Shown piece after piece: positions 1-38,221 of a stretch of 38,221 nucleotides of DNA. Positions within the stretch are counted from its first letter, which is position 1. Every line of letters starts with the position of its first letter. This stretch comes from Paludibacteraceae bacterium (lineage in GTDB: Bacteria > Bacteroidota > Bacteroidia > Bacteroidales > Paludibacteraceae): positions 1 through 38,221 of the forward strand of contig JAFSTG010000034.1 in NCBI GenBank assembly GCA_017450605.1, in the 5' to 3' direction. The notes under the pieces are model-generated. The model was not told the DNA's origin, ran no database searches, and saw nothing but the letters and a program-made list of their open reading frames with translations. The translations under genes and the position numbers were made by a program.

Positions 1-2
1 AA

Positions 3-593
3 TATATCGCACTGCCTATTGACGCTACGGGCAACGCTGCGGCACAGGACGCTGAGTCAAAGCAAGCCTCCCGCAAGAAATTCGACATCCGCAAGATTAT
101 CGTCATGATAGCTTTCAATGAGCAGGCTCAACAAGTGGCAAGGACAATGTATCATACCTTGTTTTTCAATCCGGAATGCCAATCACAATATGCTCAATTC
201 TTCCGCGAAATAATCACTAATAATCATGGTGCAACTCTTTTCCACTGCTCTCAGGGCAAAGACCGTACGGGCGTTGCTGCGGCATTACTGCTTGCTGCTT
301 TGGGAGCCGACCGCAGTACTATTGTGGCGGATTTTGATACCACCAATGCCGTTTATGCAGACGATGTGCGCAAGTACTCGCGCCGTGTGCGTTTTTTCGG
401 AGGAGGAGACAAAGAAGTGGCTGTAGTAAAGGCATTTATTGGTGTTAATACCGATAATTTCATAAAAGCCTTGGACAGAATTGATGCTGAATATGGTTCA
501 ATAGAAAACTACTTGAAAGGACCAATCGGACTGACTGACGACGATATCAAAGTCTTACGAACCAGATATTTAACAAATGCCACGGCACAGTAA
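3..593 (+). CDS. Tyrosine-protein phosphatase, 3' part (gene begins before the window)
   Basis: The reading frame is open from the left edge, so the true start is outside the window; 196 residues are visible. It carries the cysteine-phosphatase P-loop HCSQGKDRTG (Cys about residue 82, Arg about 88 of the visible part), the CX5R signature of the bacterial Tyr/Ser phosphatase family (Y_phosphatase3, related to Mycobacterium PtpB). This family removes phosphate from phosphotyrosine and sometimes from phosphoinositides or phosphoserine. An internal ATG at 105 exists, but coding sequence upstream of it (IALPIDATGNAAAQD and following) reads as ordinary protein, so that ATG is unlikely to be the start. 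It sits 12 bases before an APH-fold kinase and heads an operon with an ABC transporter. The family call is firm; the substrate is unknown. Confidence 0.85.
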   Translation, partial: YIALPIDATGNAAAQDAESKQASRKKFDIRKIIVMIAFNEQAQQVARTMYHTLFFNPECQSQYAQFFREIITNNHGATLFHCSQGKDRTGVAAALLLAALGADRSTIVADFDTTNAVYADDVRKYSRRVRFFGGGDKEVAVVKAFIGVNTDNFIKALDRIDAEYGSIENYLKGPIGLTDDDIKVLRTRYLTNATAQ

Positions 594-605
594 AAACTAT
601 TAGTT

Positions 606-1463
606 ATGAGCAATCTTAAAGAAATTGATTTGTCCGCATGGACTCAAGTGGGTGAAGGCGGATTTGGAACTACTTATGTAAATAAGGAAGAGCCAAATGT
701 TATTCTCAAAGTAAGCCACAATTCAGATGGTCAAATAGAGAATATGAGCAAAGAGTTTTACTCTTCAAGGGCTGTTTTTGAATTAGGTGCTCCAACACCG
801 GAAATGTTTGAAATGATTCGTGTCGGTGATGGTATTGGAGTAAAGAGCGAACTGATAAAGAACAAGAAATCTCTTGCTCGTATGTGCGGTGATAATCCTG
901 CTGATATCGACCGTTTGGCTACTCGCGTGGCTGAACTCTGCAAGCAACTTCACGAAATAGATGCGTCAGGGAAAGAGTGCCTGCCTTCGAATAAAGCAAG
1001 AATGTTAGAGGCTTTGGCAAAAACCAAAATACTCAGAGGCAAAAAACTCAATGAGGTCATGGCTTTTGTTGAAGGGTTGGACGATTCACCTAAACTACTG
1101 CATGGCGATCTCAGTCTTGGCAATTTGATATTCTCATTGCCCGAAGAAAAGCCTTATTGGATTGACCTTGGACGCGCAGCACATGGAGTTCCGATGTTCG
1201 ACATCGGACATTTGTACTTATTCTGCAACATATTTTCAAAGCAGAAAAGAGTGCAAGAACTCACTCACATGAGCGAAGAACAATTAGTACAATTCTGGAA
1301 GAGTTTTGCACTTGCGTATAATGGTTCGGAGGTGCTTGATGATTTCACCGCTGAGTGCAAGCGTTTTGCTGCTTTAGATGTGGTGTTAATTACTTATATT
1401 CACCCTGTCAACTGGCATCAACGTTTGTTCCTCGGTTTGTTAGCAAAATCAATGTTCAAATAA
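606..1463 (+). CDS. APH/choline-kinase-fold phosphotransferase, first copy
   Basis: A 285-residue protein with the hallmarks of the aminoglycoside phosphotransferase fold: a nucleotide-loop start [13 protein letters not shown] near the N-terminus, the catalytic loop HGDLSLGNL at about residues 166-174 (catalytic Asp 168, metal-binding Asn 173) and the second metal-binding Asp in WIDLGRAA near residue 187. It resembles the TIGR02172 group (a paralogous family first noted in Fibrobacter succinogenes). These enzymes phosphorylate small molecules with ATP; the substrate cannot be read from sequence. It lies between the tyrosine phosphatase and the transporter, and a paralogue closes the same operon at 4028. 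No signal peptide is visible, so it is cytoplasmic. Nothing supports calling it an antibiotic resistance gene. Confidence 0.8.
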   Translation: MSNLKEIDLSAWTQVGEGGFGTTYVNKEEPNVILKVSHNSDGQIENMSKEFYSSRAVFELGAPTPEMFEMIRVGDGIGVKSELIKNKKSLARMCGDNPADIDRLATRVAELCKQLHEIDASGKECLPSNKARMLEALAKTKILRGKKLNEVMAFVEGLDDSPKLLHGDLSLGNLIFSLPEEKPYWIDLGRAAHGVPMFDIGHLYLFCNIFSKQKRVQELTHMSEEQLVQFWKSFALAYNGSEVLDDFTAECKRFAALDVVLITYIHPVNWHQRLFLGLLAKSMFK

Positions 1464-1486
1464 TCTTTAGCAAATAAGCATAAAAT

Positions 1487-2941
1487 ATGAAATTAGATAA
1501 GATTATCACAACTTTCTTGGCTCTTGGTTTCCTGACTGCCTGCTCAAGCGGTGCCGATGATTATCGCGAACCTCAGTCGGAAGCTGACCTCAAGGGGCTT
1601 ACCTTGGCTTGCTCCAATGGCAGTTATTACCAGCAGAAGTACGAGACACGTGAGGGTATTCAACTTTTTCTGACATCGAACGAGGCTGATGCAGTGCAGG
1701 CTGTCAGACAGGGACATGCTGATGTGTATGTCAGCGACGAGGTTATGCTCACGAAGTCGGACTTGAAACGCTTGAGGATGAAGAAAGCTTTTGTAGGCGA
1801 AGAGGCTTTCGATGTGGCTTTTGCAATCAAGAAAGGCAACACCGAGTTTGCCGCACAATTAAATGATTTCCTTGCCTCGACACCGTTGGACGATATTATC
1901 AACTATTGGATTAACGAAGGCCCATACGTTGAAGAACCTACCTTTACCATTCAAGAAGGAGCAGAGCCGATACGCTGCGTCTGTGCCGTTAATATAGCCC
2001 CAATCAGTTATATAGGTGATGGCGGTGAGTGGCAAGGATTAGATGCCGATATTCTGCGCCGGTTTGCACATTCGCTGGGCAGACCCTTTGAAATGCAGTT
2101 TATGGACATAGGTTCATCTATCATGGCTATCAACACCGGCAAGGCAGATGTCTTCTCCGGCTGTCTCTTTGTCACCGAGGAACGGCAGAAGTCAGTGGAT
2201 TTCTCTACTCCATACTACAAATGCCACCCCGGCTATTTCATCGTGGACCACTCTGCCGAAGCGCGTATGGGGCTTGGAGAGCGCATCCACATGAACCTCA
2301 TTAAGGAGAACCGCTTTAATCTTATCTGGGACGGTCTTGTGGAGACAATCAAAATCACGTTCTTTGCAATTCTCATAGGCACCATACTTGGTTGTGGTGT
2401 GTGTGCCTGCAGGCGTAGCCGTCGCAGATGGGTACGCACTTTAGCTAACCTTTACGGCGATTTCATAAACGGCATTCCTACACTGGTGTTACTACTTATA
2501 CTATTTTACGTTGTCTTTGCCAATTCGGGCATGAGTGCCTCATTAGTGGCTATTGTGACTTTTGCACTATGCTTCGCTTCGTCGGCAGGTAACATATTCG
2601 ACACTTCCATCTCATCAGTTCCGAAAGGACAAACAGAGGCCGGACTGAGTCTGGGCTTCACGCCATTCAAGACATTTATGGGCATAGTCTTTCCTCAGGC
2701 ACTACGCAAAGGACTACCTCTTTACACCGGCGAATGTGTATCATTGCTAAAGAGCACATCTATTGTAGGTTATATAGCGATTGCTGATTTAACTCGCGCC
2801 AGCGACCTTATACGAAGTCGTACGTTCGATGCGCTAATTCCACTACTTGTAGTAACTATTCTCTATTTTATCCTTGCATGGCTCATCCGTAAGACATTGA
2901 GTCTCGCCCTACTAAAAAACCGAACAGCAAATGATGCGTAA
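1487..2941 (+). CDS. Amino-acid ABC transporter, substrate-binding lobes fused to permease
   Basis: A 484-residue fusion. It begins with a lipoprotein signal (LGFLTACSS lipobox, Cys about residue 19). Residues of about 34-130 match the second lobe of a family-3 solute-binding protein (LKGLTLACSNGSYY, then ADAVQAVRQGHADVYVSDE). Residues of about 155-250 match the first lobe (PISYIGDGGEWQGLDADI, then TEERQKSVDFSTPYY). From about residue 280 on it is a HisM/GlnP-type permease with about four membrane segments and the EAA coupling loop EAGLSLGFTPFKTFMG. Imports an amino acid or related polar solute together with the ATPase encoded next. The lobe order is reversed relative to a normal binding protein, meaning permutation or loss of half of a former tandem pair. 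The amino-acid assignment is by family; the exact substrate is unknown. Confidence 0.85.
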   Translation: MKLDKIITTFLALGFLTACSSGADDYREPQSEADLKGLTLACSNGSYYQQKYETREGIQLFLTSNEADAVQAVRQGHADVYVSDEVMLTKSDLKRLRMKKAFVGEEAFDVAFAIKKGNTEFAAQLNDFLASTPLDDIINYWINEGPYVEEPTFTIQEGAEPIRCVCAVNIAPISYIGDGGEWQGLDADILRRFAHSLGRPFEMQFMDIGSSIMAINTGKADVFSGCLFVTEERQKSVDFSTPYYKCHPGYFIVDHSAEARMGLGERIHMNLIKENRFNLIWDGLVETIKITFFAILIGTILGCGVCACRRSRRRWVRTLANLYGDFINGIPTLVLLLILFYVVFANSGMSASLVAIVTFALCFASSAGNIFDTSISSVPKGQTEAGLSLGFTPFKTFMGIVFPQALRKGLPLYTGECVSLLKSTSIVGYIAIADLTRASDLIRSRTFDALIPLLVVTILYFILAWLIRKTLSLALLKNRTANDA

Positions 2942-2948
2942 TCAATAA

Positions 2949-4031
2949 ATGGCAAATATCATGATATCAATCCGACATTTAAGTAAGACTTTTCATAATC
3001 CCGACGGTTCGACTCTGACAGTCTTGAAGGATGTGAATTGCGATATAGAAAAAGGCGAAGTAATCTCTATCATCGGTCCTTCCGGCACTGGTAAGAGTAC
3101 TCTCTTGCGTGCCATCAATATGCTTGAACCACCTACGGCAGGCGAGATCTGGTTTAACGGCGAAAATATCATGGCTCATGGTTATCCGCTCAACAAGATG
3201 CGGCAGAAGATGGGTATGGTGTTCCAATCGTTCAACCTCTTTGAGCATAAGACGGTGTTGGAAAACATCACTTATGCGCCGATGGAGCTGCTCAAGATGA
3301 GTGAGAGAGTGGCAAAGGACGAGGCTATGGAACTACTACGAAAAGTGGGCATGGCGCAGAAGGCTGACGTCTATCCATCTTCTCTCTCCGGCGGACAAAA
3401 ACAACGTGTGGCGATAGCACGCTCACTTGCCATGCATCCCGATGTCATACTCTTCGACGAGCCTACTTCAGCACTTGACCCTACTATGGTGGGCGAAGTT
3501 TTGTCTGTTATCCGACAGTTGGCAAAAAGCGGTCTGACTATGCTTATTGTAACGCACGAGATGCGCTTTGCACGCGATGTGAGCACGCGCATATTCTTTA
3601 TGAACGATGGAATTATTTATGAGGATGGTACACCCGAACAAATATTCGAGCACCCTGTCCATTCTGCTACAAAAGCATTTGTCAACCGTATTCAGAAGTT
3701 GAAATATGATATTGACAGCGACAACTTTGACTTTCTGCAAATACATACCGAAATCAACCGTTTCTGCATCAAATACAATATCACAGGGAAGGAAGAACTC
3801 GCTTATTCGTTGCTAAAAGAGATGTTATTTACCCACATGCGTTCACTGCGACCGCTTACATTCCGTCTGACGCACACCGAACTATCAGGCGTAACCGCAC
3901 TTGATTTCATGGTAGAAGGGCTGAACGAATCACCGCTGAAAGATGCCGCCCGCGAGTCTGTCCGTCGGCAGGTGAAAGAACTAATCGAAGAGCCGACAAC
4001 CCGTGGTTTCAGAATAAAATTGATAATATGA
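2949..4031 (+). CDS. Amino-acid ABC transporter ATPase (GlnQ/HisP type) with C-terminal extension
   Basis: A 360-residue ATPase starting 7 bases after the permease fusion. Walker [10 protein letters not shown] is at about residues 43-51, the Q-loop region is [16 protein letters not shown], the ABC signature is LSGGQKQR and Walker B is [13 protein letters not shown], followed by the switch His in IVTHEM. GlnQ-type ATPases are about 240-250 residues, so about 110 extra residues follow the usual end (near [10 protein letters not shown]). That tail contains [20 protein letters not shown] and ends RGFRIKLII; it looks like a small mixed alpha/beta domain, perhaps a degenerate GHKL-like fold, and may regulate the transporter. 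The stop overlaps the start of the next gene (ATGA), so the two are translationally coupled. Confidence 0.9.
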
Positions 4032-4882
4032 ACAACTACAAAACAATAAATATCAACGAATGGACACAAGTCGGCGAAGGAGGAACAGCACAGGCTTACA
4101 CTGACAAGAGTGGCACCAGACTTGCCAAACTTTACAACGTGTCCTTTGAGGCAGAAAGGGCTAAAGAGGAGTTTTTTACTGCCCGAACTGTATTTGAGTT
4201 AGGTATTCCCACGCCGGAACCGTATTGTTTGATAACAGATGGTGTGCGCACCGGTGCCGAGTACGAACTTCTCAAAAACAAACGCTCCTTCACTCGCATC
4301 ATTGCCGACGACCCCAAACGGCTTAAGGAAATAACGCTTACTTTCGCCGAGATGGCTAAAGCACTGCACGCCACTAAAGCCGACACTTCGCGCCTACATT
4401 CCTACAAACAGAGAGTTATGCAGTTCTATGAGGAAAAGAAAATGGTACCGGAGGATTACAAGCAGAAAGCGATGCGCTTTTTAGAAACAGTGCCTGACTC
4501 ACCGTTCTGTTTGCATGGCGACCTGCATATAGGCAATATTATTACCGATGGTAAGCGTAATTTGTGGATTGATGTGGGCGAGTTTGCGTATGGTGCACCT
4601 GAGTGGGATCTGTGCTTGATGTGGAACATAACGCACAATATGGACGCCAAGCGAACCGAAGATTTGTTTCATCTCACAAAAGAGGCAATGCTTGAACACT
4701 GGAATATCTTTTTACCGGCATATTTAGGAACAACCGACCCTGAACGTATCAGCGAAGCTACACAGCGCATCCTATGCTTTTCAGCCACCAAGGTTCCGTA
4801 TATATATAACATGGTATATAGTAAATCTTTACCTGACGAGTCATTTCAAAGACTCATACGGATGTTTGGGGATAAGTATTAA
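4028..4882 (+). CDS. APH/choline-kinase-fold phosphotransferase, second copy
   Basis: A 284-residue paralogue of the kinase at 606. Both start with a short segment leading into WTQVGEGG and share the stretch [17 protein letters not shown] here versus EFYSSRAVFELGAPTPE there. The catalytic loop is HGDLHIGNI at about residues 163-171 (Asp 165, Asn 170) and the metal site is [10 protein letters not shown] near residue 184, so the active site is intact. Its ATG overlaps the stop of the ATPase gene (ATGA). Two diverged kinases and a phosphatase around one transporter suggest that the imported solute, or something made from it, is phosphorylated. That is inference; the family spans many small-molecule kinases. 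Confidence 0.8.
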
Positions 4883-4923
4883 TCGTATCAAAAAAAACTT
4901 TAAGAGAGTTCATATTTTTAATA

Positions 4924-5181
4924 ATGACCGCAATAGAGCAACAGAAAACCGCCCAAGCCATCCTTGATGCCCGCGCCAAATATCCTGATTGCAGCCTTGC
5001 CGACCTATATGACGAAGTAACCATGCCACCTGAACTGCGCCGTGCCCACCAAGACAACGACCGCGCCGTCATGGCAGCCTACGGCTTCTCAACCAAGATG
5101 ACCGAAAGCGAGTACGTAGCGGAACTATTCAAACTATACGAGAGACTTAAATCAGCCAATCGTAATCAGCCAATACAGTAA
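4924..5181 (+). pseudogene. Orphan C-terminal piece of an MmeI-type DNA methyltransferase
   Basis: An 85-residue frame with the segment AILDARAKYPDCSLADLYDE, then TMPPELRRAHQDNDRAVMAAYGF. From memory of the family this is the extreme C-terminal domain of MmeI-like type IIG restriction-modification proteins, which are roughly ten times longer. Nothing upstream in 4883-4923 encodes the rest, so this is either a remnant or a small protein made of this domain alone. The final residues (SANRNQPIQ) and the stop codon are encoded by copies of the AATCAGCCAAT repeat that belongs to RAYT1 downstream, so the repeat has overwritten or extended the 3' end. An ATG at 4924 is present after an A/T-rich leader; expression is uncertain. 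Confidence 0.6.
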
Positions 5182-5203
5182 TCAGCCAATATTGGCTGAT
5201 TAC
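5150..5203. repeat. REP-like cluster upstream of RAYT1 with a 26-bp perfect palindrome
   Basis: Three copies of AATCAGCCAAT lie at 5150-5160, 5164-5174 and 5180-5190. The third is followed directly by its exact reverse complement, giving a perfect palindrome of 26 bp at 5178-5203 with half-site GTAATCAGCCAAT. The cluster ends 14 bases before the RAYT1 start codon and also supplies the stop of the preceding frame. Such hairpins next to a RAYT gene are the usual substrate sites of these enzymes. Confidence 0.85.
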
Positions 5204-5217
5204 ACTCAGTAACTGAA

Positions 5218-6471
5218 ATGAAAAACCAAAGCGCAAATGACAAAATGAAAAACCAAAGCGCAAATGCCCCCTTCGACTGGGCGCAGTATTGGGAAGCGAA
5301 AGGCATGAAACGCACCTATGCTCACCGACCGCGAGCGCAATGGAACAACTACCGCTGGCGTGGCACTTACCTGATTACTATAGTTACCCACAGCCGCAAG
5401 CGAGTGTTAGGAGAGTTAATCAACAACCCACAGAACGCAAGAGTGGTATTGACCAACCCGCAGAACACAAAAGTGGAATTGACCAACCCGCAGAACGCAA
5501 GAGTGGAATTGACCAACCCGCAGAACGCAAGAGTGGAATTGACCAATATTGGTCAATTCGTAGAACAGGAGTGGCTTTCCATCCCTGCTAAGCAAGCGGC
5601 GCACGGCAGGCTGGTCAGCGTGTTAGCTCAGCAGGTCATGCCCGACCATTTCCATGGTGTCTTGCGTGTTGAGAAAAATATGGACGTGGCTTTAGGGTCT
5701 ATCATACGGGACTTCAAGGCACAATGCACCAAGGCGTGGCGCAGAATGAATCAGCCAATATTGGCTGATTACATAGAGAGCGCGGAAACCAAAGCCCGCC
5801 TTGCCCACATGTCGCACAAGCAGCGCGAGGTTTTCTACCAAGAGCAGGGCATAGAGCCTCTTTTTGACAACGACTACGACGATACGGTCTGCTTTCGTGA
5901 CGGACAGACCGACAACGCCATCCGCTATGTGCTTGACAACCCTCGCCGTTTGGCATTAAAACACGCTAATCCGCAGTTGTTCAGGATGCACCAACAAGTG
6001 CAGGTAGCAGGCTTTAGTTGCACGACGCTTGGTAATATGTTTCTGCTTGATTACCCGATGAAAGGCGTTATCCAATGCTCGCGCCGCTTGATACAAGAAG
6101 AGATTGATAGGCAGAAAGAGCAATGCTTTGAAGAAGCCGAGCGCGGAACGGTGTTTGTTACGCCAGCCATATCCGAAGGCGAGAAACAGATTAGCAAAGC
6201 CTTACGCGAAGCCGGCTATCCGCTGATAGTGCTCTTAGAAAACGGCTTTCCGAAGGAAACAGATCCGCATTACAAGTATTTCAAGCCGCAGGGCGTATAT
6301 TTCGAGGCGTGCGCCATAGGACAATTACTGCTTATCGAACCTAATGCGAACATGTTTGACAGTAAGGATATTGAAAGGGTAGTTTTTGAAAAAGCAGGCG
6401 TAATACCTCACGAAACACAACGCTATCGTTTCCTTGCACTCAATGAATTAGCAAAAAGAATACAACAATGA
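5218..6471 (+). CDS. RAYT1: REP-associated Y1 (HUH) transposase-like protein with C-terminal extension
   Basis: 417 residues. The Y1/IS200-like core is shown by the strand YLITIVTHSRKRVLGEL, the HUH motif in MPDHFHGVL (about residues 141-149) and the likely catalytic tyrosine in AIRYVLDNPRRLAL (about residue 237). RAYTs nick single-stranded DNA at REP hairpins and are usually single-copy, domesticated transposases of about 150-250 residues. Here about 170 more residues follow the tyrosine helix (FVTPAISEGEKQISKALREA, then GYPLIVLLENGF), shared with RAYT3 and more weakly with RAYT2. The start region holds a 22-bp direct repeat (5218-5239 and 5245-5266), so translation could begin at either ATG. 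In-frame repeats occur at 5425-5544 and a palindrome at 5749-5770. The stop overlaps the start of the SDR gene. Confidence 0.85.
   Translation: MKNQSANDKMKNQSANAPFDWAQYWEAKGMKRTYAHRPRAQWNNYRWRGTYLITIVTHSRKRVLGELINNPQNARVVLTNPQNTKVELTNPQNARVELTNPQNARVELTNIGQFVEQEWLSIPAKQAAHGRLVSVLAQQVMPDHFHGVLRVEKNMDVALGSIIRDFKAQCTKAWRRMNQPILADYIESAETKARLAHMSHKQREVFYQEQGIEPLFDNDYDDTVCFRDGQTDNAIRYVLDNPRRLALKHANPQLFRMHQQVQVAGFSCTTLGNMFLLDYPMKGVIQCSRRLIQEEIDRQKEQCFEEAERGTVFVTPAISEGEKQISKALREAGYPLIVLLENGFPKETDPHYKYFKPQGVYFEACAIGQLLLIEPNANMFDSKDIERVVFEKAGVIPHETQRYRFLALNELAKRIQQ
5425..5559 (+). repeat. Four 30-bp in-frame tandem repeats plus a 24-bp palindrome inside RAYT1
   Basis: Four head-to-tail 30-bp units (5425, 5455, 5485, 5515) encode the ten-residue repeat NPQNARVELT with few changes; the last two units are identical. 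They run into a perfect 24-bp palindrome at 5536-5559 with half-site GAATTGACCAAT. The equivalent position in RAYT2 reads NDPTQARVELSELG once, so the array is a local expansion of one ancestral segment. Copy number could vary by slippage without breaking the frame. Confidence 0.9.
5749..5770. repeat. Internal copy of the RAYT1 palindrome, in frame
   Basis: A 22-bp perfect palindrome built from AATCAGCCAAT and its reverse complement, identical to the core of the cluster at 5180-5201. It is translated as NQPILADY, between the HUH motif and the catalytic tyrosine. Confidence 0.9.
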
Positions 6472-7208
6472 ACAAAACAATTTTCATAACCGGCGGTGCG
6501 AGTGGCATAGGAGCTGCCACGGTCAGCAAGTTTATAAGCGAAGGTTGGAATGTGCTGTTTACCGATATTCATGATCCGGCAGTTACCGACCAACGTTCCC
6601 GTTTTGTCAGAGCCGACTCGTCGAAGAAAGCCGAACTTGAGCGCGCAGCGTTGATTGCTGAGCAGGAGTTTGGAGGCATTGATGCATTATTCTGCAACTC
6701 AGGCATTCACCGCCGCAACACCGTACTCGACATCACGCAAGAAGAGTTAGACCTTGTTATTCAAACCAATATCTATGGGACGGTATATACACTGCAAGCT
6801 GTACTGCCATATATTATTCGTAGAGGAAGCGGATCAGTGGTACTGAATTCTTCCGACCAATTTTTTGTAGGCAAAGCACATAGTTTTGCCTATGGCATGA
6901 CAAAGGGTGCTATCGGTCAGATTGCACGGAGTCTGGCTATTGACTTAGGACCAAAGAATATCCGCGTCAATGCCATCTGCCCGGGGACCATACATACACC
7001 ATTGGTTGACAACCTGTTTGCTAAATTCTCTGCTAAGGATAACAAAACCATAGAGCAATATTGGAAAGAGGAGAACGCTCTCTTTGCCCGTGGTCAGGCA
7101 GGTAGGCCTGAAGAAGTGGCAGAAATGGTTTATTTCCTTATTTCCGACAAAGCATCATTCTGCACCGGCGGTCATTATTTGATTGATGGCGGATTAGTAT
7201 GCCAATAA
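6468..7208 (+). CDS. SDR-family NAD(P)-dependent oxidoreductase
   Basis: 246 residues, the normal length for a classical short-chain dehydrogenase. It has the Rossmann glycine motif TGGASGIG (residues 7-14), Asp in the cofactor-selecting loop (FTDIHD, favouring NAD(H)), NSG in place of NNAG, Ser at VVLNSSDQ and the catalytic pair YGMTKG. The C-terminal GGHYLIDGGLVCQ is typical of the family. It interconverts an alcohol and a ketone; substrate unknown. Its ATG overlaps the RAYT1 stop by the ATGA arrangement, so it is translated from the RAYT1 message or from a promoter within RAYT1. The zinc-type transporter gene follows 16 bases later. Confidence 0.9.
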   Translation: MNKTIFITGGASGIGAATVSKFISEGWNVLFTDIHDPAVTDQRSRFVRADSSKKAELERAALIAEQEFGGIDALFCNSGIHRRNTVLDITQEELDLVIQTNIYGTVYTLQAVLPYIIRRGSGSVVLNSSDQFFVGKAHSFAYGMTKGAIGQIARSLAIDLGPKNIRVNAICPGTIHTPLVDNLFAKFSAKDNKTIEQYWKEENALFARGQAGRPEEVAEMVYFLISDKASFCTGGHYLIDGGLVCQ

Positions 7209-7224
7209 AAACAACAAATACATT

Positions 7225-8007
7225 ATGACACTTACTATTGCTATAGGACTTCTTATTCCTCTGCTTGGCACAATGCTCGGCTCGGCATTTGTCTTCTTGA
7301 TGAAACACGACATGCCCGACCGCCTGCAGAAAGCCTTGTTAGGATTTGCCTCAGGCGTAATGGTAGCGGCATCGGTATGGTCGCTACTTATCCCTGCTAT
7401 TGAATCGGAGGCAGACAAGGGCGCATGGGCAGTGATGCCCGCTGCTGCCGGTTTCCTGCTCGGTATATTGTTTCTTTTGGCTATCGATGAACTCACGCCG
7501 CACCTGCATGTAGGTGCCAATACACCCGAAGGTCCGCGTAGCCACCTCTCTCGCACGGCAATGTTAGCCCTTGCTGTAACAATCCACAATCTGCCTGAAG
7601 GAATGGCAGTGGGTGTGGTACTCGCTGCGGCGGCACAAGGCACTGCAGGTCTTTCTGCTTCGGCGGCTATAGCCGTCTCACTCGGAATTGCCATACAGAA
7701 CATACCGGAAGGTGCTATCATCTCGATGCCTATGCGGGCAGCAGGTAATAGCCGTTGGACATCATTTCTCATAGGAAGCCTTAGCGGAGTGGTGGAACCG
7801 ATAGGCGGACTGCTCGTGATAGTGCTTGCAGCATGGCTCACACCTGTTTTACCTTATCTGCTTGCTTTTGCAGCAGGAGCGATGATGTATGTGGTGATAG
7901 AAGAACTGATACCCGAAGCCTCACAAGGCAAACACTCTAATCTCTCTACAATAGGTTTTGCTATCGGCTTCGTGCTAATGATGGTACTCGATGTTGTTTT
8001 AGGCTGA
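7225..8007 (+). CDS. ZIP-family divalent metal transporter (ZupT-like)
   Basis: 260 residues, almost entirely hydrophobic with about eight membrane segments. The metal-binding signatures of the ZIP family are clear: HNLPEGMAVG in one helix and QNIPEGAIISMP in the next, with a further E in VVIEELIPEA. Members import Zn2+, Fe2+ or Mn2+ into the cytoplasm; the metal preference is not readable from sequence. It lies in a plus-strand run with the SDR gene and the radical SAM gene (37 bases downstream), so metal supply to the iron-sulfur enzyme is a possible link. Confidence 0.9.
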   Translation: MTLTIAIGLLIPLLGTMLGSAFVFLMKHDMPDRLQKALLGFASGVMVAASVWSLLIPAIESEADKGAWAVMPAAAGFLLGILFLLAIDELTPHLHVGANTPEGPRSHLSRTAMLALAVTIHNLPEGMAVGVVLAAAAQGTAGLSASAAIAVSLGIAIQNIPEGAIISMPMRAAGNSRWTSFLIGSLSGVVEPIGGLLVIVLAAWLTPVLPYLLAFAAGAMMYVVIEELIPEASQGKHSNLSTIGFAIGFVLMMVLDVVLG

Positions 8008-8044
8008 TATGATATATACAAAACAAATAACATAACTAAACTAC

Positions 8045-9142
8045 ATGACAGATATTAACATTCAATCTTATATGAGCAATGCCATCCGCCGTATCATGGC
8101 AAAGGCTTATCGCAATGTGCTGAGTAATCCGCGCGAGGCAAAGACTGTATTTGGCTTGCAGCAGACTTTTATCAAATCAGAGTCGCGGAGGAAAACGGTG
8201 GCTAAGGAGTCTGGGGTGGATGTGCCGCCTTTTCTCATTTGCAGTATATCCACCGAATGTAACCTCTCGTGCAAAGGGTGCTATGCCCGCGCTAACGGCA
8301 TTGCCGACAACCCCGGCAAGAGTACTCGCCCTACACTCACACCCTCGCAGTGGCGCGAGATTTTCGCCGAAGCCTCGTCGCTCGGTATCAATTTCGCATT
8401 GCTTGCCGGCGGTGAACCGATGATGCGAAAAGACATTCTCGAAGAAGTTGCGAAAGTAGAGGACATGATATTCCCTATTTTCACCAACGGTACGCTTATC
8501 GGACCTTCGTACATCGCTTTTCTAAAAGAGCATCTTAATCTCATTCCCGTTATAAGTATAGAGGGTGCAGAACACGGCACTGACGACCGTCGCGGCAAGG
8601 GGATTTACAAACGAGCAATGATGTCGGTAGAGGAGTTACACAAAGAAGACCTTTTCTTTGGAGTTAGTATCACCGTTACGACAGAGAATTTTGCATTAGT
8701 CACATCCGACGACTATGTTGACCATCTGCGCGAACTGGGCTGCAAACTCATTATCTATGTCGAATACGTACCTACCGAACCGGGTACCGAGCATCTCGCC
8801 TTCGGCGACAACGATCTCGAGATGATGGAAGCCGTACAAGCACATCAGCGCGAACGATACGACGATATAATCATCATCTCTTTCCCCGGTGACGAGAAGC
8901 ACATGGGTGGCTGCTTGGCTGCAGGACGCGGCTTCTTCCATATCGGTCCCGACGGAAATGCCGAGCCTTGTCCGTTCTCGCCTTATAGCGACAGCAACGT
9001 GCTCACACTCGGCGTTAAAGGAGCACTGCAGTCGCCGCTGTTCAAAAAACTTCGCGCCGTACACCTCGTAGGCGGCGAACATTCAGGAGGCTGTGCACTA
9101 TGGGAACACCGCGAAGAAGTAGAAGCAATGCTAAATCATTGA
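8045..9142 (+). CDS. Radical SAM protein with cysteine-rich C-terminus
   Basis: 365 residues. The radical SAM cluster motif is CNLSCKGCYAR (CxxxCxxC, near residues 71-78), followed by the GGEPMMRKD glycine motif that binds the SAM amino group. The C-terminal part (GGCLAAGRGFFHIGPDGNAE, then PCPFSP and SGGCALWEHR) has the spacing of a shortened SPASM/twitch domain that would bind an extra Fe-S cluster. The enzyme makes a 5'-deoxyadenosyl radical; the substrate is unknown. The gene is followed by a flavodoxin 35 bases later, which could be the electron donor for the cluster. No precursor peptide gene is visible nearby, so a RiPP role is not supported. Confidence 0.85.
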   Translation: MTDINIQSYMSNAIRRIMAKAYRNVLSNPREAKTVFGLQQTFIKSESRRKTVAKESGVDVPPFLICSISTECNLSCKGCYARANGIADNPGKSTRPTLTPSQWREIFAEASSLGINFALLAGGEPMMRKDILEEVAKVEDMIFPIFTNGTLIGPSYIAFLKEHLNLIPVISIEGAEHGTDDRRGKGIYKRAMMSVEELHKEDLFFGVSITVTTENFALVTSDDYVDHLRELGCKLIIYVEYVPTEPGTEHLAFGDNDLEMMEAVQAHQRERYDDIIIISFPGDEKHMGGCLAAGRGFFHIGPDGNAEPCPFSPYSDSNVLTLGVKGALQSPLFKKLRAVHLVGGEHSGGCALWEHREEVEAMLNH

Positions 9143-9177
9143 AACATTAAATCAATAGAACATTAAACATAAAAAAA

Positions 9178-9588
9178 ATGAAAACAGCAATTCGTTATTT
9201 CAGCAAATTTGGCCATTCAAAGCAAATGGCTCAGGCAATAGCCGAAGTAGTTAATGAACAACCCCAGACCGTTGCCACACCTCTGACAGAACCTACAGAT
9301 GTGTTATTCTTAGGAGCAGGTATCTTCCTTGGTTCAGTTAATAAGAGTGTTATGCAGTTTATCGACACACTCACTGCCGAGAAAATAGGCTGTGTAGTAC
9401 TATTCGGTTCGTCGGCACTTATCAGCGAGCCTACCAAGGGTATGCGTGAGGCACTCGCAAAACGCGGAGTAAAAGTTTATGAGAAAGTGTTCGAGTGTAA
9501 AGGTGCCATGGGACCTCTCAACAGCGGACATCCCGACAAACAAGACCTCGAAGCATTGCGTGAATTCGTAAAAAAAATAGTGAAGTAG
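9178..9588 (+). CDS. Flavodoxin-domain protein, cytoplasmic
   Basis: 136 residues with the flavodoxin fold: N-terminal strand MKTAIRYFSKFGHSKQMAQA, where the SKFGHSKQ loop takes the place of the FMN phosphate loop, then VLFLGAGIFLGSVNKSVMQF. No signal peptide. It lies directly after the radical SAM gene and 4 bases before the next membrane protein, which suggests a shared transcript and an electron-transfer role for the radical SAM enzyme. The phosphate loop is not the textbook TxTGNT, so FMN binding is likely but not proven. Confidence 0.75.
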   Translation: MKTAIRYFSKFGHSKQMAQAIAEVVNEQPQTVATPLTEPTDVLFLGAGIFLGSVNKSVMQFIDTLTAEKIGCVVLFGSSALISEPTKGMREALAKRGVKVYEKVFECKGAMGPLNSGHPDKQDLEALREFVKKIVK

Positions 9589-9592
9589 CAAG

Positions 9593-10051
9593 ATGAATAC
9601 CGACAAAATTCTTCCTGTCAGGCGTGAACACCTTCTGCTCATGCAAGTGCTATGCTGGCTTGCGCCCGGTATCGTCATCACTCGCAAAGGGGTGATGGCT
9701 CTTGTCTGTGTTGCCGCCACAGCCCCCGAGCGACTATGGTGGCTGATACTAATAGCTGTAATGGTAGCGATAACATTTTCGCTAATGTTCAACAATTTTA
9801 TCAAACGATACACGCAGCGTATCCTCACGTTCCCTGAACGCAAGAAATCGCTTTTTGCATTCTTTAATTTGCGTGGCTACATACTTATTTTCTTTATGAT
9901 GGGTTTAGGCATCAGTTTAAAGTATATTCCCGGCATGCCTGTTGAATTCTTTGCCGGCTTTTATCCCGGACTCGGCACCGCTCTAAGCATAGCAGGAATA
10001 CGATATTTCTATTCTTGGTGCAAAGAAATAAGAGCTAATGGTAAATCATAA
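9593..10051 (+). CDS. Small integral membrane protein, unknown function
   Basis: 152 residues with about four hydrophobic segments (around residues 17-40, 48-66, 91-108 and 120-138) and a basic linker NNFIKRYTQRILTFPERKKS between the second and third. I do not recognise a named family. It starts 4 bases after the flavodoxin stop and ends 8 bases before a MarR-type regulator, so it is part of the same cotranscribed group. Confidence 0.65.
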   Translation: MNTDKILPVRREHLLLMQVLCWLAPGIVITRKGVMALVCVAATAPERLWWLILIAVMVAITFSLMFNNFIKRYTQRILTFPERKKSLFAFFNLRGYILIFFMMGLGISLKYIPGMPVEFFAGFYPGLGTALSIAGIRYFYSWCKEIRANGKS

Positions 10052-10059
10052 ATTTCATT

Positions 10060-10518
10060 ATGTACGAACAGTTAAAAATAGACAACCAGTTATGCTTCCG
10101 CCTGTACACTGCTGCAAGGCTTGTTACTCAGGCGTATTGGCCATATTTTGAGCCATTAGGTATCACCTATCCTCAGTATTTGGTGCTTATGGTACTTTGG
10201 GAGAACGATAAGCAACCTGTTAATGACATTGCCAAACGCCTGCTGCTCGAAACCAACACCATCACTCCCCTACTCCAACGTATGGAACGCGAGGGTTTGC
10301 TCAAACGCATTAAAGGGGAGGCAGATACCCGGCAGCGCATTGTTTGCCTGACAACTAAGGGTAAACTGTTAGAAGAGCAAGCCAAAAACATACCCAGTTG
10401 CTTGGGCAGCAAAATATGCGGACATGGAGTTGAAATTCATGAATTATTACAGATAATTCCTACTCTCGATAAACTAATAGAGACACTTGGCATCAACCAT
10501 ACGGTTGAAGATAGATAA
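10060..10518 (+). CDS. MarR-family regulator, OhrR-like
   Basis: 152 residues with a winged helix: YPQYLVLMVLWENDKQPVND, then LLLETNTITPLLQRMEREGL as recognition helix and the wing RIKGEADTRQRIVCLT. The N-terminal NQLCFRLYTAARLV carries a cysteine at the place used by OhrR-type peroxide sensors, whose oxidation releases DNA. OhrR proteins repress organic hydroperoxide resistance genes; no ohr gene is in this window, so the targets may be the redox genes just upstream. The family is firm; the peroxide-sensing role is inference from the single Cys context. Confidence 0.85.
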   Translation: MYEQLKIDNQLCFRLYTAARLVTQAYWPYFEPLGITYPQYLVLMVLWENDKQPVNDIAKRLLLETNTITPLLQRMEREGLLKRIKGEADTRQRIVCLTTKGKLLEEQAKNIPSCLGSKICGHGVEIHELLQIIPTLDKLIETLGINHTVEDR

Positions 10519-10540
10519 AAACCACTAAATAATAGCAGAA

Positions 10541-11221
10541 ATGATTAAAAGAAATATCAACGAGGTATTTCCGCGCACTATGTATGGCACGCCATACACT
10601 ACCTTTAATAACATTACCCCCGACGACACACTTGTGTTCGATTTGGGTGGTGTGCTGGTAAGGCACAACATGCCCGGTTGCATTGCAGCATTCACCAACT
10701 TGATGGGAGTTGAGAACATGCATTTAGTTCTTGGTTTGGCAAGCAACGGCGAAGGAGTTGCCGATTCGCTTATGGACGAATACGAATGTGGCAATGTATC
10801 AACTAAGCAATTCGTTGCACAGATACTTAAATATTGCAAAAGCGGCACTACCGAAGACGATGTAAAAAAAGCATGGATAACAATGCATGGCGGTATGATG
10901 GATGAAGAGTGGCAGATAGTAAAATCGCTACACTCGCAAGGGTTCCGCACTTTTCTTCTATCGAACAACAACGAGTTGCATTGGCAGCATGCACTCTCGC
11001 AAATCGATGGACATATCAACGACTACTTCAACGACGTTTTTCTATCGCACCTGATGCATTGTCGCAAACCCGACAAGAAAATATTCGAGACGGTGAATGC
11101 CGCTATCGGTTCTAAATCACAGAACACGGTATTTATCGACGACATAGAAGAAAACCGCCAAGCAGCCACTAATGCGGTTGGTTGGCGGACTCTGACGAGT
11201 GTCAAACAATTAAGATTTTAA
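10541..11221 (+). CDS. HAD-superfamily hydrolase (subfamily IA)
   Basis: 226 residues. Motif I reads LVFDLGGVLV, with the nucleophile Asp followed by Leu-Gly rather than DxD, as is common in HAD-IA phosphatase-like and YihX-type proteins. Motif II is LLSNNN, motif III is the Lys in HCRKPDKKIFE, and motif IV is VFIDDIEENRQAA. Likely a sugar-phosphate or nucleotide phosphatase; the substrate cannot be read. It lies 22 bases after the MarR gene and is the last gene of the plus-strand run; the next gene is convergent. Confidence 0.85.
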   Translation: MIKRNINEVFPRTMYGTPYTTFNNITPDDTLVFDLGGVLVRHNMPGCIAAFTNLMGVENMHLVLGLASNGEGVADSLMDEYECGNVSTKQFVAQILKYCKSGTTEDDVKKAWITMHGGMMDEEWQIVKSLHSQGFRTFLLSNNNELHWQHALSQIDGHINDYFNDVFLSHLMHCRKPDKKIFETVNAAIGSKSQNTVFIDDIEENRQAATNAVGWRTLTSVKQLRF

Positions 11222-11228
11222 TCATAAT

Positions 11229-11243
11229 CGGTCTAAACGACCG
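11229..11243. terminator. Weak hairpin between convergent genes
   Basis: The sequence CGGTC, TAAAC, GACCG forms a 5-bp stem in the 32-base gap between the HAD gene and the convergent DUF362 gene. It is followed by only three T on the plus strand. Position favours a terminator; strength is low. Confidence 0.3.
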
Positions 11244-11253
11244 TTTGGATTAA

Positions 11254-12633
11254 TCACATATTCTGTAATATCTCAACACACTGCTCTACTGTAGTAGCGT
11301 CGTTCAAGCGGCTGTCAATCGGGCATTGCCCTGTACGGTCGCGGTTGAGTATTTGTGGAACTTCCTCCGTAGCATGCAATTCTACCCCTGCCTGCTCTAA
11401 CAATTCGCGAGCTGGCGTGCAGATAAGATTGGTATAAACGGCTTTCACCCCTCCTGCTATCATCAGGGCAGCAGCTGCCTTGCCTATCATCTTATCTGCA
11501 ACAACAGCACCACGCAGGCGGTCGGGTTCGTTCTTAATGAGCGAAAGCAGGTCTTGCACTCCGCGATTCTGATGCTGAGAGGTAATACCGCGATTGCGAA
11601 CAAGAAGACTCAGTCCGTTCTCGTTGAGCATACCGAGCATTTGCTCACCATCGATATTAACTATGGTATATTCGCGATTTCCTAAGCCTATCTTTTCTGC
11701 ATGTTCTATGGTATGAATGCCATGACGCGAGTTGATGCGTTCGATTAGAGCCGAAGCGTCGTCGCCTTGCTGGGAAGGATAGTTGAACACAAGGTCAACA
11801 CAAGCCTGATCGAGAGCAACAGGATCAAGCGACGCAAGAATACCAATGTCGTTCATTTCCGGATCGGCAGGATGTGAATCGCAATCGCAATCAACCGACA
11901 GGTTGTTAACGACATTGATGTAAACAATACGCTCGCCACGACCGAAGTAGTTATGTACGGCTTGTGCTGCCGCAGCCATCGACTCGAGAAAACCATCTTG
12001 ATTGCCGGTATGCTGCCATGTTTTAACCACATCCTCGGTAACACCTGCAGAATGGATATAAGCCTTACCGGCAGCCGATGCCACACCTATCGACTGGTTC
12101 TTTAGTACACCACCGAAACCACCCATGGCATGACCCTTGAAATGTGCAAGGTTAATCATGAAGTCGTACTTCTGCATGTGGGTACCTACACGGTCGTAAT
12201 GAATCCAGGTCGAGTCCTCCACAGGTATGCAGAAATCTCCTTCTTCGTCCATCAAATCGACAGGAGCGATATCAAGAAAACCGTGTTCACGTATGGTCTG
12301 CCAATGAGCCTCAGTTGAGTTGCGACGACCGGCGTATGCCGTGTTGCACTCTACAATAGTACCGTTTACTTTCGACACCAACTGCCCGATGAGTTCCGGT
12401 TTAAGGTAATTATGCCCGCCTGCCTCACCGGTTGATATCTTTACTGCCACTTGTCCGGTAGCCTGACGACCTAATGCTTCGTAGATACGCACCAAGGTAG
12501 CAGGAGATATCTCTTGCGTCATATATACAACAGAAGCATCGTTGCTATCAACTTTTGTTTCCTGTTTGTCGTTACCGCAACTAACTAACGTCGTTGCCGA
12601 TAATGATAATAGAATAAATAATAGTTTCTTCAT
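11254..12633 (-). CDS. DUF362-DUF1893 fusion lipoprotein
   Basis: 459 residues with a lipoprotein signal (LLSLSATTLVSCGN, Cys about residue 20). The main body (residues about 35-320) matches DUF362: VYMTQEISPATLVRIYEALG, NLAHFKGHAMGGFGGVLKN and DIGILASLDPVALDQACVDL. The C-terminal 110 residues match DUF1893: LSLLVRNRGITSQHQNRGVQ, then ADKMIGKAAAALMIAGGVK and LNRDRTGQCPID. DUF362 proteins are often linked to Fe-S or flavin chemistry, but no 4Fe-4S cysteine cluster is seen here. The fusion places both domains outside the cytoplasm. It is downstream of the TonB receptor on the same strand (67-base gap), so probably cotranscribed with it. Function unknown. Confidence 0.8.
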   Translation of the reverse strand: MKKLLFILLSLSATTLVSCGNDKQETKVDSNDASVVYMTQEISPATLVRIYEALGRQATGQVAVKISTGEAGGHNYLKPELIGQLVSKVNGTIVECNTAYAGRRNSTEAHWQTIREHGFLDIAPVDLMDEEGDFCIPVEDSTWIHYDRVGTHMQKYDFMINLAHFKGHAMGGFGGVLKNQSIGVASAAGKAYIHSAGVTEDVVKTWQHTGNQDGFLESMAAAAQAVHNYFGRGERIVYINVVNNLSVDCDCDSHPADPEMNDIGILASLDPVALDQACVDLVFNYPSQQGDDASALIERINSRHGIHTIEHAEKIGLGNREYTIVNIDGEQMLGMLNENGLSLLVRNRGITSQHQNRGVQDLLSLIKNEPDRLRGAVVADKMIGKAAAALMIAGGVKAVYTNLICTPARELLEQAGVELHATEEVPQILNRDRTGQCPIDSRLNDATTVEQCVEILQNM

Positions 12634-12700
12634 GTTGCGGGGTTTGTTTTTAGAATTTAATATTATATACTCAATAATGTGTTTGTCATCCGATTAAACA

Positions 12701-14575
12701 TCAAAATGTCCACTTAAATCCGCCCATCAGAGTGGTACGAGGCATAGGGAAACCAGCGTTTATCTCGTATTCGGTGCCAAGCAAGTTATCGGCTTGCAGG
12801 TTAGCCCACAGCCCTTTCCATATACGGTAGGCTGCATGAGCATTCCAAAGAACGAAATTCTCTTTTTGAGGGGTTGCACCTACAGCCGTATATAGTCCCG
12901 CTATATACTGCACAGATGTGCCAATATGAAAACGGTCGTGGTGATAGCCTACTGAAACATTAAGTTTATGCTCCGGTGCTGCCACTACGGGATTAGCCAT
13001 ATAGAGATAACTGTAGTTAGCGCTTAACATTAGTCCGCGCCATACTCGCCCGGAAATCTCCACCTCAGCACCTGCATTGCGAAGTTCGCCGGTGTTCATA
13101 TTACGTGGTTTGCCGTCAATCATGCGCGTCTCAATATTGTTTTTTGCATGCAGGTAGAACACATTGGCCCCCACTCGCAGACGCCCACCAAGAAGATATT
13201 GCTTGTATGACAACTCGTAGTTCCACATGCTTACTGCTTGCAGACTGTCGTTAGCCGGTGCGTACATATAAAGTTCGCGAATTGTAGGATTGCGGAAACC
13301 CCTACTCACAATGGCTTTAAGTTGAGCATCGTGCGGCAACTGAAAAGATAATCCCGCTTGAGGTGCATAGTAGAATCCTGCCACCGAATGCCATCCGAGT
13401 CGCACACCGGCATCAAGTGAGAACCATTCTACCACCTGCTGACGAAAATCAACATATCCGGCAAGCTCGTACTGCGTTTTAGTTACAATATCCTTTGTAG
13501 TATTATCGGCAAGAATACGATTCCACACATGCCCTCCGAAATACTGATAGTCGAAACCGAAAGTGGTGTGGTTGCCTTGGAAAAAATTCACTGTCTGGTA
13601 AGCACTGACTCCAAGCATCAGGTCGGTATGGTTATACTCTGTAGCCGGTGCTGTTTCCCCCTCCTTATGTCCGTCGTTGATACGGTGTTTTCCTCCGCTA
13701 TAATACACCCTCACTGCGCCATTGGTTCGTTCGTAATGGTTTTCGGCTGACAGGGTTGCCATTCCGCGAAGTATATGCTGCTCGCTCTCTAATATAGGAG
13801 CAGCCACAGTACCGGGGTTAGCAGTGTTGAAATATGCTATATTACCGGTTGCACACAACTGCCAATTCTGACTTACACTATATCCGAGACGAGCAAACCC
13901 GCTGGTCTGGTCGAAATGCATATTGTCGCGATGTCCTTCGGTACGCACGTGGTTAACTCCGACCGACTCAGACCATTTGCCATGTCGCAACTGATTGCTG
14001 ATACCGGCATCTAACGAGTAATACGAACCACCTTGCAGATGAATATTAGTAATTACAGTATCTGTCTGTAGTTGGTGAGTGATGATATTGATAACGCCAC
14101 CCATAGCATTACTGCCATAGTAGAGCGATGCCGGACCACGAATCACTTCTACTCGTTCAGCCATTTGTGTCTGATAGTTATCGGCTATAGGATGTCCATA
14201 AAGACCTGCATACTGCGGAAGTCCGTCGATAAGAACAAGTACATCGGTATTGGGTGCACCGCCTATTCCGCGGACTTTAATACCTCCAGAGCCACCTGTG
14301 CTTACTCCGTAGCCGAGTACTCCTCGCCGCGTTACAAATAATCCGGGCACTTGCTCTGCCAGAGTCGGAAGAATGCTCGGTTGGTTTTGCTCGGTCAGCG
14401 TAGCATTTTCTATCAAACTGACTGTAACCGGCAACAGACGCGAGTCGATAGCCGCACGCGTGCCGGTTGTAACCACTTCATCTAAAGTTACAATGCGAAT
14501 AGTATCCTGAGAACTAACAGGTTTGAATGATACTAAGAGAAATAATAATAGCGCTAATTTAAAGAATTTTTTCAT
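12701..14575 (-). CDS. TonB-dependent outer-membrane receptor
   Basis: 624 residues, signal peptide then a short TonB-box-like stretch (TIRIVTLDEVVTTGTRA). The plug domain has VLVLIDGLPQYAGLYGHPIA and VEVIRGPASLYYGSNAMGGV, and the rest is a beta-barrel ending with TTLMGGFKWTF, an aromatic terminal residue as expected for outer-membrane insertion. There is no N-terminal carboxypeptidase-like domain and no SusD partner, so it is of the metal-chelate/cobalamin type rather than SusC. Substrate unknown. An AraC-type regulator gene lies upstream on the same strand, and a periplasmic-facing DUF362 lipoprotein follows. Confidence 0.92.
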   Translation of the reverse strand: MKKFFKLALLLFLLVSFKPVSSQDTIRIVTLDEVVTTGTRAAIDSRLLPVTVSLIENATLTEQNQPSILPTLAEQVPGLFVTRRGVLGYGVSTGGSGGIKVRGIGGAPNTDVLVLIDGLPQYAGLYGHPIADNYQTQMAERVEVIRGPASLYYGSNAMGGVINIITHQLQTDTVITNIHLQGGSYYSLDAGISNQLRHGKWSESVGVNHVRTEGHRDNMHFDQTSGFARLGYSVSQNWQLCATGNIAYFNTANPGTVAAPILESEQHILRGMATLSAENHYERTNGAVRVYYSGGKHRINDGHKEGETAPATEYNHTDLMLGVSAYQTVNFFQGNHTTFGFDYQYFGGHVWNRILADNTTKDIVTKTQYELAGYVDFRQQVVEWFSLDAGVRLGWHSVAGFYYAPQAGLSFQLPHDAQLKAIVSRGFRNPTIRELYMYAPANDSLQAVSMWNYELSYKQYLLGGRLRVGANVFYLHAKNNIETRMIDGKPRNMNTGELRNAGAEVEISGRVWRGLMLSANYSYLYMANPVVAAPEHKLNVSVGYHHDRFHIGTSVQYIAGLYTAVGATPQKENFVLWNAHAAYRIWKGLWANLQADNLLGTEYEINAGFPMPRTTLMGGFKWTF

Positions 14576-14615
14576 TTAGATATAGTATTCAGCCCATAAA
14601 ATCATTATAACGTCG

Positions 14616-14646
14616 CAAAGGTAGTATTTTTTCCACGATTTACAAT
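14616..14646 (-). promoter_or_regulatory. Bacteroidetes-type promoter for the TonB receptor gene
   Basis: On the minus strand TACCTTTG (14623-14616) matches the TAnnTTTG -7 box, with ATTG (14646-14643) 19 bases upstream in place of TTTG. Expected start is about 34 bases before the receptor ATG. Confidence 0.55.
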
Positions 14647-14661
14647 ACTATATAATACAAA

Positions 14662-15546
14662 TTATTTAATATTCTGCTGCCTGAACTGAGTAGGCGACAT
14701 ACCCGTTTGACGCCGGAAATATTTGCCGAACAGCAGTTGGTCGTCGAAACCGAGTTGACGAGATATCTCCTTTATTGGCAGATTACCATGCGCAAGCATA
14801 TTTTTGGCATCACGCAGTATATAACGGTTAATCCATTGATTTGCGGGTGAACCGCTTGCTTTTTTGACGCATGTGCTGAGATATTTGGGTGTTACACACA
14901 GCAATTTGGCATAGAACTGAACCTCGTGCTGTTTGCGATAATACTTCTCTAAAGCAGCAATAAACTGCAAGGTGAGGCTCTCATCTCTGTTCTCAATATC
15001 TTTATTTGGTACCTCTAACAAATTTTGAGGCGCTGCAAGACGGAATGTTGTATTGAGAATTGAGATACATACATCAAGCATCTGGTCGGCTTCGGGATGC
15101 GACAAGGTAGTTTCGAGCAGACCAAAAGTTTGAGTAAGAACATGCATCGAAAACTCATCGAGAGTAACGACAGGTTGACGCTGTATTTCCTTGAAAATGG
15201 CAAACGAAGAACCCACTAAAAAAGAATCGGCAACCTCGCGGGTGAAGAAATAAAGCATCGATTCTAAATCGTTGCTACACGAATTGAGCATTACATGCTG
15301 CTTCGATAGTGCAACTATCGACGAACCGGCACTAACCTCTATCGGCTGCCCGTCGATTTCACCTTTCAGGCTACCGCGCGTGAGAATAACATAAACGGTG
15401 TAACTTAGTTGTGCACGCCTACCACACAAAGATGTGAAACGCGGATTACGAACAAGAAAAAAATCGTCGTTACAATGGTAAAGAATGCCTGATGAGAAGT
15501 AGTCGGGAAAGACCTTAACGACGTCAATAGGATTGGGAAATGTCAT
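14662..15546 (-). CDS. AraC-family transcriptional regulator
   Basis: 294 residues from the ATG at 15546-15544 (MTFPNPIDVVKVF); an earlier in-frame ATG at 15582 lies upstream of the promoter-like box and is not preferred. The N-terminal part is a cupin-like effector domain (LTRGSLKGEIDGQPIEVSAG). The C-terminal 100 residues hold two helix-turn-helix motifs of AraC type, VQFYAKLLCVTPKYLSTCVK and the signature IKEISRQLGFDDQLLFGKYF, then RQTGMSPTQFRQQ. It lies upstream of the TonB receptor on the same strand and probably controls it; the sensed ligand is unknown. Confidence 0.9.
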   Translation of the reverse strand: MTFPNPIDVVKVFPDYFSSGILYHCNDDFFLVRNPRFTSLCGRRAQLSYTVYVILTRGSLKGEIDGQPIEVSAGSSIVALSKQHVMLNSCSNDLESMLYFFTREVADSFLVGSSFAIFKEIQRQPVVTLDEFSMHVLTQTFGLLETTLSHPEADQMLDVCISILNTTFRLAAPQNLLEVPNKDIENRDESLTLQFIAALEKYYRKQHEVQFYAKLLCVTPKYLSTCVKKASGSPANQWINRYILRDAKNMLAHGNLPIKEISRQLGFDDQLLFGKYFRRQTGMSPTQFRQQNIK

Positions 15547-15550
15547 AGCA

Positions 15551-15583
15551 CAAAGATAAGAATGTTTGTCGCAAAAATACAAC
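15551..15583 (-). promoter_or_regulatory. Promoter-like box right at the AraC gene start
   Basis: On the minus strand TATCTTTG (15558-15551) fits TAnnTTTG and GTTG (15583-15580) lies 21 bases upstream. The predicted start point falls on or next to the ATG at 15546, which would give a leaderless message. Confidence 0.45.
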
Positions 15584-15654
15584 TTTTTTTCCTAATAAGA
15601 AATAACAACCTATCAGAATAAGAAAAAAGTTACAGCAACAAAGAAAAATAGTAC

Positions 15655-15685
15655 TTTCTTTATCTAACGCAACATTGTATTTTTG
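15655..15685 (+). promoter_or_regulatory. Bacteroidetes-type promoter for the glycosyltransferase operon
   Basis: TATTTTTG at 15678-15685 matches the -7 box, with TTTC (15655-15658) 19 bases upstream. This leaves a leader of about 44 bases before the ATG at 15736. Confidence 0.55.
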
Positions 15686-15735
15686 CGCTACCAAATGGAT
15701 TTTGATTAAATAATCAAACAAATTTCGATCACAAC

Positions 15736-16893
15736 ATGAAAATCCTTTTTGTTATCGACACCTACGATACAAGCAACAACGGCACCAGTATTTCTGCCCA
15801 GCGATTTGCTGCCGAACTACGCACTCGCGGTCATGAGGTAATGATACTTACTACAGGTGAACCCGGCGAACATCGTTTCACTTTGCCTACATTCAAGATG
15901 CCGGTATTTCAGCCGCTAATGGATAAACATAATTTCAACTTTGCTTATACCGACATGGAAGTAATACGCAAAGCAGTGGAATGGTCTGACATCATTCACT
16001 GCTTCTTGCCATTCGCCGTTGAGATAGAGGCGAAACGTTATGCCGACAAGATAGGTAAACCGAGTACGGCAGCTTTTCATATTCAACCGCAAAACATGAC
16101 ATCTTCTGTCGGATTAGGTAAAACTGATTGGGTAAACGAAATATTCTATCATAATTTCCGTTTGTTACTCTACGATAAATTCCGCCATGTGCATGCTCCT
16201 TCGTATTTTATGGCAGAAGAGATACGAAAACGCGGTTATAAAGCCAAGGTACATGTGATAAGCAATGGTATTCAGGACGACTTCATCGAAGCAGGCAAGC
16301 ATAACATTGATTACGGCAAACCAGCCCGTCTGCCTCAGTATGAAGGGAAATATGTCATTATGATGGTAGGTCGTTTGAGTCAGGAAAAACGTCAAGACGT
16401 GATTATCAACGCCGTGAAATACAGCCGTTATGCCAATAAGATTCAACTCGTGTTTGCAGGCAATGGTCCGGAGAAAGCACACTACGAAGAATTAGGTAAA
16501 CAGCTCAAAAACCCGCCACAGTTTGTGTATCTGAGCAAAGCAGAATTGATAGAACAACTCGGTCAGGTTGACGTTTATGTTCACGCCAGCGATATGGAGA
16601 GCGAGGCTATCAGTTGCATTGAGGCTTTTGCCACAGGATTGGTGCCGGTAATTGCAAATAGCGAAGTAAGTGCTACTCCGCAGTTTGCTTTAGACGGACG
16701 CAGTTTATTCTTGCCGGGCAATCCTAAGGACTTGGCTCGCGCATGGGATTATTGGCTCGACCATCCTAACGAGCGTGCATATATGGAGAAACTTTATGCC
16801 AAATCAGCAAAACAATATAGCTTGAAGAACTCTGTTGACAAGTTCGAGGAGATGTTACAAGAGGAGATAGAAGATTGTAAAAAACTGTCATGA
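15736..16893 (+). CDS. GT4-type glycosyltransferase
   Basis: 385 residues with the GT-B fold of family 4. The N-terminal half has the acceptor-side pattern MKILFVIDTYDTSNNGTSIS and RGHEVMILTTG. The C-terminal half has VIMMVGRLSQEKRQDVIINA and the EX7E-type donor-binding region HASDMESEAISCIEAFATGL. It transfers a sugar from a nucleotide donor, retaining configuration; similar proteins make glycolipids such as diacylglycerol glucosides, but the acceptor cannot be told here. First gene of a three-gene operon; its stop overlaps the next start by ATGA. Confidence 0.88.
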   Translation: MKILFVIDTYDTSNNGTSISAQRFAAELRTRGHEVMILTTGEPGEHRFTLPTFKMPVFQPLMDKHNFNFAYTDMEVIRKAVEWSDIIHCFLPFAVEIEAKRYADKIGKPSTAAFHIQPQNMTSSVGLGKTDWVNEIFYHNFRLLLYDKFRHVHAPSYFMAEEIRKRGYKAKVHVISNGIQDDFIEAGKHNIDYGKPARLPQYEGKYVIMMVGRLSQEKRQDVIINAVKYSRYANKIQLVFAGNGPEKAHYEELGKQLKNPPQFVYLSKAELIEQLGQVDVYVHASDMESEAISCIEAFATGLVPVIANSEVSATPQFALDGRSLFLPGNPKDLARAWDYWLDHPNERAYMEKLYAKSAKQYSLKNSVDKFEEMLQEEIEDCKKLS

Positions 16894-17336
16894 AACGTAT
16901 CGAATACATCGCATTATTACTATTTATTTCACATATCAACCTCTTTGGCAGTGACAATCAAACGATAAATCTTACATACACAAACCATCAGTCAGAGCCG
17001 CCTCACGCCGAGAACAGTTTGATTATCAGAAACGACATAAGTTTTGAAGACGAAATATCACCTAACAATCTGCCGCATTTCAATTATAATTCATCCCGCC
17101 GACATCTTAATGTAGGCAATGCATCTGTTTTTTGCCGGCTACTGCTTCCACCTATCAATGCCGATATAATGGAAAGTGTTGGCAGAGGCTTAGCAAAAAT
17201 GCCGATGCCGTTTAGTTGCGTGCCGAATTGGTTTACTAATTTTACTCCTATAAGATTTCCGAATTATGTATATCCGCTACCGCCTGAAGGACAAGTACAA
17301 ACGAACATTACGGTAGCAGTATTTCTTCAATTTTAA
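16890..17336 (+). CDS. Small exported protein, unknown function
   Basis: 148 residues, coupled to the glycosyltransferase by an ATGA overlap. Residues 1-20 form a signal peptide (YIALLLFISHINLFGSD). The mature part is rich in Asn, Pro and aromatic residues; its C-terminal half (ASVFCRLLLPPINADIMESV, then NYVYPLPPEGQVQTNITVAV, then FLQF) suggests a periplasmic or surface beta-rich protein. Two cysteines could pair. I recognise no family. The next gene starts inside its stop codon (TAATG), so all three genes are one transcript. Confidence 0.6.
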   Translation: MKRIEYIALLLFISHINLFGSDNQTINLTYTNHQSEPPHAENSLIIRNDISFEDEISPNNLPHFNYNSSRRHLNVGNASVFCRLLLPPINADIMESVGRGLAKMPMPFSCVPNWFTNFTPIRFPNYVYPLPPEGQVQTNITVAVFLQF

Positions 17337-18526
17337 TGACAAACAGATACATCCCTTTTACTCTTTTATTTATATTCGCTGCCTTTATATACCAAATGAA
17401 GGCACAAAACAATGATTCAATCTCACAACAATCATCGCTTGAAATTGGTGATGCCGGTGAGGTAAGTTTTCGGTATTGTGGTAAGGCAAAAAGAGTCGTA
17501 TTAGCAGGCGATTTTCTCTATTACGACGAAGACACTATCAATTATCTGCCTCGTAGTCGCCGACTGAAAATGCATAAGGGCATAGATGGTTGTTTCCATA
17601 TAACAACAAAACCTCTTAGTCCGGAGACATATACTTATTGCTTTTACGTAAATGGTAAACGCAAACCCGATATAATGAACAACGACACCTCGTGGCAAAA
17701 AATGCATAAATGGAATGTTATAAGCGTAGGTGGAACACCTCAAGCCGACCTTTATTTGCCGCCTAAGCAACAGGGTGAACTTGTTCGTACGTTGTGGTAT
17801 AGTAAAGAAGAGAATCTTAATCGGCGTGTTAACATCTATTTGCCTGCTGCTTATTTTTCCGCTCCTGACGAACATTTTCCCGTTCTATATCTGCTGCATG
17901 GCATAAACGGCTACGAAGGTAGTTGGGCAGAGCGCGGCAGGGCTATTCAGATAATAGAAAACCTCGTTGAAGCAGGTAAAGCCAACCCCATGATTATCGT
18001 TATGCCCGACAATAACGCTCGTCCGCACGAAGATCGTCCAAGTCATCATACTCTATTTAACAACATCATGCACTATGTGAGTTTGCAGCACGACCACCGC
18101 ATAGAACATTCGGTAGGCGATTTGATGCAGTTGATTGATTCAACCTACCGAGTATCCGAAGAGTTATATATTGCAGGATTATCCGATGGTGCTCGCATAG
18201 CAGCCAACATAGTTAACGAGCACCCTAACAAGTTCAGCGCCGTAGGAATGTTCTCGCCCGTAGTGCATAAGCAACAATTACCTTGCGACACATGCCAAAA
18301 CATCGGCTACTATATCTACGTGGGCAAGAGCGATATGTTCCGCAACAACGGAAAAAAATTCAGCAAACGGCTACTGAAACGAATTGAGCAATCGCAACAA
18401 AACAACACCGGCACAACAACACCGGCAGACTCAATCACCTGTTACTACACCGAATCGATTGGTGGGCACAACTGGCGATATTGGCGTTACTGCCTTGCTG
18501 ATTTCATTTGCAGAATCAAGAAGTAA
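17336..18526 (+). CDS. Exported esterase (Fes/putative esterase family) with N-terminal Ig-like domain
   Basis: 396 residues with a signal peptide (FTLLFIFAAFIYQMKAQ). Residues about 35-130 resemble the E-set/CBM48-like domain found before such esterases (VSFRYCGKAKRVVLAGDF, then YTYCFYVNGKRKPD). The alpha/beta-hydrolase part has FPVLYLLHGINGYEGSW, the nucleophile elbow GLSDG and the late histidine in SIGGHNWRYWR. Proteins of this type hydrolyse feruloyl, acetyl or siderophore esters outside the cytoplasm; the substrate is not evident. Its place after a glycosyltransferase could mean trimming of a cell-surface glycan or glycolipid, which is inference. Confidence 0.82.
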   Translation: MTNRYIPFTLLFIFAAFIYQMKAQNNDSISQQSSLEIGDAGEVSFRYCGKAKRVVLAGDFLYYDEDTINYLPRSRRLKMHKGIDGCFHITTKPLSPETYTYCFYVNGKRKPDIMNNDTSWQKMHKWNVISVGGTPQADLYLPPKQQGELVRTLWYSKEENLNRRVNIYLPAAYFSAPDEHFPVLYLLHGINGYEGSWAERGRAIQIIENLVEAGKANPMIIVMPDNNARPHEDRPSHHTLFNNIMHYVSLQHDHRIEHSVGDLMQLIDSTYRVSEELYIAGLSDGARIAANIVNEHPNKFSAVGMFSPVVHKQQLPCDTCQNIGYYIYVGKSDMFRNNGKKFSKRLLKRIEQSQQNNTGTTTPADSITCYYTESIGGHNWRYWRYCLADFICRIKK

Positions 18527-18555
18527 CCTTCCCCTGATAATGAGACAGCAATAAA

Positions 18556-18590
18556 AATAGACTCTTTGCCGTAGTGACAGAGAGTCTATT
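18556..18590. terminator. Bidirectional terminator between esterase and hsp20 genes
   Basis: A perfect 10-bp stem, AATAGACTCT and AGAGTCTATT, with a 15-base loop in the gap between two convergent genes. On the minus strand the stem is followed by TTTTTATT, good for ending hsp20; on the plus strand the tail is less T-rich. Confidence 0.8.
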
Positions 18591-18633
18591 CTTATTAACC
18601 GGCAGTTTGTTGTCCGGCTACACGTTTAATGTT

Positions 18634-19062
18634 TTATTGAATCTCAATCTGCTTAGCAGTTTTACCTTCTACTTTGTGAACCTTCGGCAACTCAATGGTA
18701 AGAATACCATCCTCAGCCTTTGCACTGATAGCCTCTTCGTCAACATCGTCTGGCAATGTGTAACGCTGTTCGTAGTTAGTGTAAGAGAATTCGCGACGCA
18801 GGTAGTGTGAGTGTTTGTCTTCTTCCTTGTGTTCGAATTTGTTCTCGATGGCAACACACAGGTTGTGGTCTTCGTCGATATTTACTCGGCAGAACTCCTT
18901 CTTAACACCCGGAGCAGCCAACTCAACAATATAGGCGTGTTCCGTCTCTTTTACGTTAACCGATGGAGCAGTGGTATTGGCGCTGTTCATAATGTCTGAG
19001 TCCAAAAACTCATCGAATACTGTCGGAAACCATCCGTTTCTGCGATAAATCATAGGTTTCAT
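18634..19062 (-). CDS. Small heat-shock protein Hsp20 (alpha-crystallin domain)
   Basis: 142 residues, normal for bacterial Hsp20. The alpha-crystallin domain spans about residues 35-125: VKETEHAYIVELAAPGVKKE, YLRREFSYTNYEQRYTLPDD and the conserved AKAEDGILTIELPK. It binds unfolding proteins without ATP and holds them for refolding by other chaperones; it acts in the cytoplasm as oligomers. The C-terminal IEIQ may stand for the I-x-I oligomerisation motif. The ATG at 19062 follows a strong AGGAGGT ribosome site at 7 bases spacing, unusual for this phylum, where such sites are weak. No housekeeping -7 box is seen upstream, in line with stress control. Confidence 0.92.
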   Translation of the reverse strand: MKPMIYRRNGWFPTVFDEFLDSDIMNSANTTAPSVNVKETEHAYIVELAAPGVKKEFCRVNIDEDHNLCVAIENKFEHKEEDKHSHYLRREFSYTNYEQRYTLPDDVDEEAISAKAEDGILTIELPKVHKVEGKTAKQIEIQ

Positions 19063-19209
19063 AATTTTACCTCCTATTGTTTAGTTTAGTTAATTTTCAA
19101 TTTTACGATTCAAAACTGCTTCTTGCGACTTTCGTCTTACAACTTGCGGCTTCAATCTTCGACCTACTTAAGTCAACTTCCGTGCCACCTTGGAATTGTC
19201 AACAATCCA

Positions 19210-19247
19210 TGCCAAAATGTCCATCTATAGCGTGCCAAAAAGTCCAT
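19210..19247. promoter_or_regulatory. Direct repeat in the hsp20 upstream region
   Basis: TGCCAAAATGTCCAT (19210-19224) and TGCCAAAAAGTCCAT (19233-19247) differ at one base and start 23 bases apart, about two helical turns. They lie 150-185 bases upstream of hsp20 and upstream of the promoter of the divergent gene. This could be an operator for a heat-shock or other regulator. The rest of the 371-base gap 19063-19433 is A/T-rich, with the promoter at 19297-19328. Confidence 0.4.
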
Positions 19248-19296
19248 TTTCTTGACTATTTGACATAGACGAACATTTACATGCGTGATAAAACCG

Positions 19297-19328
19297 TTTG
19301 CACGGTTGACGGAAAATAGTTATCTTTG
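19297..19328 (+). promoter_or_regulatory. Bacteroidetes-type promoter for the deacylase operon
   Basis: TTTG at 19297-19300, 20 bases, then TATCTTTG at 19321-19328; both boxes match the consensus exactly. Predicted start is near 19335, giving a leader of about 100 bases to the ATG at 19434. Confidence 0.75.
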
Positions 19329-19433
19329 CCCTCAGAATGATTTGGCAGAACGTAGTTTTTGAAAATCGTATATTCGTTTTGCTTTAATTGCATTTTGCGT
19401 CCAAATAGCCTAATTCAAAAGACAGCATCTATT

Positions 19434-20012
19434 ATGAATTTTAATACAAGAAACACTAATGATTACGAGGTGATATCCGACCGCCAAGAGCGGGTGCTGC
19501 GGTATCTGACTGAGCACGACATCCCTTTCACTACTTACAACCACCCCGAAGGCAAGACCATCGAAGAGGCTAAGCGTTGGTGGAAAGACGATGGCAGCGT
19601 CCACTGCAAAAACATCTTCATGCGCAACCACAAGGGCGACCAACACTATCTGATTTGTTTCCCGTGTGATGACGACCTCGCCATTCACGATATTGAGCAT
19701 TGGCTCAAAGAGGTGCTTGTTGCGCAAGGACACAAAGCACCCGGCAAACTCTCGTTTGCTTCGCCCGAGCGCATGATGCGCTATTTGGGGTTAGAACCCG
19801 GCAGCGTCAGTCCGTTCGGGCTTATCAACGATCTGGAGCACCATGTCATCCTATTCCTCGACAGCCGCCTTCGCGATGCCGCCACACTCAGTTTCCACCC
19901 TAACGACTGCCGCGGAACAGTGGTGATAACGCAAGAGGCTTTTCAGAAATATTTGGCAGGCGTCGGAAACAAAGTGGAGTATATCAACACACAGAAGCAT
20001 AATAACCTATGA
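19434..20012 (+). CDS. YbaK/ProX-type aminoacyl-tRNA deacylase
   Basis: 192 residues starting MNFNTRNTNDYEVISDRQ; an upstream in-frame ATG at 19359 is not chosen because the extra 25 residues (FCFNCILRPNSLIQKTAS) do not resemble the family. Typical features are IPFTTYNHPEGKTIEEAKRW, the conserved lysine in HCKNIFMRNHKG, KLSFASPERMMRYLGLEPGS and VSPFGLINDLEHHVILFLDS. Proteins of this length remove Ala or Cys mis-attached to tRNA-Pro in trans (ProXp-ala/YbaK group). First gene of a four-gene operon; overlaps the next gene by ATGA. Confidence 0.88.
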   Translation: MNFNTRNTNDYEVISDRQERVLRYLTEHDIPFTTYNHPEGKTIEEAKRWWKDDGSVHCKNIFMRNHKGDQHYLICFPCDDDLAIHDIEHWLKEVLVAQGHKAPGKLSFASPERMMRYLGLEPGSVSPFGLINDLEHHVILFLDSRLRDAATLSFHPNDCRGTVVITQEAFQKYLAGVGNKVEYINTQKHNNL

Positions 20013-21073
20013 AATCTTCACGTAGAATCTTTCTTATTATAACTGTCTTCTTTGGAGTAGTGCTGCTGTGTGCAGCGGCTGTGGCGGGCTATGCATATCA
20101 TCTGTTTGGCAACCAGGTGCGGGCGGTGCAGTCGGTGCGCGAGGTGACGCCCGAGCTCTACGAGATGACCTACCGTGGCGACTATGGCATCAATGCCTTT
20201 ATAGAACAAGGCGGTGTGCGGACGGACGCTGAGTTACAGCCTTTTTTGCAGCGCTTTCTCTCGCATGGACTGCTACGGATTGATGCTGCCGCTCCTGAAG
20301 TGCCTGATGTCGGTTGCAGCACGTTGTGCGCACCGATGGCTGACACAGACGGGTATCTGTTTGGCAGAAACTTCGACTGGGCAAAGAAAGGGAACACTAT
20401 CATCATACGCACCTATCCGAAGAACGGATATGCCTCTATCTCAACCTCTAACTTAGATTTTCTTGGTATGCCGCTTTCATTGGAGGGTGACAATTTGATA
20501 CAAAAGATGCCTGTCATAGCGGCTATTTATGTGGCGCTTGACGGTATCAACGAGAAGGGACTGATGGTAGCTGACCTGTTTGCAGGCGACAAAGAGAAGA
20601 CGGTACAGGAGCGAGGAAACCTTGCTGTTACTACAACTACTGCCATCCGCTTGCTGCTTGACCGCGCCGCCACAACGGATGAGGCCATCAGCATGCTCGC
20701 CTCTTGGGACATGCACTCATCCATGGACTGGGCACATCACATAGCTATTGCCGACGCTACGGGACACAGTGTGGTGGTAGAGTGGATTGACAACGAGATG
20801 ATAGTGACCGAGACGCCTGCCGTCACCAACCACTATCTGTCACCTCTGCGTCCACATGTAGGTATCGGTCAGACCGAAGCGCGCCGCGACACGCTGTGTG
20901 CACGCCTTGCCGCACGCCCGCAGATGCGACTTGGCGACATGCGAAAACTTCTTCAGGATGTGGCATTTGAAGAATACACAGGCTGGTCGGTCATCTTCAA
21001 CACGCAAGACCTCAGTGCCACCTATTACTATCGCACTGACTTCGATACAGCGTACGAATATACTCTAAAATAA
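20009..21073 (+). CDS. Membrane-anchored Ntn hydrolase, linear amide C-N hydrolase type
   Basis: 354 residues. One N-terminal membrane segment (IFLIITVFFGVVLLCAAAVA) probably anchors it with the enzyme outside. The catalytic region reads GCSTLCAPMADTDGYLFGRN followed by FDW, the Cys-Ser-Thr and GRNFDW pattern of the choloylglycine hydrolase/C45-C59 group, whose nucleophile is the cysteine (about residue 110). Later family features are DGINEKGLMVADLFAG, TTTTAIRLLLDRAATTDEA and VTNHYLSP. In C59 enzymes the Cys is N-terminal after processing; here about 109 residues precede it, so maturation would be needed or it is a non-processed C45-like variant. Substrate (bile salt, penicillin-like or N-acyl amide) cannot be told. 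Confidence 0.8.
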   Translation: MKSSRRIFLIITVFFGVVLLCAAAVAGYAYHLFGNQVRAVQSVREVTPELYEMTYRGDYGINAFIEQGGVRTDAELQPFLQRFLSHGLLRIDAAAPEVPDVGCSTLCAPMADTDGYLFGRNFDWAKKGNTIIIRTYPKNGYASISTSNLDFLGMPLSLEGDNLIQKMPVIAAIYVALDGINEKGLMVADLFAGDKEKTVQERGNLAVTTTTAIRLLLDRAATTDEAISMLASWDMHSSMDWAHHIAIADATGHSVVVEWIDNEMIVTETPAVTNHYLSPLRPHVGIGQTEARRDTLCARLAARPQMRLGDMRKLLQDVAFEEYTGWSVIFNTQDLSATYYYRTDFDTAYEYTLK

Positions 21074-21085
21074 CTTTTATCAGAC

Positions 21086-21568
21086 ATGAAAAAACTACTT
21101 ATCTTAATGCTTGCGGCTATGATGGGTACAGCCGTTGAAGCCAAGACTTTAGTTGCATATTTCTCTGCCACCGGTACTACACGTTTTGCAGCCAAACAGC
21201 TTGCCAAGCAGCATAACGCCGACCTTTGGGCGATTGAGCCTGCCGAGCCTTATACCGCCGCCGACCTCGATTGGCGCGATAAGCAGTCGCGTTCGTCGCG
21301 CGAGATGGCAGACCCCGAAGAGCGTCCTACCATCCGTCAGTGCACCAACATCATGCCATACGACACTATCTACTTGGGGTTCCCGATATGGTGGGGCATC
21401 TGTCCGCGTATCATCAACTCGTGGGTTGACAACAACCTTGAGCAACTGAAAGACAAGACACTCATACCCTTTGCCACTTCAGGCGGCAGCGGCGTGGAGG
21501 AAGCGGTTGAGTACCTGCGCAAAACCTACCCGCAACTCAAATGGCAAGACGGGATACTGATGAGGTAA
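21086..21568 (+). CDS. Exported flavodoxin-like protein
   Basis: 160 residues beginning with a signal peptide (KKLLILMLAAMMGTAVEAKT) and continuing into a flavodoxin domain of the Flavodoxin_4 type: TLVAYFSATGTTRFAAKQLA with the SATGTTRF phosphate loop, YDTIYLGFPIWWGICPRIIN and TLIPFATSGGSGVEEAVEYL. The FMN site looks intact. The odd point is the location: flavodoxins are normally cytoplasmic, yet this one has a clear export signal, so FMN would have to be loaded in or delivered to the periplasm. It lies between an extracytoplasmic hydrolase and a WYL regulator. Confidence 0.82.
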   Translation: MKKLLILMLAAMMGTAVEAKTLVAYFSATGTTRFAAKQLAKQHNADLWAIEPAEPYTAADLDWRDKQSRSSREMADPEERPTIRQCTNIMPYDTIYLGFPIWWGICPRIINSWVDNNLEQLKDKTLIPFATSGGSGVEEAVEYLRKTYPQLKWQDGILMR

Positions 21569-21584
21569 GTTAAAATCGGATATT

Positions 21585-22499
21585 ATGGCAGCACAAAACA
21601 AACTTTTTCAGCGGTTGATATGGCTTGTGGACACTATCTACTCTGCCGGTCAGATAACGCGCGAGGAGATAGACCGCCATTGGGCTCAGTCGGCGTACAA
21701 CGACATGCACGAGCACGATTATGGTGAGCGCAATTTCCATCGTCACCGCGAGACTATCTTCGAGCTCTTCGGCATAGAGATAGTCTGCAACCGCAGCACG
21801 CGGCAGTACTCCATCGGCTCGCTCGGCGATGCCGAGAGCGACGGTGTGCGTGCATGGCTTGTCAACACCTTCGCCATAAAGAACATGGTGAACATAGCGG
21901 GCGAGATGCGCGACAGAATCATCTTCGAACAGATACCGGGCGGTTCGCAATATCTGTCGCTCATTGTCAACGCCATGAAAGAGAACAATAAACTGCAGGT
22001 GACGTATCAAGGATTTTACCGCAGCGAGCCTCATACTTTCCTTTTAGCCCCTTATTGCTTGAAAATATTTAAGCAGAGATGGTATATGGTTGGCAAACCT
22101 GATGACCACCCTGAGGAGCAAGAGCCACGCGTCTATGCACTCGACCGCGTGCACAGCATCGACACCACCGACCAACCGTTTAAGCTGCCCAAGAGCTTCA
22201 GTGCCACGAAGTTCTTCGATGGCTGCTTCGGCGTTGACCGTAGTCAGACGCAGATACAAGACATACGCATCCGCACGGGTGCCGCCACTGCTAATTTCAT
22301 CCGCACCCTACCCCTTCATTCGTCACAACAGGAGGTGGAGCGTACAGCAGAACATAGCGTGTTTGTGTTCCGTTTGGCGCCGACGTACGATTTCATTCAG
22401 GAGCTACGCAAACATGGTCCGTATTTGGAAATACTCGAACCGGCTGAGTTAAGAGAGCTGTTCCGGCAAGATTTACAATCGGCATTGGAGCAGTATTAA
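21585..22499 (+). CDS. WYL-domain transcriptional regulator
   Basis: 304 residues. The N-terminal 70 residues form a helix-rich DNA-binding region (LFQRLIWLVDTIYSAGQITR), and the WYL domain covers about residues 120-210: LIVNAMKENNKLQVTYQGFY, then LLAPYCLKIFKQRWYMVGK and VYALDRVHSI. The C-terminal piece (FDFIQ-type helix then LREL-FRQDLQSALEQ) is the WCX extension. WYL regulators sense nucleotides or DNA ends and often control stress or defence genes. It is the last gene of its operon and the last gene before the island with McrBC; regulation of that system is possible but not shown. Confidence 0.88.
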   Translation: MAAQNKLFQRLIWLVDTIYSAGQITREEIDRHWAQSAYNDMHEHDYGERNFHRHRETIFELFGIEIVCNRSTRQYSIGSLGDAESDGVRAWLVNTFAIKNMVNIAGEMRDRIIFEQIPGGSQYLSLIVNAMKENNKLQVTYQGFYRSEPHTFLLAPYCLKIFKQRWYMVGKPDDHPEEQEPRVYALDRVHSIDTTDQPFKLPKSFSATKFFDGCFGVDRSQTQIQDIRIRTGAATANFIRTLPLHSSQQEVERTAEHSVFVFRLAPTYDFIQELRKHGPYLEILEPAELRELFRQDLQSALEQY

Positions 22500-22522
22500 A
22501 TAGTAATGCCATTGGTAAAAAT

Positions 22523-22550
22523 AAAAAAGTGCAGTCTTCTGCACTTTTTT
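22523..22550 (+). terminator. Strong intrinsic terminator after the WYL gene
   Basis: A 12-bp stem AAAAAAGTGCAG and CTGCACTTTTTT with a TCTT loop, continuing into T-rich sequence. The symmetrical A and T tracts allow it to work in both directions. Confidence 0.92.
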
Positions 22551-22635
22551 TATTATAACCGACTCGTTGTGTCAGTTTGCGACTGTAATTTTGCAGCGTA
22601 ATACAAAATAAGTTTAACCAATCAATATCTGCATT

Positions 22636-22832
22636 ATGGGAATTTTTGATTTTTTATTCGGTCCCTCGACCGACCCTGGGCAGCGTTCTTGGCAAAGAAC
22701 AAGACTATATTTGATAATGCTCTCAACAAAGACTATCAAGATGATTTGATATACATGAGCGAATATTAGAAGTTTTACGAAGGGACAACAGAAGGCGTAA
22801 ATGTACTAAGGGAAAAATCAAAAGGACTATAA
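22636..22832 (+). pseudogene. Decayed small gene beginning MGIFDFLFG
   Basis: An ATG at 22636 opens MGIFDFLFGPSTDPGQRSWQ and then runs into a stop. Shifting frame near 22690 continues the protein as DNALNKDYQDDLIYMSEY, interrupted by TAG, then KFYEGTTEGVNVLREKSKGL and a stop at 22830-22832. The pieces read like one small acidic protein broken by a frameshift or deletion and a nonsense change. Family not recognised. It lies between the WYL terminator and the RAYT2 leader, in a 605-base gap (22500-23104) that otherwise holds a promoter and repeats. Confidence 0.55.
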
Positions 22833-22845
22833 GGCTTCTAAATAA

Positions 22846-22877
22846 TTTGCATAAAAGCACAAGAAAGAGTAACTTTG
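22846..22877 (+). promoter_or_regulatory. Bacteroidetes-type promoter upstream of RAYT2
   Basis: TTTG at 22846-22849, 20 bases, then TAACTTTG at 22870-22877. It would drive a transcript through the repeat leader (22902-23045) into RAYT2 at 23105, a leader of more than 200 bases. Confidence 0.7.
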
Positions 22878-22901
22878 CATGCCAGAAAAATAATTCGATA
22901 C

Positions 22902-23045
22902 AATGGCAACATAAAAAAACAACGGCTACGGCAAAAAAGCAACGGCAACATCAAAAACAACGGCAACATCAAAAAACAACGGCTACGGCAAAAAAGAAAC
23001 GGCAACATAAATGAGCAACGTCAATTAGCCCGAATAGTATTCGGG
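22902..23045 (+). repeat. Repetitive leader and REP-like hairpin upstream of RAYT2
   Basis: From 22902 to about 23009 the sequence is built from imperfect units of AACGGCTACGGCAAAAAAG and AACGGCAACATCAAAA. It is followed by a 30-base element at 23016-23045 that begins CAACGTCAATTAG and ends in the hairpin CCCGAAT, AGT, ATTCGGG (23029-23045). The same element occurs twice inside RAYT2. A short open frame across the stretch would encode NGNIKKQRLRQK repeats, but nothing else supports it as a gene. Confidence 0.75.
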
Positions 23046-23104
23046 GGGAATGAACATTTATAAGTTAACATTAAGAAAGATAAACCCTAAATAATTAAAA
23101 AAAC

Positions 23105-24220
23105 ATGGCAGACGAACAATGGCATTGGCAAGAGCCGGGCACTGCATGGAAAGGCATCGGCATTTACCATGTGACGCTCGTGGTGTCAAGCCGAGAACCA
23201 CTGCTCGGCGAGCTCGTCATCCCTGCTAACGACCCCACACAAGCAAGAGTGGAGCTCAGCGAGTTGGGACTTTATGTAAAAGCCTGCGTGGATGAGATAC
23301 CGAAGCGGCATAAGCAGGTTAGGATAATAAAACTGCGGATGATGCCCGACCATGTTCATGTTATCCTTTATGTCACTCAGGCTATGGATGTGAGCATCAA
23401 GATGGTGGTGCGTGGACTATGGCAAGGAGCAAAGAAAGCGGGAAGGGAATACTCTGCGTCGATTAGCCCGATGTCAAAATGTCCAACGTCAATTAGCCCG
23501 AATAACATTCGGGACAATAAACGTGGCAAAAATGCTGATAATGACACAACGTCAATTAGCCCGAATAGTATTCGGGACAACGAACGTTGCCAAAATGGGG
23601 ATGAAGATGCAGGTAAGAATCAGCCTTACGACCCGATATTCAATGAGATGCCTTTTATTCGTCCCATGTCGCGACGAGGTCAGTTGCAGGCTATGATTCG
23701 CTATGTCGAGATGAATCCTCAGCGATTAGCCACCAAACGCCTTATGCCCGGTCTCTTTCGCGTTCAGCATAACATCGAAATAGCAGGACGGGAATATAGC
23801 GGTGTTGGCAACATAGCATTGCTACAATCGGAGCAATACCGCCCCGTTCATGTGCGCCGAGCGATGGTAGAGGCAGCAGAACACGGCGAGGTACAGCCTC
23901 TGCGTGACTACATGAACAGCTGTGTGATAGCAGCACGGCATGGTACGGTGATGGTATCGCCATTCATCTCGCCAAAAGAGAAAGAGGTGATGGCTGTGCT
24001 GTTAAAAGAGAATCTCCTATTTATCTATCTCGCTGATAATGGTTTTCGAGAATATTATAAGCCGCAGGACAACCTATTCGATGCCGTGGCAGAAGGGCGA
24101 GTGCTCATTCTCAGTCCTTGGGAGCATGATGCAGAAAAGAAACATATCAGCCGTGCCGACTGCGTTGCACTGAACACAATGGCAGAGGAGATTTGCAAGG
24201 GTGAGAGCATGAATGAATAG
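23105..24220 (+). CDS. RAYT2: REP-associated Y1 (HUH) transposase-like protein
   Basis: 371 residues. Core features are IYHVTLVVSSREPLLGELV, the HUH motif in MPDHVHVIL (about residue 81) and the catalytic-tyrosine helix MIRYVEMNPQRLATKR (Tyr about 200). Between them lies an insert of about 55 residues containing two copies of the REP-like hairpin, read as TSISPNNIRDN and TSISPNSIRDN. The C-terminal 170 residues (EIAGREYSGVGNIALLQSEQ, then GTVMVSPFISPKEKEVMAVL) align in pattern with RAYT1 and RAYT3, at lower identity. It follows its own repeat leader and precedes the mcrB promoter. Activity is plausible because the HUH and Tyr motifs are intact. Confidence 0.83.
   Translation: MADEQWHWQEPGTAWKGIGIYHVTLVVSSREPLLGELVIPANDPTQARVELSELGLYVKACVDEIPKRHKQVRIIKLRMMPDHVHVILYVTQAMDVSIKMVVRGLWQGAKKAGREYSASISPMSKCPTSISPNNIRDNKRGKNADNDTTSISPNSIRDNERCQNGDEDAGKNQPYDPIFNEMPFIRPMSRRGQLQAMIRYVEMNPQRLATKRLMPGLFRVQHNIEIAGREYSGVGNIALLQSEQYRPVHVRRAMVEAAEHGEVQPLRDYMNSCVIAARHGTVMVSPFISPKEKEVMAVLLKENLLFIYLADNGFREYYKPQDNLFDAVAEGRVLILSPWEHDAEKKHISRADCVALNTMAEEICKGESMNE
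23484..23576 (+). repeat. Two in-frame copies of the RAYT2 hairpin element inside RAYT2
   Basis: Copies at 23484-23513 and 23547-23576. The second is identical over 30 bases to the upstream copy at 23016-23045; the first differs only in the hairpin loop (AACA for AGTA). A decayed third copy begins near 23458 (GTCGATTAGCCCGATGTC). The upstream copy is in another reading frame relative to its context, showing the repeat is conserved as DNA and not for its peptide. Confidence 0.88.
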
Positions 24221-24256
24221 GGCAGGAAACCTCTAAGTAATTCAACTGTAACTTTA

Positions 24257-24288
24257 TTTGCAATGTTGCAGTAAGAATTGTAACTTTG
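24257..24288 (+). promoter_or_regulatory. Bacteroidetes-type promoter for mcrBC
   Basis: TTTG at 24257-24260, 20 bases, then TAACTTTG at 24281-24288. Start near 24295, leaving a very short leader of about 14 bases to the mcrB ATG at 24309. Confidence 0.75.
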
Positions 24289-24308
24289 TAAAAAATAAGA
24301 AAAACAAT

Positions 24309-26720
24309 ATGGAAACAAAAGAAATTGTAACACAAGAAGAGCTAAATCAAAGAATAAGAACTTTGGCGGATTTATTTCTCAAGTTACATCAAATTAAACC
24401 ATTTAATGGTCACGAAGAGAGATACAAGTGGGATACGGTATATAACTCTAATGCGGATAGCCCTTTAGATACCATCAAAAATTTTGCTCCACCTAAAGCA
24501 AATCTTTTCTATAAGTATTCGTATGCTACACTTGCAGAATTAGTCGAATCTCGCCCTAAAGAACTTTCTGAAGTTATAAACAAACTTTTGGACGAAAGTG
24601 TTCCGTTAGAAAGTCGTCTTGCACAATTCAAAGATGATATGAATGCTTTGAAAATCGAAGGCAAGGCCTCTCCGAACGATGAAAGAACGGCTGCCGTGTT
24701 CCTAACATGTCTTAATCCGCAGAAATACACATTTTACATGCACGACACTTTATACCTACCCTTGTGCAAGTGGTTAGGTGCAGTCAGTGAGAAAGATAGC
24801 GCAAAGGCATACATACATTATCTTAATCTGCTTCAACCATTAGCAGAATTGATAAAAGATGACAAGCAACTAAGTTCTATATTCAGTGAGTTATCTCAGG
24901 GATATGAAACATCGAATTTGCTAAATGCACAAACTCTGCTTTGGTGCGTTCACAAAGAAATTGATCAAATAACAGAAGAAAAGAAAGAGCTCTTAAGATT
25001 CAAACACCTACTCGAATATTTTGCAGCCCATCTCAGCTATGTACAAAGCGGAACTACAGACTTTGACGGTTATGATGAATATATCCGGCCATTAGTTGAA
25101 AAAAACATATTCTACTCATCTGGGCAAGGCTGGAAAAATCATGCTATTCAAAAGCAAGTAAAGAGATGGGATAAATATAAAAATGGCAAGATGTGTGTCA
25201 ATATCAATCCGTCTTTCGGCAGCTATAAGACAAGGAGCACGTACATCAATTGGGAGACGACAGGTTTGAACATTATTGCCGGATGGGAAGATGATAAAGT
25301 AAAAACACTAAAGCTTACTAACTTCTCAGAAGATGAAGGATATAGCAGTTGGACAAAATCCGACTTTATCTATTCTCTTGAAGACTTAGGTTTATATGAT
25401 GGTGAAGAGGACATAAATAATAACCTCACGACTTTTTTCAATGAATTTAATAAACGAAAAAATATGTTAGATATGGAAAGACAAAAAAATGCTGACAAAG
25501 AAAAATATCAGCAATATATCAATCTATTAGAAAAGAATTACAACCTCATCCTTACCGGAGCACCCGGAACGGGAAAGACTTATATGGCACATAAAATTGC
25601 GGAGGCGATGGGTGCAACAGGCGATTGTGTCAAGATGGTGCAGTTTCACCCCTCGTATGATTATACCGACTTCGTGGAAGGTATTCGTCCGCAACAAGAC
25701 GCATCCTTCAAACGTATAGATGGAGTTTTTAAGGAATTTTGTAAACGTGCATTAAAATCACAAAAAATAATTGTTGATAACTTTGAGGAAGGTTGGAGTC
25801 GATTGATTGATTATCTCAGTAATAATGACTTTATTGATGTCCCTTTAATATCTGATTCACACAAAACGATTCGTATTGAATTAAACGAATACGATAACGG
25901 GCTTGCAAATCGCACATATATAGACGGAGAATATAAAAAAGATGAATGGATTAAAGGGAAATCAAAATTCTTCAGTAAAGATCAATTATATAACATATAT
26001 AGAGGATTGAAAGGTGTTCCTCAAGGTGGACATGATAATTATCGTAAGGCAATTATAAATTATATGCTTGAACATTTTGGATTGCAAAAATATCAAGTAG
26101 AAAATTTGTCTAATCAAAAATATGTCTTTATTATCGACGAAATCAACCGCGGAGAGATAAGCAAGATATTTGGTGAGTTGTTTTTCTCAATCGACCCTGG
26201 ATATCGAGGCAAGAAAGGACAAGTTTGCACGCAATATCAGAACCTAATAACCGACGATAATGACGAGTTCAAGCAGGGCTTCTTTGTTCCCAAAAACGTC
26301 TATATTATCGGCACAATGAATGATATCGACCGCTCGGTTGAGAGTATGGATTTCGCTATGCGGCGCAGATTTGCATGGAAAGAAGTGACGGCAGAAGAGA
26401 GTTTTGATAATATAATAAAGGGAAAAAATAATTTTACAGAGGATCAGCAGAATGAAATTGAGATTAGAATGGCACGCTTAAATGCTGAAATAGAAAAACT
26501 ATTAGGTACAGAATATCAAATAGGTGCTGCATATTTCTTAAAACTTAAAGATACTGATTTTTCCGGATTATGGAAGAATCATCTTTTCGGATTACTCTAT
26601 GAATACTTCCGTGGCGAGGATCCCAAAACAAGAAAAGACAAAATGACGACATTAGAAAATGCTTACAATGGAAAGTCAACTGATACAGACAAAGGACAAC
26701 AGCAAGAAAACGCTGGATAG
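24309..26720 (+). CDS. mcrB: McrB-like AAA+ GTPase of a type IV restriction system
   Basis: 803 residues from METKEIVTQEELNQ; an in-frame ATG at 24258 lies inside the promoter and is rejected. Residues 1-380 are a family-specific N-terminal region that would recognise modified DNA. The AAA+ core has Walker A GAPGTGKT (about residue 417), Walker B IIDEINRGEISKIFGEL (about 608) and the McrB signature GTMNDIDRSVESMDFAMRRR (about 669). The distance from Walker A to B is about 190 residues, longer than the about 75 in E. coli McrB, because of an insert containing GWSRLIDYLSNNDF and VPQGGHDNYRKAI. McrB rings bind modified cytosine DNA and translocate with GTP to drive McrC cleavage. The last 62 bases overlap mcrC. 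Confidence 0.92.
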   Translation: METKEIVTQEELNQRIRTLADLFLKLHQIKPFNGHEERYKWDTVYNSNADSPLDTIKNFAPPKANLFYKYSYATLAELVESRPKELSEVINKLLDESVPLESRLAQFKDDMNALKIEGKASPNDERTAAVFLTCLNPQKYTFYMHDTLYLPLCKWLGAVSEKDSAKAYIHYLNLLQPLAELIKDDKQLSSIFSELSQGYETSNLLNAQTLLWCVHKEIDQITEEKKELLRFKHLLEYFAAHLSYVQSGTTDFDGYDEYIRPLVEKNIFYSSGQGWKNHAIQKQVKRWDKYKNGKMCVNINPSFGSYKTRSTYINWETTGLNIIAGWEDDKVKTLKLTNFSEDEGYSSWTKSDFIYSLEDLGLYDGEEDINNNLTTFFNEFNKRKNMLDMERQKNADKEKYQQYINLLEKNYNLILTGAPGTGKTYMAHKIAEAMGATGDCVKMVQFHPSYDYTDFVEGIRPQQDASFKRIDGVFKEFCKRALKSQKIIVDNFEEGWSRLIDYLSNNDFIDVPLISDSHKTIRIELNEYDNGLANRTYIDGEYKKDEWIKGKSKFFSKDQLYNIYRGLKGVPQGGHDNYRKAIINYMLEHFGLQKYQVENLSNQKYVFIIDEINRGEISKIFGELFFSIDPGYRGKKGQVCTQYQNLITDDNDEFKQGFFVPKNVYIIGTMNDIDRSVESMDFAMRRRFAWKEVTAEESFDNIIKGKNNFTEDQQNEIEIRMARLNAEIEKLLGTEYQIGAAYFLKLKDTDFSGLWKNHLFGLLYEYFRGEDPKTRKDKMTTLENAYNGKSTDTDKGQQQENAG

Positions 26721-28002
26721 TGAAGAAGTGCATATATTAAATAAGTTGCGTGAGATTGCTGGTGTGTCTATCAACAATATAAAACTTGAAAACAATCCCA
26801 ATCTTCTTGTGTTTCCTCAATGTCTGAACGAGTGTAAAGATAATATACAAGACAAGCCGATATTCTCTTTAGAAGGCTCTAATTGTATCAAAACCGGCAA
26901 CATTATGGGGTTTGTGGGATATAATGGCACGCATCTGCGTATCTATTCTCGATTTGCACAAGAAGATAGTCAAGACTATTTCATGCACTATATGCTGCAG
27001 AGAGTTTTTGCCATCAACCTATTCAACCTCAAATATACAACCGATACCGACAGCATCTTCAATTTTCTTATCTATCTGTTTCCTGCCTTCCTCAAACGCG
27101 CAACGAGTCAAGGTCTATACCGCGAATATCAGACAAAACATTATAACGATAGCAATATACGAGGGCGAATAGATATAAGCAGACACATTAAGCAGAACAT
27201 ACCTTTTACCGGCAAAATAGCGTATTCTTCGCGCGAATATACTGCTGATAACGCTGTTACGCAACTTATCCGTCACACCATAGACTATATCTCTCATCAT
27301 CCTTATTGTGGCAATATCCTGCAAAACGATGAGGAAACTAAACGCTGTGTCAGTCAGATTCAAGCCGTTACAAACAGCACATATAACAGCCGCGACCGTC
27401 AGCGTGTTATCAATCAGAACTTACGAGCAATAAGACATCCGTATTTTAGCGAATATCGCAATTTGCAGAAACTATGCTTACAGATATTACGACACGAAGA
27501 ACTAAAATACGGAACTAATAACGACGAGATATACGGCATTTTGTTCGACGGAGCATGGTTGTGGGAAGAGTATTTGGCAATAGTGTTGAAAGGTGTGATG
27601 ATACATTACACGAAGCAAGGACCTGAGCCATTGTACTTATTCAAAGGTAAACATCAGCGAATCATTCCCGATTTCCTAAATAAAAGCACACAAATTGTCG
27701 CTGATGCTAAATATATTCCTCTTGACAAAAAGCATATATCAGAAGGCAGCGAGTCAGAAATAGATATATACTATAAGACACTGGTATATATGTATCGCTT
27801 TAACTGCCATGTCGGTTTTCTGCTATATCCTGATTCTAAATCTCAACAAGAAGAGTTGTGTATTGAAGGAAAGACAAATGAGATATTGTACAAAATAGGA
27901 ATGGAAATTCCGCAAAAAGTTAATAATTGGAATGATTTTATAGAAGTAATGGGCAACAGCGAGGAAGAATTTCTAAGCGAGATTAATTCTCACATTCAAT
28001 AG
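26659..28002 (+). CDS. mcrC: McrC-like nuclease subunit of the McrBC system
   Basis: 447 residues from the first ATG at 26659 (a second ATG at 26668 is equally possible). The gene starts inside mcrB in another frame, which couples their translation. The N-terminal half is the McrC beta-rich McrB-binding region (GNIMGFVGYNGTHLRIYSRF). The C-terminal PD-(D/E)xK nuclease has RIIPDFLNKSTQIVADAKY (about residues 334-352), where D, D and K form the active site, preceded by the conserved WLWEEYLA. McrC stimulates McrB GTP hydrolysis and cuts DNA. The motifs are intact, so the system looks functional. Confidence 0.9.
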   Translation: MLTMESQLIQTKDNSKKTLDSEEVHILNKLREIAGVSINNIKLENNPNLLVFPQCLNECKDNIQDKPIFSLEGSNCIKTGNIMGFVGYNGTHLRIYSRFAQEDSQDYFMHYMLQRVFAINLFNLKYTTDTDSIFNFLIYLFPAFLKRATSQGLYREYQTKHYNDSNIRGRIDISRHIKQNIPFTGKIAYSSREYTADNAVTQLIRHTIDYISHHPYCGNILQNDEETKRCVSQIQAVTNSTYNSRDRQRVINQNLRAIRHPYFSEYRNLQKLCLQILRHEELKYGTNNDEIYGILFDGAWLWEEYLAIVLKGVMIHYTKQGPEPLYLFKGKHQRIIPDFLNKSTQIVADAKYIPLDKKHISEGSESEIDIYYKTLVYMYRFNCHVGFLLYPDSKSQQEELCIEGKTNEILYKIGMEIPQKVNNWNDFIEVMGNSEEEFLSEINSHIQ

Positions 28003-28058
28003 CATGCTTAACAACATTACAGCTAATAATATGAATGGAAACAGTAGCAGAATGACTT

Positions 28059-28144
28059 TAGCGCAGGGACTTAACCCTGCGAGCTCAACCAAAACCACGA
28101 ACACAACCCAAACCGCAAGCGAGCTCAACCAAAACCGCGAACAC
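28059..28144 (+). repeat. REP-like hairpin and 40-bp tandem repeat upstream of RAYT3
   Basis: The hairpin CGCAGGG, ACTTAA, CCCTGCG is at 28062-28081 within a 32-base element (28059-28090). After it, GAGCTCAACCAAAACC occurs at 28081 and again at 28121 as part of a 40-bp tandem duplication. The 32-base element recurs inside RAYT3 at 28641-28672 with two changes. The 232-base gap 28003-28234 holds nothing else that I can support; a frame reading TTQTASELNQNREHR is repeat-derived. Confidence 0.8.
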
Positions 28145-28234
28145 CGCTGCTACAAGCGCAAACTCTGCTGCATGACAAACCTTGCGGGCATGGGCAACCA
28201 TAAATTGTAAAATAAAAAAACTATCAGTGAAAAC

Positions 28235-29530
28235 ATGGCTGAGTTGCAACACACAGACAAAGGATGGCGCTACGAACAACAGAAAGTGCATCTGCTTAGA
28301 GCCAAGTGGCACGACTACAAGGCGCCTTCAATCTATATGCTTACGATGACGACCTTAGATAGGAAACCCATGTTAGGAAGGCTCTGTGGTATAGGAGAGG
28401 AGGCTTATATTGAGCTGACTGCCCTCGGCAAGGCAGTAGCAGAGCAGATCGAGATGATGCCGAAATACAAAGGGTTTGAGAGTTCCGAAATATACAGCTT
28501 CGTAGTGATGCCGGACCATATTCATGTGCTTCTGCAAGTGCACGAGACACTCCGGCGCCCGCTTGGATACTATGTCAGTTGGTTCAAGAAGCAATGCAGC
28601 GACAAGGCACAGGAACTTTTAGAAGCACAAGAACCGACCATAGCGCAGGGACTTAACACTGCGAGCACAACCGCCACCGAAGCAACACCTGAAACCGCCA
28701 CCGAAACCGCCGCTGAAGCCGCTACAAACGAGCCCACAGAGGGTTATGCTCTTGCGGCTAAGTCCGCAAGCCCCGTTCCCGCAAGCTCCATTCCCGCAAG
28801 CTCCGTTCCCGCAAGCTCCGTTCCCGCAAGCTCCGTTCCCGCAAGCCCCGTTCCCGTAAGCCCCGTTCCCGCAAGCTCCCACTTAGAAAGCAAGCCCAAG
28901 CCAACCACACCCTTAGTATTTGAAACCGAATACCACGACCGCATACTAACCCACACAGGGCAGCTTACGAACTTAAAGCAGTATATAGCCGAGAACCCGC
29001 GTCGTCTTGCTCTCAGAAGAGCTAATCCCGACCTTTTCCGAATAAGGCAAAACATACGAATAGGCAGTTTTAGTTGTACCACTCTTGGCAATCAGTTTAT
29101 GCTCGATTATCCGGTGCGACAGGTCTTGCAATGCTCTCGTTCGCTGACGCCTGAACAGATAGAAGAAAAGAAACAATCGTGCCTGATAGGGGCGGATAAG
29201 GGCAGTGTCTTCGTTAGTGCCGCTATATCGGAAGGGGAGAAGCAGATATGCAAAGCGCTACGAGAAGCAGGTTATCCGCTCATCATCTTGCTGCAAAATG
29301 GTTTTCCGAAAGAAGATGACCCGCACTACAGATACTTCAAGCCACAAGGCATATTCTTTGAAACCTGCGCAGAAGGCAGGCTATTGCTCATTGAGCCTCC
29401 TTCTGAGATGTTTGAAGATAAGGGCATAGAAGCACTGGTGTATCAGAAAACCGGCATACTCCCTCATGACACCTTGCGGTATCGTTTTCTTGCACTTAAC
29501 AGCTTTGCTCAGATAGTAGCAAATCAGTAG
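28235..29530 (+). CDS. RAYT3: REP-associated Y1 (HUH) transposase-like protein
   Basis: 431 residues. The core has IYMLTMTTLDRKPMLGRLCG, the HUH motif in MPDHIHVLL (about residue 92) and the tyrosine helix NLKQYIAENPRRLALRRANP (Tyr about 249). The insert between them is about 100 residues: first the internal hairpin copy, then Ala/Thr/Glu repeats, then Pro-Ala-Ser repeats. The C-terminal half is very close to RAYT1 (FSCTTLGNQFMLDYPV, FVSAAISEGEKQICKALREA, GYPLIILLQNGFPKEDDPHY), so these two are the nearest relatives. The gene closes the McrBC island. HUH and Tyr are intact. Confidence 0.85.
   Translation: MAELQHTDKGWRYEQQKVHLLRAKWHDYKAPSIYMLTMTTLDRKPMLGRLCGIGEEAYIELTALGKAVAEQIEMMPKYKGFESSEIYSFVVMPDHIHVLLQVHETLRRPLGYYVSWFKKQCSDKAQELLEAQEPTIAQGLNTASTTATEATPETATETAAEAATNEPTEGYALAAKSASPVPASSIPASSVPASSVPASSVPASPVPVSPVPASSHLESKPKPTTPLVFETEYHDRILTHTGQLTNLKQYIAENPRRLALRRANPDLFRIRQNIRIGSFSCTTLGNQFMLDYPVRQVLQCSRSLTPEQIEEKKQSCLIGADKGSVFVSAAISEGEKQICKALREAGYPLIILLQNGFPKEDDPHYRYFKPQGIFFETCAEGRLLLIEPPSEMFEDKGIEALVYQKTGILPHDTLRYRFLALNSFAQIVANQ
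28641..28880 (+). repeat. Internal hairpin copy and seven 15-bp tandem repeats in RAYT3
   Basis: The element at 28641-28672 repeats the upstream hairpin (one stem base changed). A second hairpin, CTTGCGG, CTAAGT, CCGCAAG, is at 28751-28770. Seven 15-bp units of the form GCAAGCTCCGTTCCC follow at 28766-28870, encoding ASSVP or ASPVP. Each repeat unit starts with GCAAG, the end of the second hairpin, so the array probably grew from it. Confidence 0.88.
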
Positions 29531-29535
29531 CGAGT

Positions 29536-29566
29536 TATGTAGTTTACGAAAAAAGTATTATCTTTG
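29536..29566 (+). promoter_or_regulatory. Bacteroidetes-type promoter for the DUF1295 gene
   Basis: TATCTTTG at 29559-29566 matches the -7 box; TATG at 29536-29539 lies 19 bases upstream. Start near 29573, so the ATG at 29616 and not the one at 29568 is the start codon. Confidence 0.6.
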
Positions 29567-29615
29567 CATGCGATATTCCGCTTGTGCTGAAACCCTTTTC
29601 TCTGAAGATAACAAT

Positions 29616-30467
29616 ATGAAACGCAACTATTCCAAATGGCAAAGTATTGCTCTTATTGCTGCCATCTATGTGCTTGCCGGTATTGCAGGTGTTTTGCTCT
29701 TTTGGCAACTGCAAACTATGGTCATTCACCCTATTGCCGCATTATTATGTGCCGATGTGGCGGCAACGGTAGTGGTATGGCTGTTCGGCTTACTCTACGA
29801 GAACGTGTCGGTTTACGACCCGTATTGGAGTGTGTTTCCGCCTGTGGTATTTCTGCTATGGGCTTTTCATACGGGAGTATGGTCGCTGCCGGTAGTGCTG
29901 CTGCTTGTGGCGTCGTGGTACTGGGGTTGGCGCCTGACGCGCAACTGGGTCATCACCTTCCATGGCATAGCCCACGAAGACTGGCGATATACCAAATACC
30001 GTAGTCTGCACCCCGCGCTGTTTCATCTGATTAACTTCTTCGGACTTAACATGGTGCCAACGCTTGTGGTGTTCGTTGCCATGCTGCCCGGACTGCGACT
30101 ATACGAAAGCTGCAGCGCTGCAAACCTGCTCACATGGTTCGGCTGTGTGGTATGTCTGGCGTCTGCCACCATACAGTTGATAGCCGACAAGCAGATACAC
30201 GACTTCCGCGCTAAGCATAAAGGACAGGTGTGCAACGTGGGTCTGTGGAAGCACGGGCGGCACCCTAACTACTTCGGAGAGATACAGTTCTGGTGGGGTA
30301 TATGGGTGATGTACGCCTCGCTCTATGGTTTCGATTGGTACGTGCTCTGCCCTATTACGATGACAGCTTTGTTTCTCGGCATCAGTATCCCGCTGATGGA
30401 GAAACGGCAGCTGCAAAACAAACCCGACTATCGGGAATATCGCAAACATACGCGGCTACTTATCTAA
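29616..30467 (+). CDS. DUF1295 / steroid 5-alpha-reductase-like membrane protein
   Basis: 283 residues from MKRNYSKWQSIALIA. About seven hydrophobic segments. The family signature is in the C-terminal half: DKQIHDFRAKHKGQVCNVGL, then WKHGRHPNYFGEIQFWWGIW and LMEKRQLQNKPDYREYRKHT. This is the fold of 3-oxo-5-alpha-steroid 4-dehydrogenases and isoprenylcysteine methyltransferases, which bind NADPH or SAM at the inner membrane. The bacterial DUF1295 substrate is not established. The next gene starts 2 bases after its stop. Confidence 0.85.
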   Translation: MKRNYSKWQSIALIAAIYVLAGIAGVLLFWQLQTMVIHPIAALLCADVAATVVVWLFGLLYENVSVYDPYWSVFPPVVFLLWAFHTGVWSLPVVLLLVASWYWGWRLTRNWVITFHGIAHEDWRYTKYRSLHPALFHLINFFGLNMVPTLVVFVAMLPGLRLYESCSAANLLTWFGCVVCLASATIQLIADKQIHDFRAKHKGQVCNVGLWKHGRHPNYFGEIQFWWGIWVMYASLYGFDWYVLCPITMTALFLGISIPLMEKRQLQNKPDYREYRKHTRLLI

Positions 30468-30469
30468 AC

Positions 30470-31045
30470 ATGAACAAGACATCACCTGAGATACTCTCTT
30501 TGCGCCGCGAGATAGAAACAACCTTCTCACGCCTTATCAAGACGCCGGCCGACTTCGAGTGGCTTGCCGCAGTGGTTTGGGAGCGGCTGCACGAGAACAT
30601 CTCCCCCACCACGCTCAAGCGTCTTTGGGGATATATCGGGGGCGCCAATACCACACGTCGCAGCACGCTGTGCCTACTCAGCCGACTACTCGACTATCAA
30701 GACTGGGAACAGTATCTTCAGCACCTCGCCACGCAAGCAGAAGTAGAAAGCAACACCTTCACGGCGGACGGCATACGAACAGATGACCTCAGCTTTGGCG
30801 ATCGTGTGGAGGTATGCTGGCTTCCCAACCGCCGATGCGTGTTCCGCTACGAAGGTGGCAACCGTTTCATAGTGGAGATAAGCGAGAACAGCAAACTGCA
30901 GGCAGGCGACCGTTTTGATGCGGCTTGTTTCCTTGTCGGTAAACCTATGTTTCTCGACAACCTCCAACGCGCTGACAGCGAACCTACCGGCTATGTGGCG
31001 GGCACGAAGTCGGGTATAATAAGTGTTAAAAAAATAAAAATATAG
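30470..31045 (+). CDS. Conserved Bacteroidales protein of unknown function, kinase partner
   Basis: 191 residues from MNKTSPEILSLRREIE; a longer frame from 30293 lies inside the DUF1295 gene and is rejected. The N-terminal 80 residues are helical with ISPTTLKRLWGYIGGANTTR and STLCLLSRLLDYQDWEQYLQ, a pattern I associate with a common Bacteroidales family that may bind DNA. The C-terminal 90 residues look like a small beta-barrel (GDRVEVCWLPNRRCVFRYEG, then GYVAGTKSGIISVKKIKI). It starts 2 bases after DUF1295 and ends 2 bases before the kinase gene, so the three are one operon. It may be a kinase substrate or transcription factor; this is inference. Confidence 0.65.
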   Translation: MNKTSPEILSLRREIETTFSRLIKTPADFEWLAAVVWERLHENISPTTLKRLWGYIGGANTTRRSTLCLLSRLLDYQDWEQYLQHLATQAEVESNTFTADGIRTDDLSFGDRVEVCWLPNRRCVFRYEGGNRFIVEISENSKLQAGDRFDAACFLVGKPMFLDNLQRADSEPTGYVAGTKSGIISVKKIKI

Positions 31046-31047
31046 AC

Positions 31048-32460
31048 ATGACAGACTCATCTACCTCAGCATTCATCGAGCCAAGCACCTTCAGCCAAGA
31101 GTGGTCGGACATCACCTTGTTGCAGTCGCGAACGCATTGTATGCTCTACACCGCCACACGCTATGGCAGGCGTTTCCTGCTGAAAGCACTCCGTGAGGAG
31201 CACCGCAACCTGACTGAGTACCAACAGCTCCATGAGAAAGAGTTCCGCCTTGCCATCTCGCTCAATCATCCAAACATCGCCGCCACCTATTCCTACGAAC
31301 AGGTACCCTCGCTCGGTCCGTGCATCGTGCAGGAATATATCGATGGAGACACTTTATCAAAATGGCTTGGGTATAACCCGACGAAAGCAAGCAAAGAAAG
31401 GGTGTTTGGTCAACTGCTTGATGCGCTCGAGTATCTGCATAGTATGCAACTCGTACACCACGACCTCAAAGCCGACAACATCCTCATCACTCGCAATGGT
31501 CAGAATCTCAAACTCATCGATTTCGGACTGAGCGACACCGACGATAACGCTGCCGCTCGCAACAACGACCCGCGTGAAGACCTCCGCCGCCTCGCACCGC
31601 TTATGCAACAGCTCTTCCCGAAGAGCTATAGACTCATAAGAAAACGCTGTGCCAATGGCTCATATCCTAATATCGCTGCCTTGCGCAGAGCGTTGGAGAG
31701 ACGCCGGAAAATGCTGTCTTCAATCCCCATAGTTATATTGTTGATGATGCTTGTCGTATCATCTTGCATCTTGTATACTTCCCATAAAGAGCGTGAAGCA
31801 ATATTAAATGGGAATGAACAGATGTTGAGTAGCCAATTGTTCTCTGCGGATAATTGGACTCCTCTGACAGAAGTTGATTCTGTTGTGTATGTTGTAGGTA
31901 AGTTCTATTGTTCTCAGACTTGGGAACAGCAACTCGAGTTCGTAATGGATTCCGCACGAGTTAGGCCTATGATGCAGAAATATTATGCAAAGGGGTATGG
32001 TGCGAAGAATTTAAAAATTGCCAATTTACGATATTATACGAAAAAAATGAATACCAATTTGTTTGTTTGTCGTTCTGGATATGATGTCGATGACTGTACT
32101 TATATCATCAGACAAGGTAATGATTTTAAGATAGATTGGGAGGCTACTGTGACATACAATCCTCTAACGCTATATGAACTTGAACAGACTCCCGGAAGAA
32201 TTGTTGAATGGAGAGCGAACCGCTTTAAATATAATTTGTATGTACCTGAATATCAGAATGATTATTGGGAGCGCATATATGTTAAAGGCGCTTATTTTTA
32301 CTGTCTGAAGCAGAATAAGGCGATAGATTCTATTCACGCAGTGTGTGCCGATAACAATGTGCATCAAGTGATACTTAAGATTAGAGCAGTCAAAACAGAG
32401 AATGAACTGTATATAGAAATTGTTGATTTTGTAAAAGAGGGTCTCTCCAAATATTACTAA
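31048..32460 (+). CDS. Membrane-anchored Ser/Thr protein kinase
   Basis: 470 residues. Residues 1-215 are a Hanks-type kinase domain with the ATP lysine in RRFLLKALREE (about 46), the catalytic loop HHDLKADN (about 137-144) and IDFGLSD (DFG about 158). The glycine-rich loop is not clear (TLLQSRTHCMLYTATRYG), and the C-lobe after DFG is short. One membrane helix (PIVILLMMLVVSSCILYTS, about 227-248) is followed by 220 residues outside, containing SVVYVVGKFYCSQTWEQQLE and ending EIVDFVKEGLSKYY, with no recognised domain such as PASTA. A receptor-like kinase is the simplest reading: an outer sensor controlling phosphorylation inside, with the 191-residue upstream protein as a possible target. Confidence 0.85.
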   Translation: MTDSSTSAFIEPSTFSQEWSDITLLQSRTHCMLYTATRYGRRFLLKALREEHRNLTEYQQLHEKEFRLAISLNHPNIAATYSYEQVPSLGPCIVQEYIDGDTLSKWLGYNPTKASKERVFGQLLDALEYLHSMQLVHHDLKADNILITRNGQNLKLIDFGLSDTDDNAAARNNDPREDLRRLAPLMQQLFPKSYRLIRKRCANGSYPNIAALRRALERRRKMLSSIPIVILLMMLVVSSCILYTSHKEREAILNGNEQMLSSQLFSADNWTPLTEVDSVVYVVGKFYCSQTWEQQLEFVMDSARVRPMMQKYYAKGYGAKNLKIANLRYYTKKMNTNLFVCRSGYDVDDCTYIIRQGNDFKIDWEATVTYNPLTLYELEQTPGRIVEWRANRFKYNLYVPEYQNDYWERIYVKGAYFYCLKQNKAIDSIHAVCADNNVHQVILKIRAVKTENELYIEIVDFVKEGLSKYY

Positions 32461-32467
32461 CCCATTT

Positions 32468-32695
32468 TTGTGTCTTGTCGTCTTTTTTGCCCTTTATACT
32501 GTAAGGTCAGTCGGGGCTGCCACATTCAACGAGACATGGCACGCACTATATACAAAGACACTTTATCAATGGCTTGCAGAGGTAGAGACACGTCCGAGTC
32601 TAACAGAAGAACTCAGCGCCGGCCGCATCACCGAAGAGGAATACAACCGCCTTACAATGCTGATGGGAGATATCATTACACGAAATAGTAAGTGA
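32468..32695 (+). CDS. Possible small exported protein (TTG start)
   Basis: A 75-residue frame beginning 8 bases after the kinase stop at a TTG; there is no ATG upstream in frame. It reads as a signal-like stretch (CLVVFFALYTVRSVGAATF) and then a helical segment FNETWHALYTKTLYQWLAEV and GRITEEEYNRLTMLMGDI. The composition is protein-like and the position in the kinase operon is good, but the start codon is rare in this phylum, so it may be a gene with a lost start. Confidence 0.35.
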   Translation: MCLVVFFALYTVRSVGAATFNETWHALYTKTLYQWLAEVETRPSLTEELSAGRITEEEYNRLTMLMGDIITRNSK

Positions 32696-32784
32696 CGTAT
32701 TTGTAGTTCAAAGACAAGTTGAAGCAGATGCCCGTTAGTGGCGTTGATGAAAAGTTATATTTTTATATATTTAATTGCTTTATA

Positions 32785-32816
32785 TTTGGTTATTTGCTTA
32801 AAAGGTTATAACTTTG
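32785..32816 (+). promoter_or_regulatory. Bacteroidetes-type promoter upstream of a KilA-N-like start
   Basis: TTTG at 32785-32788, 20 bases, then TAACTTTG at 32809-32816. Start near 32823, 20 bases before the ATG at 32843. The preceding sequence 32696-32784 is A/T-rich with no gene seen. Confidence 0.65.
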
Positions 32817-32842
32817 CTGCATAAATTTCGGTAGAAACATTT

Positions 32843-32902
32843 ATGGCAACTCAAATCATAGTACAAGATACGCCTATTACGGTTATCAAAGTGCAGGACT
32901 AA
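32843..32902 (+). pseudogene. 19-codon remnant resembling the N-terminus of a KilA-N protein
   Basis: ATG at 32843 encodes MATQIIVQDTPITVIKVQD and then stops. From memory, this is how many Bacteroidetes KilA-N-domain proteins begin, just before their EDYISLTD motif, which is missing here. The stop is one base before the ATG of the DUF2442 gene at 32904. The remnant may now act as a translated leader for DUF2442. Confidence 0.5.
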
Positions 32903-32903
32903 C

Positions 32904-33149
32904 ATGAACCTAATTTGGATAAAAAGTGCCAAGTACATAGGCAACTATCGTCTTGAGTTGTTATTCTCAACCGGAGAACAACGCATATTTGACGCGAGAA
33001 ATTTTATTGCGTCTCATCCATTATTTACAGTTCTTCAGGATGAACAATTGTTCAGTAACTTTCAATTGGACGGATGGACTGTTTCATGGCAAAATGGGCG
33101 ATTAGATATTGCACCTGAATACTTATACGAAAAAGGCACAAAAGCATAA
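32904..33149 (+). CDS. DUF2442-family protein
   Basis: 81 residues matching the DUF2442 pattern: IKSAKYIGNYRLELLFSTGE, RIFDARNFIAS and the C-terminal GWTVSWQNGRLDIAPEYLYE. Proteins of this family are short and often lie next to a DUF4160 gene in toxin-antitoxin-like pairs; no DUF4160 frame is visible here, so it is alone. It starts one base after the KilA-N-like remnant and so probably depends on the promoter at 32785. Function unknown. Confidence 0.8.
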   Translation: MNLIWIKSAKYIGNYRLELLFSTGEQRIFDARNFIASHPLFTVLQDEQLFSNFQLDGWTVSWQNGRLDIAPEYLYEKGTKA

Positions 33150-33204
33150 CATCCCGTCGCTTACCGACGTTAAACAGTAAGGACATATTATATAAAGCGT
33201 TTGC

Positions 33205-33413
33205 TATCGCTTGTTTATCTGAGTAAACGAAACGTAGGAAATTTCAATTAACAGATAAGGAACAAGTACAGCAGATGCTCGCAGTGTATTTCGGCACATA
33301 CCGCTTTTGGTATGCGTACATAATATACGTAGCGGGCAACTGAGTTGAATTCCGTCTGTTAAGGTATCCTACAACCTCGTTTACCGGATGACAACCAGTT
33401 GTCCGCGTTTTTT
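33205..33413 (+). ncRNA. Candidate structured small RNA with intrinsic terminator
   Basis: No gene is seen in 33150-33706. Within it, a nested set of paired segments folds one long hairpin: GTAAACGA 33223-33230 with TCGTTTAC 33377-33384; GTAGGA 33234-33239 with TCCTAC 33367-33372; TTAACAGA 33248-33255 with TCTGTTAA 33355-33362; GGAA 33259-33262 with TTCC 33350-33353; GCTCGC 33277-33282 with GCGGGC 33332-33337; GTAT 33286-33289 with ATAC 33325-33328; and an apical hairpin CATACC, GCTTTT, GGTATG at 33297-33314. It is followed by a terminator hairpin (GACAA, CCAG, TTGTC from 33390) and six T at 33408-33413. A long interrupted duplex with central bulges resembles 6S-type RNA, and the Bacteroidales-1 motif is a candidate match. 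The 5' end is not fixed; no clear promoter box was found. Confidence 0.65.
33390..33413 (+). terminator. Intrinsic terminator of the candidate small RNA
   Basis: Stem GACAA and TTGTC around a CCAG loop, extended by G and C pairs across a small bulge, then CGCGTTTTTTG. It supports transcription of the plus strand here. Confidence 0.7.
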
Positions 33414-33560
33414 GTTTGTACTTAATTTGAAAAACGATGCAAAAGTAATGCAATTTCACGAAACAAATAAACGCGCAAGCAATAAGAACCAACAAGGACT
33501 ACGTATATATCGCAAACAAGCAGTAATTTTGCAGGCAAAATAAAATATGCTATGAAATAA

Positions 33561-33614
33561 GTAGGACGTTTTGCTTATATTTCACCAGCAAAGTCTGCGC
33601 AATGACTGTCCTAC
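33561..33614. other. Compact inverted-repeat element upstream of the unknown-gene string
   Basis: GTAGGAC (33561-33567) is the reverse complement of GTCCTAC (33608-33614). Inside, TTTGC (33570-33574) can pair with GCAAA (33588-33592). The 54-base element could be an RNA structure in the leader of the 33707 gene or a mobile-element end; at 54 bases it is too short for a tRNA despite the 7-bp outer stem. A TAATTTTG box lies upstream at 33524-33531, without a good partner box. Confidence 0.4.
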
Positions 33615-33706
33615 AATATATTAATTTTATTAATAACAAACCGATTGGAAGAATCAAATATGCGCTGGTTTAATTCCGCCAACGGGTTAACTAAAAAATT
33701 CACATT

Positions 33707-34408
33707 ATGAGCCTTTTAGATTCGGACGCTAAGGTCCTTAAGCGTGTTGATGATTACATCAAGAAACAAGCCCTAACGGAGTTATTTTATTATAACTTAT
33801 TAGGGGCAAATGTGACGGCTATTGAGACAGATATTAATCCTATCTGGAAGAAAATTTCTCAAACATGGCACGAAAACGAAGGTAGCTCTATGTTTGTTAG
33901 CTATTTAGTGGATTGCCTCAAGATAGATAATAGCCCTTTTTATCATCCATTAAAGAAAGAACTCGGTAGACCAATCTATTCAATAGATTGTCGTTACTTG
34001 TGTAAATTTGATGTAATAGGATGGTTAGAAGAAGTCGCAAAACTGCCCTTGTCCCAAAAACCAATTCTTGTGATTGAAAATATCACAGAGCTTCCAACAG
34101 AAGATGCTTATCATGATAACCCTAAATATGTGCAAAACTTATTGATACATAGTTGGAAGAATCCTCAAAATGATTTCTATAATGCACATTCGGGAAATAG
34201 TTTTAGTATTATTCCTGAAAATTATACCATATTTATCACATGGACTCCGGAAAATCGTCAAAAACTGGATAAAATCTGGAATCCAAGTGATGGTATTGCG
34301 TGGATCGGAAATATAGATGAAGACTATCAAAGATTCTTGACTGAGTATAAGGATTGCTCTGTTAGCAATCTTGAAAAGCAAAATATAATTAGTTACAATA
34401 ATAATTAA
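33707..34408 (+). CDS. Unknown protein, family A, intact copy
   Basis: 233 residues, no signal peptide or membrane segment. I recognise no named family. The core KPILVIENITELPTEDAYHD, then KYVQNLLIHSWKNPQNDFYN and YTIFITWTPENRQKLDKIWN and DGIAWIGNI is shared with the broken gene at 35953. The string ILVIEN followed by a later strand YTIFITW resembles a Walker B strand and sensor-1 strand of AAA+ ATPases, but there is no Walker A, so at most it is a non-ATPase relative. It is the first gene of a row of short genes. Confidence 0.6.
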   Translation: MSLLDSDAKVLKRVDDYIKKQALTELFYYNLLGANVTAIETDINPIWKKISQTWHENEGSSMFVSYLVDCLKIDNSPFYHPLKKELGRPIYSIDCRYLCKFDVIGWLEEVAKLPLSQKPILVIENITELPTEDAYHDNPKYVQNLLIHSWKNPQNDFYNAHSGNSFSIIPENYTIFITWTPENRQKLDKIWNPSDGIAWIGNIDEDYQRFLTEYKDCSVSNLEKQNIISYNNN

Positions 34409-34428
34409 AACAAATGATGTTGGAGGAC

Positions 34429-34453
34429 GCCGAAAATCCATTAAAGAGTAGGC
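34429..34453 (+). repeat. Leader repeat, copy 1
   Basis: A 25-base element starting GCCGAAAATCC and ending AAGAGTAGGC, upstream of the 34480 gene. Read in frame from an ATG at 34414 it encodes AENPLKSRQ. The two other copies are at 34757-34781 and 35544-35568. Confidence 0.75.
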
Positions 34454-34479
34454 AAAATATATTAAAAGGAGAATATCAT

Positions 34480-34716
34480 ATGGAAAAGATTACCAAAAAG
34501 GAATTAGAAGAACTGCGTTGTCTCTACTTCAAATTGTCGGAGCATAATAGTCCCGATGATTTACTAGACGATTTAAATGAACGACTCGGACTTGATTACG
34601 ATGAAGAATCTGACATATCTGAAGCATTTCGCATGGCTATATTTCCATACTACGATGCCGAGGAGCAGAAAGAAAATGAAGATTTTTTGATAGGGAAAGG
34701 CTATGTTGTAAGTTGA
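34480..34716 (+). CDS. Small acidic protein, unknown function
   Basis: 78 residues from MEKITKKELEELRCLYFKLS, chosen because AGGAG at 34467-34471 is spaced 8 bases from this ATG. An in-frame ATG at 34414 would add 22 residues through the leader repeat. It is strongly acidic (SPDDLLDDLNERLGLDYDEE) and helical, as many antitoxin or immunity proteins are; this resemblance is by composition only. No family recognised. Confidence 0.6.
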   Translation: MEKITKKELEELRCLYFKLSEHNSPDDLLDDLNERLGLDYDEESDISEAFRMAIFPYYDAEEQKENEDFLIGKGYVVS

Positions 34717-34747
34717 TTCTTCAAAATGAATCGGAGTAAAATAACAA

Positions 34748-34801
34748 ATGGAATCCGCCGAAAATCCGAAGAAGAGTAGGCAAAGAATAATAAAGTTATG
34801 A
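34748..34801 (+). CDS. 17-residue leader peptide frame containing leader repeat copy 2
   Basis: ATG at 34748 encodes MESAENPKKSRQRIIKL and its TGA overlaps the ATG of the next gene (ATGA at 34798-34801). The 25-base leader repeat lies at 34757-34781. The peptide matches the AENPLKSRQNILK stretch upstream of 34480. The overlap suggests translational coupling; expression is not shown. Confidence 0.4.
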   Translation: MESAENPKKSRQRIIKL

Positions 34802-35505
34802 GCACACATTACCAAAAAGGAATGAAACAAATGATGAGTTCTTTTCAAGTTGTCCCCGAAGGACGTGCTGCATCTTATGATTTCTGTTATGGATATTTCC
34901 AAGCACATTGTCATGAGTTGTCGAAGAACATAGAGTTATCTTGCTTGCATCTATGGAGTTATCTCGCCAGTTGGGGAATGCTTCGTGGCAGCGGAAAACT
35001 TATAAGCAATTGCAGTATGAAAGTTCTTACAGATGTTATAATGTACCTAGACTCTCTTCATGATTCAGATTGGATTTTGGATGTTGATGACTATTCAGAT
35101 GAAGATAAACGCGACAGAATAATCGAAATATATAATGACCTTTCTTCTAAAATTAGGAGCATTAAAGTAGACGGAGCACTCGTTGGAGTAAATGCCACAA
35201 TAACCTTGGTTACTAAGATTATGTTAGGTACTATAGGTTGTGTTCCTGCCTTTGACGATTTCTTTAGCTCTACTTTTAGATCTGAATTTGCAACAGATAA
35301 ACCTCATTGTGGATTTCGAATATTAAACTCTAATGCATTGCTTCATATCCACACATTCTACTTAGAGAATAAAGAAGCATTGAAGGATGTCATGATACCC
35401 GTGATTGACTTTAATGGCAATCCTATGCCGGGATTATTCTACAAAAAAGCCAAACTAATTGACATGTTTGGTTGGAATGTCGGACTGGAAAATTCTTTAA
35501 AATAG
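34798..35505 (+). CDS. Unknown protein, 235 residues
   Basis: A soluble protein with no signal peptide. A distinctive segment is LSCLHLWSYLASWGMLRGSG near residues 48-67, followed by helical stretches and IKVDGALVGVNATITLVTKI and GCVPAFDDFF. I have an impression of similar unnamed bacterial proteins with the LASWGM-RGS pattern but cannot assign a function. It starts within the stop of the 17-residue leader frame and lies in the same row as the family A genes. Confidence 0.6.
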   Translation: MSTHYQKGMKQMMSSFQVVPEGRAASYDFCYGYFQAHCHELSKNIELSCLHLWSYLASWGMLRGSGKLISNCSMKVLTDVIMYLDSLHDSDWILDVDDYSDEDKRDRIIEIYNDLSSKIRSIKVDGALVGVNATITLVTKIMLGTIGCVPAFDDFFSSTFRSEFATDKPHCGFRILNSNALLHIHTFYLENKEALKDVMIPVIDFNGNPMPGLFYKKAKLIDMFGWNVGLENSLK

Positions 35506-35543
35506 TATAGCTTATTAGGACGATTATCAATAAATTAGGAATA

Positions 35544-35568
35544 GCCGAAAACATATAAGAAAGTAGGC
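35544..35568 (+). repeat. Leader repeat, copy 3 (decayed)
   Basis: GCCGAAAA at the start and AAGTAGGC at the end with the same 25-base length as copies 1 and 2. A stop codon interrupts the AEN to ESR reading, so the peptide form is lost in this copy. Confidence 0.6.
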
Positions 35569-35590
35569 TTTTATATTAACATCTAAAACC

Positions 35591-35622
35591 TTGCAGTGTA
35601 TAGGTAACTGCATACGATTATG
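35591..35622 (+). repeat. Pseudoknot-capable leader, copy 1, ending on a start codon
   Basis: A 32-base element whose last three bases are the ATG of the 35620 gene. GCAGT can pair with ACTGC around a loop that holds GTAT, and GTAT can then pair with the ATAC just downstream, which would make an H-type pseudoknot directly before the start codon. It recurs at 35924-35955 with 30 of 32 bases identical. Confidence 0.6.
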
Positions 35623-35877
35623 GTAAGATATCAATTATTGGTTAGAGCAGACAATGGTGTGCTGACTCAATGGATTGTCAAGGCAGATGGGTCTCGATAT
35701 AGCACCAGTGAGAAAGATATAACATTCATTGTTGACGCTGCTTATAAGGACAGAGTAACCGCAGATGAAATTTTGAAATCAATTGGAGGACACCGTAATA
35801 GAAGCTATAGTTCTCCAGGGAGTGACCTTAGAGATGGTGTCAATGGTTGGCACATACAACTATTAAAAGAATATTAA
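35620..35877 (+). CDS. Small unknown protein, 85 residues
   Basis: Starts MVRYQLLVRADNGVLTQWIV at the ATG that ends the pseudoknot-capable leader. It looks like a small alpha/beta protein (ITFIVDAAYKDRVTADEILK) and ends GWHIQLLKEY. No family recognised. Hairpin sequence follows at 35886-35911. Confidence 0.5.
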   Translation: MVRYQLLVRADNGVLTQWIVKADGSRYSTSEKDITFIVDAAYKDRVTADEILKSIGGHRNRSYSSPGSDLRDGVNGWHIQLLKEY

Positions 35878-35885
35878 AATTCAAG

Positions 35886-35911
35886 GCAGGGGAGTCTAAC
35901 CACTCCTCTGC
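35886..35911 (+). terminator. Hairpin after the 85-residue gene
   Basis: GCAGGGGAGT and ACTCCTCTGC form a 10-bp stem with one G-U pair and a 6-base loop. No T tract follows, so it may be a weak terminator or an RNA stabiliser. Confidence 0.45.
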
Positions 35912-35923
35912 TTACAAAAAACA

Positions 35924-35955
35924 TTGCAGAGTATAGGCAACTGCATACGATTATG
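35924..35955 (+). repeat. Pseudoknot-capable leader, copy 2, ending on a start codon
   Basis: Second copy of the 32-base element at 35591-35622, differing at two bases (both outside the proposed GTAT-ATAC pairing). It again ends exactly on an ATG, here that of the broken family A gene at 35953. Confidence 0.6.
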
Positions 35956-36607
35956 TCACTACTCGATAATGATGAACAAGTGATGTCAAATTTTTATAAT
36001 AAGATTAAAGAGATAATTTGAGATAATTTGTCAGAATCTGTTTTGGGATGATATTCTTGGCAGTTATAGTGCAACTGGTATAGAGGTAGAAAGTAACTCT
36101 TTTGTTACTGAGATGCAAAAGGCAATTGACAACGCAGGTAATGCACTTGTAAAAAGAATGCAGCAGCATGCAGGGCGCGAGATTTACAGACTTGATTGCA
36201 GTAAGCTTTGCAAATCTGACGCTATCGGTTGGCTACGAAAAGTATCTCAGTTGCCACTATCTCCCAAGCCTATATTAGTGATTGAAAACATCACAGAGAT
36301 ACCGCAAGAGGACGAGGTGCACGACAACCCGAAGTATGTAGAGAACTTGCTTGTTCATTCGTGGAAGAACCCTGCAAATCAGTTTACTGATAATTGTCCG
36401 GGGCAAAACAATGAGCAGTTTACTATAAACCCGCATGATTACACTGTTTTTCTTACTTGGGAACCGGAAGATAAAGAAAAACTCAACAATGTCTGGTGTG
36501 CAAGCGATGGTCTGGCATGGATAGGCAACTTTGCAGATTATAGGCAAAAGTTTACAGATGACTACAAACAAACCGACCTATCTGAACTTCAGAAACTATG
36601 CGTATAA
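35953..36607 (+). pseudogene. Family A paralogue broken by a 10-bp tandem duplication
   Basis: The gene starts MSLLDNDEQVMSNFYNKIKE, like MSLLDSDAKVLKRVDDYIKK of the 33707 gene, but stops at 36019-36021. The cause is visible: AGATAATTTG occurs twice in tandem (36011-36020 and 36021-36030). Removing one copy restores one frame through NLFWDDILGSYSATGIEVES into the 164-residue tail that starts at 36113 (MQKAIDNAGN) and holds KPILVIENITEIPQEDEVHD and ENLLVHSWKN. The restored protein would be about 214 residues. Expression of the tail alone from 36113 is possible but unsupported. Confidence 0.8.
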
Positions 36608-36661
36608 TATGAGTACGCAAAGATTAAGTGAGCAGAATGCAGAGTTAATTAGTGACAAAAC

Positions 36662-36715
36662 GATCAGGGGAGCCATGCGGCTCCCCTGATCATATAAAAT
36701 CCGCCCGATGCGGGC
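36662..36715. terminator. Two tandem hairpins at the end of the unknown-gene row
   Basis: A perfect 13-bp stem (GATCAGGGGAGCC, loop ATGC, then the complement, 36662-36691) is followed by a second hairpin GCCCG, ATG, CGGGC (36703-36715). They lie between the convergent family A pseudogene and the ATPase gene. No long T tract follows on the plus strand. Confidence 0.65.
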
Positions 36716-36746
36716 AAATGATCTGTACACGTATTGTAGAAAAAAC

Positions 36747-37952
36747 TCAATAAAGAAATCCAAACATCCACAGCGGGATGCGATTAAATTGACCAATTTC
36801 AATATCGTCAACTGCTAAAAATGAGTTTGGTTCGTCTTTTATTTGCTCGAAGTTCTTACCTTTGCCCCCAACCTCAAACAGATATTCGCGGTTGACCATA
36901 AAGTCACCTTTCTTAGGCAGTAAGACTTCACTGACATTACGTAGTTGATCGTAGAAGAATGTTTCGCGTAATGTGCCCATATCTACATGTGTACTCAGGC
37001 AATACATCAGATTAGGGTTGTAGAGGTATATTTTATCAGGCTTATTGAGGCTATTTAAGTTTATTACCTCGTGTGCGAAAAATGCTAACAAACCGGCTTT
37101 TCCGAGTAAAGCCAACATCCGGTTGCCATTTTCACGATTTGTTTCCAACTCACGGTAAAGTTCTGCCATCTTCGGCATCATAGGAACACGCTCTGCTAAG
37201 ATCATAAGCATGCGTTTGATTTTCTCGATAGTTGTATATGAGATATCCTCCACCTGTGGCAGTTCGTTTTCCAAAATGTGCAATACTACTCCATGCAAGC
37301 GATCAAAAAAGCCATCTCCTTCTTCTTTATAAAAAGGATAGCACCCGTGCCGGAGATATTGCGAGAATAAAGGCAAGATCTTTTTATTTCTACAAATATC
37401 AGATGCCAGTTGGCTGTGATTGTTAAGCAGTTCTTCTAACGTAACGGCTTCTCCAACGTTGAGTCCTTCAAAATTTAGGAATTCGCGGAACGACATGCCA
37501 TTAAGTGTATAGACGCGTTGACGGCGACCCAGATCCGCTTCGTGCTGTGTGATATCAAGCATGGATGAGCCGGTATAGACAACATGCAAATCGTTATAAT
37601 CATCATACATGCTTTTGATGTAACTCGCCCAATGACGCAAGTGATGTACTTCATCTAAAAAGACATGCGTACCCCCGTGCGTGTAGTGGTATTCGACCAG
37701 ATCCATCAAGTCGTGTGTCTTGAACCACATGTTGTCCAATCGCACATAAAGTACCTTGCTTCTATCTGTAAAAGTCTCCTTAATATGCTGCAAGATAAGA
37801 GTCGTTTTACCGACGCCACCGTTACCTTTAACACCGATGAGACGATTGCTCCAATTGATTTGTGGGTATAAATACCGATGGAAAGTGGTATCGACTTCGT
37901 TAATCTTACGATTGCTAATAATGTACAATTGTTCTAAATCAGCGTATTCCAT
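36747..37952 (-). CDS. AAA-family ATPase with DUF4143-type C-terminus
   Basis: 401 residues. Walker A is GNGGVGKTT (about residues 43-51), Walker B is THVFLDEVHHLRHW (about 94-107) and a sensor-like strand LHVVYTGSSMLDI follows. The middle contains the family signature RRQRVYTLNGMSFREFLNFE, and the C-terminal part (NLMYCLSTHVDMGTLRETFF, then EVLLPKKGDFMVNREYLFEV) is the nuclease-like DUF4143 region ending with DIEIGQFNRIPLWMFGFLY. Such STAND-like ATPases are common in Bacteroidales and poorly characterised; a role in stress or defence is often guessed. The family call is firm. Confidence 0.88.
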   Translation of the reverse strand: MEYADLEQLYIISNRKINEVDTTFHRYLYPQINWSNRLIGVKGNGGVGKTTLILQHIKETFTDRSKVLYVRLDNMWFKTHDLMDLVEYHYTHGGTHVFLDEVHHLRHWASYIKSMYDDYNDLHVVYTGSSMLDITQHEADLGRRQRVYTLNGMSFREFLNFEGLNVGEAVTLEELLNNHSQLASDICRNKKILPLFSQYLRHGCYPFYKEEGDGFFDRLHGVVLHILENELPQVEDISYTTIEKIKRMLMILAERVPMMPKMAELYRELETNRENGNRMLALLGKAGLLAFFAHEVINLNSLNKPDKIYLYNPNLMYCLSTHVDMGTLRETFFYDQLRNVSEVLLPKKGDFMVNREYLFEVGGKGKNFEQIKDEPNSFLAVDDIEIGQFNRIPLWMFGFLY

Positions 37953-37978
37953 ATTGCTAAATCTTTTACTTGATGGCG

Positions 37979-38010
37979 CAAAGATACAAAAAGACTTTCA
38001 ATAGTGCAAA
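37979..38010 (-). promoter_or_regulatory. Bacteroidetes-type promoter for the AAA ATPase
   Basis: On the minus strand TTTG (38010-38007), 20 bases, then TATCTTTG (37986-37979); both boxes are exact. Start near 37972, leaving about 20 bases to the ATG at 37952. Confidence 0.75.
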
Positions 38011-38109
38011 TTTTTAGAAAAAAAAGACTTTGAAAAGTCGTTTATTTGTGCAAAAAGCACCTTTTAATAGTTCTTTTTTTATCACTACTGTCCACTAAAA
38101 AATGGACGA

Positions 38110-38221
38110 TTAAAAATTAAAGTCAAACAATAACGGTTCACTTGAATCAAGGTGTTCTTTGTCATTTTGAAAATTAGTTTTGTTGAGTAAATCTGTAAGG
38201 TGCATTTTGCCTGTTAGCGAT
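38110..38221 (-). mobile_element. C-terminal end of a probable IS transposase
   Basis: The frame enters from the right edge and encodes SLTGKMHLTDLLNKTNFQND then KEHLDSSEPLLFDFNF and a stop at 38112-38110. This looks like the C-terminus of Bacteroidales IS transposases of the DDE type, by impression only. Just outside the stop, GTCCA and TGGAC flank CTAAAAAA (38089-38106), a possible element end. The element would extend beyond the window. Confidence 0.5.

Follow-up and report, generated by a model that had tools for sequence, protein, structure and literature searches.

In-frame REPs have been described by Quentin et al. (2018, PMC6006769) in the tnpA_REP genes of subclass 2.4, which is group 4 of Bertels in Table 1. 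In these genes the REPs are generally located between the HuH and Y motifs, and they also flank the gene. As tabulated in that study, subclass 2.4 has the motifs NH[IFV]H, WQ, and YIxNNP, a median length of 194 aa, and no protein-tail domain. Its REPs are canonical GT[AG]G or double-foot REPs, and the insertion lies between beta3 and alphaC. For canonical REPs, Nunvar et al. (2010, PMC2817692) give 37-427 perfect copies per genome in Stenotrophomonas, with the flanking REPs arranged as inverted repeats.

The window analysed here, which is the whole 38,221-nucleotide stretch of contig JAFSTG010000034.1 from a Paludibacteraceae bacterium, carries three genes (RAYT1, RAYT2, and RAYT3) with in-frame hairpins. 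An earlier note made from the sequence alone had claimed an in-frame repeat of each gene's own upstream hairpin, lying between HUH and the tyrosine, and this was borne out for all three. The note was also not aware of any description of the intragenic form; its claim of novelty fails in part, given the subclass 2.4 example. The features are as follows.

5150-5160 and 5164-5174, forward strand: two RAYT1 half-sites ahead of the upstream hairpin
5178..5203, forward strand: RAYT1 upstream hairpin GTAATCAGCCAATATTGGCTGATTAC
5218..6471, forward strand: RAYT1 gene, 417 aa; HUH (MPDHFH) 5638-5655; catalytic Tyr codon 5926-5928
5536..5559, forward strand: second RAYT1 inner palindrome GAATTGACCAATATTGGTCAATTC, 24 bp, perfect, ahead of HUH in the conserved ELTxxGQF
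5749..5770, forward strand: RAYT1 inner hairpin, encoding NQPILAD, behind the post-HUH block
23016..23045, forward strand: RAYT2 upstream REP with hairpin CCCGAATAGTATTCGGG
23105..24220, forward strand: RAYT2 gene, 371 aa; HUH 23342-23359; Tyr codon 23702-23704
23463..23471, forward strand: RAYT2 inner half-site TTAGCCCGA
23484..23513, forward strand: RAYT2 inner REP, copy 1
23547..23576, forward strand: RAYT2 inner REP, copy 2, around which an outer stem CAACGT/ACGTTG folds
28059..28090, forward strand: RAYT3 upstream REP, hairpin CGCAGGGACTTAACCCTGCG
28235..29530, forward strand: RAYT3 gene, 431 aa; HUH 28508-28525; Tyr codon 28982-28984
28641..28672, forward strand: RAYT3 inner REP copy, in which a single change breaks the stem
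28764..28879, forward strand: RAYT3 15-bp tandem repeats (SSVPA units), extending the loop 3' of the REP copy

The RAYT1 repeat AATCAGCCAATATTGGCTGATTACA at 5180-5204, 38 to 14 bases 5' of the ATG, is identical to 5749-5773 of the coding sequence (25/25 bases; the earlier note gave 22/22). The RAYT2 repeat CAACGTCAATTAGCCCGAATAGTATTCGGG is identical between 23016-23045 and 23547-23576 (30/30), and 30 of 32 bases are equal between 28059-28090 and 28641-28672 of RAYT3. All of these inner copies fall between MPDHxH and the tyrosine of Y[VI]xxNP. The palindrome at 5536-5559, which the earlier reader overlooked, shares the centre CCAATATTGG with the RAYT1 hairpin; at this pre-HUH site at least 9 bp are paired in seven genes among those aligned there, and its own covariation is small. 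Tandem units of 63 bp are also present in the RAYT2 loop, and RAYT1 has 30-bp tandem units outside its loop. When eight segments of the window were folded as ssDNA, the real fold was equalled by 0, 0, 0, 7, 1, 0, 1, and 5 of 200 shuffles, the weakest folds being those of the upstream RAYT2 copy (7/200) and the inner RAYT3 copy (5/200). The RAYT2 and RAYT3 hairpins each have one further copy in their own genome, that of RAYT3 with three mismatches, and wide mobility of these two hairpins is not evident.

For the family survey, 100 homologue loci were hand-picked among the matches listed, roughly by RAYT3 match score and with some partial matches omitted, and the three window genes were added. 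Both histidines are present in 102 of these 103 proteins, the tyrosine and asparagine in 102, and the proline of Y---NP in 97. The window genes scored 21.2, 19.5, and 19.4 bits against Pfam Y1_Tnp (cut-off 23) and 39.7, 19.5, and 38.9 bits against NCBIfam REP_Tyr_transpos (cut-off 80). Judged by these scores they are related to the curated families but divergent. The feature that characterizes RAYT/TnpA_REP genes, own REP hairpins flanking the gene, was found upstream of all three. Motifs and profile matches thus agree with the earlier assignment to RAYT-like HUH-Y1 proteins. The C-terminal part is conserved across the family, and it matched no Pfam family and no significant PDB relative (best profile match E 0.41). 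A scan of IMG/VR gave 37 candidate stretches and no relative, PHROGs gave a single weak transposase match to RAYT2 (E 0.014), PADLOC gave no match for RAYT1 and RAYT3, and a genome_contigs scan gave one relative.

Hairpins were counted in 101 genes (98 homologues and the three window genes), excluding L058 and L108, whose motifs were unrecognisable; the sampled close orthologues are not independent. A perfect hairpin of at least 8 bp was found in the loop of 60/101 genes against 3.4 expected from synonymous shuffling, and one of at least 7 bp in 76/101 against 11.4. An equal-length stretch behind the tyrosine had three hairpins of at least 8 bp against 3.0 expected, and two of at least 10 bp against 0.15. 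By region, 15 were observed against 1.8 expected in the N-terminal part, 31 against 1.1 in the loop, and 7 against 1.65 in the C-terminal part. Since the N- and C-terminal parts also show an excess, though a smaller one, the loop is not the sole hairpin site, and the idea that the excess is exclusive to it was dropped. Start codons were taken as the first ATG, so the N-terminal copies in L067, L078, L106, L110, L116, L120, and L122 may fall outside the true coding sequence. A proposed usage of all three reading frames was also dropped, as the stem starts of unrelated hairpins are not comparable.

Set against the note's own refutation criterion, most loops do hold a palindrome, but a loop copy matching the gene's own 600-bp flanks was found by the strict test in only 27/101 genes (24/98 without the window genes). 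A copy of a flank anywhere in the coding sequence was present in 39/101, flanking hairpins without such a match not being counted as REPs. In 51/101 genes the loop lacks both a hairpin of 9 bp and a copy of a flank, which rules out presence in every homologue. Upstream/CDS match scores of at least 18 were reached by 23/103 own pairs against 1/309 cross-paired controls, and downstream/CDS scores of at least 18 by 21/101 against 1/303; 40 of the 44 best flank/CDS matches are in direct orientation. In an arm-sharing test, 22/77 genes had a partner in their own flank against 156/7700 cross pairs; the cross pairs displayed were in many cases intra-clade. The homologues repeat what the note had seen in the window, namely that hairpins differ between genes and match their own gene, own flank to own CDS. 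Its claim of a single protein position also held: all 61 loop records in 50 genes (a record is a hairpin or a flank copy, so that one site may count twice) begin at least 27 residues past HUH, no earlier than where the post-HUH block ends, and none lies between HUH and this block. The intragenic hairpin pattern is not due to chance and is not confined to the window.

The median loop length is 90 aa in genes with loop signs and 79 aa in those without, a modest difference (p 0.007). Parsimony on the HUH tree required 22 changes for a loop sign and 18 for a loop copy of the own flank. In other families of the order, where direct orientation only was considered, a loop copy of the own flank was found in 1/18 loci, a far weaker pattern.

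In the RAYT1 clade, 11 coding hairpins were chosen by a pattern that fixed the outer bases and CCA/TGG and left the varying pairs free. All 90 of 90 cells are paired, and four pairs have changed on both sides (14 cells), compared with at most one double-changed cell in slid controls. The double changes alter the encoded residues (Q/P/R) while pairing is kept, and the reading frame is constant. A 12th member, L064, has no hairpin at the site and was omitted from this set. Because the hairpin stretch aligns gap-free with the hairpin-less L064, "inserted" may be a misnomer for this clade. The view of all inner hairpins as new insertions was rejected here, both on this alignment and on the position of the pre-HUH palindrome in conserved sequence.

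RAYT1 and L131, L126, L135, and L125 share 57-59% identity in the HUH half, form one clade in the HUH tree (support 99), and have a related hairpin, while their C-terminal halves share only 32-34%. The C-terminal half of RAYT1 is 73 and 65% identical to those of L039 and L050, with only 38 and 35% identity in the HUH half, and the inner hairpin of L050 and its relative L049 differs from that of RAYT1. By these identities, the hairpin type follows the HUH half through domain swaps. Moreover, ATCAGCCANNNNTGGCTGAT was found in 18/22 genomes of the genus that encode a RAYT1-type HUH half against 29/99 others (Fisher p 1.2e-5; the 100-bit limit for RAYT1-type was chosen after the list was seen). 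The RAYT1-type hairpin also occurs elsewhere in the genome, including two copies within an unrelated 3411-aa protein.

Like subclass 2.4, the RAYT1-3 family has in-frame REPs between HuH and Y, and unlike subclass 2.4 it has DHxH in 96/103 proteins, F (70) more often than W (23) at the aligned W position, and N at Y+3 in only 3/103. Its proteins have a median length of 372 aa and a conserved C-terminal domain, and its copies start where the post-HUH block (presumably alphaC) ends or farther on, rather than between beta3 and alphaC. The foot of the hairpin is TTAG in RAYT2 and TTAG/ATAG in RAYT3, and the RAYT1 stem starts with GTAA (three window genes only). Three loci from other genomes (L184, L185, and L198) have a 2.4-like arrangement with the hairpin ahead of the post-HUH block, in a comparison covering direct orientation only. 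Membership of the family in subclass 2.4 was rejected because the two differ in their motifs and length, in the C-terminal domain, and in the loop that takes the insertion, and the family appears to be another, separate case of intragenic REPs. As in canonical REPtrons (PMC2817692; Corneloup et al. 2021, PMC8266576), a rayt gene goes with its own hairpin family, which co-evolves with the enzyme. Unlike in those systems, direct matches predominate among the best flank/CDS pairs, the own-genome copy number is low, and on reading the three window genes no GTAG/GTGG head was seen. Palindromes within ORFs, thought to be tolerated in flexible parts, are also discussed for REPs in other genes and Rickettsia palindromic elements in PMC3733652; those hosts are varied genes, whereas here the host is a transposase tied to the repeat. 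The HUH strand and the next stretch align weakly by profile with IS200/IS605 TnpA (ISDra2, PDB 2xm3; E 0.0023), but the motif is YxxxN and not YxxxQ, and near-identical copies were not found in the own genome.

With moderate confidence, we favour REPtron-like genes whose hairpin is kept as a DNA substrate in a tolerant loop and copied in cis by the enzyme. The sequence, position, and recurrence of the hairpins, the double changes that keep pairing, and the tie to the HUH half are observed; the enzyme would bind and nick the hairpin and copy it in cis, and the loop would be loose. A RAYT/TnpA_REP-type HUH/single-tyrosine ssDNA transposase would have a private REP hairpin as its presumed ssDNA substrate, placed before the start codon and/or just past the stop, in most cases as a direct copy, and once more within the reading frame, in the variable loop behind the first conserved post-HUH block, presumably alphaC-beta4. 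This loop probably puts up with extra residues, so that an open-frame copy landing there would survive. The enzyme most likely acts in cis at its own locus, copying or re-copying the hairpin. Being maintained or overwritten at the DNA level, and not for the encoded peptide, the coding copy would stay legible as a hairpin, and the hairpin would therefore travel and diverge with the catalytic half. Counted against this model were the 51/101 genes without loop signs, the smaller hairpin excess in the N- and C-terminal parts, the single further genomic copy of the RAYT2 and of the RAYT3 hairpin, the damaged RAYT3 inner hairpin, the divergence of inner and flanking hairpins in L065, the lack of a hairpin in L064, the 29/99 genomes that hold the RAYT1 hairpin without a RAYT1-type HUH half, and the 1/18 loci in other families.

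Passive copying, in which replication slippage, recombination, or template switching spreads hairpin segments that a weakly constrained disordered loop keeps and the enzyme is uninvolved, appears rather unlikely to us. It would suit the ordinary tandem repeats (63 bp in the RAYT2 loop, 15 bp in the RAYT3 loop, 30 bp elsewhere in RAYT1), the half-sites adjoining full palindromes in RAYT1 and RAYT2, and the predominance of direct matches (40/44). It fits poorly with a loop enrichment far above synonymous shuffles, with double changes that preserve pairing, with a hairpin type that tracks the HUH half, and with the co-occurrence of one HUH clade and its hairpin across genomes. The mostly sense orientation could also point to autoregulation, with mRNA hairpins in the leader, at the start codon, or within the ORF stopping the protein or the ribosome. 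The hairpin spans the assigned start codon (-7 to +13) in L125, L126, and L135, and L073 and L078 have one hairpin just 5' of the start and several inside. Yet the upstream copy lies 89-176 bases 5' of the start in RAYT2, L115, L130, and RAYT3, the flanking copy lies behind the stop codon in other genes, and the RAYT1-type hairpin occurs elsewhere, as in the 3411-aa protein; we judge such control improbable.

Still less credible, and in our view very improbable, is that the hairpin-encoded peptide forms part of the hairpin-binding surface, the site writing its own recognition loop. The presumed alphaC-beta4 location near the REP-recognition region of other subclasses (PMC6006769) and the constant frame within the RAYT1 clade would agree with it. 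Against it, the peptides of different groups bear no relation to one another (NQPILAD, HRALMHD, LAGVTAR, AQGLNTA, and others), and the GAAT..ATTC hairpins of RAYT2 and L134, though related, are, by reading, in different frames. The peptide as the conserved entity was rejected, since RAYT1-clade residues vary while pairing persists. The source assembly is split into 120 contigs and is 84% complete, which leaves room for chance or an assembly artefact, but given that the pattern recurs in many other genomes, where the sequences differ, and that the controls are close to zero, we assign this almost no probability.

Under the favoured model of a hairpin kept as DNA substrate, the inner hairpin might, as a tentative and rather doubtful extension, be a reservoir copy. 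The catalytic half would then carry its own target, inseparable by recombination and swapped jointly onto other C-terminal domains, and new specificities would arise in the gene as paired changes and be exported to the flanks, in a module with at least two evolutionary origins, in two loops of one fold. These results bear on the question of how RAYT and REP stay matched while both change. With the site lying within the gene for the enzyme, and in numerous unrelated versions, the family supplies matched pairs and naturally swapped domains for tests. The comparisons suggest that the arrangement reported for subclass 2.4 in 2018 is found again in a different subclass and a different loop; this would point to a general process and not an accident.

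The earlier note had claimed that each of the three RAYT genes repeats its own upstream hairpin in frame inside its coding sequence, with the inner copies between the HUH motif and the catalytic tyrosine (YxxxNP). Both points were confirmed for RAYT1, RAYT2 and RAYT3 (25/25, 30/30 and 30/32 bases, respectively).

RAYT genes of the window and their hairpin copies
5218-6471, forward strand: RAYT1, gene of a divergent HUH/single-tyrosine protein
5180-5204 (upstream) and 5749-5773 (inner), forward strand: RAYT1 hairpin copies, 25/25 bases identical
5536-5559, before the HUH motif: second perfect palindrome of RAYT1, GAATTGACCAATATTGGTCAATTC, with the same centre as the RAYT1 loop and upstream hairpin
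23105-24220, forward strand: RAYT2, gene of a divergent HUH/single-tyrosine protein
23016 (upstream) and 23547 (inner), forward strand: RAYT2 hairpin copies, 30/30 identical; further inner copy at 23484
28235-29530, forward strand: RAYT3, gene of a divergent HUH/single-tyrosine protein
28059 (upstream) and 28641 (inner), forward strand: RAYT3 hairpin copies, 30/32 identical

Single-strand folding backed the RAYT1 hairpins strongly. Its backing was weaker for the RAYT2 copy upstream of the gene and for the RAYT3 copy inside the coding sequence, in which one change breaks the stem. Before the HUH motif of RAYT1 there are four 30-bp tandem repeats (5424-5543, NPQNARVELT-like units), each ending in a half-site of the 5536-5559 palindrome. 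A duplication of the RAYT1 start region (5216-5266; 24/24 bases at a distance of 27) leaves the gene with two start codons in the same frame. Upstream of RAYT2, a 55-base unit rich in CAACGGCAACA occurs twice (22900-23011, 93% identical). TTAG, one base different from the canonical GTAG head, precedes the upstream hairpins of RAYT2 (23025-23028) and RAYT3 (28058-28061). The homologous locus L123 has a similar head, as does L092, with the G inside the stem.

All three proteins match Pfam Y1_Tnp and NCBIfam REP_Tyr_transpos, each below the cut-off, and the family profile matches ISDra2 TnpA weakly (E 0.0023), along the HUH strand and the residues that follow. Of the 103 genes compared, 102 keep the HUH histidines and 102 the YxxxNP tyrosine and asparagine. 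The family also has a conserved C-terminal part some 190 residues long; no Pfam family and no significant PDB relative was found for it in searches of Pfam and PDB. When RAYT3 was searched against its own genome (assembly 84% complete), these three genes were the only hits; the nearest named relative is on CAMHKW010000043.1, a contig from an uncultured Bacteroidales bacterium. In the bacterial family, the matches listed come from at least 120 of 250 genomes. Outside it these proteins are rare: at E 1e-20 they occur in 12/295 genomes of the order, two of which are the own genome and another from its genus, and in 4/395 of the phylum, own genome counted.

For recurrence, we took 100 homologous loci of the bacterial family from the matches listed, plus the three window genes, and scored the best ungapped match between 600 bases of upstream flank and the own coding sequence, with cross-pairings as controls. 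Score 18 was reached in 23/103 genes against 1/309 cross-pairings, and with downstream flanks in 21/101 against 1/303. Strict loop counts cover the 101 genes with recognisable motifs. A loop hairpin of at least 9 paired bases was present in 30 (1.1 after synonymous shuffling), and 50 had either such a hairpin or a loop copy of their flank, leaving 51 with neither. Leaving out the window genes, the counts are 29/98 for the hairpin, 24/98 for the flank copy and 47/98 for either. The earlier note asked whether homologues have a palindrome in the loop. Most of the 101 genes do, with perfect arms of at least 7 bp in 76 (11.4 after synonymous shuffling) and of at least 8 bp in 60 (3.4), but a copy of the own flank was found there in just 27/101. 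In a control stretch of loop length behind the tyrosine, the counts were 16 at 7 bp or more (10.75 expected), 3 at 8 bp or more (3.0) and 2 at 10 bp or more (0.15). Across whole genes, hairpins of at least 9 paired bases numbered 31 in the loop, against 1.1 expected; the part before the loop had 15 (1.8 expected) and the part behind it 7 (1.65 expected). The excess is greatest in the loop, yet not confined there. Perfect flank/CDS copies of 66 bases in L040 and 37 bases in L134 and L068 suggest recent copying or conversion. Other families of the order supplied 18 loci; a flank copy in the loop reached score 18 in one of them (L200), and four (L190, L193, L200, L208) have a 9-bp loop hairpin. 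One gene, L073, has four inner hairpins (aa 23, 123, 195, 245), the first possibly before the true start; those of L073 and L078 have a common centre, TGCATTAATGCA, while the outer stem varies.

The block after the HUH motif aligns without gaps in 101/103 proteins. We take it as alphaC of Quentin et al., judging from the order along the chain. Loop records (hairpins or flank copies; one site may count as both) number 61 in 50 genes, and each begins at least 27 residues past the HUH motif; 40 begin at 27-40. Since the block ends about 30 residues past the motif, these copies begin at or behind its end, and none of the 61 lies between the HUH motif and the block. Best flank/CDS matches are direct in 40/44 cases. 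The remaining four are inverted: L047, L092 and L131 are near-perfect palindromes, which leaves L123 as the single case of clear asymmetry; orientation means little for the other near-perfect palindromes, including RAYT1. In 18/21 cases the downstream copy starts no more than 100 bases from the stop codon, and in L125, L126 and L135 a hairpin spans the start codon as set here (first ATG).

Eleven genes of the RAYT1 clade, with nine distinct sequences among them, carry the loop hairpin in one common frame; the twelfth member, L064, has none at this site. The eleven were chosen by a pattern that leaves the varying pairs free. Standard pairs fill 90/90 pair cells, and both sides changed at four pairs (14 cells), against at most one such cell when partners were slid by 1-3 positions. 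The stem is kept while the peptide varies (NQPILAD, YQPYMAD, YPPSLAD, HRPCMVD), peptides of different hairpin groups are unrelated, and RAYT2 and L134 have related hairpins that by our reading lie in different frames; thus what is preserved seems to be the hairpin rather than its peptide. The palindrome before the HUH motif (at least 9 bp in 7 genes) says less on constraint because it is mostly invariant.

RAYT1 shares 57-59% identity with L131, L126, L135 and L125 in the HUH half, the catalytic one, but just 32-34% in the C-terminal half, and the five form one clade in the HUH tree (support 99). With L039 and L050 it shares 73 and 65% in the C-terminal half and 38 and 35% in the HUH half. In the five-gene group, the hairpins within the gene and those outside it are related: ATCAGCCA..TGGCTGAT in RAYT1 (upstream) and L131 (downstream), and ATCCGCCA..TGGCGGAT at the start codon of L125, L126 and L135. 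The inner hairpin of L049 and L050 is TTGCCCGCA..TGCGGGCAA, with no flank copy seen at either locus. Across these domain swaps, hairpin type thus goes with the catalytic half, in a small number of independent cases. In 121 genomes of the genus, the pattern ATCAGCCANNNNTGGCTGAT was counted 281 times (one strand; reversed control 0). It is present in 18/22 genomes with a RAYT1-type HUH half (match over 100 bits) versus 29/99 others (Fisher p 1.2e-5); these 29 speak against a strict link, though many of them are incomplete.

Hairpins of RAYT1 type also occur elsewhere in the own genome. Contig G000:C56 (L180, L181) has five, together with the only other RAYT2-type hairpin found in this genome, and encodes a phage integrase and a phage tail repeat protein; it is a prophage-like stretch carrying REPs. 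Two more lie in the gene of a protein of 3411 aa that has a Laminin_G_3 domain (L178:1160-11395, G000:C31), both in the YQPYMAD frame as in the RAYT1 clade, read from coordinates. Between RAYT2 and RAYT3 (24258-28002) are encoded an 820-aa protein, which has a GAPGTGKT motif and is hit by restriction-enzyme models, and a 447-aa partner for which no match was found. The pair resembles an McrBC-type system, and the two RAYT genes thus bracket a possible defence module.

The earlier note knew of no description of the intragenic form; the basic phenomenon was already in print, as in-frame REPs inside tnpA_REP genes of subclass 2.4 (Quentin et al. 2018, PMC6006769). The window family shares this arrangement of in-frame hairpins within the gene, but its motifs, length and C-terminal domain and the loop used for insertion are different, and membership of subclass 2.4 was therefore rejected. 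Three other loci are of a type like subclass 2.4: the proteins of L184, L185 and L198 are 200-239 aa long, and the genes have hairpins outside and inside, the inner ones before the post-HUH block (motifs MPNHxH and WQ in L185 and L198, MPDHLH and WK in L184). For the second form, that of the window family, no description was found among the open-licence papers listed.

The simplest account, in which the enzyme acts in cis, has three rivals, here in falling order of likelihood: passive copying of the hairpins, their use in RNA-level control, and a loop that specifies itself. Our confidence in the cis account is slightly reduced because the hairpin excess is not loop-only and the frame argument is weaker than it first seemed, and we lean towards it modestly. 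According to this account, the enzyme would place or renew hairpin copies near its gene at its own locus, and copies landing in the tolerant loop would survive and remain substrate-like.
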